Source: Taxawa tesnikishii (nom. ined.)
Lineage: Eukaryota > Ascomycota > Dothideomycetes > Dothideales
NCBI GenBank assembly: GCA_030247885.1
Contig: JAPDRO010000026.1
Location: 124,001-188,000 of the forward strand
Direction: 5' to 3'
DNA length: 64,000 nucleotides
The translations under genes and the position numbers were made by a program. The notes below the pieces were generated by a model. It was not told where the DNA came from, made no database searches, and worked only from the letters and a program-made list of their open reading frames with translations. How positions within the stretch are numbered: position 1 is the first letter of the stretch; every line of letters begins with the position of its first letter. Positions 1 through 64,000 of the stretch are shown here, piece after piece.

Positions 1-764
1 GTTCGCGTTGCTCAGGTGAGGTACAGTGTTGATGTTGATGCGTGGAGAAAGGTGCCGGAGCCGAGTCCATCCGGTCTTGATTCCCGTGTGGTGGGGAGAT
101 GGCTGAAGTGGTGGGCTGGCACGGAGTCGTACTCCGATTCAGTGCCGTCTTCACCCTCTTGCGTCGGCATCACAGACGTGACAGCATGGAAGACGGCTGA
201 GAAACGTTCGAGACATTGGCTAGACAGAGAAGCAAGTTCTGGACGACACGTGGGATGAGTATGGTGTTGTGAACATGGTATGTATGGCGACTGCGCACAA
301 AAGTGCCGTCAAAAAGCCTTGCCATTCATGTGCTATCTAAGGCGTCTTCACCTTTGTTAGGCGGTGGTATAGTTTCCGTTTTCCATCCGTGTACGCCAAG
401 TCAACGTAAGAAAAGTGAAGCGACAAGCCAGCAAACCAGCCGTGCTGCCTAGTGTGCTGGCTTGTGCCTTTGCTGTCTTCCCGAGAAGGAAACAACGAGT
501 GAAGGTTGGTTCTTTCCTAAAAGACTGAACCAAGTAAACGAGCCTCCGTGTTTCCCCGCCCAATATCCCGACCTGCAAAAGAGCCGCTCTGGGGTTCTTG
601 GGTCTGCATGTGGTATCTCGAAAATACGAAATGTGCTGAATGATTCCGAAGAAGAGAACGCCGTTCGCTGTGCTTGTGTCGCAAGTTTTTGATGACCGAA
701 TCGTGATGCTGGTGTCACTTTCAATGTGAGAGGAACCGATAACGATGAGGTGATTTCACCATCA

Positions 765-1660
765 TCAGCTGCTGGTGGAGGAAGTCGGCGAGTGGTGGCT
801 CCGTCTCGCTTCCTCTTGGATCAACTTCTCCACCAACTCGTCCGAGTGCGTGCCATCCACCTCCCTCGACGCTCTGGCGCCAGCAGTGAGATAGCCGTCC
901 GCTCCTTCAAGCTCGAGCGGTGTAACGGGGCCCGGACTACCCAAGGGCACCAGGCTGGGAGTCGTTGGATTGTCGCGTGGTGGAGGCATGGAGCCTCGGT
1001 GCAGGGCTAGTGTCTCGCGCTGGTAGAGGTAGAGCTGCTTCTGCGCTTCACTGTACATGCGCTGCTGTGCACGTGGGGATACGGGCGGCTGAGGGCTGTT
1101 GGGCCCCGTCGCGGGCGTATTAGCGGTCGACGAGTGCTGCGAGGCGAAGACGGCGGGGTGGAAGCGGGGAGTGAATGCAGCTTTGGCGCTCCTGGTCGTC
1201 GCGGTGCCGTGTTGGCGCTGCGCGGGTGCAGTCCTCCCCGGGCGGCTGGTGGGAGCATCATGCCGTCGTGTCTAACTGGGGACTCGAAGCGTGGTGAGAG
1301 AGGGGTGGTGGGCCGGAGCGCTGGGGACGAGCGTGGAGAGGGCATCCTGGCGCGAGGAGAGAGAGGACTGCGGGACGGAGACGGGGATATTCCTCGAGAA
1401 GGAGCCGTCGTGGGCAGAGCGCTGCGGGAGAGTCTTTCTATCTTGTCGGCCAACTTGGTGCTACCGGGGGCAGACGCCGTGCCCCAGCGGAGGTCGATGG
1501 TTGTACGTAGTTATCTAAGGCTAGGGTTCACTGCTGGAAAGCGTCGAGCGAGTCTTTGTGCTATTATAGTGGCCTGACCGTGGAATGTTCTACCGCAGAC
1601 AGGGCAAGAGTCCAAGGGTAGATCTTGGGCTTGGGTGGAGGTGGGCTTTGTGGATTTTAT
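765..1660 (-). CDS. Ser/Pro-rich protein with CPVCGRTF zinc-finger-like segment (model incomplete)
   Basis: Unknown function. Reading on the minus strand from about 1660, the frame gives a CPVCGRTFH segment, which resembles the start of C2HC zinc fingers of the CxxCGRxF type. An in-frame TAA at 1511-1513 follows, so an unresolved intron or error lies here. Next comes a long Ser/Pro/Arg-rich part (LADKIERLSRS, many SP dipeptides) and a conserved-looking tail containing QRMYSEAQKQLYLYQRETL and TPLELEGADGYLTAG, with the stop at 765-767. The frame slips at the C run 1236-1239; one extra C joins both halves smoothly. No ATG start could be placed, so the 5' end lies further right or in a missed exon. 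The tail composition looks like real coding sequence; the zinc-finger reading is inference. Confidence 0.5.
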
Positions 1661-1864
1661 TCAATCGAGTCAAGCCACCCGAGCAGTTTCCAACCCAGCG
1701 GGTGCAATGATGGTGTGTTGGCGTGTATCTGTACTGTGCCGCTTCAAACGGATCTGCGGTCTTTTGCCCTGCAGCGTGTCTGTTTACCGTGAACCCTCGC
1801 ACAATCTGCAGGGAAGCGAGAGGGTCACCTTTCCAGAAGTGCTTTTTGGCTTTGAGTCGAAGCG

Positions 1865-1972
1865 CTTGGTCTTGGGCTTGGTCTTGGTCTTGGGCTTGGT
1901 CGGGATTGCGGCGAGCAGGAGTAAGGTGGGGCACGGCGCAACAGGAAGTCAGGCACAGGCACAGGCACAGGC
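1865..1972. repeat. Two short tandem repeats
   Basis: From 1865 to about 1901 a CTTGGT/CTTGGG hexamer is repeated, and from 1951 to 1972 a GGCACA hexamer is repeated about 3.5 times. Neither lies in a gene I can support; the long ORFs across them are products of the repeats. Confidence 0.8.
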
Positions 1973-2230
1973 ATCCGACCTCGTATCACAGTACCGTACC
2001 CATCTTTATACGAGCAAATGCCATGCCACATCCAACGGCCGTGCCGTGACTGTTTCTGTGGCCCACGCCGGTCGAGTCTGGTGTTTCCTTAGAAATCACA
2101 ACGTCTTGGTCAGCCGCTGGAACACTCCAGAGGCCGGTAACAGTGATGGCGTGCTCTAGGCTTGTCGGCGAGTGAGCGCCCCGACGTCATTCAGAACGAC
2201 AGCGACGGTGACGAGCTCGGACGCTTCTTC

Positions 2231-2266
2231 TTCCTTCCTTCCTTCCTTCCTTCCTTCCTTCCTTCC
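2231..2266. repeat. (TTCC)9 microsatellite
   Basis: Nine perfect copies of TTCC, directly preceded by CTTCTTC. It is a pyrimidine/purine mirror tract in a gene-poor interval. Confidence 0.95.
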
Positions 2267-4127
2267 TACCAGCAACCGCCAGGCCGGCAAACTTCCGTTG
2301 CGGTTCATGCTCCGCTACCGCCGAGGCACTTGGTCACGGGCTATGATAATATGCGGTGTCGACGCTCACCTTAGTCGGCACGCTTGCAACGAATTAGCGA
2401 TTTAGCAGCTTTGCGGGAGCCTGACTGGCAAATCGAATTGCATTCGGCTTTTGCCTAGCAGAAAACGGACTGTACCCGCGAGGAACATGCACAATGCTGC
2501 CATCATTGACCTTTTCCATTGCCCGTCCCCGCTTGTGCCATATGGCTGTCATTCGCTGAAACCATATACATCCACTGTTGCTCGTTTGGGAAAAGAGTAC
2601 CTGCCCGCATATCGCTAAAGCCAGCGAAAAGGGCGGAAGCGCACGTCATGCATGGCCACCCAAGCACCAAGCGACGTAGACAGCAACGACAAGGAAACAG
2701 AACGCAGCCCAGCTCCTCCAATCTTCTCTCTTCGGCTTGCATGCCGTGCAATGCACGGAATTGAGAGCTCCATGTGGTGGATCACAGCGCCAACGATTGC
2801 TCGGTGTGAACAGGTCCGACGGACCCGAAGCTCTCCTCTCACTGTGCACCTTCAGCTCAGTCGCTTGTTCAAACGGCCGTGGTTTTCACAGCAAGTTGCC
2901 TTGTCATGCCAATCGAGTGTCCCCACATCGACCTTGTCATGGCACAGCAGAAGACCGTAACAGTTTGTGCACTGACACACTGAGAGCAATTCTGATACAG
3001 TCCACGTGGAGCAACATCCTCTTTGGGTACCGCTCATTCCTCGGAATTGCTCGCGTCCTCGTAGCTGCCGATATTGCGGGCAACGCTCACATTCCTACTC
3101 ATTATTTCCGCTGGAGCTTTTTACTCGCCGACCAACAAGCCCACATCGTGTTGCGCAAGTCCCACTCCATTTTCCCCTCGAACCACGATTCGCCGGATGT
3201 ACTCATGTACTCTTCGCTGCACGATGGGGCTCAAGACACAAGCACTGTAGTAGATTGGAGGGACTTAGGTTCGCATCTAACGGCCGACGCGTGTGAGAGC
3301 TGGCTGCTCAGTGTAGCGGCGGTGCATTTCTTCGAAGATTCCTCCAGGATACGTGTCGCCTCTGACCCCGCCGTCCAAGACGTGTTGGTAGATTTCGATG
3401 CGAAGCTCCAGAGGGAGGTTGGAGAAGCGGCACGGTGGCGTTGTGCCAATCGTTTTGTGACTGTCGCTACGTTGAGAGTCGCGTGAACGAGAGTTGGTGG
3501 TGGTGATAGTGATGGTACTGTGAAATGTGAGCTGTAACTCGTCGAAATGTATAGTTAATCTGATATACCGGGCGCGAAGGTTGCCTGTTTCACGATCCTG
3601 ACGCGTCCGACACGTCTTAGAATCTCGAGTTAGGTATGTAGAATCACGTACTTTGGTCGCATTCTGGATAGCAAGTCTGATGTTCTATAAATGTCCATAC
3701 TTGGGTCCGGTGACGAACAAGCGATTCTGATTGAACAACAGAGCTATGTTCGTGACGGATCTCAAAAAGGCAAGCTCGCCTCGCTCCAAACACCAACACC
3801 AACTTCTCATCTCAGCTTCTGCACGGAACCTCCTTCTCTCTTCCTATGTTACGCTCACCGCAAGACGAAGAAACCTTCACACGAGCGTCGCCATCACCAT
3901 ACATTCGTAATATCGGTCTTCTCTGTGCGGATGTCCTGCTAGGGATTTTGTCTATTGAGGCGGGGCAGCCCTCAGCCCACCTGCCTGTTTAGGACTTCAG
4001 TTGATGCGACGTCGGCACATGATGTAGGTCGCAGTAATCCATCAACAAAAGCTGTGGTAGGAGTCATATTTCCATACCCAATCCTTCACACAAGAACGAC
4101 CCAGTTGTCACGCGAGTCAACGACACT

Positions 4128-5148
4128 ATGGACATTTCCAAAAGATTGACCCAACAGACCTCTTCTCGGCCAAAGACCAGGTCGTAGTCATCACCGGCGG
4201 AGGTACAGGTGCGCCCAGCGCCCATAACTCAACACGATATACATACAGTACTAACTCCTCGCCGCATAGGCATCGGTCTCGCCTTCGCCGCCGCCCTCGC
4301 CAGCTCCTCCGCCCGCAAAATCTACCTCCTCGGCCGCCGCCTCCAAGCCCTGCAATCCGCGGCCTCTACCATCAACCCCTCCGTTATCACTGCAATCCAA
4401 TGCGACGTGACGTCCCCTGATTCAATCAAATCCGCAGCCGAGCAGATCGAGAAAGATGTTGGCTATATTGATGTTCTGATTAACAACGCCGGCGTCGAAG
4501 GTCCCCGTCACACGGGCATTTACGCTGCCTCTAGCATCCACGAACTGCAATCCATACTGCTTTCCGACTGGGAGGGCTGGGATATGGCGTGGCGGACAAA
4601 CACGGCCGCTGTCATTGGGGTTTCGGCCGCGTTTTTGGAGTTGTTGGATAAGGGAAACGAGAGGAGGGGTTGGGTCAAGGGGAAAAGGACGATTCAGCAG
4701 CGTGCAGAGGGTGCAGAATACGATAAGAACGATGAGCGGACAAGTCAGATCATCACGGTGGCTAGCATCAGTGCGTTCAATAGGCAGGTGACGGCAGGGA
4801 TTGCGTATACGGCGAGTAAGGCGGGCGCGGTGCAGATTGCGAAGAGTATGGCGCATTTTTGGCGCCGTGGGGGATTAGGAGTAATGTCATTGCTCCAGGA
4901 CGTATGCTTCTCTTCTCTTTCTCTATGTTGTGTTGTCTTGGCTGACGATAATAGGATTCCCGTCCGAGATGACGGCTGGTGCGGCGACGGTGTTCCCGGT
5001 CGATCAGGTTCCACACGGCAAACCCGGAGAGTATGAGGATATGGCGGCTACGATATTGCGGCTTGTTGGCAGAGGAGGCGCTTACATCAACGGCAATGTG
5101 GAGATCTTGGATGGTGGAAGGTTGAGTGTCATGCCTGGGACGTATTAA
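4128..5148 (+). CDS. Short-chain dehydrogenase/reductase (SDR), three exons
   Basis: NAD(P)-dependent oxidoreductase of the classical SDR fold; substrate unknown. Exon 1 carries VVVITGGGT, intron 1 (4209-4269) has a TACTAAC branch point, and exon 2 resumes with GIGLAFA, giving the TGGGTGIG nucleotide-binding motif. Further on are NNAGV, the catalytic Ser in ITVASISA, and the Tyr/Lys pair in AYTASKAG. Intron 2 is 4902-4954 and exon 3 ends ILDGGRLSVMPGTY. The frame breaks at the G5 run 4869-4873: the expected IRSNVIAPG reads in another frame, and one added G restores it and matches both intron phases. The start is uncertain: the conserved N terminus (KIDPTDLFSAK) is open back to 4061 without an ATG, while the ATG at 4128 is out of frame, so a short upstream exon or another one-base error is likely. 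Confidence 0.85.
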
Positions 5149-5423
5149 TCCCTTCTGGGATACGGAAATGACTGGGTGAGTCCGGTTTCTGCATTTCGTA
5201 GCAAGCATATCCATCCAACGCCTTCCGACTTCCTACACCGTCACTGGTTGAAGTAGCTCAAGTGTCAACGAGTGTTCCATTAGAAAAAGAAGTCACCGAC
5301 TATTGTACGTGCACTGCACCTGTGGGGTCCGCGAACAGATCCCGATACTGGCCCGGCCCATGCCTGTCCACCGTTGCCTGGAACCCAGAATCTGGAACTT
5401 CCCAACCGCCTAATCACCAAGGC

Positions 5424-5822
5424 TTACTGTCCCTTGTTCGTCCCCTTCGTGATCTCCTTTGTGACCAAGCTCAAGGTGGCGCAGCGCAAGAAGAGATCCT
5501 TCACACGGCCCAGCGTGTCACGGATGTTGCGCAAGATCTCCTGCACCTCCTTTACCTCGTTCGTCTTGTCAGTGGGACGTTGATACCCCTGCGTCTTCTC
5601 CAGGTCGTTCAAATATCCATCCACGACGTTACAGCGATCGATCTGTGCGAGTATGAATTCCTTGGCCCTGTTGCAAAGACCCTCGTGTTCTACTGTCTTT
5701 CTCGTCCTGTGCAACAGGGATTCGAGGACCAGACGCCTCCTATGCTTGGCGAGATCTCAATTACCCTTCAGAGTCGGCCAGAAGACCTACATCTTGAAGC
5801 GGCACTCCAGTCTTATGGTACA
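5424..5822 (-). pseudogene. Decayed unknown ORF
   Basis: One minus-strand frame from about 5822 to the stop at 5424 looks like protein (for example DLAKHRRRLVLESLLHRTRK and EVQEILRNIRDTLGRVKDLF, helical and charged). It is interrupted by a TAG and a TGA upstream, both in places where CAG (Gln) and CGA (Arg) would fit. No domain is recognised. It lies next to other broken ORFs and could be a remnant of a larger gene. A live short gene starting downstream of the stops cannot be excluded, but no ATG supports it. Confidence 0.4.
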
Positions 5823-5827
5823 GGCGA

Positions 5828-6940
5828 ATAGAGGTGTGTAGATCAATCCGATCCGTATTCACTGTGCGATAGCCAGTCCCTCCCAGCGAAGCCATAGTGA
5901 GGGACCAGAATCAAGCGCACATCGTTGCCGGCAACGCCGGCAACACACAACAACCCAACATCACCAAATCCGGCGCCGTGCCTGAATCTCAGACCCAGGA
6001 AAATGTCTCTGAGAACACGCCAAAGCGCAAGAGCAGTGTTCAGGGCGAAGAGATCGGTGCAGCGGACGAGGGTGTTGCACAAGTTGCACACGAGCAAGGG
6101 ATTGCGGCGTTTCACGGGCCAGAGGATTAATCAGCGAGGCCTGCGGGCCTTCACAACAAGCGCATCCAGAGGAGTCATGGGAACCGGACAACGAAGCGTG
6201 GCGTGGAGAGTCGAGTGTTGAACAAGACATCCGAAGTTCGTGACTCTACCACTAAAGGCGCCGCTACGGAAGCCAACACAGCCGTCGCTGCCAACACGAG
6301 CACCTCTCCGGCTCATTCATTGACCGGCCAACCGCAATACGGTTGGCCACATCACCAGTCAATATGCCATCACAAACGATGAGCCGCTCCGTCAACAAGT
6401 TCGCAATCGCGGTTTGCCCCTCGTGGGGGCTGAAGAGCTCAGAGAGGTTCTTCTCAGACGCCTGGGGACCGTGATGCCCAGACACCCAACGAGCGTTTCG
6501 GTTTCGCTGCAACGGGCTCTGGTCTCAACCGTTCTGGCCTTGCTCCAGACAGAAAATGGGGAAGCCCATCAGGCTTTCGATTCGACGGTCGTGGAGAAAA
6601 AGTCGTCGTGGATTCGGACGAGGATAGCGAATCCGATGATTGATTCACTCTCCGGTCGCGACGTCTACAGGCCAAGAACAACACCACGAGCGCTGCTACC
6701 AGTCATCATCGCTTCTCCTGATATACCACCACCAATATTAGTCAAGCAGCAACTAGCAGATCTCCTCCAATACAAGCTCTACGGCATTGCATCACTCTAA
6801 TCATTCTCATGACCCTGCTCAGCCTTGCAAGACGTGGATTGGTCAGAACGGCACGATACGGAAACGCTTGTATTTTCGGATGCTCCTTTCTGGAAAGATG
6901 GAGGGTCGTACAAAGACAGCTGAGCCAGCGTGGATCTTAG
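5828..6940 (+). pseudogene. Decayed unknown ORF with six C-to-T-type stops
   Basis: A single plus-strand frame runs about 1.1 kb with protein-like content, including QTQENVSENTPKRKSS, FGFAATGSGLNRSGLAPD and an acidic VVVDSDEDSESDD segment. It is cut by TAG 5870, TAA 6128, TGA 6380, 6431, 6641 and 6719, and ends at TAG 6938. Each inner stop is one C-to-T change from CAG, CAA or CGA, and the frame itself does not shift. This suggests a gene inactivated by cytosine-to-thymine changes, as in repeat-induced point mutation, rather than chance. No homologous domain is recognised and no ATG start was found. Confidence 0.5.
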
Positions 6941-7361
6941 CAAGTGCAATCGCATCGAAATCACCTTAGCCTCTTCTTCTTAGTCTCTTCTTCTCTTCTT
7001 GCTTTTACAGTTTTCTGTGTTGAAACCTAGAGCCCAGGTCTAGGCAGGCTTTGATGCTTCAGAAGATCTTTGAGAGATTGCAGTACCAGGGTCTGAACTC
7101 CTGAACTCTCCAGTCCCCTTCAGCAACATGCTCTAGATCGATCCAAAATCCAACGTCACCCCATCGCCAGCAGAAATGACAGACAACGAGGTACGGCCAG
7201 CCGGGCTAGGCGATGTACGGCCATTACGCTTCAAGTGATTCAGTGCTCTGTCACAGCACCAGTCCGAATCCCCTATCTGCTTAGGGTACAGGTGCTCCAG
7301 GACAGCGAGCCGCGATCGCGATTCAAGCCGACCAAGCGTTGGAACTAGTCATCCTAATAGT

Positions 7362-7802
7362 TTGGGGGTGTGTGCCGTTCTATTCCAAGTCCGGTCCACA
7401 AACAAAACAAAAGTGGACACGAGAGCCTCATACGAGAGTCACCGCAGCCTCTTCAACAACCTTGCAGCACAACATGAATCCGGCGCCACAGGTGCCAGTT
7501 CGCAACAGGTATCTCCACCACATACCAGCGCAGCAACAGGAGATGCCTCTCTAGGTATGCCGGGCCAACCAGCACCCAGTCAAACATCCTACAACTGCGG
7601 TCGTTCACCCCGCCGCGACTTCGCAATGAGTCCTGAGCACGCCGGAAAATGGCTTCGACCTTCCTTTGACGAGAACGGATGCGGTCAGCCTTCACCTACA
7701 TGGAAACAAAACCTTCTTTCCGTTGTGCAGCCGTGGCCGACAACAGTGACGGCGAATTCGAAAGAGCGGGGTCCTGCAATTGGTAACGGTCTTGGGAATT
7801 GA
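7362..7802 (+). pseudogene. Unknown ORF fragment, Ser/Gln/Pro-rich
   Basis: Open frame without an early ATG. Its content from about 7440 onward (SLFNNLAAQHESGATGAS, RRDFAMSPEHAGKW) resembles disordered fungal protein. It ends at TGA 7800-7802. It lies between two decayed ORFs and may be an exon or remnant of the same degraded locus. Function unknown. Confidence 0.3.
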
Positions 7803-8370
7803 GCGCCCACGGTAGGCGATAGCTTCGTAATTTTCGATGTGCTACCAGATTCTATTTGATGTGATACCTGCATCTCTAATATCTTACACTGGAGGAGGCT
7901 GTGCATCCTTGTCAGTACACTCAGCCATGGCACGCTCTTGTTTCCCTTCCCGCACACGCCACAAAACTGGAACCATCAAATCAAAGCCGTGGTCTCTACT
8001 CCATCCTCGAAACAAAGCGAACACGGCAAACGCAACTCGCAGATACACCGGTGTGTCTGGACCTCACCTTATTGGCTCTGGTTCTCGGCACGCTTGATGT
8101 GATCTGTACATATCCCCGCACGTTGTGCCAATGAAATTCGCCGCCCTTACCCGGGCGGTAAAGGGCGCTTCTGGAGAAGAAGAATCAAGGCGAGGAGTGA
8201 GGACCGCTCAGATGCAAGCCTGGCTATAAGACCCCGTCTTTCAGCTGGCACGATCATGTGTAAGTGCTTGTTACAAACATTCCTGAATATCCATTTGCCT
8301 AAGTTCTGTTGTTCTTGTTCACCCTTTCTCAGTTAAGCTGGTTCTAGCTCGCACTGCCGCGAAAGCAAGC

Positions 8371-9420
8371 ATGGACAGCCTCAAAGCCCCAATTCGGAGA
8401 GCGAAAGGAGGCTATCAGAAGAAACCAGACAATCCTCCCCGACCACCACCAACCCCTCCGGCAGTGAATCAAACTCCCTTACCGATCAGCTCAGGTGCCC
8501 AAGGCTCGAACTTTGCCTACTACGGAACGAATGCTTCCTACTACCAAGGCCAACCTCAAGAACCAAACGTTGGCTATGGTTCAACAAACCCGGCGCCTGG
8601 CAACACCAATTAGGGTCATTATACAGGGCAACCGCATTCATTGCCTAATTAGTCTCCGATGCCTCCGCGAAGGGGTTTCCCGCCACATCACTAGAATCAC
8701 GCCTCTTACTCCCAGACACCAGACTCATCTGCAAGTACACTGAGACCAATGATTCCAGATCCTAGATACGGACAACTTCCGGATCCGAACCAACAGTCGC
8801 AGCAATTTTATCCTGCTGGCAACGACCCGCAACAGCAACAGTCATTCTTTCCTCAAGGAAGCCAAACTTCATCTCATCAACCAGGTGCTTATGCCCAGCC
8901 TCAGGCTCCCGACCCACATCCCTACTCCTCCGCACTACTAGATGCGATGGGGTCTGTGAATTCTTTCGCATCTCAAGCCTCTGGACATCAGCATTCTCGT
9001 TACTCGCAGCATCAGCATTCGCCACCCCTCCAGTATGGGAGACAATACTCGCCACCGCCGCCGCCTGCTCCGCCACAGAGAGCCAATACCTACGACTATG
9101 GACAGCCTGAAGACCCGGCATACAGTCCACTTCAGCGGACTGCAACAGCTTTGAGTGACATGACGCCCTGTGGGCGTCAGAGTTGTAGATGGCAAGGAGG
9201 GTGAGTTCAACCAACAACTCATTCCACATATCTTGGCTGAGCAGCGAACAACCGTGTAGGTCAGGTCGTTGCCAACTTTGTGGGCTCCAATGAGAGCACG
9301 TTTTGCAACGTGCAAACCAGTGCTCTCGAGCGGCAAGTGTTCAATAGGCGGCCTTCCTATCTGCTTGCCTTTTCTCTTTAGACAGGCAACTTACCCTTCT
9401 GCCCGAAAAGGGGTAGGCAG
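8371..9420 (+). pseudogene. Gln/Pro/Tyr-rich protein gene, broken
   Basis: The ATG at 8371 opens a Pro/Gln-rich protein (MDSLKAPIRRAKGGYQKK, then PNVGYGSTNPAPGN). The same frame continues through TAG at 8611, 8650 and 8692, each flanked by sequence where Gln fits, into QQSQQFYPAGNDPQQQQSFF and a tract of Pro near 9050. After about 9165 the protein-like reading moves to other frames (VVDGKEGEFNQQLIPHIL, then GQVVANFVGSNESTF), and a further TAG follows AFSL at about 9379. Three Gln-position stops plus at least two frame changes argue for a pseudogene. The C-terminal part looks like a conserved folded domain I cannot name. A live gene with mis-called bases is possible but needs many errors. Confidence 0.55.
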
Positions 9421-9480
9421 GCCCTATGATAGGCAGTCAACCACCCTTCGCCTGCCTTACCGCCTGCCTGTCCTACTGAG
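9381..9480. repeat. Cluster of direct and inverted AGGCAG/CTGCCT motifs
   Basis: About 100 bases contain GTAGGCAGGC and ATAGGCAG on the left and GCCTGCCTTAC and GCCTGCCTGTCCTAC on the right, so the strand can fold into a stem. It could be a small palindromic repeat or the relic of a short transposon end. No coding content. Confidence 0.5.
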
Positions 9481-10273
9481 GCATTAAAGCCACGTAGAAT
9501 GGCGGAAAGGCGCCAAGTCCGCTGAGAGCATCGGCTCCATGTTGCAACGAGCCAACTCTGACGATCTATGCACGTAAACTTTGCGAGCGGGTAGCGCTTC
9601 TGATCAGAACAGCAATGCGATATATGGTTTGGTCATTCCATGTACAGCAGAAGGCGTTTGAGGAATCACCATGGGGGATGGTTGTGTTTCCAGCGTTCAA
9701 TACCCCTGTGTTTACCATTTAGTAGTCCCTTTATCAAAGCACTGATACTCCGGGTTCGACAACGAACCTGAAAATGACAGGGGCGGAAATACACCTTGCT
9801 CGTACGTTTTAGCTGGCGGATTGAGCGAGGTAGAAGTGTACTGCCAAAGATTCTTTCAACCCTATATCCGACTAGCGAACAGTATGGCAAGATACGAGAG
9901 ACCGCCTGATACGTTTTTCGTAGTGAACCAATTCGGGAGTTTATGTTCCGCTTTGTGTTTTCTCCATGCCCACCCACCCGAACTTTCCAATCCCGAGCAA
10001 CGTGACCACAAGAAGAACAAGAACCGGGAGACGCGCAGTAAACAACTAAAACCGCCAAAGAGGGTTGTCGTACAATTACAATTGGTGTATGCTTTGTCCG
10101 AAACCACCGTAAGCGCGCCAACATAACAACATAAGCAAGAGAAAAACAGCAGAGGGGTATACATGTGCAACGCAATCGCTTGCCTTGCCTTGCCAAAATC
10201 CGACAGTCTGAGAGGTAATACCAACGCCAAGGAGTCAGAAAACGGTTTGAGGGGTATCGGGGTAAGAAGTAGA
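9481..10273. other. Intergenic, 3' side of the Arf6-type gene
   Basis: No supported gene. Short ORFs here overlap the far end and probable 3' UTR of the Arf gene. Confidence 0.5.
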
Positions 10274-11203
<930 letters not shown>

Positions 11204-12026
11204 AACTGTGATATGTGCTGCGTATACCCCGCAGGCAGAGGCGTATGCACGATCGTTAAGGTTGCGCGAAGCCGACTGTTTCCAACGCACTCGCCGGGGG
11301 TTTATTGGAGTAGTTGCACTTCGGAGGAGGAGCCGAGTGGAAGTGTGATCGGCAGCAGGGAGGGCTGTAGGGTAGGTCGAGTCTAAAGCTTCTTGGGGTT
11401 GGTTGTCGGGGGTGTTGGATGGGATCTGTCGTGAGGGTGTTACGAGGTGGAGGAAATTGCCGTCGTGAGAGCGATTGTCGGTCTCTACACGCGAAAACGG
11501 CGGTGCGAGAAGATATGAGTGTTCCGACTTGGGTCTACGGGAAAAGGAGTCGAAAGGGGCGCGATTCAGATCAATCTCCGGAAGCAAGAGTTTCAGGGTC
11601 TCGACTTCCCTCAGCCTCAGCTACCCCACACCCGGAAGAAAACCACTGTGGATGCATGTCAAAGGAGAAGAAGATGATCTCCATTTGCAGTGCGTGCTGC
11701 CATCTGTTTGGATATGCAATCACAATACACGCGACACATGCAAGCAACACGTGTACATGGCTTGCACGCGCGTACCTCTGCCATGGACCGACGGCCGCTG
11801 CAGCCATGGTAATGGTAATGGTATCGTGCAGCGAGGGTTCATGCAGGTCATCTTCGGAAACGCTAACCGAGACACCAAAAACAGTATGGGCATGAAACAA
11901 GTAGCACGTGTCAGGAACCAAGCTTCGGGAAAATTCCTAATACATGGCACACAAGAAGTGTAGTAGTGAGTCCTGTGACCCAACCGCCGCTCACCCCTCA
12001 ATTGCTGTGCCGGACCAAGACGCTGT
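11204..12026. other. Intergenic between Arf6 and carrier genes
   Basis: Probable promoter and 5' UTR of the Arf gene plus the 3' end of the carrier gene. I see nothing else that I can support. Confidence 0.5.
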
Positions 12027-13059
12027 CTATCCGAGCGTCCGCATCACGCCCTCAAACGCAACAAGCGCCATTGCGTTTGCTGGAAAGGCCCTGAGAAAGC
12101 ACGGCACGAAGCCCCTCCAGTAACCCCTCCATCCGTTCTCCCTCCCCACCGCCACCGCCGCGTCTCTCCACCGCCTGAACTTGCGGCCCTCGCCCAGCGG
12201 ATCTGTCATGATGCGCTGCTTAACAACGTCCGACGGGTAGCTCGTGATCCAGAAAATCTGCGCGCTCAACCCACCAGCCCAGAAGTTGATGGCTGGAATA
12301 GACAGGGAGGTGTGGTTGGATAACAAACGCGTGAAGATGTCGTACGAGCCCCACCAGAAGAAAAAGAAAGTCCGGAAGAGCAGCGTGGCGGAAAGACCGT
12401 GGTAGAGACCGCGGATGCCATGCTGGCGCAGCAACTTGCGGCTGCAGTCGATGGGCCCGGAATACAGACGGTCGGCCTTGTTGGCCGAGTACTGGACTTG
12501 TAGGCGCGCTTTGACGTGCTCGACCGGAGCAGCGATGAACGAAACCGTCCAGCCTGCCATTATCCCAGCCAATCCATGGCCGATAGTGGGCAACCTTTTG
12601 TCCGCTTCTGATGCAAATACGCCCTGTGGTGTCCGCGATGCATGTAGAGGTTGGAAAACGTGCTCATTCAGGATGCGCCGGTAGAATGTCAGAGAGCCCA
12701 GCATCACGCTGTCCATCGCCATCCATCCTACGAGTGGTGGTGTCGCACCCTTGTATAACCCAGCTAGTCCTTCTTTTCTGATCGTCTGCAGGGTGCAGTC
12801 CAGTGGTCCTTTAAAATGCGACTTCTCAGAAGTTTGAAGGCGAACTTTGATGGTGTCGAACGGGTGGCCCACTGAACATCCATCAGCAACCGTGAGCCCA
12901 TACACAGATGTAAATGCACTCGCCGCTCAACTTCGCGACACCACTGAAAACCCCTGCCACAAACCCCTTGTAATTCCCTTTCGGCGCATCATTCTTCACA
13001 CGCTCGGTCTGGCCATCGTGCTTTGGCAAAGAAAGCGCGTCCTTCACCGATGCCGACAT
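12027..13059 (-). CDS. Mitochondrial carrier (SLC25 family)
   Basis: Inner-membrane solute carrier of 326 residues with the threefold repeat typical of the family. The three signatures are seen in order: HPFDTIKVRLQ, PVEHVKARLQ and PSDVVKQRI. The overall pattern, such as GATPPLVGWMAMDSVM, resembles the carnitine/acylcarnitine and ornithine carrier branch; the exact substrate is inferred only loosely. Exon 1 is 13059-12924 (ATG 13059, MSASVKDALSLP) and exon 2 is 12871-12027. The only junction that gives AKLSVGHPFDT uses a GC donor (GCGAGT) and a CAG acceptor, so intron 12872-12923 appears to be a GC-AG intron. The open frame extends upstream to 13188 but without ATG. Confidence 0.92.
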
Positions 13060-13662
13060 TGAGTCCTGTGCAAGTCGTAACCAGATCTTCTCAGCTGGAG
13101 CATTCCGGAGTTGCTTCGAGAATAAGATCCCTGTCAGGCACAGCAACAACAACAACTTCGTAGAAAATAGTAGGGTCGTTGGATTCACATGAAAACGACT
13201 GGAATCCTCCGAGATCGGGATGACGCACGAGATCCAAGTACACGGATCGAACGCGGGTTTATATTAGAGCTAACCTCCATTCTCCCGCCACTTACCGCCC
13301 TCAACAGTGTACTATCTCTGGAGACGGATGTTAGGCTGCTCTTCCGGCTTACACTCCGGGAAGATGCCCGGCAGAGGGTTGAATTGCTGCTTCCGTTCGT
13401 TGTTTTGTGTGACTAGGCCATACTAACATCAGTTCCTAGTTGATCTCTCAACTGAGTGATGAGCCGTTGTGCTAGTCTTCGAAGGGGCACACACGCTTGC
13501 TTGGTGACTATCGTGCTGCCAGATAGAACGGGATGGCAAGCAACGGTTGGCAAGTAAGTCGACTGCAGTTGTTTCAATGACGAAGAAGTTGTAATCTCCA
13601 CTCTGTCTTGCTCTTTGTACAGCGTTTTAGCGCATTCGTCTCTAAATCTACCTCTCTCTGCC
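13060..13662. other. Intergenic between carrier start and Dsc2 stop
   Basis: Both flanking genes read leftward, so this holds the carrier promoter and the Dsc2 3' end. No gene seen. Confidence 0.5.
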
Positions 13663-14568
13663 TCAGAAGGCACCCCTAAATTGATCCAATATCTGTCCTC
13701 CAACCGTTCTCCTCCTCCCAACATCCTGTCCCTCCCTCTGCGCACCCTCAACCCCACTCGCACTCGCCGCCTCACCCTCCATCCTCCTCCTCAACCCCTC
13801 ATACCTCTCCCTCTCCCTCCTCTTCCCGCTCCAGTCCGGGATCCGCCAGCTCGCCGCTCCAGGCAAGATCTCCATCCTATAACCGTACCCCACCAGCCAA
13901 CCAATTCCTGCGGCGACCGCACTGCCCGGTAGCTGGCTCAGCGCGAGCTGGAGGGGAAGGAGGTAGGATGTCGCCTTCGAGGTCAAGATGACGCCGGAGG
14001 TTGCAATGTCGGGGTCGGGTGTGGACGAGGCGCTGAGACGGTATTTGTAGAGATAGGGTATCGCGGCGTGGTATTGTGCAAGGAGCGCGAAGACGATTGG
14101 GGTTGGGCCTGCGGGGAGGTAGTTTATGTTGTTAAGAGAGAGGGGGCGGATGATTGCTGCTAATAGTATCGGGGAAGTAATGTGGTATACGGTAGTGTCG
14201 ACAGTAGGAAAGACTATTCAGATCATGCGTCAGCATCCTGCCCAACTCCTGGCCCTTTTTCTTCCATCTTCCAGCTACTGAATGACAGGTGGCTTAGAAC
14301 GTACACCGAACTTCCGCGACCCCCACAACCGCTCAATCACCCTTAGCTGGTACAAAGTCATGGCGGCGAAGAGCACCTCGGTCGAATTCGTATAGCAGAG
14401 TTGCCAGGTCAGGAGCCGCCATAGCTGCCTGTAGTCGCGCAGATGCGGCTTGACAGCGATCCAGAAGTAGTACTTGGTATCTGTGATGCTCGCGAGCATT
14501 GAGCAGACGACCACGCCGACAACAAGGAAGCGCGTGATGGGCGCACTCGTGAAGCCGGAGGCTAACAT
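13663..14568 (-). CDS. dscB: Dsc2/DscB-like rhomboid pseudoprotease subunit of the Golgi Dsc E3 ligase
   Basis: Resembles Dsc2/UBAC2, a multi-spanning rhomboid-like subunit of the Dsc ubiquitin ligase that supports SREBP processing and membrane-protein quality control. Exon 1 (14568-14305) encodes SGFTSAPITRFLVVGV, ITDTKYYFW, LWRLLTWQLCYTNSTEVLF and ERLWGSRKFG, all typical of the family. Intron 14214-14304 has a GTACGT donor. Exon 2 reads SFLLSTLPYTTLLP and then changes frame at the G run 14171-14174 (C run on the coding strand). One more base gives PPILLAAIIRPL and an exact fit to 271 residues. The end (GGQILDQFRGAF) lacks a full UBA domain. Several hydrophobic segments are visible. Confidence 0.85.
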
Positions 14569-15435
14569 GGTGAGGGGAGCAGATTGACTTGGTAGAGTGT
14601 CACCGCGGAGGAGTTGCTTTGCTGTATCGAACCATCATGAGATGTCTGAAGGGTCAGAGAGCGAACGTGTGTTTGGTGGGGGATCTTCTTTGAACCAGCT
14701 GTCCCAAAATGGGCATGACGTGGGGAAGTGCTGCCGAGGTGTCCAGACTTCATCCACTTCCATCAGCAGTTCTCATCTCTCTATATGCACACCCCCATGC
14801 TGTGCTGAAGATCAAGGGTCTTTATTTTCAGTGCATAGGGACAGTTCGATGCCCCGTCATCGGTGAGAAGTAAAAGTTGTGTGTGCTCAGGCTAGTGGTT
14901 CTAAGCCTCCTACACCCAAAGCTAAACTGGATGCCGTATGTAGACGGTATAATTCTTCAGGTTCCGTGTCAATTTCTTTAACCCTAAGTCTCCCATTCTG
15001 CAATCTTTATAGATCGTCTCTTCGTGTCGTGGTCCGCCAACGGACGAGATTATTGGGAAGGGTAAGTTGCTCGGTAGGTACAGTTCAGAGATTTTCTCGG
15101 TACCGTCATATAGCTCGACTCAGGTGTCGGTCTAGCGCCCTACCTCCAGCTGGATCGTGTCTAACCTATCTCGTCGCTTTCTGTCTGCTTGAGAATAATC
15201 TTCTGTCGAATGTCAGGGCAGATCGGTATCAAGAAATCACGCTCGTTGGGTGCTACTGAGCTCGCTGACACACAGTCACTCGAGACAGCCGTCAAGCCAA
15301 TTTTTCTTCAAGTGAAGAACAACTGAGGATATCTTGAACTAGCCACACCTTACAAACACCATACAGGTGCCGGCCTTTTCCTTTCTTCAACAACAAAACT
15401 CCAAGATCGTAGTTTTCGACGAACAACCTCGAATC
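14569..15435. other. Divergent intergenic region
   Basis: Lies between the Dsc2 gene (-) and the next gene (+), so it must hold both promoters. No conserved element or gene is evident. Confidence 0.5.
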
Positions 15436-16660
15436 ATGGCACCGACTAAGCGCAAGAATTCGAGGGTCAGCGACGGCGAAGTGTCATTCGCCGGACAAGG
15501 TATGCACACGTGATCGACCACCGATGATCCGCTCCACTGATAAGACGTATCAGGCGGCAACAACTGCGAACTTACCTCGACCAACAACAAGAAGCCTAAG
15601 ATGGCTGCTTCCTCAGCCAACGGTATGGATAGGCCTGTTGCAGTTGTGGGGTGCCGGGACTGACGGAACTGACTGTGCTCCAGTAGAGTCAATGGATACC
15701 CAGGATGAGCCAGCTCTGCCTTCGACCGCCTTGTACTTCTCCGCTGCAGAACGACAATTTGTAGCTCGATATTACAAGAAGAACTCCAACAAGGCGCGCG
15801 TAGAGGCGACCGACACCATGATGATGCGGAGGAGAGGCGCATCAGCGCGGTCGCAGCCATCGACTGGGAGAAGCTTGGAGAGTTACTCAGTGTTACTTCG
15901 TTCGAGGCTGTTGGGGCGGCTCTTGGCAAGGTCATCCTTGCAACTTCCGAATTCCTCAAGTTGGGAAATAGTGAGAAACGCCGCGTGAAGTTCGCGGAAA
16001 AGACTGCATTGCGGTGTGTGGCTGCCATTGCTCCTTTCATGAAACAAAAGGCGTAAGTGACAGGAATCTCCCCATTTCTGAGAAGCATGAGCACTTGTGT
16101 GGAAAGTAGCAGAGACTACCAAGTCATCGCCACGAACGATGACGATGCAGTGGCTGAGTGGTCGGATAAGCAGCGCAAGGTCGACGGCCGTGAAATTCCC
16201 TATATGCCTACTCTGATCACCTCCAATATGTGTAAGCTTGTTCCTACACTTACAACAAAGACCAATTGTGCTGCAATAGCGGACCGCGATCCCTACCCCT
16301 GCTGTATTCGCAGAACCGTGCTAGACAACTACCAGACTGTCGTCAAGGAAGCCCGCGAAGAGGCAAGGGCGTTCACGGATTTGGCCGATTGCTTCGAACA
16401 GTTGATAAAATCACTCAGTGACGCTCCAGACGGTACCATTGAGGCAGTCCATGGTCTTCTTAGAACTGTCCGAGGAGCCAAGAGAAACCTCGACAATGCG
16501 GGTGCACTGGCGGACATCGTCACTGCTACGAAGGGTGCGTGAGAGGGACGACTTACGTCGTGTCTTGCACACAGACAACGCTAGCGAATGCTATTGCCGG
16601 CTGCTCAAGGGGAACAGGGCACAGCTTCGAGGTGCTGTTGCTGCTCAGGCGAAGAACTAA
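15436..16660 (+). CDS. Unknown protein, six exons
   Basis: Function unknown. Exons are 15436-15499, 15554-15622, 15684-16052, 16110-16231, 16280-16534 and 16575-16660; all junctions are GT-AG and in phase. The N terminus is basic and Lys-rich (MAPTKRKNSRVSDGE, NNKKPKMAAS), compatible with nuclear location. The middle is helical (IDWEKLGELLSVTSFEAVGA, LGKVILATSEFLKLGNSEKR), and the C-terminal half is a long helical stretch with VVKEAREEARAFTDLADCFE. In exon 3 the frame changes around 15820-15830: TDT reads before it and DDAEERRISAVAAIDWEK after it, and one missing base in that exon restores both the frame and the exon phase. No domain is recognised. Confidence 0.7.
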
Positions 16661-16987
16661 GTTGCATAGGAAAACGAGGGTTCTGATAGTGACATAAAAG
16701 TATATATCTGCTTTCACGTCGGTATCTTACAAATCTCCATCTCCACTCACACACCCACAGGTCATCCGTCTGAAAGATGCATGTGTCAACCTTGAATGGG
16801 TCTATAGCATTCTGCAGGTTTCAATCTACCCGCCTTTTACCATGGGGTTTCCGGGCAAAGACGCCTATATCAATCTGTTCAAGTTCGCTCTCCCCTGCGT
16901 CGTAACAACTACTCTCCTTACCTGAAAGCGAAACCCCATACGAATATTTCCGGACACACTCAGAGGAATATATACAGTCTCTACTCA

Positions 16988-17500
16988 TGGCTCCTCAACC
17001 TAAATCTATCCTCTCTTACTTGGAGACCACGGCGAGTATGTACATGTCATGAAGCAGAAACGATTGAGTATAGTGACACCTGCACATTAAACACTGAGCA
17101 CGGTAAGTAGGCGGATGAGACCCACCCAGAGACCGGTAGCCCTAGCAAGAAGCGCAAAGCCGGTGACGCTGGACTTACCGTTCAGCCTACCTCGGCGACC
17201 TCTGGCATGAGCGAACCCATCTCAGACGCAGCTAGGGGTACTAACCCTGTCTCAACAGCCTCGAACGTCACTCAAGACTTCGAGCAGCTGGCTTGAAGAA
17301 TTACTCACTGCTGCTTCAAGATGTCTAAGGAGTTCTTTAAACCTTCCATTTCGGAAACATCATCCTAGACCGCGAGTACAGTGCGCTGGCTGACACCATC
17401 ACTGCCTACTCGAAGATCTAGGAGGCACGGAGAGGCATGGAACGAGATGGAGAGACATGGAGAGACGTGGACCCTGCCGAACTTGTTGCAGATAGCTGAG
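16988..17500 (+). pseudogene. Degenerate gene, layout like its left neighbour
   Basis: An ATG at 16988 (MAPQPKSILSYLE) is followed, after a possible intron ending at about 17110, by a reading THPETGSPSKKRKAGDAG to DFEQLA and a stop. Further protein-like pieces in another frame (DREYSALADTITAYSKI) carry several stops. The order, short MAP- start then Lys-rich KKRK stretch then helical segment, recalls the adjacent six-exon gene, so it may be a decayed tandem relative, but direct similarity is weak. It ends near a short GGAGAGACATGG-like repeat at about 17431-17475. Confidence 0.4.
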
Positions 17501-17550
17501 CTTCAATAGCAGAGGCCAACACTGAAATAGAAATGTGTATGCTCTACGCT

Positions 17551-17937
17551 TCAAGACAACAAAAATGGACTGAACCACATCAAATCACCAATCATTAGCA
17601 TGTAGGAGTGAGACGTGTGTTGAATGGAATCATGTCCAGCAAAATCAGCAATGTTTGAAATTCCATCGTCTAATCCATGTTGCTCCGCACATGGGCGGTT
17701 CGGCACCAAAGGCTCGTAACCACCACAGCCATAGGATCCAGCATCCATATACGGCCCTTTAACACAGGCCAGTAAGCCATTCACAAGTCCAGTTACGCCG
17801 CCGCCATAATCCCTAGCAAGCACACCAGCCAAAGACGTCGGGCGCCTACTTGAATCATTAAGCCACTAAACGCCTTTCAACCCTGTCGATCCCAAAAGGA
17901 AAGTATATTGATCCGCAAACCAATGCTGGGTATCCAT
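17551..17937 (-). CDS. Doubtful ORF interrupted by one TAG
   Basis: Minus strand, ATG at 17937 (MDTQHWFADQYTFLLGSTG), one in-frame TAG at about 17875 followed by WLNDSSRRPTSLAGVL, and a Gly/Cys-containing stretch (DAGSYGCGGYEP) to the stop at 17551. It lies 100 bases beyond the Cdc4 stop on the same strand. Composition is protein-like, but no family is recognised and the stop makes it doubtful. It may be a remnant or chance. Confidence 0.25.
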
Positions 17938-18036
17938 TGTCGTCGTGAAAATATGCGCTGGTAAGTTATCAAGTATTCCGTCGGCCCAATCCGACGTCGC
18001 TTCGCTTGTCCAAGCTGGTGATCGATGTCGAGAATC

Positions 18037-21000
18037 TCATGTCACCGCATCGGGTGGTGGGATACTATCGACGTCCTCAATCTCGTGTCCAGACCGTGTT
18101 TCGACAACTATCCTCCGGCCACGGTCAGTCTTTGTGACACCATCGCGACAGGCGCCAAAATCGAGAACCTATTACGAATGTTAGCATCACTCATCTCTCT
18201 ATAGGCAATGAGCTTGTACGAACCTCAATGTAGGTCAGATTGTTCCGCTGCACCGCCGCGACGCATCGCCTGTCATCAAAGCGGACCTGCCATACACCAC
18301 TCAGATCCGTCAACAAATCCCTGACACACTCTCCGGTTTGGACATTCCACATCTTCAGCGACTTATCCGAGCCGCTGATAACCTTCTGACCATCGTGCTG
18401 AAAGCACGTGATGGCTCCAGTGTGGGCCGAGAGTGTAGAGCGACATTGGCCGTTCTCCGGGTCCCAGATGCGCAAGGTGCTGTCGGCAGCAGCGCTGACA
18501 AGGCGCTCATGAGAGAGATCCAGAAGACCGACGAGGGAAGTGTGGCCTTCGAGGTTGAAGAGACAGACGCCGGCATCGAGAGACCATACCTTGACCAGAT
18601 TGTCCATTGATCCGGAGATGCATCTACCACGGGCGTGGTCGAGCACGACGCTGTACACCTTCTGGGTGTGTCCTTGGAGTCGGTGGACGAGATCGCCGGT
18701 GGAAATCTTCCAGACACGTACGTTGCAGTCGTAGGAACCGCTGACCAGAGTGTCGCCGTGGGCTGCAATCGCGCGGACTGAGTTGTGATGACCAGACAGA
18801 GTACGAAGAGCATATGGGTTGTCGCTGTCGTTAGCTGGCGGGCCGGCTTGGTGAATCTCTGGGTCACCAGGCTGGGGAAGCTTCCAGACACGCAGAGACG
18901 AGTCTCGGGAACCTGTAATGATCAAGGGCTCTTCAGGCATCATGATTGGAGTGCCATTGGGGTTGATTCCAATCTGAGTAGGCTTGAGGATGACAAGGCA
19001 TCGGACAGTGGAAGTGTGGCCCTGGAAAGTCTGCAGGCATTTCCCTTTCTTGATGTCCCACACCCTGACGGAGCGATCAGTAGATCCAGAAACCAGAGTG
19101 TTGCCGTCGTAAGCCAAAGCCCAGACGCCACCTTCATGGCCCTCCAGCTTGCTTCGCAAGACGCCAGTCTTGGTGTCATAGATGTTAATGTTTGTATCAT
19201 CACTACCCGTAATAATCTTATCCGAGTCGAACAACAAGCAAGTAACCACATGGCGATGATGGGCGCGGAAGGCCAGATGATGAGGACGAGCATCTTCCCG
19301 CATCCACCCTTTGCGGATCATATAGTGTCGCTGGTAGATCGACTTGAATAGATGGAGACTACGCAAGCTCGACAGTCCCACCTCTGGATTGGGCACCGCC
19401 TTCGCAGCTGCACTTGCGTAAGCCATTGGTCCTTGAGCAGTCTGCAAGTCTCGAATCCAGGCAGGATATTGCTCCTGAGGATTCGCTGACTTCCTTTTCT
19501 GTCGCTTGTGACTGGTGGGCTTGACGTTGGCCTTCCTCTTCGCTCTGGTGTTCCGCACAGAGGTGGAGGATGCCGCGTCGTCACTACTGACGGAGGGTCC
19601 AGGCATTGGAGTCGGAGTTGTAGGCTCAACTTCGTGTCGGGAGTGACGATGCGCTGACACTTTCGGCACACTCAGATCTTCCTCATACCCGTCTAGCCCT
19701 GGAATCTGCCAGCCCCAGCCCTCTTTGACAGCGCGCTCGACCTCCCCTCGGGCAACTGGAAGCCGTCCCGCTCAATGAGCTCCTTCCATGCTCTTTCGTC
19801 AGAGTTGATCAGATGTCTCCACTTCTTCGAGACTTGTGAGGCTCTGCACAGGCTTTGCGCATCCAAGAACTTGGTGATTTGGAGGCCCAACTCGACTGGA
19901 AGAACGTTGAATGGGTCGCACTTGAGGGCTGGATTGACAACTTCAGCCACAGTCTGCAAGGTGTTCTTGGCACATCGCCGCAGCATCTGGTAGATCACGT
20001 AGGTTTGCATCTCTGACGGCATGGCGTCGAAAGAATCGATCATGGTTGGGACGTCCATAAGTGAAGGCGGTGCTCGTCTTGCTCTTGCTTGATCGACCGC
20101 TCCGTTTTGCTGCTGGTTTAGATGTGGGGCAATTGCCATCCCGGACTGCCTTCTGAGCATCGTTTCCTCCAGATCCATGGCAGAGACCTCGCTCGAATCC
20201 TCGTCTTCATTGTTCTCAGTGGCTGCGAAGCTAGCAAGGGGATGGCTGCGTGCAAGGTTGGCTGCAGCAGTGACTGGTGACAAGCTGGGACTGGGTAAAC
20301 TGGCATCTTGCTGCGAACTAGTCAAAATGCCAGGCAATGCTGGGCGCCTGTATTCCTCCTGGCTGGAGAAGTTCGACGCTACCGGCTCAAGATCAGTTTC
20401 AGCAATTGGAGGAGTCGCAGTAGCTCCACTACTTTGGGCCTCAACTTTCGCTGCATGACCACGACCATCTCTTGTACGGCCCTGAAGCGTCTCAATTGAA
20501 GGACCAAACCACGCATGGACGCGCGATTCGTCACCAACGACTCTGTTCGTAGACTTTGATCCTTCAGCACCTGCAGCCTCTGTCCGTGTGGTATCGAAGT
20601 TTGCACTGACGTTGCCTAATATGCGGTTCTGATCGGTCCCAGCATCTGTATCTGGTGTTACCGGCGATGGACCGCTTTGTATCCTATGCCTTGACATTTC
20701 CGCCTTCTCTTCCAGCCCAGAATCGTACGACAAGCCGGAATAGGTGCGATGCAGAAGGGAGCGAGGTCTTTTCCTCTTGTTCTGGAGGGCAGCAAGCTCA
20801 GCCGCTTCTGCCAGACTTGGTGGAGAGGGTGAACGTTTTCGGGGCTTCAGAAGCTGGCCTTCTTTGGATGCACTTGGTCGTAGTGCCTGCTTTCCCAGAC
20901 GGTTTGGCATGTGATTCTCCTGGGAAGACGTCGCTTCTGTCCTGATTGTGCCGTTTGATGCTTGAAGCAGACGCTGCTGTTGGTGGTGCTGTGGTTCGTG

Positions 21001-21516
21001 ACCCGTTAGCATGGGCTGATGGCACGCTTGAGATCCCTCATTCTCTTCTTCTGAAGCTTGGGTTGGCCGGTATAGTGTACTCACGTCATGTAAAGAAGCA
21101 TTTGCATCCTCCGCCTCTTTGTATACCGTGCGTCTGCCTCCGACTTCAAATCCAAATCTTTTGATCGAACTGGGCGTAGGTGAGAAAGCAAGTGGGTACT
21201 GCTTAGGATCCCTTTCGTAAAGATCTCTTGGAGGCTTGATCTGAAGGGGCGGGAAGGATATGGTAGTGGTTGTGGTGGTCGTGACGATTGTCTGCTGGGT
21301 TGCTGGACCAAACGAGAAGTGTCCAACCGTGGTGTAGGGAGGTGCCATTGTGGTGGTAACGGTCTGCTTCGACTCGTGGTGAGGCGGCTGAGAAGCCATG
21401 GCGTCGGGATACTGCTGGCCAGGGGATGCTGAAACGAGAGAGCGTGTATCTTCGGTGTTAATGGCAGGTTGATCGTGGATGTGAAGTTCTGGTCCGTGGT
21501 ATCTCGGGGGCTCCAT
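18037..21516 (-). CDS. cdc4: Cdc4-type F-box/WD40 substrate receptor of SCF ubiquitin ligase
   Basis: Substrate-recognition subunit of the SCF ligase, which marks phosphorylated cell-cycle proteins for degradation. Exon 1 is 21516-18224 and exon 2 is 18168-18037, with an intron 18169-18223 containing TGCTAAC. Residues 1 to about 480 are disordered and Ser/Pro-rich. The F-box (FNVLPVELGLQITKFLD, ASQVSKKWRHL) lies at about 545-590. Eight WD repeats follow (for example GHEGGVWALAYDGNTLVSGS, GHTQKVYSVVLDHA, AHTGAITCFQHDGQKVISGS), matching the eight-bladed Cdc4 propeller. The last exon gives VLDFGACRDGVT. Between F-box and WD part the frame breaks at the C run 19744-19747; one more base gives EGEVERAVKEGWGWQIPG and 1141 residues. 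A linker with KRKANVKPTSHKRQKRK is a likely nuclear signal. Confidence 0.92.
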
Positions 21517-22757
21517 GAATCGCAGCAGATGATCCTAGCGGATAGGCCACGCGAGGGCGACGCGAGAGATGGCTCGTGACAGCGAGTGCACGCGTGCAGA
21601 AGCCGTAAGAAGGAAGAAACAAGTTCCAATCTCCCGCTGTTGGCCGTGTGTGTGCCAAACGCAGGGCACCGTACCTGCCGGCCTCCTCGTACGGTCCGTC
21701 GTTATCGATGCACCCAGAGATCGCTAGCAAGCCGTCATGTTCTTTGTCCGGTGATATCTAGCCCGTCGGTATAGAGCCGCAGCTGCACATGAGCTGCTGC
21801 CGGCCGGACGGAAAGTTGCGTTGGCGGTGGAAGGGGTGTTTGGCGGAAACAGATGTTTAGAGGAGGGGCTGTTGCTGGTGGTGGTGGTGGTGGTGGTGGT
21901 GGTGGTGGTGGTGGTAAGTAGGCTGGTTACGGTAGGGCAAGGGCAAGAGGAAACGCCAAGCCGGGGGTCGCCACAAGCTAGCTCCTTCCTCCTTTGACAG
22001 TTCCACTCCCGCTTCACAAACAGTTCGTCACAACATCAACAGTGCACAGATGAAAGCAATCTCACTATCACCACTTCGAAGCGCGGAAAGCAAAACGTGG
22101 ATTTTCATGGCTTTGGTTGGGCCGCGTATCTAACTATCTCTTCGTTGCACCACACGAAGGAGGGATTTGCACGTGAACCGACGCAATCCGTGCTCGGCAA
22201 TCCTTGAGCCAGACCAGAAACCCGGTCCCGAGACTCTTGTGGTGATCGCATACCCAACCATAGCGGGACATGCACCATCTCAAATTCTCGTGCTGCTATG
22301 TACGCGTCTGTCTTCTACCAGTCCCTGATGGACGCCGCAAATGCCAAAACGCCAGTACAGCAGGTCACAAGATCAAGTGTCGTGCGTGGGTTGCTGTGCT
22401 GCCTATATGTGCCGATTGCTGATAACGAGGGAACTCAATGTCGGCAAGCAGGTGTGAATGGGACTCAGGATATGAGCCGGATATTAGGGCGGGTGTGAAG
22501 GAAAATGAAAATAGGGTAAGAAAATGCTGAATAGGGGAATCCAGGTCGACGAGCGAAAGTATCCGAGGTTCGTAATGCACGATGATGTTAAGCGCACTCT
22601 CAGATTCGGGGCGAAGTCTCGGAGGGGAAAGGTGTATCCGGCAGCGTCCACGACATCTCGCACTCCGATGGCTGCGTATTGTTACCGGGGAAGTATTGGT
22701 TGACATCAAGTAGTACAAGCTCCGCTGTCCTACACGATGTCGTAGACTGCATCTGTT
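21517..22757. other. Intergenic between Cdc4 start and YTH-gene stop
   Basis: Holds the Cdc4 promoter side with the TGG repeat and the 3' end of the YTH gene. Short ORFs here have no ATG-led protein-like content that I can support. Confidence 0.5.
21876..21915. repeat. (TGG)n trinucleotide repeat
   Basis: About 13 perfect copies of TGG, 360 bases upstream of the Cdc4 start codon, in its probable promoter or 5' UTR (reads CCA on the transcribed strand). Confidence 0.9.
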
Positions 22758-25700
22758 CTACTTGTGCTGCATATGAGCGTCAAGGCTGACACCGCCCTGA
22801 CCAGCTGCAGGCTCAGCTTTGCCCTGGTTTGGGCTTGCAACAAGCTTATCAACCCAAAAGTTGCTTCTGGAATCCATAGAATCCTTCGCTGGCTCGTGGC
22901 GGGCACGGTGCGAGAAGGAAGGTCCCTTTGGCTGTAGGAGATGTTGCCATGAGTGCCCTGGCCGCTAGAAGCTGGAGCGCTCTGCACCATGTATGAAGAG
23001 CCTTGGAAGTAAGCAGCACGTGGTAAGCGTGTAGCGTCAGGTTGAAGGGTGGCGGATTGACTGTTGATCTGCGCCATGTTCTCCGTGACATTCGCACTGT
23101 CAGCGTGGCTTACAGCGTTCCTCTGGCTGTTTCTGATACCAGCTGTGGGCGAGATAGGAGATGCATTCAAGAGGCGATTTGGGTCGAAAGCGGGGTGCTC
23201 GCGTTGTGCAATGGGACGCCTCCCGCCTCGGTACGGGGAGATGAGTAGACTGATGGAGTACTAAACGGCCGAGGACCCGGACTTGGTGCATACTGACGAG
23301 GAAGCGGAGCGGTCGGTCCAAACCGGCTAGATGATGTGGTATCGCCAACGTGGTATTTTGGGGGAGGTGGGGGCATACGAGGACCAAAGGCGGGAGGGTT
23401 GTTTTGGCGGTATGGTCTGCGCAGGCTGGGAGACGATTTGGCCGGGCCAATGCGCCCTCTGCCCGTACCTTGGTGAAACCACGTAGGGTTGTGCGGATTC
23501 ATCTTAGGTCCTCTTGGGACCTGGGAGGGGAAGTTGTTCATTTCACCGACTCCACCACCGTGAGACTGCGTAAGCTGATTCTCGAAAGGCTTGGCCTTGT
23601 CGCTGTTGACGTAGCCTGGAGAGACAGGCGTCGCTGCAAGAGGCGTGATGGTTCCATCAGGGTGCACGAAGGCTGGGACCATCTGGAGTTTCGGCTCGGA
23701 GTTCACCCGCTCTGCAGGTATAGGTGGTGGAGGGTGGAACGTAGGCGGTGGTGGCAAGGTTCCGTCTGCATCTGGACACAGTCTGCCATAACGTCCGTGA
23801 GAAGCCGCGGTGTTGTGCTGTCCAAAGCTGCTGTGATGCTGCGGATCGCCTTGACGGCCCTGGTTATGTCCAGCATTCGCACGACCGCTGCGATGGCCAC
23901 TGTTTGTTCCGTTGTTACGGCGGTAAACCGACTTGTCGGCAAAGTTGTATCCTTCAAGCGGCTTGGCGAGAAGGTTTTGCAAATGAGGCGTCTCGACATA
24001 TGCTTGTACGATTGCGCGGCCCATGGGCTCAGAGTAGCTATTCAGTGTCAGCATTACTCAAAGGCAAAAATGAGCAGACATGCCCAATTACATGTCACTC
24101 GGAGATTCTGGAAAGGACAGTACTTACGCCATGCCGTTCCACATCTGCGTAACGGCGTCGCCTTTGGTATCTTCATCGACGTGCTTGATCAGATCAAAAG
24201 GCACGATCTTGCAGAAACGCCAGATGACCTCAATAGCCCTGAACGAGGTTAGCTACGTTGGTAATGCCATAAGGTAAAACCGAAATTTACTCAGAGTATG
24301 CTTCGCCGCCTGCCCAGAGATCCGTCATATGGTTAGGAAGGTACCTGGCCATCTCGGCGATGCCACAGAAATGCTTGCTACCTCTCGTCAGGCATGATAA
24401 ACAGCATAGACTTTAGTGGAAGTCATACCTTCCCGGAATGGAGAACATGAGATAAAGCCGCTCGCCGTTTCCAGCCTTTTGGATTTCCTCAAACATTGAC
24501 ACGATGCGAGTGACTACAGGCGGCATACACGCCCAGAGGCCGTGTCTCAGGGACAAGATGACGTTTTCTATCTTGTGGGCTTTGATAACGATGACACGAC
24601 TCTGGAGAGTGTTAGTAGTGACGAGCACTCAACAGTGAAGAGCAAAACTTACACCCCAGGGCATCTGGAACATCTCCGGGTTCATTGGACCCTCCACGTC
24701 AAATGCTCCTGTAAAAGGCTCCTCAAACCACTCACTATTCAACTTCCTAATCTTGAACGACCTGCAGTGACTTCTCTCAAGCCAAACAGGTGGCTTGGGG
24801 TTCCTGGCCTTGGGCTTTGATTGAGGAACAGTGACAGCCGTTGATGGCACCAGTGAGCCAACTTGAGCTCTACCAGAAACGTCATCGGGTGTAGAAGTGC
24901 TCTCTCCGGTGTTCGTCGGGGCGTGTGAGCTTGGCTTGCCAATAATATTCTTGGGTGCGTCCTTGTTGTAGGATGGGCGACGGTCAAGTTCTGGGCGAAT
25001 TCCGCCGGAAAGTTGGTTCTCAAAAGGCACAGCTAGCTCGATGAAGCGGCGTGGTGTGCTTTCAACTGACCGTGGTGCGAACTCCCGGGACGGCAGCGAC
25101 GTTGTATGCGTCGGTTCTTTTGCAACAACGCGGGAAGGTGTAGAAGTGTCCTGGGTTCCACCACCAACATTCGACCCTGGGGAGGCCTGGCAGTTGCGCC
25201 CGAAGCCAGTGTCGGAGTCCAGACTAGAGATACCAAGTGGTGTGCGCCCATTGCTAAAGTCGGCGAAAGACGGGCTGTGAGGAATCGTAGGCAGCCTCTG
25301 AAGTGCTTGGAGATTGGTCAAGACGCGGGGACTTGCACTGACGTATCCGGGGAAGCCCTGTACAGGTGTTGGGAAAAGTCGCCCGCCGTGGCTCGCAAGC
25401 TTGCGCCGCTGCAATCGAGGGGCGTCTTAGGATATTGAGTTGTAGGGGTGTTGCCGTAGTTGATCAGAGGGTCAGAGCCCATGCGTGGCGTATTGAGAAA
25501 TTCGGAGTCGCGCTGGCTCTGCGTCTGCACGAACGATCGGATAGTCTGGTTCATGAGACTTGACGCGTTCGTGGTGGAACTTCCATTTGCAGTTGTAGCT
25601 GGAGCGCTGATAGATGGTTGAAGCTGACGGCGGTGTGGGACCTCTCCAAGAGGAGGAACTGCATAGAAGTCTTGCGCGCGCAGTTCGGTGCGCTGGATGT

Positions 25701-25869
25701 TGCTGAACATTGGTTGTGGCTCGAGCGGCCGTGTGAAGATGTCGCCTTGGGCAGGACGGGCAGAGACAGGGCTGGAGCTATTCACGACATCGCCGTCGTG
25801 AGAAGGACTTACTTGGGCGTTGTTCGCAGCTGGCAGGCTGCTGCGTCCCAGACCTGGAGGCCTGTCCAT
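22758..25869 (-). CDS. YTH-domain RNA-binding protein, five exons
   Basis: Probable reader of N6-methyladenosine or similar RNA marks. ATG at 25869 (MDRPPGLGRSSLPAANN). Exons are 25869-24653, 24601-24429, 24377-24291, 24238-24128 and 24037-22758. The YTH domain, about residues 405-540, spans exons 2-5: SRVIVIKAHKIENVI, HGLWACMPP (first cage Trp), ERLYLMFSIPGS then KHFCGIAEM across an intron, and IEVIWRFCKIVPFDLIKHV. It is flanked by long disordered arms with PFENQLS and PFENQLT motifs and Pro-rich runs (PPPPTFHPPPPIP). Three apparent one-base losses (25419-25422, 23192-23195, 22924-22926) are needed to reach the tail SNFWVDKLVASPNQGK and the TAG at 22758. With them every exon phase fits and the protein is 956 residues. 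Family assignment rests on my reading of the domain pattern. Confidence 0.82.
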
Positions 25870-26737
25870 TGTATCGTAGCTTTCTCTCGTTTTCTGTTTT
25901 GGATGTGGTTATGCGTAGTGATGATGTTTTGGAATCAATTGAGAAGGTGTATGTGGTAGAGAGGTTGAAAGAGCGCGGAAGACAAGGTAAGGTGGAGGAG
26001 GGGAAAGACAGCTGCGTTCCCGCGTTGTTTGTTGGTGTGAAGACAGAGTGAAGCCATGTGAGCGGATTTCACTTGAGATCTAAAATCCCGGCACTTCATG
26101 GACTTGATGCGATGACTAACGGTAAGTGTGCACCAACATCAACGCAGTCGCGTACAGTACTTGTTGCAATCACGTAGGCAGTAGAAAAATAGGCAGGGTC
26201 AAGACAAGTTTTAACGCACACACGCGTGGACCTCAGAGGGAAGTCTTCAAGAACGCAAAGGAACACATGGGACCGCATTCAGATCGACTGTTTTCGAGGG
26301 AACGAATTTGAAGAAAAGACTCTTACAATCTATTCAAATGATCTCTTACGTTTTGGAGCCATGTGCGATGTCCTGCGTGTTGAGGATCCGTGTTTACATG
26401 GAGGTCTGTACTCACAGGCTCCATAACAACGCTCACCGACACACTCATCGTGGGCCAAGACAAGATCGCTTTCGCAACGAGAATGAGGTTGCCTAAACCT
26501 GTAAGCCATTCATAAGACGTCCAAGTGAGGAACTAGTGAGGCAAAGTTGAGGTCTGCAATATTGCGCACGTTTCGTGAGGCAACGCATTTGCTCTGTTTG
26601 CTCAAATTGGTCCCCAAAAATGCCAAGGAAAGAGACTCGGCCTTGATCGTAATGTTCTTCTCATCGAGGCCTTTTATCACAATCGAATACTGGTTGAGCA
26701 AATGAGAGTACGCGTGGAGTTCTCGTCATCGACGTAG

Positions 26738-27034
26738 TCAGCGATCGCTATACTGGTACCTCTTCAGTCGCTCTTGCAAAAGGCACCTGTTCTGCTTCAG
26801 CTTCAAGGAAGAATTTGAAACACACAAACGTTCAAAGCCAGAAAATGCCGTAATCACTTCAACGACTGTAAGAAGTCTGAAAAGCGAAAGCCACTGTGCC
26901 AAACAATCGGCAGGAACAGAAAGACCTGCGGCGAGACGAAGCGTGTCTCTGTCGAGCTGCTGATCTCTGGAGCGAACGGTCATCCCAGGTTGGTACGATG
27001 AAGCAGATACTTCAGGGTTAGGATGACGATACAT
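26738..27034 (-). CDS. Doubtful 98-codon ORF
   Basis: ATG at 27034 (MYRHPNPEVSASSYQPGM), then DRDTLRLAAGLSVPADCLAQ, ending at 26738. It is protein-like in places but has no recognised domain and sits in a divergent promoter region. It may be a short orphan gene or chance. Confidence 0.25.
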   Translation of the reverse strand: MYRHPNPEVSASSYQPGMTVRSRDQQLDRDTLRLAAGLSVPADCLAQWLSLFRLLTVVEVITAFSGFERLCVSNSSLKLKQNRCLLQERLKRYQYSDR

Positions 27035-27304
27035 GGTTGCCGATTGTGGCGATACTGCTGCTCGGAGCTGGTCGTTGTCCGTCGCCGAGTGTGCTTTTGT
27101 GCACTGTTTGTCTGCCTCAATAATATTTGGAGCCCCTAGCATATAGCACATTGCACGTCGTGGCGATTAGTGTACTCGGACGGTTGAGACGTTCAAGCTG
27201 AAAGTGCGCGTTCTGGGTGCCACGAGGTAAGGTTGGCTGCCTGCCGAGTCGCGACTGCCGTTTTTGGAAAGCACAATGCACAACTTCACGTTGTCTGCGA
27301 ATCT

Positions 27305-27362
27305 CGTCTGTCGTCCTTTTTCTTCTCCCCTTCTTTCCTTCAACGTTTCCTCTCTCCAATCT
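27305..27362 (+). promoter_or_regulatory. CT-rich tract upstream of hop1
   Basis: A pyrimidine-rich run (TTTTTCTTCTCCCCTTCTTT and following) ends about 55 bases before the hop1 ATG. Such tracts commonly mark core promoters and transcription starts in filamentous fungi; the role here is inferred from position. Confidence 0.5.
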
Positions 27363-27416
27363 CTGTCTCACATCTGCAACAAACCTCGACCGCAAATTCG
27401 TTTTCTTGCCGGCAGG

Positions 27417-30355
27417 ATGCAAGCGGTCAGAGTTTGCACTGTGCAAGGTACCGAAACTACCGCCCAGACAGCCTCCGAAACAACAGTGGACCAGGCACAG
27501 AGTACGGACGTCGTTCAAACCTTGCTCTTCGGCTCGGTGAGTGATTTCTTCGCAGCCATGCGGAACTGGCAGTTGTTGATCGAGCCCTGGCACAGCTCAG
27601 TTGCGTGGCTTATCTCAGAGGCCTCTTCTCCGAAAAATGCTTTGACCAGCAGTACTTTGCTGAGAGCGACGGTCCCCTGTCATACGAGCGATACTCTACG
27701 GACACCTCTCCCGTTCACAGTTCGCGTAAGAGCAAAAGGGGTGTCGGAACGACTGTGCTGAAGAAGGGAAGGAGCAGAAGGGTTGACGAACTGCTTGAGA
27801 TACTTGTACGTCTGAATCGTGAGCGACAAGCGGACAGGACTGAGTTTTTCTTCTCTCTCCAGGAGTCAGGCGTTTTTGATGCGCTGAAACTTAGAGTGCT
27901 CCGTGCGCTTCAGCTCAGCTTGCTTGCCGATCCGGAAAAGCCGTCAAACGTACTCGAAACATGGACGTTCAACATTAGATACGGCAAGACGACCACTGAA
28001 GGTCGGCCGCTTCAAGGTCTCGAGCTGCACAACTCTCAGGGCGGAATGGTGCAGGCGGACGCCGTTCGAAAGGAGCTTGTTTCGTTCATCCGGAAGGTCC
28101 TTGCTCTCTGCAATACCTTACCCGAATTGCCAGGTGTGTGGCTCGGGGACATGGAGTCATGTAGTACGCTAACCGAATTATCTGCAGATCGCCGCTTTCT
28201 CACCCTAACCTTGTTCTACGTTGATGACTGCGATGCCAATTATGAACCTCTGGGATTCGTACGGAATGACGATGAACGTCTTCTCTTTCCGTCTGATGAT
28301 GGTTGGCAGAAGCATACCCAAGATTCTGGTAATCTAAACACAGGATACCATCGGTAAGTTAATCTTCGTTGCGGTACACCTTCGGACACTCATCCCGAAT
28401 AGTGTTGGTCTACGCGTATCGTATGTAGAGGACAATGCATACTCAAGCCGGCAAATGCCTGCTACTCTACGGTATGCTGCACCTTGCTCCTGCCAAGACG
28501 ATTTGGACGGCACTATGGAAATCACCGAATCTTTCCAAACCTCTATGAGGCTAATGGCGGAATTGGGGGATCACAACACGACCGGGGAGTCCGTAGGTAC
28601 GACCAATAACGCAGGCACGGTCACACCATCTCCGACTGCAGTCCAGTTCGAACGGGATATTGACAGGACCCCTTCTACCATCGTCGAAGGTGAAACCGAC
28701 ATAAGGCGAGAGACCACCGAACCAGCCGGTGCTACTCTAGATGATGACACAGCAATGACCGGTATCTCTGAAGAGGAAGGGTGCAAACAGCCGCCGTCTA
28801 AGGCCGCGGACCCAATGCAGATAGACAGCATGCATGGAGCAAATGTTGGGGCTTTGCAGCGCTCATCGGAGGACTGGACCGGCCAGTTGCAAATGGAAGC
28901 TGCGGCATTGCAGGCAACTGGTGAGGACAGTCAAATGACCACGGTGAACAAGGACAACAGAGTCAAAGAGGCCTTGCAAAAGATGGTCAGTCTCCAAGCT
29001 TATTTGCTCTCGGCCTCTGCTGATCACAATGCAGTTGTTGCCCGAGGAATTTGAAGACAGCTTGGAAGAAACGCAGCCAAGATTTTCCGGTCTGGAGCGG
29101 ATTGAGGAAGAGTCTGATGACCCACTTCAAACTCCCATGGAGAGAGACAGTGCATCAGCAGCTACTACTTGTGAGAGATTCCAGCTAACACAGAACAAAA
29201 AGCAACACTTAGAGCGACACGGGGATCGACTTTGGTCAACAGCCCAACGCCAGGCGAGAAATGCTAGTGGGAAAGAAGTCGATGCGGTCTTGTGCCAATG
29301 TGGATGGAATGAGGAAGAAGGAGAAATGGTAGGATGGATACCCTTCCACTTGCTTGTTGTTGCAACAGTGACGAACGATCGACAGGTGGCCTGCAGCATC
29401 TGTGGTACTTGGCAGCATCCCGTCTGTTATGGATACACCGGTTCGGCAGACACCAGACTTCCCATGGAGCACGTCTGTTATCAGTGTTTGCTGGGCGAAA
29501 CAGAAGCACCACTTCTGGCACACTTCAAGAGTGTCGCCTTGCAGCGAAAGGGGATGCGCATTGTTCAAGAGGATGGCTTCTACAGCACCCACCAGTTTGC
29601 GGAATACCTTCGTCCGTAGACAGGCTTAGCCTTCCGTTGAGGGAAAGCTGACAGTGTTACAGATGTTGATCTTCGAACTGCCTCAGATCTGGCAAAATAC
29701 TTGAAAGGGAAGAACTATTTCGTCTCAACCCCCGGTTACAAGTCGCGAGGATTTAGCCAATCAGGGAGACCCATGTATACGGCTGTGAAAGAAGGCGCTC
29801 TTTTCGACGCGATGTGCACAGACCTCTTCGATCCACTGAGGGACATCGGTCACCATGTATGTGTATTTGAGCCATGTGCAAGACTTGTCATTGACGCTGC
29901 CGCAGTACGAAACAGCAGTCAACAACCGGCCTAGGGCTAAACCACTTACACAAGGCTTTTCGACAACACAGGAGTCCGAAATACCGCTACCTCCTCATTC
30001 CGTTATCCACGGCGTTGAAATCGAATCGGTGCAACGAGACCCGTTTGCTGTTACTAAGCAAAGTACATCTGAGAGAGTACAGACAACGCCTTTTGCACAT
30101 GAAGAAGTCAAATCGCCTCGTTACAATCTCAGGCAGTCGACGCCACAACGCAGGCAAAGCTCTGGACTACGGGAATTGGATCCGAACATGCAATCACCTG
30201 GATCGCAAACACCGGGTCGCAAGAGGAACAGGTTTAGCAACCCGCAAACTACAACCAGAACACCCAGAAGTGTGTCCAAGCGTTTGAAAAGCTCCAAGAT
30301 GCACAGAATCATCAATGCTGGTGACCGTGGTTCTTCGCCAGCATCTGAAGTGTGA
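27417..30355 (+). CDS. hop1: Hop1-like meiotic HORMA-domain protein with PHD-like zinc finger, seven exons
   Basis: Meiotic chromosome-axis protein that promotes double-strand breaks and inter-homologue repair. Exons: 27417-27536, 27596-28353, 28403-28985, 29035-29328, 29386-29611, 29663-29856 and 29906-30355, all GT-AG and in phase; 874 residues, no frame break. The HORMA domain starts at about residue 30 (DVVQTLLFGS joined to LSCVAYLRGLFSEKCFDQQY) and runs to about 300 (ETWTFNIRYG, GLRVSYVEDNAYSS). A Cys/His zinc finger at about 570-625 shows CQCGW, CSICGTWQHPVCYG and HVCYQC, as in Hop1. Next is a winged-helix-like stretch (DLRTASDLAKYLKGKNYFVS). The C terminus is basic and disordered (TPGRKRNR, SVSKRLKSSKMHR). 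The first intron is placed by the GTGAGT donor and the need to keep LSCVAYLRGLF. Confidence 0.93.
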
Positions 30356-31634
30356 CGGTAGAGGCATTGCTGGCGTGTAGATTTTCTGGCAGATTTGAGA
30401 GGGGATGGTATTTACGAGATTGCTTCGCATCATGATCAGCTTTACGGAGCGTTCGTTTTCGACTTTCTTTCAGCCTGTCGATGTTATTTTCATCTGTACG
30501 CTTGTGGCTTTGCTGGTACATTGTCGGCTAATCAAATCGTTGCTCTGCAGAAGCATCTGCTGTTCTCGCTTACACCATCGCGTGTCTATCATGCCGTCGG
30601 GTTATTGCTCCTCGGAAGTAGGGCAGAATGCAGTTCGACAGGCACAATGCAAAAGGCATCGGCACGCTGAAACCTAGTTCCACATGTCTCATCTATTCCC
30701 ACGGGCATGGTGTTGTAGTTCGTTTGTCTCATACTCGGTTACACCCCTGAGATTGGATTTAGGCAATCGGTCATGCATTAGCGTGGGAAGACTCCGCAGC
30801 CTTAACCCTTCTCCTGGGCCCGTCAACTTTTACTGAAGACACCAGTCCTTGTGTGGGATAGCACGCCGTGTCCCGCGCCTTGCTCGGCTGTTCGGCCATT
30901 CATGTCACTGCAATACGAGTAGCGTACGGACAATGGCCAGGTTGCGATGGCTTGCTAGGCCCCCAGCAGTCGGCCGCTGCTCCTCCAATTCGGCGAGTGT
31001 TGTTCTGTCGAGTTGATGCCGATATCTGCACATGAGCGCTCACGTCCGACTGGAGAAGACCCGCTCCTTTTTGCCTGCAGCAAGGCTGGCGACATCCTTG
31101 TAACCTTGCGGGTAATCTCCACGCGCCGTCAACCAAGTTACGTCGAGGCCCACTGCGGTCCGGACGGCCATCCGCAGCTTCAAGATCGCGAAAGACGCAG
31201 GAAACAATCGTCGCAGCCATTGAGATTGGCCTCTTGTTAGAGGCTCATCAACAGCCAAAAAACGAGAGGGATGTCGTGCCACGCTTAACGAACCGTTGAA
31301 CCGTTGGCAATTGGCCCTATCTACGCCTCATCAACTCCTCGAATCGAACTCTTCTACAAGCACCTTCCCAAGGAGTTGCCTCGGCCCACCCAGCTTGCAT
31401 GTATGCACCTCTCTTGACAGCTCGAACCTAGTCTCGCCCGCCTCCCCATAGGGCTGTACATATCGCACGCGTCCAGGCCATTGACGCAACTGCATGAACG
31501 TTTCGCGCGACTGGGCTGACGGATCGATTCACATCTCTGGAGCCGTTGGCGGTTGAACGACTGTGGGACAACAGGGAGGGAGAGGAGGCACTGGTTTTGC
31601 TATTGCACCTCCCTACCGTTGCCTTAAGTATACG
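30356..31634. other. Intergenic region
   Basis: No supported gene. A minus-strand frame at 30900-31282 has some protein-like stretches but no ATG or motif. Confidence 0.45.
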
Positions 31635-34335
31635 ATGAAGGACAACCATGCCTCCGACCCTTTGGTCGCTTTCAGTCACCTCAAGAGAAAAAGCAAGGGT
31701 TCGAAACGCAGGGACTTTGGTGGTGCATATGAACACAGCCTAGGGTACAGATTGGCAACAGAGGGGACAAGAACAGCCATGGGGACTACCGGCGGACTGC
31801 AGATTTGGCCTAAGCTACAGTCCGAGTCGTACCAGGATCTGCATGACAGTGAGGCGACCTGGAAGCATGCACCTCCTCCATCCACCAATTCCACAATAGC
31901 CACTCACATCTTGCGAAAGGATTCTTCGTCCACATTGCAGTCGTACTACGATGCCGCAAGGTTCCCTCTAGCCGTATCGCAGCAGACTTCCGCATCTGCC
32001 GTTCGAGATATGGCGCTCCGCAAGGGCAAGCCCACGATACATGCGGCAGCCGGCCAGCCGGAGCTGTACGATCTTGACCAGAACAATGACGAACCCCGTT
32101 ATCCATCCAGTCGCATCAGACTCCTTCAAGGCCACACCGACTCGACCTCTCCAGGCTGTTTCCTAAGCAGAAAGAATCCAAGAAGAGACGCTTCTCGAAG
32201 AAATTGGCGCGGTCCGCCCCTACAGACAGCACAGATACTGAGCCGGTACCACCTATTCCATTTCAACTCGCCCACCCTACGACACACGCGACCCTCTTTC
32301 CATCTAGACAAGAGTCGTCTATATCTAGTCATAGTCAGAGTTCGAAGGCTACGGTGTTCGACCAGAACATGTATGACAATGCCAAGATCAACAGGAGGAG
32401 GCCGCCGAAAGGCATTCAACACTGGTTCGAGGGGTTAGACGATTCTTCCGATGATGATCACTGCTATCCTGAAGTGGTAGAGGCTCCTACACCCGCCACG
32501 GTTTCGACTTCTGCGTTCCATCCTGCGCTGGGACCGGCCAGATCGAGAGGTAGCCCCACAGCTAAAATATCTCCTCTGACTGAGCCAACGTCGGATTACT
32601 TCGAGAAACAAAGGAAACATGACCGGTTTACAAACAACATACCGCCGGTAGAGATGGATGCACGAAATAGTCGGATGATAGCGAGGGAGCAAAGACTGAA
32701 GGAGACAAGTGTGTTATCTCTATCTTCGTCAGAGGATGAGACGTCTGAACCGCATGCTGTGCCCATTTGGACTGGGGAGTCAGGGGCCTTGGACGGTGGC
32801 TCTGAAAATCCATTGATGGAGTTGTACGAACAGTCTGACAAGGGCTTGCTGCTACCTCAGCGAGGCGATCCAATGCGTGCGTCAACGGCCAGTGCCAAAA
32901 CCACGACAACGTCCGGGTCGATCACTATCATCAATGGAAATGACGTTCCTGTCATTGACCCGTCGCTCTTGCATGGAGCACCACTTCCTCTCAAGGCACG
33001 TGCATCAACAGCTAGCAAATCGCCAATACCGGAACCTTCGCGGACACTGCACTCACAAGCTCATGATGCGCGTCGAGTTTCGGCACGCCAGCGCGCATCG
33101 ACATTGCAGTCTATTCAATCCGCCAGTGACTCCAGCATCAACTATCCGGCCGAACATGTAATGACTGTCACCGAAGAAGAGATGATCCTGCTTGAGATGA
33201 TGCGACGCAAACGCGCGGCAATGGCGCAACAGTCCTTTAAAGAGGGCTATCACATGGGACTGAGGCAAGAGAAAAGTTCGCCGAGGACGTCCCATACCAT
33301 CAACCGGAGCGACACTGTCAAAAGTGGTGTCTCCTCCGTCACCTCCAACAACGACTTCCGCATTCCTCATTCCGGCTTCCGTCTCGACAGCCCCGACGGC
33401 ACCGTCTTTCCCAATCCTCCCGCCAGCGCCGCTCCGCGTCCTCGCGCCCAGGGTATGATCCGTAAGGGTAGCTACGCCAGCACAACGCAGTCTCAACAGT
33501 TGACCGAAGCCGATGAACCCGACTTTGTGGCTCCCTCGTATCCACGCTCCGACCGAATTGTCTCTATACTTTCGGGGTACTCCTCTCCACCACCCACAGG
33601 CCCTCTCCCCGAGCCACCGATCCTGAACCGACCGAATTCTATCATGGGCCAAACGACCTACTTCCCTCGCCACCGGCGTCAATCAAGGCCTCCGGCACCG
33701 ACTCTCTGCGCCCTGCACTCGTAGCCCGGCGCTCACGCTCCTCGCAAGCGCTCGCCAAAACACCTTCTGCGCCGCTCCAACCCGTCACTCATGCCGCAGA
33801 CCCGTACCAACTCGCTCCTGACCTCGTCTTCTCCCCTCTCGACCTCCTTCCGCTTCCACCCGTCGCGAGCACTAGCTCGCCTTCCGTCAACACGGCCCGT
33901 ACGACGGCGACATACAGCCCTAGCCTCAGTACGAGTCGCACAAGCCCCGTAACAAGTACCTTCTCTCAGTCAGGTATTGCCACTCCCGATCGAGAGCGCA
34001 GCCGCGGTCGCAGCAGCGGCATTCACGATGCTGGCCCCCGTGTCGAGATTGTCGGTGGTAGCGGGTTAGGGATCGCTCACGATTCCTGTGAGATCGAGGA
34101 CAGTGGCACCGGAAGGCGAAGCAGCGAGATTGTCGCGCACGAGAAGATTCTTGTGCAAGATGAGTATGCGGAGCAGAAAGGCGGGAAGGCCAAAGCGGTA
34201 GATCATGTCAAAGAGGGACTGAGGGGCGCGGGCGTGAAGAGGGGGACTAGTATGGGCAGTATGAGCAGCACGGCTAATGATGTTTTGGCGGCTTGGAGCG
34301 CGTTGGGTGGAAGAAGCGATCCCGTCGCGCGATAG
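31635..34335 (+). CDS. Large unknown disordered protein (about 900 residues)
   Basis: Function unknown. ATG at 31635 (MKDNHASDPLVAFSHLKRK) after an in-frame stop. No intron is required. Low-complexity Ser/Thr/Pro-rich sequence surrounds a few conserved-looking blocks: KKRRFSKKLARSAPTDS, GIQHWFEGLDDSSDDD, AVPIWTGESGALDGGSE, and a helical VTEEEMILLEMMRRKRAAMA, which looks like a short coiled coil. The C terminus is basic (HVKEGLRGAGVKRG). Two frame changes, at the C runs 32094-32097 and 33664-33666, are both mended by one extra C (DEPPLSIQSHQ and YFPSPPASIKAS) and then the total length is an exact multiple of three. I treat it as one conserved fungal gene. Confidence 0.65.
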
Positions 34336-34930
34336 GTCATGTTTGATGTTGTGCGACTCCATCACCTCCCTGTACATGGTTTCCTTTGTTCTGTTTACAA
34401 GGGTGCAACGTGTCGTTGCACGGCGTTTTGGATGCTGCCGCTGAGGGCGAAAATGTATTCGGCGTTTTGGTTTGATCTGAGTTGGTCAAGATGGGTGGTT
34501 AGACCGGCTGGTGGAGATTTGTAATACATATGGAGATGTTTTCTTCGTCACTATTTCATACTGTATGTACTCATGACCATGCTTTGTGTGTGGCATGACT
34601 GGACAAAGGTACTACAGAGGAATGGCTACAGGGGCATCCTGCATCAGTTCCCAGTTACCCGCACCCGTTTGTTCGCACTACCATCTTGTCATGATACCTG
34701 GAGAAGATTCTGCAAATTCCAGACCCTTTTCTTTTCGCTCCACCGGGTTGCATCTGATACCACGTTCTGTTATCACTCAATTACCGTTTCGTCCTCTCGC
34801 TCGCGCGCATTTACGACTTCACACTCGTCAGCCAACACGCATCAGTGATTGTCATGATATCATTTCAAGTTTTTCTTTTAGAAAGAAAAAAACCCCTAAC
34901 CAAGCTGGGTATACAGAAAAAGTTCTCCCC
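34336..34930. other. Intergenic between convergent genes
   Basis: 3' ends of the flanking genes face each other. No gene or element seen. Confidence 0.5.
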
Positions 34931-36349
34931 TCACGCCTTGGCGTACAGTTCGTCAAAACTGTCATTCGCAACAGCCATGCAATCGTGCCCGTAAATCTGC
35001 CTCTGGACATCGGCATCGGCCCACTTGTCCGGCACGGCGCCCTTGCCTTCCTTCAGCTTCGCGAAGGCCTTGTCACGCTCCTCCTTTGCCGCGCCTTCAC
35101 CCAGGTGCAGTGCGCGGCCCGACGCGGCCGCTAGGTCGACAAGGCCGTATGCGCGCTCCTTCCTCACCTCTTCGTACACTTTGAGGGCTTTGTGGATGCT
35201 GTCAGGCTGAGTGTCGGGAAGCTTGGAGAGAACGACGCCAAGGACGGCGGCGTCTTCGATCGCTTGGGCGGCGCCTTGGGCCAGGTGGGGAGGGTGGGGT
35301 GGCAGGCGTCGCCGACGAGGGCTACGGAGCCGTAGATCCAGGTTCTACAGAAGGGTTAGTGAAGAAGACATGGGAGGGCAGAGGAGGAAGGGAGGAGGTT
35401 TGGCATGGATGAGGACTTACGGCAATGGATCGTGCACTCTCAGCTTCCACTCGCAGACCTCACCGTCGGGGACCAGATCCAGCATCTTCTTGACCTTGGG
35501 GCAGAAATCGTGGAAGGTGTCCATCATGGCGCTCTTGCTTCCCTTGGTGGTGTAGGTGGCGTTGGTGGCGGCGGCGAAGTTGGTGTCGGGCTGGGTGGTG
35601 GAGAGGTTGTAGATGGTCTTGCTCGACACAGGGTACGCGATAATGTGCCTCTTCTCGCCAATCCACCGGATCACACGGTCGCCCTCGATCAGCTCGAGCA
35701 GCTCCGGGTCATTCTCCATATCCTCGCGCTTCAGCATGATGCGGTAGGCGGCCTGGTTGGTGTCCTTGACGTCGGCGCTGATCTTCAGCTCCTGTAGCAT
35801 GTGGGACCGGATGTTCGACTTGACGCCGTCTGCGGCGAGCAGCACGTCGCATTCCATATCGTACGCCTCTCCGTTCCTCGGTTGCACGACGAACTTGGGA
35901 CGAGGTGCGAAGCTCTTGACGTCGGCAATTGAAGCGGAGAAGTGGAACTTGATGGCGGACTCCTTCTGGCATCCCTTGTAGAGCGAGCCGGCGAGCGAGT
36001 GCCGGTGGCCCACCATGTGCGGGTATCCGTACTGCTCTCTGACGTAGCCCAGCTTCACGTTGCCGAGTTCGCCATCGGTGGCGCCTGTCCTTATGCTTGT
36101 CTCTTTGAGGTCGACGGCTTCGGCCTCAATGTCCTTCCATACACCCAAGCGGTCCAGGATGCGTGCCATGTTAGGTGCCAGCTGGATTCCCGCGCCGACG
36201 AATCCGAGGTTGGAGGCCGTCTCGAAGACATCGATGCGCTTGAAGCCTTGCTTTGCGAGTGCCAGCGCGGATGCCAGTCCTCCCATGCCAGCACCGGAGA
36301 TGACCACATGGAGGTCGGGAACGGAGGTATTGCCGCCGGTTGCGTCCAT
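34931..36349 (-). CDS. FAD-dependent aromatic-ring monooxygenase (salicylate hydroxylase-like)
   Basis: Flavoprotein hydroxylase that would use NAD(P)H and oxygen on an aromatic acid or related substrate; the true substrate is unknown. Exon 1 (36349-35421) begins at ATG 36349 and shows the dinucleotide motif VVISGAGMGGLASALALA, the DG motif LLAADGVKS and RIMLKREDM. Intron 35345-35420 has an ACTAAC branch point. Exon 2 has the FAD-ribityl motif LVGDACHPTLP and EDAAVLGVVLS. Directly after HPTLP the frame breaks at the G run 35287-35290 (C on the coding strand); one more C gives HLAQGAAQAIEDAAVL, the family consensus, and 447 residues, close to the usual size. No biosynthetic cluster surrounds it. 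Confidence 0.9.
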
Positions 36350-36411
36350 TGTGCTATTTCCAAGCTTGGAAATGAGAGGGAGATGTCGCGAGTGTGTACA
36401 ATGGATCTATG

Positions 36412-36553
36412 AGAGGGAGAGGGAGATTGGGATGGTAGACTGGGAGAGGGGGAGAGAGTGAGAGAGGGATAGAGAGATAGAAAGAGGGATAGAGAGATAG
36501 AGAGAGGGATAGAGAGATAGAGGTATAGAGAGATAGAGGTATAGAGAGAGAGT
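36412..36553. repeat. GAGA/GATA purine-rich tract upstream of the monooxygenase
   Basis: About 140 bases of repeated GAGAGGGATAGAGAGATAGA units, 60-200 bases upstream of the monooxygenase ATG. On the transcribed strand this is a CT-rich promoter-like tract. A TTTATAAAG box lies just beyond it at about 36590. Confidence 0.85.
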
Positions 36554-36559
36554 AAACTG

Positions 36560-37242
36560 CAGCTAAGCAACAGGCCTGGGCACAAAGGCTTTATAAAGAC
36601 TCCGGCACGCAGCTACGGAAAAGACAAGTACCGCCATCTGGGCCATCAATTAGCGCCGTGTGAGCCGTTTTGCTTGAGCGGTAATTGGTGACGGAGCTCA
36701 GATTTTCGAGTGCTGCATCACGTAAGGTGGAGTAGCCCCTCGAGTGTCGACGCGTGCGGTGGAGGGGCAGAGGCCAGAGGGCAGAGGGCAGGTACAGCCT
36801 GCTTGTCAACGTGAGGTGGGGAAGGGAAAGACTGCGGCGGAGAAGCAGCAACAACACGCGGACACTGCGACATCGGACCGGTCACGTGCGGGACATGCCT
36901 GCCGTAGGTATGCTGCGTGCCGCATGCCGTGTGCCGGAGCACAAGCCCGAGATCAAGCGAAATCGGAATCGGAATCGGCCCATGTCCTCTCAGGCTCTCA
37001 CTGAAATGGTTTGGAGAAGGTACGATGGGAGATCCGGGTTTCCTCCCTCCTCCACCGCCAATCTTATCAATCTCATCAGTATACTCAACCCACTGCCTCT
37101 GTGCCACGCCCACGCCCACGCCCACGCCCACGCCCACACCCACGCGTCCCCGAACAAACGGCCATCACCTCGTTCCACGTCTTCTCCGCCTCACAGAAAG
37201 CTACCGGAACAAGATTCAGCCGTCGCGTGGCAAGTACGATTG
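36560..37242. other. Divergent promoter region with (CACGCC)n
   Basis: Lies between the monooxygenase (-) and the next gene (+). It includes a run of about six CACGCC units at 37104-37140, close to the plus-strand gene. The long ORFs across it (for example 36754-37476) are not led by a convincing start and overlap the real exon. Confidence 0.55.
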
Positions 37243-38996
37243 ATGGAACCGACTGAAAAGTCTATCAATACCCTCATCGACGGTTTTGAGGCTCTCCGCG
37301 CCGAGTATCAACAGCTATGGAGCAAATACCACGTCCTGGAGACTAACGTCGAGTCGGCAAGGGCGCAGGTATGTGACCTCACCCTTCTCCTCGTCTCTTC
37401 CACTTCCACCTCCACGATGAACAACATTAGCTCTAGATCTGTAGCTGTCCGCAGCGGTGACAGACTTTCAAATTGACTCTGACCTTTGTTAAACCCCGAC
37501 ATTTCAGCTCGTGTGTTCGCCCTTTCAGAGATCTGGCTGACTCCAGATTGCAGTATGCCCGACTCGCCGAGCACTGCACCAAGGTCCCTCCGCTTGTCCT
37601 TCCAGATCCCTCAGCAGCTACAGCAGAAGAGAATGGCGGGAACGGTTGGCTTGAAAACATCATTCCGGGACAAAGGGAGAAGATCACAGGTGCCCTATCT
37701 GCCGGCGGAGCACTTCGCGTGAGCTTTCGGCGACCACAGCAAAACGGCGCAACCATACTCTCTGGTCCCTCGGCCGACAGACCGTCACGCGCCACATCTT
37801 CCGCACTGCCCTCCGTCGCCGAATCACCTCTGGAACAAGATTTCACAGTGCCAGGAACACCCAGTAAACTCGGTTGTCCCTTCGCGTCCATGCAGAATCG
37901 CAGACTGAGCGCACATGCCGCATCTGTTGTTTCGCGCTACAAGCTGAACAACGGCCCAACTACCCCACAGAGCTCTGTGTCTCAGGTTAACGGAGTCGGA
38001 CGAGGTCGTTCCTCATCCAGCGCAAGGAAGTCCATCGCCGACCCCATAGCGGCCGAGACTTGTGCCATCAACTCACCGCTTTCGCCCATCAAACCGCCTC
38101 CGGACGTTGAAGCTTCTGTTCAGGGCTCTACCGGTGTCTGCCCAATCCGATTTCTCGACCAACACTCTCCCGAAGAGGTGGCCCAGTACTTCGAGAACCA
38201 CAAACACGAACTTCCACGAAGTCATGAAGTATGCGTGAAACGCTACCAGAGCAACGAGGAGAGCATACGGCAACTGGACGCCAAATACGGCAACCTGGTC
38301 AGCATGATACAAGGGCTGGGACAGAAGCACGTCTCTTTGCTCCCGGAGAAGCTCGCGCAGGATGAAGAAGACGAAGAAAGAGAAAGTGTAGAAAAGGTGA
38401 AACGGTGGGCCAATACGGTGAGCGGCGCCGCCGACGTCGTAGATGGCGGTGACGAACATGGACGCGAAGAGCGACAATCCCACTTCGACCGTCCACTGAA
38501 GGACATCAGACTCGGCGAGAGCCCCAGCCGGCCGTGGGGCATCCAGATCCCTGCCGAGATACAAGACAAAGCGAGCGCGGCGTCCAGCGTGGCAGCAGCT
38601 CCGAGTCCTGCACTGGTGAACAGTCCACCACCGGCCGCTGTGAACGGCACCAGCCCTGCGAAACAGAACGAGGCTCGCACTGTCAAGCCGACCCGAACGT
38701 TTGCCACAAAGTGTCCATTCGGCCGCGATGCGAAGGAGCCCAAGCGGACGGCTGAGGCGCCAAGTCTTCCGCGTCAGCGTCCGCGCCCGGAAGAAGAGCC
38801 TGCTGGTGACAACGCGCCTTCGCAGAATGCCGCCAGTCCGGTGTTCCTCGTACCTGAGAACAAACCGACTCCGCCCGAAAAGAACGAGGGTGCGCCGGAG
38901 GGACAGGCGAAACCGCAGATGCTGTTCACGGGCCCGGTATTCATCGGATACTCTGTCGAACAGGCAATTCAAATCCTACAGGCTACGAAGATGTGA
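37243..38996 (+). CDS. Conserved-looking unknown protein, two exons, 522 residues
   Basis: Function unknown. Exon 1 (37243-37368) starts MEPTEKSINTLIDGFEALRA and is a coiled-coil-like helix ending LETNVESARAQ. Intron 37369-37553 joins in phase to exon 2 (37554-38996, YARLAEHCTKVPPLV). Ordered blocks are PSKLGCPFASMQNRRL, GVCPIRFLDQHSPEEVAQYF, SHEVCVKRYQSNEESIRQLD and the tail GPVFIGYSVEQAIQILQ; between them it is disordered. CPFASM, CPIRFLD and KCPFG each contain a C-P pair, which may be a repeated motif. No frame break. Confidence 0.8.
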
Positions 38997-40164
38997 TGAA
39001 TGGATAGAGAGATGGCGTCTGGAGAACACACAGACGAAACATTCTGGACAGCTGTTCTGTTACGCACCGCGCCTCCAAGCTGGGTTTCCCGGTCCAGCAG
39101 ATGACCGGCCCGAAGTTTACGATTTGACGACTCGTTTGAATGAGCTTAGCATCTAGTGATTATACCCTTAGCAGAACGCGATTGTCTTCCACTTTCTTTT
39201 CCCGTCTTTCTGCTGTCATCATCAGTCGTCGTGCGAACAGGTTGGCCGGATACCTTTGCACGAGGCATGTAGATAGTCAAAAACGTGGCCTGTACTAGAC
39301 ACCATCCTGTTCTGTGAGCCGCGAGACGACCAACTATTTGATGACATATCGGCAGCTAAACCGTGCGCCCACGATACCGGAATCATACGTATCCACGATG
39401 CTCTTGATGCTCACAATAAGTGCCCGCAACGCATACAAATGTAGGCGCTGGGGTCGGTATTAGCGCCAATATCGTCACTGGAGATCTTGCTTTCGTCGTT
39501 CTGCGGAGGAAAGATGTCAAGAAGCGGAAGGAGAAGGGAAATCGTGCGAAGCTTGACCTAGGTTCCCGTGCCTTTTGGTGCATTCGGGATGCCAAATCGT
39601 AAACATTGATGCTCAGGACTGCCAACCCAGGAACAGGATGACCATGAAATTGGTATGCAGGGAAGAATACACCTCTGAGGCCGCGGAGCTCGAGAGCTGC
39701 GTACCTACTAAAAGGCGGGCTCTGAAATCAACAAATTGGACGGGTTCGGCACGAAATCATGGATTGAGTAGTGTAGTACTGCATACTGCTCCTTCACTGC
39801 GCACCTCCGTATGCAGCAATGCAACTTGAACGATGACTCCATTGCAGCACCTTCAGAGACTGCTCTCAACATTCTCAATCACGGGTCGGTCCAACCAAAC
39901 CCAGAAGGCAGGAGCCGCAGATGGTCCCAGTCATGCGCGCTTGGCATTGCCACGACCTGTACGTGGCTTCCGTGAGACAGTCGACCAGACGATGGTTTTC
40001 GCAGGCAGGAAAATTGATTACTCACCCGCAAACGTCCGCCAGTTGCCGCCTTGGAAACTCAGGCAGATGCACGAAACAGGAGACACAGATTCTTGCGAAT
40101 ATAACTCGTACCAAAACACGTGAGCATGGCTTGATATCTCAAAATGTAGATCAGAAAGAGCCGG
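38997..40164. other. Intergenic between convergent genes, with a doubtful small ORF
   Basis: No recognised gene. An ATG-led 96-codon ORF at 39833-40123 (MTPLQHLQRLLSTFSITGR) just before the CorA-like 3' end is the best candidate, but it has no motif. Confidence 0.35.
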
Positions 40165-41796
40165 TCAAGGCTCTTTCACTGGGCCAGTGTCCTTGTCCTT
40201 TGTTCCGAAGCCGCTATCCAGGTTGTGTGCTGAACCCACCTCCTCATTCTTTGGAATAGCATCTCTATCCTTCATGAGCACTGTGCCCATCTCCTCATCC
40301 TGTGGTTTCGGATCGGCATGTTCGGTCTTGTCGCTACGGATATCTGGCGATGTTGCTGCATCCGGCTCCGTCCGATTGCGTGCCATTCTAACCATGACGT
40401 CCATGACTGTGGGTCTTCTAGGAGACGAAGGCCGCCAGAACACCGACAACGTATTGAAGACTAGCCGAATGATATCAAATAGAAATGCCAGGGGTCCAGC
40501 ACTCTTCTGCGTGCCATGTTCGACAGGTTGTCCAAGTATATTAGCAGAACAACCACGGTCACTAGGGGAATGCCCGTGGCCCAGAACATCCAGAACTCGT
40601 GAGCTCCCGGAGCGTAGTCATCTGCCATGGAAAAATTCCTGCCATGAGAGTAAGCGGTAAGAAGAGACCACCGAGATATGTGACACGGCTGATGGCGCGT
40701 GCCTCGGACGTCTCGTCCTTGATTGACCGATGTCTGACCGTATCCAGCATTGAATTCCATGCTTTCGACTGCAGACGCAGACTATACTCTACAACCATAA
40801 GCTGACCTGATCCAAGCGCATCTGCTGAACTTCGACTCAGGGCGCTTTGTGGATAACGCGCTTTTAGACAGCTCTGATAGTTGTTGCTCAGACAAGTCTC
40901 GAGATTCGCATTCAATCCTTGCAAGATGTCTTTGTCAGCTTGCGTTAAGCCTCTCGAATTGAATGCCATGTCCCGTTTGATGTCTTCCAGAAAGCGGAAG
41001 AGGTGCTCGCATTGTAGCATTATGATTTTGTCGACGAGCGTAATCAACCAATATGGGTGAGAGCTCTTTGAGTACTCCGGTGGTCTCGTTTGCATAACAT
41101 GCGAAAAGAGGTCCATAAAGGTTGGCGTGTCCGCATGCAATTGAGCGCGGTCGCTCGATCTAGGCAGTGAATCCACGAGCAAGCCTGTTCATGTCAGTCT
41201 CTGGATATCCCAAATAAGAGTCAATACACAGTCAGATCCTCGGTCCCATAAATCGACGTGACGCATGTATGTCGTGTTTTTCATCTTGGAAATGCCCTCG
41301 TGTAACCGTTGTACTTTCACATTGGGAAATAAGTTCGTTGGATCAACAAAGGCTTTGGACGATGTGGAATAAGGATACCAATATTCATGCCTGCGGCCGT
41401 TGCCTTCGACAAGTGCAGAAAAGGGGCCGGCGAGGAATACAAGATCCTGACATTCATCTTTCGCGCGCTGACTAACGCAAAGGATCCTCGCCGGTATCTG
41501 GAAAAATTGGGCGAGTAGAGAGGTGTAACGGTTCTGCAGTATGTCTTGCTCGGACATTATGTACAAGCGCTGGCATGAACCTTCGGACTGAGGTGGTCTC
41601 GAGCGCTGCTCGAAATGGTTCTGCAGTTGCGTAGGATCGCAAAACTCGGTATAACGAGGACCTGATTCTGAAAATTCCCAGACACCAACCCGACTGAGAC
41701 CGAAGCGCTTTTGCCATGACCGCTCAGAGGGTAAGGGTCGCTGTTGATGTCGCGAGCCCGACGGATGAGGCGTGGTAGCCTCGGGGTGTTATTCAT
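40165..41796 (-). CDS. CorA-like divalent-cation transporter, two exons
   Basis: Membrane protein of the fungal CorA-like family. Exon 1 is 41796-41230 and exon 2 is 41184-40165; the intron is only 45 nt (41185-41229, GTGTAT...AACAG, with GACTGAC). The soluble N-terminal part includes QRLYIMSEQDILQ and DVLWDRG-type sequence (VDLWDRGSDC). The membrane pair near the C terminus is RVTYLGGLFLPLTLMAGIF followed by SMADDYAPGAHEFW and IPLVTVVVLLIYL. The canonical GMN is not seen, so ion selectivity is open. Three apparent base losses (41783-41786 right after the start, 40631-40635, 40491-40494) are each mended by one base, and all phases then give 529 residues. The tail is acidic and disordered. Confidence 0.82.
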
Positions 41797-42288
41797 GGAT
41801 GAAATGCCGGTTGTGTTTCAAGGCTGTGATTGCGGGGACTTGCTGAATCAACTCTGCGTTGTGCGGTCCGTATATATACTGCAGCCTGTCCTTGCAGCCT
41901 CGTGCGGCTGAGCATGCAAGCTGACATCTGTCCCTTGATCTTTGACGCATGTTGCATATGGCCGTTCAACTACGGCCGAGAAGATGCAGTATCTGTAAAG
42001 CAACATCAAATCCCCGGCGGTCAATCGAAGGGCTTGATAGACGTGAACTGCAATACGTGTACATTGTTGTTCCGGTGTTTGTTTGAGTTTGGGATACCTC
42101 CCAGGACGATAAGATCCATGATTAGATGCAACCAAATACGGTATGGTCGGCTTCGGGTAAGTGTGGCGTCATAGAATGTTATATGTTCTCAGGACCTCGA
42201 AGGCGAAACCATTTCACTCACTCTAACCACCTGCCGCTTCCTATTTAACTTTCATTTCTGGTTCATTCCTGGTTTGTTCCTGGTCTTA
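41797..42288. promoter_or_regulatory. Divergent promoter of CorA-like and DUF1992 genes
   Basis: About 490 bases between two divergent start codons. A CATTTC/TTCCTGGTT-rich stretch lies right before the ATG at 42289. No known site is recognised. Confidence 0.4.
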
Positions 42289-43962
42289 ATGCGACTGTTG
42301 GCGCCCGCGACCCCTTACATCTGCCCTCGTTGTCTACGAGTGAGACACCAGGCTTCACAGGCGGAAGTACTACGCCCGAATATTCTTCCGCGATCGCGTT
42401 ACCTCTCTACATCTACGATTTCTCGTTCTGCCGACCATGGTGCCAAAACAGACAACCAGCAAGAGGAGGAGCGGGGTGCTATGTCTAGGAGATTGTCTGA
42501 GCTGAGCGAGGAGAGTTTGGAGACTGGTGGAAGAAGCGCTCGAAAAGCGATTGAAGAGGCGGGATTTGACGAAGACCTGAAGCGAAGGCTTGAGCAGAAG
42601 ATAGCGGATGCGAACTTCAGGAACGAGTATGCTAGCGCATTTGCTCAGGCGGATTTGCCCGCAAGCGCTGGCAAAGGCACAAGAGACATTGCAGGAGCAC
42701 AACCTTGGTCCGGAACAGAAACCGTGGAAGATGCTTCCCTTCGGATGCTCAATGACGCCTACAAGCCGCTCAAAGTGAAAGCACCTTCTAGGCCGCCTCC
42801 CCTGCGTGGTCCACCTCCCAAAGTTGACACTGGCCGTCCGGTAAAAGCGTCGTCGGGAGCTCGCCTGGCCAATGCCCGTGACAGGACGTCTATGTATGCT
42901 TTCATGAAAGATCCTAGCATGTCTGAAAAGGAGCGAGAGCGGTATCGGAAGGAGCTTAAAGAGCGGTTTACACCGGCAGGGCGCACCGCACCCGCCAGTA
43001 TTAAAGGTCTGCAATCCCTCGCAAACGAGCGGATAGAGGATGCCATCGCCAGAGGTCAGTTCAAGAATCTGCCAAGAGGGAAGAAAATCGAACGGGACTA
43101 CAATATGAGCAGTCCTTTCCTGGACACAACGGAGTACTTCATGAACAAGATCATTCAAAAACAAGACATCGTACCACCATGGATCGAGAAGCAACAGGAG
43201 CTTGTATCGACAGCGACCAAGTTCAGAGGCCGGTTGCGAGCAGACTGGAAAAGGCACGTAGCAAGGCTTATTGCAAGTAAAGGTGGTAGCCTCGATAGCC
43301 AGATAAAGCTTGCAGAAGCGTACGCTGCAGCCGAGGCGATTGACAACCCACCCAAGAGAAAGGTGGAGAAATTCAACACTGTTGATGACGACGGCCATGT
43401 CTCGCAGATCACGCTTGCTGGCGAGCTCAAGGCTACCGAAGATCCGGTTGCAGCATCTCAGCCGGCTACCATTACCGTCACCGAGCAGACTGTAGACCCG
43501 TCTGGCAACGTTTCGCCTGCAGAGCAGCATTTGACTATCGCGTCTGAGGTGCAAACTGCTGAGGTGACAGCCGAGCCTCCTCAGCCCCCAACAAGGCCAT
43601 CCGTACCTCCATTTCGTGACCCTCAATGGCTGGAAACGGAGAGATCCTATCACAATCTTGCCATTGAGAACCTCAATACCATTACCAGGTCGTACAACCT
43701 AATGGCACCAAATCTGGCTAAGAAACCATATTTCTCGCTGGAGCGCGAATTGCGTGCATGCTACGCTGATGTAGCACCGCTCGTTGCCGACGAGATCAGG
43801 GAAAGGGCCAACGCTCCCAGGGTAAGAGTGGAAACTATTGGGCACAAACCTGGAGGCGTCTTGGAACGCTTCGCTGGTGAAAAGGCGAATGTCTATGACT
43901 CACGGAGACCGCATTATGGGTTCAAAGAGTTCTGGAGGGATTTGTGGCAACGCGAGACATAG
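42289..43962 (+). CDS. DUF1992/DNAJC28-type mitochondrial protein
   Basis: Contains the DnaJ-homologue C28 conserved domain (DUF1992): LANERIEDAIARGQFKNLP, GKKIERDYNMSSPFLDTTEY and NKIIQKQDIVPPWIEKQQEL at about residues 240-310. No J-domain HPD motif is present. The N terminus (MRLLAPATPYICPRCLRVRH, then RSRYLSTSTISRSAD) is basic and Ser-rich, fitting a mitochondrial targeting peptide. The middle is a Glu/Lys helical stretch and the C terminus (RPHYGFKEFWRDLWQRE) looks conserved. Single exon, 557 residues, no frame break. The ATG at 42289 is the first in frame. Molecular role is not established from the sequence. Confidence 0.88.
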   Translation: MRLLAPATPYICPRCLRVRHQASQAEVLRPNILPRSRYLSTSTISRSADHGAKTDNQQEEERGAMSRRLSELSEESLETGGRSARKAIEEAGFDEDLKRRLEQKIADANFRNEYASAFAQADLPASAGKGTRDIAGAQPWSGTETVEDASLRMLNDAYKPLKVKAPSRPPPLRGPPPKVDTGRPVKASSGARLANARDRTSMYAFMKDPSMSEKERERYRKELKERFTPAGRTAPASIKGLQSLANERIEDAIARGQFKNLPRGKKIERDYNMSSPFLDTTEYFMNKIIQKQDIVPPWIEKQQELVSTATKFRGRLRADWKRHVARLIASKGGSLDSQIKLAEAYAAAEAIDNPPKRKVEKFNTVDDDGHVSQITLAGELKATEDPVAASQPATITVTEQTVDPSGNVSPAEQHLTIASEVQTAEVTAEPPQPPTRPSVPPFRDPQWLETERSYHNLAIENLNTITRSYNLMAPNLAKKPYFSLERELRACYADVAPLVADEIRERANAPRVRVETIGHKPGGVLERFAGEKANVYDSRRPHYGFKEFWRDLWQRET

Positions 43963-46255
43963 GTACGAAACGTACACACTTGACCGCTCGCCCATGTAAC
44001 CAGACCATAGTATATCATTGATTCTACAGCACCTTTGCGCTTCCTAATATTCGCTTTTCACCCACGAGCAGACCGCCATTCATGATATCGGGTTGAATAC
44101 GCAACTCAGCAGTGCCATTGGTTACGGAGCCAAACCCCGGATACACCCCACATAAGCCTTGTGCGTCCTTAGGGCTGGGTTTTGAATCATTTCGCCAGTT
44201 TCTGTTTTGTACAGCTGGGCATTCCTTTCGTTCCGGACGCTCAAGCATCGGCCAAGCCTCCTCCGCACGTACAGTACGTCCTCGGGCTGCCCGAGCACAC
44301 AACTCTGACAATGCAGCGAGATCCCCATGCACGGAGCGTGAAGGAACCAGACCACACTGCATTCGATATGCAGTGCGTCGTGTTCCAGAGCACGCGGAGC
44401 AAGGACCGGTTTCTGTATTACCATGATGCCATCAGAAACCGCTCAAAGAAGCAGGAATAGCGCTGTGCATCGCACGTAGGTCCTGAGCAGCGGCGTATCA
44501 GCCCTCTGCGCGGTACAGCCATCCGTGGTATTGATGGTGTACTTTGGTACATGGCCTGACGCTCTTCGGATACAATCGAGCCCTTGTCTGAGCAATTGTT
44601 CCGTCGATGTGTTGCAACGTTGATTGGTTCTCTCCCACGCACCGAGGCGGAGCGGTCCACCGACAGATGGGTACTTTATTCGCCATTTGTAGAACGCTCA
44701 CGACGAACAAAGAGACAACCCTCTTCCTCTGCATGCGCGGCGGCCTTCTCCTAGATTCAGAGCAGTTGCGGATTCTCGATCTCTTCTGGTCTTTGTCGAG
44801 TGCACATTCCACAGACCCAACAAACCATGTTATTCACGATGTGCCTTGTCCTCCGGTGCAATTTCGGTTGGATACGCTCAGCTCAATGTTGGTCTGCCGG
44901 TTTCCGTCAAGGTGTGACGACGCATATCAACTTCTGTTACAGCGCGGAGGCGGAACAACACACCGGGTCATCATACGATATACACCTCGAGGCTCATTGG
45001 AGATCGTCTTTGCATTCATCAGCATGCCGTCCGTCGGCTGAGCTACCCAGTACTACCTATCCAATTGCACGATCACCCTCCAAGCTGGAAAGAAACTCAG
45101 GCCAACTCTTGCCATGGGTCCCCACCGCAAACTCGCTTGTTGGGCTGCTTCTCGACCGATCAGTGCATCCGCTTTGCCACAGGAGATATTGAACGATTCC
45201 CTGCTTTGCCAGAGATGAAGTTCAATATCCCTGCGGCAAAGCGAGCGAGGTTCGGGTCCTGGTAACCGGTCTGATCGGGTTGCGGAAGCCTCCATCTGCA
45301 TCCGATCGGCACTGCATGCAATGCATCGCGAAGTGATCGAACAACATGTTGGCTCCCAATTAGTTGACGGCGCTCCTGTCAAAGTTGTGCACCTCCTCTT
45401 ACAGCCCTGCAATAGGAGCAAGCTACTAACCGGATGCTGCTTAAGGTTGTGACACCATCCGCCGATGCTGTCCACGGTCAATACCCCACGCGGCCGAGAA
45501 CAGAAGTACGTAGTCGACGTAACGTAGCACAATGACCCTCGACAAGCTTGCTGTTCTGTCCCATTGCTCTGGCACCTCGAAACACCCATGCATCCGGACG
45601 CCGATCACTCTCCTGTACTGTGGTATGGTCACACATGTCGATCAATGGCAGAGAAGTGACAAGGACACTAGTCGATGTCAGGAGTCCAATAGGAAGTGAA
45701 CCGTGGAGTTTCCCGGCCAGGCGCCCTGTGCTACACCTTGGCGACGGCCGCTGTCAGCGATGACCCCTCACATCGCACATCCAGATCGCAACGCTGATGC
45801 ATGAGTAGAGGTGAAAAAGCGTCCTTCGTTGGAAGTGAGTGCCGCGCTTGTGTGTGTATGCGAGGTAAGGAGGGCTTTTAATAATGTTATGTTCTATCCG
45901 CTGCTCAATCCCATGAGCTTGAAAGAAAAGAAATAGCAATATCAAACAGATGCTCTCGTCTCTCACTCAGCGATCCAGATTGCTTTGTGTCACTGTGATG
46001 AAGAATTTCAGCGGCAAGCCAAAGGATGAATCAATCAGACAACACCGTGCCCAGAGCAGGCGGCGCAGCCTGCTTGGTGATCCTTGTCTGGGCTTTGGCG
46101 ACCTTTCCTCGTCTGGTTTCTTCATGTCCTCGTATGCAAACTTCGGACTGGTCGGAGTTGCTGCCGACAGATCTCAGGTATTGCGGACGGGATCCCAGTA
46201 TGCTACGCGCGGGCGCACCTGCTCGTCGGTATTGGAAGGTGCTTCGCAGTGCAGA
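43963..46255. other. Gene-poor region
   Basis: 2.3 kb without a gene I can support. Candidate ORFs (for example 45053-45589, -, 178 codons from an ATG) have no motif and no conserved-looking block. Confidence 0.5.
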
Positions 46256-46819
46256 TTAGAACACAGTCCCCTGTATGAAGTGGTTCTTAGATGTCTTACT
46301 CGTGGTTCCATTCATGGGCGAAGGCGAAGCTGCAGGAGCCCTGTTCCTGTTCCGGCTATCTCTATACCTAAAAACGTGCCAGAGCAGCCACTTGATGATC
46401 CAATTCTCTTCGTTCAGGCCGGAGCGGTCGTGGCCGAGATCATAATAAGGTTTAGTCTTCGCGCCAGCCTCGCGGTAGATCCTCAGGGTCTCCCTGTGCA
46501 TGGCCGTCGCCGTGACCTGGCTGTTGGTAAAAGGGGGTTTGATGGCCGGGTTGCCTCTCAGCTCTGGAAGCAGGGAATTGCGATCCTCGTTAATACGGGT
46601 GCATCCTCTGCCGGCATCCTCCTACACGGCTGATCAGCCAGATCTTGGGATATATATATACGTAAGGGACCGCCCGTCTGACATGGCCCTAACCTTCATG
46701 AGTCTATAGAGATTGGCATGCTCCGGCACATCCGCTGAGAGGTTAAGCCGTTCCAAGAATTTTTGTTTCGATTCACTTTGCGCTAGGCACGGGATCTTAG
46801 GGCCTCCTCCTCTCGACAT
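46256..46819 (-). CDS. Small unknown protein, two exons, 163 residues
   Basis: ATG at 46819 (MSRGGGPKIPCLAQSESKQK). Exon 1 46819-46694, intron 46622-46693 (GTTAGG...GTGTAG), exon 2 46621-46256, phase 0. The product reads KFLERLNLSADVPEHANLY, then GRGCTRINEDRNSLLPELRG, AMHRETLRIYREAGAKTKPY and NWIIKWLLWHVFRYRD, then a basic Ser/Pro tail. The clean splice and the even, helical composition argue for a real gene. No family is recognised; the Trp-rich helix could bind nucleic acid or membrane. It stands alone in a gene-poor stretch. Confidence 0.6.
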
Positions 46820-49495
46820 GTCTCCTTGTCAAATGCCTCAGACGATCCTCGTCTCAGATGTTTCTATTGTCGGTGGCTGAATGGCTTTTTCGCGAAGAGC
46901 GCCGGATAGATGTTCTTACAAAGGGAGGTCGGAGGGGGCGGGACGCTGCTGGAAACGACTTTCTTTCTGAAAGAGTTGCAAAGGCTTGCGAGCGCATTGC
47001 AAGACTAAACCAGGACACCGGGTCACCTCCTGGGCTGGGGAGGGTCATCAGCCTTACTCGTTTGTGCGCCACCTGCTGCTCCGACACCACCATGTTAGTC
47101 CATTTTAGTCCTTGAACGTGCTGACGTCTAGACTAGGTGATGTCAAGACGCAGAGCATATCTAAGAATCGCTAGTTGTTATGCATGTTATCGAACGGTTT
47201 CGTGCTTGAGCTGCGTGCTTGGTAAACCACAGCCAGCCAAGCTGTCCAGGCATGACTCTCTACGTGCGAGCGTCGTCTCTGAGTGTGCTCGGCACCGCAC
47301 AATCGCAGCCCCAATATTCGTGTGAGATATGAACAAACGTCTCTGCTCACGCGGTTGTTCGACAATGGACGATAGGAAAGCGTTCTCCGCAAACCAGCCG
47401 TTGGGCCAAAGCAGGTCTGGCATGGTACCATGAACTTAGCCCAGTATGTAGACGACCAACCAAGGGAGCATGGAACGCCCTCCGATAGATGAAGCGCCCA
47501 CCAAGATTACATCTAAGGTACTTCGTAGGTCGGTAGTTGGCTCGGTCGACCACAAGGCCCAGATCCGTTCGCGGCCGGTGCATGTGTAGCGCGACGAGCC
47601 CTCACGCTACGCCTGCTCCGACTGAGATCTTCGCGGGCCGCGTGGCGCGAGCTTACGGGTCACAGAGTGCATGGGTAGCCGATATGGGTATAAAGCAATG
47701 AGGGGCAAGTGGGTTGTGGTGAAAGGTGTTGCAGCACCCGGTCGTAAGTTGCAAGCAGTCGTGAGCAGGCGTGGCCTCACATCGCACAAGTACCTGGATC
47801 GACCTCAGATCATCCTGGTCTGGACATGCCTGTTGGCCACTGTTCACTGTTCACTGTCCACTGCCCCCCGCCCCCTACGTCCAGCCCTTCCTCTTCGACA
47901 TCGCCAGTCAGCATGTTACGCCTCCACAATGCATGGGATTGGCAGGGCCGGCCTCCATCGAGTGGGTCGCATTATGCGCCAAGGACGGAGAAGAGATGTC
48001 GGCTGCGACGGCTTCTGGTAGCTACTACGACTACACATTGCACCTTCGATATAACGTCCATGATTACTTACCTCGATAGGCGACAGCGAATGACATCCGG
48101 ACTCCCTCGACGTGTCCCGACAGGGGAAACGCCATGACGGAATTGATTCCAGTCGTTTGCATACAGGGAGCGTGGCTGTCGAGTGTCATTGCGCGCCACG
48201 CCCACACATCATCAATGCCTCTGACTCAGTCAACACGCCAGGCATGCTAGGTTACAGGGGCGTGCCGAGACCTCGCTGCGTCTAGAAAAATTAGAGGGCA
48301 TCGGCCATCGTCTTCGCCAGCGAAGATGCCCCCAGAAGTCTCGCTGTCTGCGGCCACGGGAACAATCTCAACCGTCGCGGCTCGGACATGCTGCCCCGGC
48401 ACGCGGGCAAGTGCGTCCAGCCAGGACCAGACACCACCACCGCTGCTGCTTGAACGGCAGCTCGCTCCGCTCGGCGACTGGGCGAAAGCTTTCAATGCGA
48501 GCCGCGCGGCGCGCCCCGGATGTGGGAGAGAGCGCATCGATGATCCAGTGGTGAGCGCCTCGTTCCGCACCGAAGGCATCTGGCTTGAAATGCCAGCTGG
48601 TTGACGCATACACCGCTCCACACGTTCCACGAGACACTTGATGCCGCTGCGCGGGATCTGCTGAAGACGATAGTGCTTCCCCGTGTTTCTCGGCTGATTG
48701 CAACCACATAATGATGACTTGGGGCCGTGGGAAGAGCAGGACTCCAAAGCACCGTTACACCCTTGTCTTGCCCTCGTCTGTTGGCGATGTGAAGCCTCCC
48801 CTACGAAGTATAGCAGAAGAACACCCCCACCGGTACGCACCCACCATCGAACACATGCGGGGCTTGTCAGAGGGAGCGCTGTCTCGTATGCGGCTGAGCG
48901 CCTGATGATGGCGATCCCTCCGTGAGTCGTGGTCCAGGGGTTGGCTAGGGTGTTACGAAGGATCCCAGTGATACACCGCGTGTATACAGCCAGAAGCCGT
49001 AAGGAACGCTTGATTGTGTGTTATGATTGATGCTTTGGGGCGCATGGAGCACCACCTTTGTTTGGCAATTTTGTCGTGCTACTTAGTTTTATTGCAACTT
49101 CTCATGCAGTCTCCCGACATGACGGCTCAAAAGTAGGGACGCAGCTGTGCAGAACACACCACACTACCTCCCAAGGCTCCGGGTTAAACACGACTTGCTT
49201 GTTTCCGCCAGTCCCTTCGTTTCGCGCCGATCCTTCCTTCCGCATTTTGCTGGTTGCTTAACGCTTACATGCTTACATGCTGTAGCACTCGTCATGCGTT
49301 CGTCAAGTCGCGCCTGCCGTTTGCGTTGCAGGACGAATCATCGTTTCTTCGCCAGCGTCTCGCCCAACTTTTCCTGACTCAAATGGATGCATCGCCATGA
49401 GCTGCCCTCTTATATGTCAAAAGACTACGATCGGTTCAACCATACTCGTTACACTTAATAGCAGCATCAACTCTTGAAGAGCACATTACCACAAG
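46820..49495. other. Gene-poor region
   Basis: 2.7 kb with only short or non-ATG frames. Both strands of 48247-48840 are open and GC-rich, and the minus strand has protein-like stretches (VWSWLDALARVPGQHV), but neither has a convincing start. Confidence 0.45.
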
Positions 49496-51626
49496 ATGCA
49501 TGTCTTTCCTCCGTCTACGCAGCGCTCACCGCTTGCTGACCGCTCCAACTCGATGAACGCCTCCTCATCGACAACCACAGAATCCTTGAAACCAGTACTT
49601 GACATCAATGAGCCGGCTCGCCGCAAGACATACTTTCCTCGCCTTGATTCTTCGGAAAATGTACCCAGCGACCACAGCTCATTGTACGATGCACCTCGGG
49701 CACGATCGCCCACTCAGACAGACGATGGAGAAGTGGATTCGGTTCTGCCCTCGGGAACGACTTACAACTCTGAAGGAAGTGATCACAATCGACAACTAAA
49801 GCCTGGAGCACGATTCGTAAATCGACCACACGGGACACCTCTTTTGCCATCGCAGAGCAGAAGTCGCTTGCAACTCTGAGGTCGACAGTCTCCAAGAAAG
49901 CACTTAGTATTCATTCCAAGGAGTCAGCTGGAGCGACGGAACGGGAAGAAGACCGCACAGACGGTAGGAACACATCCAGTATCGGGTGGCTTGTGAGGAG
50001 TATAGATGAGGCTGAGTTGCAGAGGTACCGGGCGTAGTATGCCCGGCAAGATACTCAGTCAGGCGTCAGTTCCGAGAATGCGGTCAACCTATGGGATTCT
50101 GCGCCGCTTCAACCACCTTTCCATGCCCCCGAGCGCGTTGATACTCCGGAAGGTTGTGAAAGCTGGCCTTACGGCGGATGGCCGCATGGGCAAAACTTGT
50201 CGGGACGAAATACCAGCAGGGCTTCTGCTTCTAGGGCGTTTTTGAACATATTTCGGAGTACAACCCGAGCAGAATTGAGTTCCTGTCTGTCTCGGTTCAG
50301 ACGCGCGCTCACAAGGCCCCAGAGTAGGCTCCAGAGACCATGGCGACCTCCTGTGAGCGGTCACAGCACGATCGGGTTCGGTTCACGTTCTGTAGAGCAA
50401 CATCCCTTCCATAACGCAACAATAGCCACTGCGTCACCCTTATCCGGCTCCAGCAACGTACCCGAGATTCCCAAAGCTGCACAGGAATCCTTGTCACGCC
50501 GGCACAGGACTGGTACGTCGGAAGCTCCAGCTGCACGACAAGCTCTGGGAGCGACTCAACCAAGTGCAAAGCCAATCGGTCCGAGTCGAGCCTTGTCTGC
50601 ACACACTAGGAATAGAGTACCGCTTTCCTGCGAAAGAATCGAACAACCGCCGACGCGAGATCATGGCCCTACATGCGAGACCTCGAGCGGAGCACCCAAA
50701 CAGGCGTATTCTTCGGATACTGTCCGTACGGTTGACTTGATTCGCCATTTTCCTGCGCCTCCGTCCATAGCGGCCTCAGAGGGCGTCGGAGAGACACAAC
50801 TCGAACCTGCTCTTCATGCTCCTACTCCACGCAGGCTGTCCGTTGTGTCTCCTCTACGGGGTCTGCTCCTTGCGGAAGCGTTCTCGTTGCCGCCGCGCGG
50901 TAGTGAGGATTCCACGCAAAACCAACACGCAAGGGACGAAGCCGCCGTTTCTGGCACAGATGCTTTGCAGCATCAACCGCACGTACTGGATGACATCACA
51001 GAAGAAGACGGACGGAGTTTTCATACGTTTAGTACTACAGCTAGTACTCAAACCCCTGGGGTCCGGGGCGAAGCAGGAGTACGGTACACGTCCACTTCGA
51101 CACCCATTTATCGCGGTGATGGCGCATCTGCCCGTAGCTTTGACCGCGAACATGCTCACAATCCTGCGAACGGAACACCTGGACCAACCTCGGAAAACAC
51201 ATCATCAGGGCATTTATTGGCGCCATTACAGCCTCTACTCTATACACCTACACCTGGCTTACCAACAAGAGAAGACGCTATCGTGCCTTGCACTTTCACG
51301 CGATACGGACGCTTGTGCCCGCACCTATTGTCGAGAACCCTTGCATCAAAGCCAGTTTCCAACCGTCAGCGCCCGGATCATAGGGATACTCTTCGTGTCA
51401 CTCCGCATCCTTACAGGAAGTCTATACTCGGCCACCTTGTTGACCGTCCCGATAGCGCCCGACGTTTGCAGAAGAAGCAAAAACCAAAAAGGAAAAGACG
51501 CAGTGCTGGAAGTGCAAGGTTGAGAAACTGTTTTTGCGAGTCTGCCTCTGTGACGAACTCCGGGCCAGGCAACGGCGAGACAGTAGCGGTAGCGAGATAC
51601 CTGCACCTCGGCTCGTTACGAATTAA
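49496..51626 (+). CDS. Disordered protein with C-terminal CxxC...CxC motif, two exons
   Basis: Function unknown. ATG at 49496 (MHVFPPSTQRSPLADRSNS). Exon 1 ends at 49992 (SSIGWL). A 45-nt intron, 49993-50037 (GTGAGG...GCGTAG), removes an otherwise in-frame TAG, and exon 2 continues YARQDTQSGVSSENAV. The protein is Ser/Pro/Thr-rich throughout and ends in a Lys/Glu-rich helix followed by CWKCKVEKLFLRVCLCDEL, i.e. C-x2-C-x10-C-x-C, a likely metal-binding tail. Two one-base losses are inferred, near 49864 (RSRFATLRS) and at the C run near 51464 (DSAPTFAEEAK). With them both exons are exact multiples of three and the protein has about 695 residues. Without the second, the frame ends at 51645 with a less convincing tail. 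Confidence 0.6.
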
Positions 51627-51950
51627 ATACTGCGTGAAGGGGTGATGAACAGAAAATGGTATTCTTATAATGAACAGGCGGCGAGACAGGATAGTGGATT
51701 ATTCCTCAGCTCCATGGACGTTAAGCATCGCTCTACTAGATACTCGCCTCTGAATCGAAAGCCTACGTATAGTCAATGCCAGTAGGCATATTTTGCAATC
51801 GAGGTATGACTTATCACGTGAAGCAGATCTAACCTAATTTCATCGCAAGCAAGTCACGTTCTTGCCAAAAAGACAAGCGTAACATTCAAAACGGAGTATC
51901 ATTGTTTATTCAGCATTGCTCAAGCCCAAAATCAAAGCAGACCGGAAAGA

Positions 51951-54687
51951 TCAAAACACCTTCTTGGCCCTCTTCTTCGCCGGGCTAGAGAGTCCCGGCA
52001 CGAATTCCTCCTTCTCAACTACCGCCTTCTCCCTCTCTATGCCCGCTTTCATGACCAGACTCTTCGTTGGCCGTTTCTTCGCGGGACTGGCCAAGCCAGG
52101 AAGGTCAGCAACCGCACCTACACCTTTTGAGGACTCCAGCTTCAATGGTTCGAGCTTCGGTGCTGCAGCTCTAACCACGGGGATACCCGTCGTCTTTGGC
52201 GTCGAAAGACGATTTTCCTTCGGTTCAGTGACTGCAGGCGAGGGCACGAGGTTGAGCTTGCGCGGGACGGGAAGCTTAGGCATTGGCGCTCTCTTCGCTG
52301 TTCCCGCAGGAGGCTTCACTTCGAGCACTTCCACATCTGACGGTAGAAGAGAAGTGGTCGAGGAGGTGGTGGAGGAGGAGGAGGAGGAGGAGGAGGAAGA
52401 GGAGGAGAGACCTTTGGCAGGAGTGGCGATGCGAGAGCGTCTTTTGCCTACTGAGACCGCCTTTGCCTTTTCCAGCTCGACCATTCCATCCCCATATTGG
52501 TCTCCGGTAAGAAGAGTAGGCTCGGGATTCTCAGACTGGGAGTTCTCGAGCTTCTCAGGCTCGGGAATTTCAGGCTCCTCGGCGATGGCTTTGCCGGGCG
52601 TGCCTTGACGTAATGCGGTCGGGCGCTTGATTCTGGACTTCGGCTTGGATGGAGTTTCGGGTTTGGTTTCTACTGCATCGTTGGGCTTTGCTTTGGCCTG
52701 TGGTCCTGGCTGCGAGTGCTCAAAGTCAAGTGAGCCTGGCTCGCTATTGAATTCACTGTAATAAGCGAGCGTTTCGTCCCAATGCACACTCTTCGAACCC
52801 CTTTGGGCGGATCAATAGGCAGTTCAGCGGGCATGTTGATAGTCGCGGCCTCTGCTGCCAGCTTTGCGATCCGTAATACCGGGAGGACGCTTCCGCCTTT
52901 GTTCTTTCGGGTGTTGTTGCGCGTCGTCAAAGCCAGTTCCTGAGCCTCCGTCCGCTGAAGCGGCACCTTTTCAGTGGGGCCTCGGATAGTGATCTTATTG
53001 GGACCATTCCCACCATCCGTCGCCGCTGCGGGTGTGAATTGAGGCTTGCGCAGACGACTTCGAGAACTTCTTCGTATCGTTTTCGCATCTCCCATAATCG
53101 CGGTACTTTCTGCTGACTCACCGACGTTAGAGTATGGCTTGTCGGTGTCTGGCCCAGATTTGAGTGTATCGAGCACAACCTCTTCACTGGGTGATTTGTG
53201 AGGAGACGGGCTGTTTGGATCCAGATCCGCCAGGACCTCTGGCTTCACGGGGAAGCCAAGGCTTGACGTATGGTGTTCGAGTCGCGGCGGTTCGATAACG
53301 ACTCGCGTTTGTGGATTGCTCGAGATTTTGTTGCCTTGTCCGCTGCAGCCCGGTTGAGGAATTGTCGTAGGAAAGCCGTGTCATCTGAGATCCTTGGTTT
53401 GGTGCGAACCTCATCGTTTGGCGTCACGTCTTCTGGCGGTGCTGAAAGTGATCGACGGGCACCCCTGGAGCGCTTTTCTGGAGAGGAAATGACCGCTTGC
53501 TGGCCCGGAGCGGGTAATATGGTAAAACTCAAACCTTGGGCGGAAGTGAAGGTATTAGTGCTGGGAACAGGCGTCGAAGGTGGCTCGACCATATTCAATG
53601 TAGAATCCTGCAGTTTGGCTAGTTCAGCCGAGCTCTTGTCGCGGATCTCCAAGTCGTTGCTCATCTCGGCTTCAAGAAGCACCTGGATACGTTGTGACAA
53701 CTCAATGGTTTCCCGAACCTTCGTTGTCTCTGGAGGAGGGGTGAGTGGTGCGGCCACATACTTATGCGCTTTGGAAGGCGGCATGGGGAACTGAACGTGT
53801 GGTGATCGGTTTGGAATGTCCTCAGTCTCTCCACTCTCTCTCTTGTCGTCATCCTGTCCTTGTAGCCCTTCGCTAGTCTCTTCAGACCATTCCACAGATA
53901 CAACCGTATAATGTGGCTGCTGTTGTATGTCGTCTAAAGCTCCAATATCTTGTACAGCAACTTTCTCTAACTCGCTCACTTCATCGCCCTCGACTGTCTC
54001 ATGTAGATTCTCAGTTGCATCGTCAGATTCAATATCGGACCAGACTTCCGCATCGTTGTCTTCTTCATCTTCCGGTTCTTGAGCATCCATGCGCTCGACA
54101 GACAGGACCTTTATGGTTTTGACTGGCGTACTCTGAGCTGTAGCTGTTTGCTCCGACGAACGCTCGATCGCGATGTTCTTTACAGGACGTTTCCCTTTCT
54201 TAAGTCAGCACTCATCCTCACCAATTTAACCACTGTCCATGAGCGACTGTACGCAATCTCTAGATCCGGGCAGACGTACGTAACGGTGTTCCCTTCTTCC
54301 GATCCCAATCGCTCGCGCGCGCATTCTGACCAAATGACGTGTGCAAACACATCTTCTTGACAATCTTCTTCGGCGACTGAACACTGGTTCCTTGCACAAG
54401 CCCCTTACGCGCTCCAGCGCCGCACTCTTAGGCAGTGTTTCTCCCTTCTGAATCGTCCTGTTTGACAGGGGCGCAGTGTTGATCCGTCTCCAGACTTTTC
54501 GAACTCGTCGTTTCTGTGCGAAAGGGGACTGAGGTACGCGCTCCCATGCGCGAGGTATCCTAGAAATATTGGTCGGGAAAAGATGGGCGACGTCGCGCTG
54601 GTCCCAGGAGGCGTCAAATGGTAGCACATTGATGTCAGGTTGTTTGTCTCGACCAGAAGTACCCGTGGTATCCCCCATAGTATCCAT
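51951..54687 (-). CDS. Large disordered, probably nuclear, protein (about 884 residues)
   Basis: Function unknown. ATG at 54687 (MDTMGDTTGTSGRDKQPD). Exon 1 54687-54280, intron 54195-54279, exon 2 54194-51951. Ordered-looking blocks are VLPFDASWDQRDVAHLFP, AQKRRVRKVWRRINTAPL, SPKKIVKKMCLHTSFGQNA, ETIELSQRIQVLLEAEMS, QELALTTRNNTRKNKGGSV and SKSVHWDETLAYYSEFN. The C terminus carries two copies of PGL(A/S)SPAKKR, each ending in a basic patch, as expected for nuclear signals or CDK sites. Three one-base losses (54401-54404, 53249-53252, 52798-52801) are inferred; with them both exon phases fit exactly. A role in chromatin or the kinetochore is only a guess. Confidence 0.68.
52361..52408. repeat. 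(GGA)n repeat encoding polyserine
   Basis: A GGA/GGT-rich run inside the minus-strand gene. On the coding strand it gives a stretch of about 12 Ser then Thr/Ser, so its length may vary between strains. Confidence 0.85.
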
Positions 54688-54955
54688 GCTGGAGGGTTTG
54701 TTGAGTAGATGCGAGTGGGCGCGTGTTGCATGCAAGTCGCGTGTGTATATCGAAAGCAATGCTGCAATTCCAAAAGTAAACAATGCGCCCCAGATTAACT
54801 CAATCTGGGCAACCAATCAAATCAGGTACAGGCTTGGCATCGGAAGAAGCCCGTTAGGAGCGAAGAACATCTTGAAAGTCTGCCTTGTATAGTAGTTGTT
54901 CAACGAGGAGCTATCCATCAATCTTCAACGGAGACTCTTACGGCACACATCCACA
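54688..54955. promoter_or_regulatory. Short divergent promoter (unknown gene / mrp10)
   Basis: Only 268 bases separate the start codons of the large disordered protein (-) and mS37 (+), so the two probably share a bidirectional promoter. No specific site is recognised. Confidence 0.5.
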
Positions 54956-55359
54956 ATGGTCGTCAAGAACACACAAGCAGTCACCAAAGCTGCCGCGCCG
55001 CGCCTTCCACCACTTCCCAAGCTCCGCGTGCGGCGACCAGATAGAGCAGATGCCAACCCTTGCGTTGGCGTTATGTCTTCAGTTCTGAGTATGCCACTCA
55101 GCAGTGCATAACATTTTGCGGGTTCTAACCTGACAATAGGTTGCTGGGCATCCTCCGGATATACCGCACAAGGTTGCGCAGCGCTCGAGCAACAACTGAG
55201 AGCTTGCATGGATGCGCCGGTACGTTTGGAGGGTGCATACAACACGAACTAATCGCTAATATCCTAATGCAGAGACCATCACATACGAAGAAGAGCACCA
55301 TCAACTACCATCTTTCCCGGTTATACCCACAGATCATCGGCCCCCACAAACGGAAGTAG
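54956..55359 (+). CDS. mrp10: Mitochondrial small ribosomal subunit protein mS37 (Mrp10)
   Basis: Twin-CX9C protein of the mitoribosome small subunit, imported by the Mia40 disulfide relay. Exons 54956-55088, 55140-55219 and 55273-55359, all in phase, give 99 residues. The start MVVKNTQAVTKAAAPRLPPL is basic. The helical hairpin shows CVGVMSSVLSC and CAALEQQLRAC, both C-x9-C. The end INYHLSRLYPQIIGPHKRK matches the family. No frame break. Confidence 0.93.
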
Positions 55360-56173
55360 GCGATCAAGGCATTGCGATTCAAGTCAGGAGTTTTGGGATT
55401 TCCTTGAGCATTGGGCGGAGTATGGGAAGTATCATTGTCGTGTACCATCGGGAGAAGAACGGGCAAGGAGCGAAGAAGGGGCCGGTCTGTATGGCGCATG
55501 TCAGTACCCCGCTGTATTATATTATCTGGACTAGGAAATGTGGCACCTGCTCCTCTCCAGCCGATACCTTGAACATTCGCCCAACATTCATTCTCCTTCG
55601 GACATGGACCACAGGTGCGGTAGGCAGTTCCACGCAGCCGAAGTACAACACAGCGAAAATCCGGTCGGTTGAGGGGTGAAAGAGTGGCACAAGGATGAAA
55701 AGTGATAAGGATGTCTGGACGGGCACGCGCGAATGGCACGCATACGAATGCCTGGGCGACAAAGACAAATGAACAAGATAGGTGCTGCCAATACCGGGAG
55801 ACCCAGCCCTTCAATCCAGGGAAGTCATAGCACTTACTGCCGTCTGCGACGACTCAACGGCTTGCAACTAAAGAGAGCAAACACAGCAGAACCAGTTTTC
55901 AGCATCTGACAGAACTTTCCAGTCCTCATTCCTTGTCTTTCAACGTTGCCGACGTGTATACCTAAGAAGTCTACCCCACCATACTCCAAATCTGCCTTTA
56001 TGTACAAACTTCGGTGGTATTTGCATTCACATGAACGAGGCGTAAATAAACAGACGCACTTTATACTGTTCATTCTCAGTAGGGTTTAACAATGATTATA
56101 CCACTTCACCTCCTATGTGTTGTTTCAGAGAAAGTAGCCGGCAACTTCCGTGGCAGCTTTGGCGGGGGTTTCC

Positions 56174-56181
56174 TTCTAGAA
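56174..56181 (+). promoter_or_regulatory. Candidate heat-shock element
   Basis: TTCTAGAA, a TTCnnGAA pair as bound by heat-shock factor, about 380 bases upstream of the aha1 ATG. AHA1 genes are known heat-shock targets in yeast; the site itself is short and could be chance. Confidence 0.35.
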
Positions 56182-56520
56182 TACTCTACCATAGCGGAAA
56201 TGTTTACTGCGCGATACCCCAAATTCAAACAACCTGTCCCCGAATCAACTCCGTTCATTCAATTGTCCCTTGGTATTGCGTCCCAATCCTTATCAACCAG
56301 GTGAGTGCTCTGAGCCCCATATCATTTGTTTGCGAGGATGTAATACACAGCTGGCACCAGGCCGAGAAAGACTTGTACTCTTTTTGCTGCGGATTAGCTT
56401 GCATGGACACTGTCCTATTTTCTGATCGCTACCCTGCTGCAGCTCAATGTTGATCGCATGTTCGTTCAAGTCCTTGTGCTGACGTTGATTGCTTGACAGC
56501 TATCTGCAACTCCCATTCTG

Positions 56521-56528
56521 TATAAATA
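56521..56528 (+). promoter_or_regulatory. TATA box of aha1
   Basis: TATAAATA 33 bases before the aha1 ATG. If used at normal spacing it implies a very short 5' UTR. Confidence 0.5.
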
Positions 56529-56560
56529 CCATTTCCACTTCGAGCAACGAGCCCGCAACC

Positions 56561-57674
56561 ATGGTGCTACACAATCCAAACAACTGGCACTGGGTGAACA
56601 AAGATGTCTCGACCTGGACAAGAGAGTACCTTGAGAATGACCTGAAGGGAATCAGCGCAGAGAAAGATGGCGCTTCGGCCGAGATCTCCAAGGTCCTCAG
56701 CATGGATGGTGATGTTGAGGTGGCTCAGAGGAAGGGAAAGGTCATCACAATCTTCGACGTCAAGCTTCAACTCGAGTACACTGGTATGGCAAAAGACAAC
56801 TGCCTGCGAGGGTAGTGGAGACTGACAGCGCCCTCCAGGCAAGAACAAAGACGGTGAGGATGTAAGCGGCACAGTCACTGTACCCGAGGTAGCCCACGAC
56901 ACCGAGGAAGATGAGTACGTTGTACGTCTCCTAGTTCCCATACCCACGCTCGTGTTGTCCCAGGGTTCTGACGATTCGCAGTTCGAGATAGCCATGTACT
57001 CGGAGAGTCCAGCAAAGACGCCAGTGAAAGATCTAGTCCGCAATCAGATTACGCCTCAGCTGCGGGAGCACTTTCAGAAGATTGGTTCGGTGCTGATGAA
57101 GGAGCATGGCAAGGACGTGCAGCATGCGCCTGGCTCCAACCCATCCTCCGGCTTCTCAACCCCTAAGGTCTACAGCAACTCCTCCGTCAACAAGCAGGGC
57201 GATAACCCGAAGGACTCATCCAAAATCTCCACTTCCACGTCCGGTAAGGGTCCGTCGGTGAACGTGACGAGTCTGACCGATCAGGAGGAGTTCCGGACCA
57301 CGGCTGCAGAGTGCTACGCCACCTTCACCGACCCACAGCGGATAGCAGCCTTCACTCGCTCACCACCGAAGGTGTTCGAAGGTGCGCGACCTGGTGGAAA
57401 GTTCGAGCTTTTCGGCGGAAACGTCAGCGGAGAGTACGTCGAGCTCAACGAGCCAACATCGATCGTTCAGAAGTGGAGGTTGGCACAGTGGCCTGAGGGC
57501 CACTACAGCACACTGCGCATCAAGTTCGAACAGAACGATGTCGATGCCGTGACTGTGATGAGAGTTGATTGGGAAGGTGTTCCGATCGGCCAGGAGGAGC
57601 CCACTAAGAGAAACTGGGGCGAGTACTACATCCGGAGCATCAAGACGACCTTCGGATTTGGCACCATCCTCTAA
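56561..57674 (+). CDS. aha1: Aha1, activator of Hsp90 ATPase
   Basis: Co-chaperone that binds the middle and N domains of Hsp90 and stimulates its ATPase cycle in the cytosol. Exons 56561-56783, 56839-56921 and 56964-57674, all in phase; 338 residues, normal for the family. The N-terminal domain begins NPNNWHWVNKDVSTWTREYL, the typical Aha1 signature, followed by GKVITIFDVKLQLEYTG joined to GKNKDGEDVSGTV. A linker rich in Ser/Pro (about 150-205) leads to the C-terminal AHSA1/START-like domain with VTSLTDQEEFRTTAAECYAT, GNVSGEYVELNEPTSIVQKW and NWGEYYIRSIKTTFGFG. No frame break. Confidence 0.97.
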
Positions 57675-57865
57675 TACAAGAGCACGGAGAGTGGTCACCG
57701 TATGGCGCAGTACTAGAGGAATCAACGGCTGAATGAGAATGTATGACAAGCTGGACTAGTATGGTCGGCGCAGTTCTCACGATGGGCATCAAGACATAGA
57801 CAAAAGCGTGAGCCTATTCGATCGAATTCCTTTTACCAGCCGCGCCGCACTTGCACAGCATCTCC

Positions 57866-58656
57866 TCACTTGAATTCAAAATTCCTTTCCAAAACCCAAT
57901 ACCCCCTGTCATACCTAAACAGACTCAGACCCTCGACAGTCCCGTCGCACCCAACCCACTCGCTCTCAACCTCCCGATACGCCTTCTGCACCTTCACTTC
58001 ATCATCGACTTTGTTCATGATTGTGTAATGCGCCCTAAACCCGCCAGCATCCTGCTCACTCAGAAACTCCATCCACGCCTTCCTCAACCTGGCATGCACA
58101 TCCCTCGCCTGATCCCCGCCCTTTCCCTTGGGCACCCCGATCGCAATCCCCTTGCGCAACCGGAACGGATCCGCGGCCCGGATGGGGAACTTGGGTGTGG
58201 ATGAGGCGATCTCGGAGAGCGTCGGGACGATGGCGGAGTCGAGCTTGCTGCCGGGTAGCGCGTGGAAGAGTGTTATGTGCGCTTCGAGCTTGTTGAGGAA
58301 GGAGGGAAGTACCGGTTCCGTAGCGAGGTGAGTGTCTGATGGTGGGTCGGATCCGTGAGGAGCGTCAGGACGTAGACGTAGTTTTCGGGAGCGTCGGTGC
58401 GAGGGATGTGTGCTGGCGAAGGGGAGCGGCGGCGCGGTCGGTGACTGTGGGAAGCTGGGGATTGATCGTGGTGTCGCGATTGCGGTGGTCGGCGTTGGTG
58501 ACGAGCGTCGTTGGTGTTGGGTTGGTTGTCCTGAGCTTGGGATGAGGGCTGGGATGCTATGTGGTTCTCTTCAGGGACACTGGGAGCATTGTTCTTCTGT
58601 GCAGGACCGGAGGAGCTCGAGAACAGCGAAGCGTATGAGCGTGGAGGATTGGACAT
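57866..58656 (-). CDS. 2H phosphoesterase (2'-5' RNA ligase superfamily)
   Basis: Predicted cyclic phosphodiesterase or RNA-end processing enzyme. ATG at 58656 (MSNPPRSYASLFSSSSGPA); an alternative upstream ATG gives a longer, poorly conserved leader. After a disordered Ser/Pro/His-rich N terminus of about 95 residues comes NYVYVLTLLTDPTHHQ, then the two HxT motifs of the fold, AHITLFHALPG and AHYTIMNKVDD, and the end RYDRGYWVLERNFEFK. The frame breaks before the first motif at the run 58304-58306; one more base gives YFPSFLNKLEAHITLF and 263 residues. Confidence 0.82.
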
Positions 58657-59274
58657 GATGCGATTCGTAGTCTGGCAAACGGGTTTCCTTAGCAAGAAGG
58701 ATCGCATTAACAGCCAACTAGCTGGCTGCAACTTGTATGACGTGTCTCAAGTGTTCGGAACCTCAATCGGTTTTGTAACAATTGCCATGCCTAAGGGACG
58801 AAGTGCATCGACTACAACAAGATCGCAATGACGTTTACACCCCGCCGATTACTTAAGGACTTTCTGAAAGGAGAACATCTTAGCGTCAGGTACAGCCGTT
58901 GCCCTGCGGACGCATGCATGCTCCGCATTCTCCGGCAACCGTTGAAGGATGGTATTGGTTCAGCAAAGGCACGGTACGCAGGTCAAGTTTTGAAGGTGTT
59001 GTTACAGTTATCGACAGCCTGGCCAAAATCACGACAAGAGCGCTATCTACCTTATGCCTTCCACTATGCAACGCTTCCCGACAACAGTAAAAAAGAAAAA
59101 GGAAGACAAAAGAGACTGTGAGTGATTTTCTAAACCCCTCATAAGAGCGAGGATCTTCCCGGCGACACAATCTCTGTCGAGCCGCCCACAGAACGCCGCA
59201 ACACCCAACAGGCACTGATCCGAACCAGTAGTCTCCATCAACTGTACAAGCTAGGACGCTGAGTCGCACTCATA
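58657..59274. other. Intergenic between 2H enzyme start and Yme1 stop
   Basis: Both neighbours read leftward. Promoter of the 2H gene and 3' UTR of the protease gene; no other feature seen. Confidence 0.5.
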
Positions 59275-61692
59275 CTACGGCGCCGGATACGGTCTCGGCC
59301 CGTCCTCTTCTCCATCGCCTTCACCAAAGCCGCCGGGGTTGGGGCTGCCCCCAGGCCCCCTTCCACCATCAGGGCTTCCCATGCCACCGACCGGTGGCGG
59401 TACGCCGAATGACGGAGGCAAGAGCGGCTCGGGAACCTTGACTGCAGCGCCCGAATCGGCCTTAGGCTTCTTCTCCGGCAGCTTCTCGCCCCTGACGACG
59501 GCCTCCATCTCGTCTTTGCCCAGAGTCTCGTATTCGACGAGTGCGTGAGCGAGACGGTCCAGGCCTTCCCGGTTCTGGGTTAAAAGCTTCATGGCGCGCT
59601 CTCTGCCCTCCTCAACCAGCCGCCGCACTTCGTTCTCGATTTGTTGCTTGGTCTCGGACGATAGCTTCGAGTATTGAGAGTTGAGATCAATGTTTCCAAG
59701 CACGTCGCTCATGCCCGCTTGTGTCACCATCATATAGGCTATCCTGGTCGCGTTCTGAATGTCGGATGAGGCGCCTGTGGTAACGCTTTCGGGCCCGTAA
59801 ACAAGTTCTTCGGCAACCTTGCCGCCCATGCAGACGTCGATTTGCGCCATCATCTCCTGCTTTGTCTCCGAAACCTTGTCAATTTCTGGAAGCATCTGAG
59901 TCACACCCAGAGCGTGGCCACGCGGCATGATGGTCGCCTTGTAGAGAGGTGTGGTGTGCTTGGTCAACATCGCTACCAGTGCATGGCCGCCTTCATGGTA
60001 AGCAGTCATGACCTTGTCCTTTTGCTGTATCACGGCTGAGCGGCGCTCAGCACCCATCAAGATCTTGTCCTTGGCCCAGATCAAGTCCTCCATAGTGACT
60101 CTCTTAGCCTTGTTCTTGGAGGCGTGGACAGCAGCTTGGTTGACGACGTTCTCGAGCTCGGCACCACTGAAGCCAGGGGTGCCACGTGCGATGATATCGG
60201 CGTCAACCTCAGGATCAATCTTGATATTGCGCATATGATGCTTGATAATGGCGATACGGCCGCGTACATCGGGGAGGGAGACGACGACGTTGCGATCGAA
60301 ACGGCCAGGACGTGTCAGGGCTTTGTCGAGCGATTGCGGAAAGTTCGTAGCACCGATGATGATAACACCGGAGTTTTGGTCGAAACCGTCAAGCTCGGTG
60401 AGAAGCTGGTTCAGGGTTTGCTTGGCGTAGGCGGCATCGCGCTCATGACGCTTGCTGCCTATGGCATCCAGTTCATCAATGAAGATGATGGCAGGGGACT
60501 TACTACGGGCCGCATTGAAGAGGTCGCGAACGCGCTTCGCACCAACACCAACGTAGACCTCGTCGAACTCGGATCCGGACATGTAAAGAATGGGACGCCG
60601 GCTTCACCAGCGACGGCGCGAGCGAGCAAAGTCTTGCCAGTACCGGGAGGTCCAACCAGAAGTACACCCTTAGGAAGCTTGCCGCCAAGAGTCGAGAACT
60701 TGTCAGGTGCCTTCAAAAATTCAACCAACTCTTGCAGCTCCTCCTTGGCCTCGTCGCAGCCGTGGACATCGGTGAAGCGGGTAGTCTGCAGCTCAGGCTT
60801 GGCTTCGGCGTTTTGCGATCCGCCGACCTTTTTCAGCACACCGGTAGCTTCGATAGTCAAGGTCACAATAACGAGAGAAAAGTAGCAGACCAGACCGAAA
60901 ATCAGCAGGAATTTGACCCATTTGAATATGGTGCTGCCCATTGATTCGTCCACGACGACGTAGAGTGGTTCATTCTTAGCCCCAGAGCCAGCCCGGGAGA
61001 GGGAGACGTTACCGCCCTGCATCCTCGCAGAAACAGCTTGACCGACAGCCTGCATTTGTTCCGTGCTCAGATTCCGTCCTTGGCCGCCAGTGGCACTCTG
61101 TACGGCGCCAGTGTTCCCACTCTCGGCTGCTCCTACTCTTTCAAGTGCGCGCAGGTAGACTTGTTCACAGGCGGGGTTTGAGGCGTATCTCCCCGTATTG
61201 TATCTCTCAATCAAAATTTCCGGCATGTTGGCGCGAAGAAGAGCAGAGTAGAAGGCGTTCTGTGCGGTCGCGCTCCGTGGATTGTTGTTCGCGGTTTGCT
61301 CCAGATGAGCCAACAGGTTGTGAGATGTGTTTCCACCATTGCTTGAAGAACCAAAGAGCGTGCGGTGTTGAGTAAGACCAAGGTTGCCCGGGCGTGAAAC
61401 AGCGTTTGGCCTGGATAGACCTGGACGATTGGCAGTAGAGAATTGACGTGATGTGGACTGGAAAGGCGAGGAACCGCGAACGAGAGGGCTAAGCTGCCGC
61501 GTGAAGGTGGGCTGAGTAGCGGAGCGTGGTAGAGTGCGAACAAGCTGTCGCTGCAGCAAGGGCGTCACGGAAAGCCATAGTTCGCTCCTAGCAGCTGCCA
61601 GTTGCTAGGGAAGTGGTGTCAGTGGACTGCTGCTGGCGGAGTGGCGGTGGAAGATGGCTCACCTGTATGATGGCCGGGGCGTTGAATGCCAT
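59275..61692 (-). CDS. yme1: Mitochondrial i-AAA protease Yme1 (FtsH family)
   Basis: ATP-dependent zinc metalloprotease of the inner membrane, facing the intermembrane space, for protein quality control. Exon 1 is only 30 bases (61692-61663, [10 protein letters not shown]); intron 61605-61662; exon 2 61604-59275. The presequence is basic and Ser/Arg-rich. One membrane segment ([20 protein letters not shown]) precedes the AAA module: Walker A GPPGTGKT, Walker [11 protein letters not shown] and SRH with [15 protein letters not shown]. The protease site is [11 protein letters not shown] (HExGH). A Pro/Gly-rich tail ends the 786-residue protein. Just after Walker A the frame breaks at the A run 60585-60587 (T on the coding strand); one more base gives [17 protein letters not shown], the family consensus. 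Confidence 0.95.
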
Positions 61693-62090
61693 GTTGACGA
61701 ACGTATCAACTTGCGGACGAGGCCGCTTTAACAGATGTTTGAACGCTCAGCTGGCGTGCACAGCAGGATGCAGCGCTTAGGTGTGTTGTGGGCGATGCCG
61801 TCTCTGAGTGTCCGTAGCAGAGTAGACGTGGAGGAAGGCAGCGGCGTCGGGCGATCATGTCATAGAAGGCTTTGGAAACGGAAACGCCAAGAGATCGGAC
61901 CCTTTCGATCCGCTGCTAGTACGCTACTTTGTTTCAATTCACTCAAGCACATGAGAACACACTCTACACCATACAGAGAAAGCTGCTTTCATTCTGGTCT
62001 GGTGCATTCACCTACTGAACGGACACTCATTGAGACCCCACATATTGATGCGCGAATCAAGCGTGCGATTGAGATCTGGCCCACCATGCC
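61693..62090. other. Intergenic, Yme1 promoter and hydrolase 3' side
   Basis: About 400 bases upstream of yme1. No gene supported. Confidence 0.5.
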
Positions 62091-63047
62091 TCATCTCGCA
62101 GTCTGAAACCATCTGCTGAACCACGCGATTGCCTGGGCTTCCGCTTTCTTGCCCCTCTCCGCCTCCTCCTTATCGTCCTCGCTCGCGCGGACGGCAAATC
62201 CATGGTGCGCACCTTCGTACCATACAAACTCATGCTCGATCCCCTGATCCTTGCTCTTCGCACTCTTCGCCTTCAATATATCCCTCGTCTGATCCGCCTT
62301 CGGCTTCGGGAGCTGCGAATCATATGAAGCGGCTGCGACGCTCAGCGGCAGAACCACCTTCTCGATGTCGTCCGGCACGGTTATCATGCTCGGATGGGCT
62401 GTGTAGCCGCAGTCGACCAGCCTCTTCCCGTCATTCGTCTTGATCTCGTCCGCGCACAGCTCGATAGTCCATTTGCCGCCCCAGCAGAAGCCAGCGGCAC
62501 CGATGGGCAGATCCGCGCCTTCGTTTGCACGCAAGGCTTTGAAAAAGGAAATTATTTGTTCCCGAACGATAGGCTGGCGGTTACGCCATGCGAAAGGCAG
62601 GTACCAGTACAGCAGTTGGACAAAATAGTAAAATTTCATAATAGTAGCAGAGAAGCCCTTCGCCTCCAAGGCATGGAGTGACTTGAGCAAGGTTCCAGGT
62701 ATAACGTAGCCTGCAGTGCGTATCCATCAGCTTCTCGTTCTGTAGTGCTACGCTTGAGGGGTTTTGCGTGTTGTTTCGCGGTAGACCTGGATTCGTCACT
62801 GACCATTCATAAAATCTGGAAGGTAGACAAGAAAGCTGCCCTTCTTTGCATACTCGTCGGCAAGGATGCGCGAGTTTGGTAGGGTCCAGCCGAAAATATC
62901 CGGGATTAAAACAACAATGCCCTTAGGTGAGCCTGTTGGAGGTTCAGCGACGTAACACTCCCGCCCATGTATCTTGTCTATGCGTCCGGTGGGTGTGCCG
63001 GTATGCAGGGAGCCAGTAGCACAGCATTGCTTTGGAAGGACAGACAT
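62091..63047 (-). CDS. Dienelactone hydrolase family protein, two exons
   Basis: Alpha/beta hydrolase of the DLH type. ATG at 63047 (MSVLPKQCCATGSLHTGTPT). Exon 1 63047-62804, intron 62711-62803, exon 2 62710-62091; in phase, 287 residues. Motifs: GIVVLIPDIFGWTLPNSRIL with the loop typical of DLH, the nucleophile Cys in GAAGFCWGGKW, Asp in SYDSQLP or nearby, and the His in EGAHHGFAVR. The open frame extends upstream to 63215 but only with non-ATG codons. Fungal members of this group are common and mostly uncharacterised; substrate unknown. No frame break. Confidence 0.9.
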
Positions 63048-63512
63048 GGCTTGGAGTATCTGAGGAAAGCTGCAGGTCAGAGCCTGAATGTCTCGAGGTA
63101 GATTGAGAAGATGGAGAGAAGAGCAGAGCTGGGTACTTGTTAATCCAGGACCGGCCCGCCTCGTAAGAGCACGGGTGTTGGTATGGCCTGATTGCCTATC
63201 ACTTTGCGCCTGCAAGACACTGACCCTTGAGCTGCCGTCTACAGAAGTGGGTTGTTCTTTTGTGATCTAGCAATCGACCCGCTCTGATGACAGATGCGTG
63301 ATAATTCCGATGTGAAACATACAGCCGCGTTTGCGCTTTTGGAAGGCATGTGTTGATTGGATTCCGAGAGCAGAGGAGGCAGGTCGAAGGATGAGGTCGT
63401 CGGAGGAAAGAAGATGCCGACGGCCGAGAGTCAGCGAGTTCGCTCTCTCAAGTCAGATCAGCTCATTTCTTGCTCCACAAACAATCATTGTTGTAATTCC
63501 CATTTGTGAAAT
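63048..63512. promoter_or_regulatory. Divergent promoter region
   Basis: 465 bases between the hydrolase (-) and the reductase (+) starts. No specific site recognised. Confidence 0.4.
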
Positions 63513-64000
63513 CATGGTACGATAAGCCACAACCAATGTACGCTGCACCATCGCAGCCGCTGATACGGACGTCAAGGTGCACGCTGATGCATCCAACTTT
63601 ACGTCGGGCGTCACCAAAGCCGATGCGTACGAACAAGTGCTAGAGCAGGCTCGTGCTCTGTTCGAGGGTCAAAGAAACTGGGTAGTCGCAACTCAAACGG
63701 GCCAGTCTTTCTAGTGCTGATGGTCTCGCCGGACAGGTTTGGTAGAGCGTCCTACAACGTCTTCACACGCAAAGGCATGTGCTGACAAGGTATGCCACCC
63801 AGCAACTTGGCCAACGCAGCATCACTCCTGTGGCATGCCTTGCACGCGCTGCCCTCACCCTCGAAAGAGGTGAATTGGGCGGGTTTCTACGTGCTTGACC
63901 CATGCGCTCCAAACCAGTTGATTCTGGGTCCGTTCCAGGGAAAGGTAGCTTGCCAGACTATCGCCTTTGGACGGGGAGTGTGTGGCGCGGCAGCGAAGAC
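63513..64000 (+). CDS. Free methionine-R-sulfoxide reductase (GAF domain), 3' end outside window
   Basis: Reduces free L-methionine-R-sulfoxide, an oxidative-stress defence. Readable parts are [20 protein letters not shown] through LFEGQRNW (to about 63681) and, from about 63803, [27 protein letters not shown] and [20 protein letters not shown] then VCGAAA, matching yeast Ykl069w (NWVCNL..., [10 protein letters not shown]). The likely start is ATG 63513-63515 followed by a 44-nt intron ending at CATCGCAG, but one extra base is needed for phase. The intron after RNW (GTAGTC donor, acceptor near 63802) also does not fit by phase, so the model is approximate. The gene continues past 64000. Confidence 0.8.

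Follow-up and report, generated by a model that had tools for sequence, protein, structure and literature searches.

The window that we analyzed is a stretch of 64,000 nucleotides, bases 124001 to 188000 of contig 19, in an assembly of 29.37 Mb in 34 contigs. By Pfam matches, it carries genes for a short-chain dehydrogenase (SDR), an F-box/WD40 (Cdc4-like) protein, an FAD monooxygenase, a 2H (2'-5' RNA ligase-like) protein, and Yme1; a YTH domain (PF04146) was matched at 24419 to 24601. An earlier note on this DNA had proposed these same identities. It had also named a Dsc2 gene, which is weakly backed by DUF1751 and DER1 matches (E values of 0.021 and 0.032), and a CorA-like gene, whose identity was not confirmed, with no PF01544 match found in the window. 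We also observed a C/D snoRNA of Rfam family Afu_190 at 56333 to 56426 (plus strand), a short distance before the gene model (56561 to 57671) of an Aha1-type Hsp90 co-chaperone. This snoRNA is of an Aspergillus type and, together with the short introns of the genes, suggests a filamentous fungus. At 27417 to 29616 (plus strand), a HORMA domain and a PHD-finger match lie in neighboring frames, with no lost-base call at a penalty of -6; presumably, this is a Hop1-like meiotic gene.

The note had listed 18 intervals in which a gene changes frame at a single-letter run. We found that each of the 18 contains a run as described. We followed the reading frame with a three-periodic coding model, which we trained on 339 kb of the same assembly, made up of the window, twenty 10-kb stretches, and 20 short loci. 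The model permits introns, for which it gave a median length near 58 nt; it charges the loss of a base, the gain of a base, and an in-frame stop equally, and it is blind to homopolymers. At each site, we allowed the model a single lost base free of charge, set this against no shift within 200 nt, and recorded the gain in nats. Scoring with several simultaneous free positions left the signs indistinguishable, because two shifts of the same sign equal one shift of the opposite sign, and it was replaced by scoring with a single free position.

In Yme1, the frame breaks inside the AAA domain at 60585 to 60587 (minus strand), where a lost base gained 17.4 nats and an extra base gained 7.4 nats. The domain is split, with profile positions 1 to 35 and 24 to 130 in two frames whose register differs by one nucleotide, and the pieces match residues 3 to 70 and 66 to 246 of PDB 5ubv; the missing base may lie outside the run. 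In the Cdc4-like gene, the break at 19744 to 19747 (minus strand; gains of 15.3 for a lost base and 0.9 for an extra base) falls between the F-box, in the frame from 19696 to 21534, and the WD40 repeats, in the frame from 18194 to 19771, and the two frames overlap at the site. The 2H gene breaks at 58304 to 58306 (minus strand; 8.4 lost, 0.0 extra), and positions 19 to 151 of PF13563 begin at nucleotide 58303, just beyond the run. The FAD monooxygenase breaks in its second exon at 35287 to 35290 (minus strand; 6.4 lost, 0.0 extra), with PF01494 confined to the first exon. Two breaks lie in an unknown gene at 31635 to 34332 that is without a Pfam match at an E value of 0.01, namely, at 32094 to 32097 (plus strand; 8.2 lost, 0.0 extra) and 33664 to 33666 (plus strand; 12.2 lost, 0.0 extra). 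Another unknown gene, at 51954 to 54090, is likewise broken twice, at 52798 to 52801 (minus strand; 4.2 lost, 2.4 extra) and 53249 to 53252 (minus strand; 12.5 lost, 2.4 extra). The gene model at 768 to 1345 breaks at 1236 to 1239 (minus strand; 9.2 lost, 0.0 extra). The SDR site at 4869 to 4873 (plus strand) gained 0.0 in the coding model and is called from homology: the match to PDB 9k8q stops at residue 230, which is nucleotide 4875, and the SDR motif resumes in the next frame.

Three claimed breaks in the YTH gene (minus strand) are weak. The gain was 1.8 nats at 22924 to 22926 and 0.8 nats at 23192 to 23195, with lost-base calls at 22897 and 23173, respectively, at a penalty of -6; at 25419 to 25422, it was 1.9 nats, and the model takes an intron at 25275 to 25342 instead. 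Five claimed breaks on the minus strand were not supported by the coding model. At 14171 to 14174 in the Dsc2-like gene, a lost base gained 0.0 nats and an extra base gained 1.3 nats; a lost base at 14354 (minus strand) gained 4.2 nats. Three sites within 40491 to 41786 (at 40491, 40631, and 41783) gained 0.0 each in DNA labeled noncoding, and that stretch gave no Pfam match at an E value of 0.01 in five pieces. The site at 54401 to 54404 also gained 0.0 in DNA labeled noncoding. As a separate observation, 40168 to 41817 (minus strand) holds overlapping open frames without a coding signal or a Pfam match, with an in-frame stop between 41188 and 41192.

Thus, 10 of the 18 listed frame breaks are well supported, 9 by gains above 4 nats (4.2 to 17.4) and the SDR site by homology; 3 are weak (0.8 to 1.9 nats), and the remaining 5 share with the SDR site a gain of 0.0. 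Of the 2,521 unclaimed runs of at least three letters in the window, 12 gained more than 4 nats (Fisher P of about 1e-15 versus the claimed sites); 8 of them are no farther than 100 nt from a claimed site, and the rest are at 15866, 4135, 4140, and 14354. Of the 12 lost-base calls made in the window at a penalty of -6, 10 have a claimed site no more than 70 nt away. The other two were absent from the earlier list: one near 4136, called at -6 only, and one at 15820 to 15868 (plus strand), called at both -10 and -6, with a gain of 9.5 nats at the run that starts at 15866.

We found that the shifts are mainly losses. Over the 339 kb, the model called 23 lost bases, 3 extra bases, and 0 nonsense changes at a penalty of -10; the corresponding counts were 34, 4, and 0 at -8; 56, 10, and 0 at -6; and 75, 18, and 0 at -5. 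At -7, the ratio was 44 to 5, or about 9 to 1. No stop mutations thus accompanied the shifts at any of these four penalties, though stops were priced like shifts. In the window itself, lost and extra calls stood at 7 to 0, 9 to 0, 12 to 0, and 15 to 3 at -10, -8, -6, and -5, with 0 nonsense calls at -10. We implanted single-base changes at random places and at -10 recovered 95 of 227 losses and 91 of 202 gains; in runs of four or more, we recovered 193 of 482 losses and 181 of 477 gains. In 100 kb of Escherichia coli K-12, analyzed with introns off, the model called 2 lost and 5 extra bases at -10 and 9 of each at -6. Single calls can be false; of the seven E. coli calls at -10, three are no more than 5 nt from a place where annotated genes on the same strand overlap, and one is in an annotated pseudogene. 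The detector is sign-neutral on both the implants and E. coli K-12, and therefore the sign bias belongs to the assembly.

The losses are tied to homopolymer runs. For each of the 44 lost-base calls at -7, we scored every run within 120 nt as a possible place in a conditional logit. The odds for runs of at least three exceeded those for shorter runs about 236-fold (P = 5e-12), and relative to single bases the odds were 28 at length 3, 218 to 273 at length 4, and 331 to 360 at length 5 and more. The 5 extra-base calls showed no preference for runs in the same analysis. A plain count agrees: in 28 of the 44 calls, with about 9 expected, the longest run among the placements scoring no more than 2 nats below the best has at least four bases. 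The note had held that most of the runs are C/G runs of 4. These are the commonest class, with exactly four C or G at 12 of the 18 intervals, and fall short of a majority among the 44 calls, in which G/C runs of length four take 15.8 of the posterior mass, all G/C runs take 28.6, and A/T runs take 15.4. On the coding strand, G (13.8) and C (14.5) contribute alike, as do A (7.6) and T (8.0), and therefore nothing implicates the transcript or the ribosome.

We also searched nine Pfam families over the whole assembly and scored 153 matches covering 95.7 kb (for PF00106, 19 of 224 candidates). Among the scored matches, there were 42 pairs of neighboring pieces, of which 32 have intron-like gaps, 2 are otherwise in the same frame, and 8 have an excess of at most 14 nt. 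The intron-like pairs are mixed in frame (12 lost-type, 9 extra-type, and 11 same), and all eight small-excess pairs are in the lost-base frame. Four of the 42 are exactly -1 nt, in a CCT subunit, an HSP70, and two SNF2 ATPases, and none of the 42 is exactly +1 nt. At the CCT junction there is a run of four G, and at the HSP70 junction there is a run of four A. The other four small-excess pairs (excess of 2, 8, 11, and 14) are ambiguous, and in two of them the gap (35 and 74 nt) could contain an intron.

Outside genes, long runs are scarce. In noncoding DNA, the share of runs reaching the next length drops at five and six, from 0.22 to 0.16 and 0.09 for G/C and from 0.26 to 0.22 and 0.17 for A/T; in introns, with few runs, the G/C shares are 0.24, 0.15, and 0.08. 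This scarcity is support and not proof, because E. coli shows a fall as well, a milder one (0.20, 0.18, and 0.13 for G/C). The pattern is seen genome-wide, in coding and noncoding DNA and on both strands, with the noncoding run lengths as the weaker line. Separately, we observed one G/C run of 13 in the stretch L020 (contig 12, 1500001 to 1510000), even though G/C runs of length 6 or 7 hardly occur (6 in 200 kb).

We calculated the rate as lost minus extra calls divided by sensitivity and obtained 0.29, 0.35, and 0.38 lost bases per coding kilobase at -10, -7, and -6. At -7, there were 9 lost-base calls in 27.5 coding kb of the window and 35 in 143.7 coding kb elsewhere. The count in conserved domains is several times below the coding-model rate. 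Runs of four or more number 5.2 per kb in conserved domains versus 6.9 in coding sequence, and fewer runs, together with short undetected pieces, account for part of the low count. Codon use, the loss of short pieces, or homology-guided polishing could be the causes.

Taken together, the shifts are mainly losses, lie in runs, rise with run length, are neutral to the coding strand, and recur genome-wide in essential genes. We conclude that the frame breaks are very probably errors of a long-read consensus, most likely nanopore, incompletely corrected with accurate reads. The number of contigs, 34 for 29.37 Mb, points to long reads. According to this model, one-letter runs would be read one base too short by the sequencing platform, probably nanopore; the consensus would then drop the base, and the reading frame would change there. 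The organism itself would carry the longer runs. The note had read the breaks in the same way, as uncorrected long-read consensus error, and sign, the tie to runs, the lack of stops, genome-wide recurrence, and strand balance all support it.

Several other explanations would also yield broken frames. Missed introns or wrong gene models can mimic frame breaks, and some of the five unsupported sites are probably of this kind; near 25419, the model itself prefers an intron. However, missed introns are expected to give both signs, as the 32 intron-like pairs do, and the overlapping frames of Yme1 leave no space for an intron, so that misread gene structure is very unlikely to explain the breaks at large. 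Mass pseudogenisation, in which the genes are truly broken and decaying, fits the fact that the assembled sequence does contain broken frames. Against it, decay is at odds with the absence of nonsense calls, with the ninefold excess of losses, and with a broken set that includes Yme1, a CCT subunit, and an HSP70, whose domains are otherwise intact. We consider it highly improbable, in keeping with the note, which had rejected it.

A mutator strain with a mismatch-repair defect, in which the runs have really contracted, would account for losses in runs, on both strands alike, and in coding and noncoding DNA. Mismatch-repair mutators mainly affect longer runs and also lengthen runs, and here essential single genes are affected; this origin therefore seems as improbable as decay. 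Recoding supposes that the runs are truly short and that the ribosome or RNA polymerase restores the frame, and a -1 shift would indeed mend a lost base. However, an XXXYYYZ word occurs within 12 nt at only 2 of the 10 supported sites in any reading frame (background, 3.7% of coding 28-mers), leaving 8 of 10 with no heptamer for programmed -1 frameshifting in that range. A classical slippery word (AAA or TTT) occurs at 1 of 10 in any reading frame (background, 1.8% of coding 28-mers), and the other 9 have none. Further evidence against recoding comes from the coding strand, where G and C, and likewise A and T, contribute to a similar degree, and from noncoding DNA, which is short of long runs as well. 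We regard recoding as an explanation with next to no probability, and the same holds for the wider idea that general recoding at truly short runs serves to decode a large share of genes, including essential genes.

Consensus error of this kind is already published for fungi, and the broken genes here are an ordinary artefact. The figures given in PMC5466710 for a yeast nanopore-only assembly before polishing are 128,050 deletions versus 7,735 insertions, with 79,152 of the deletions in homopolymers, and indels are described there in most genes of yeast nanopore-only assemblies. As here, deletions dominate and are mostly in homopolymers; in contrast to the assembly here, the prepolishing error rate is far higher, and the rate that we found resembles that of a partly polished assembly. 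For nanopore-only assemblies of the filamentous ascomycete Drechmeria coniospora, PMC7500977 places errors mostly in one-letter runs (four bases up), and about one-fifth of the genes tested there were still wrong once long-read polishing was done. In contrast to the roughly 9-to-1 excess of losses here (44 to 5), insertions in runs outnumber deletions in polished Drechmeria assemblies. The yeast account in PMC5466710 likewise describes more insertions in runs with R9 reads, and neither detail matches the present assembly. For other filamentous ascomycetes, PMC9453082 names homopolymer indels as the chief limit on accuracy and as a source of frameshifts; it examines three genes and describes fewer indels once coverage exceeds 75x.

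At -6, at least one lost-base call falls in 10 of the 25 genes that the model places in the window. The sign of shifts under a model with equal penalties, together with a one-nucleotide register between domain pieces, can grade assemblies without reads. For this organism, gene catalogs, counts of pseudogenes, and claims of gene loss based on the assembly would be wrong for many genes, and any finding of a broken gene in this genome calls for a look for a short run first.
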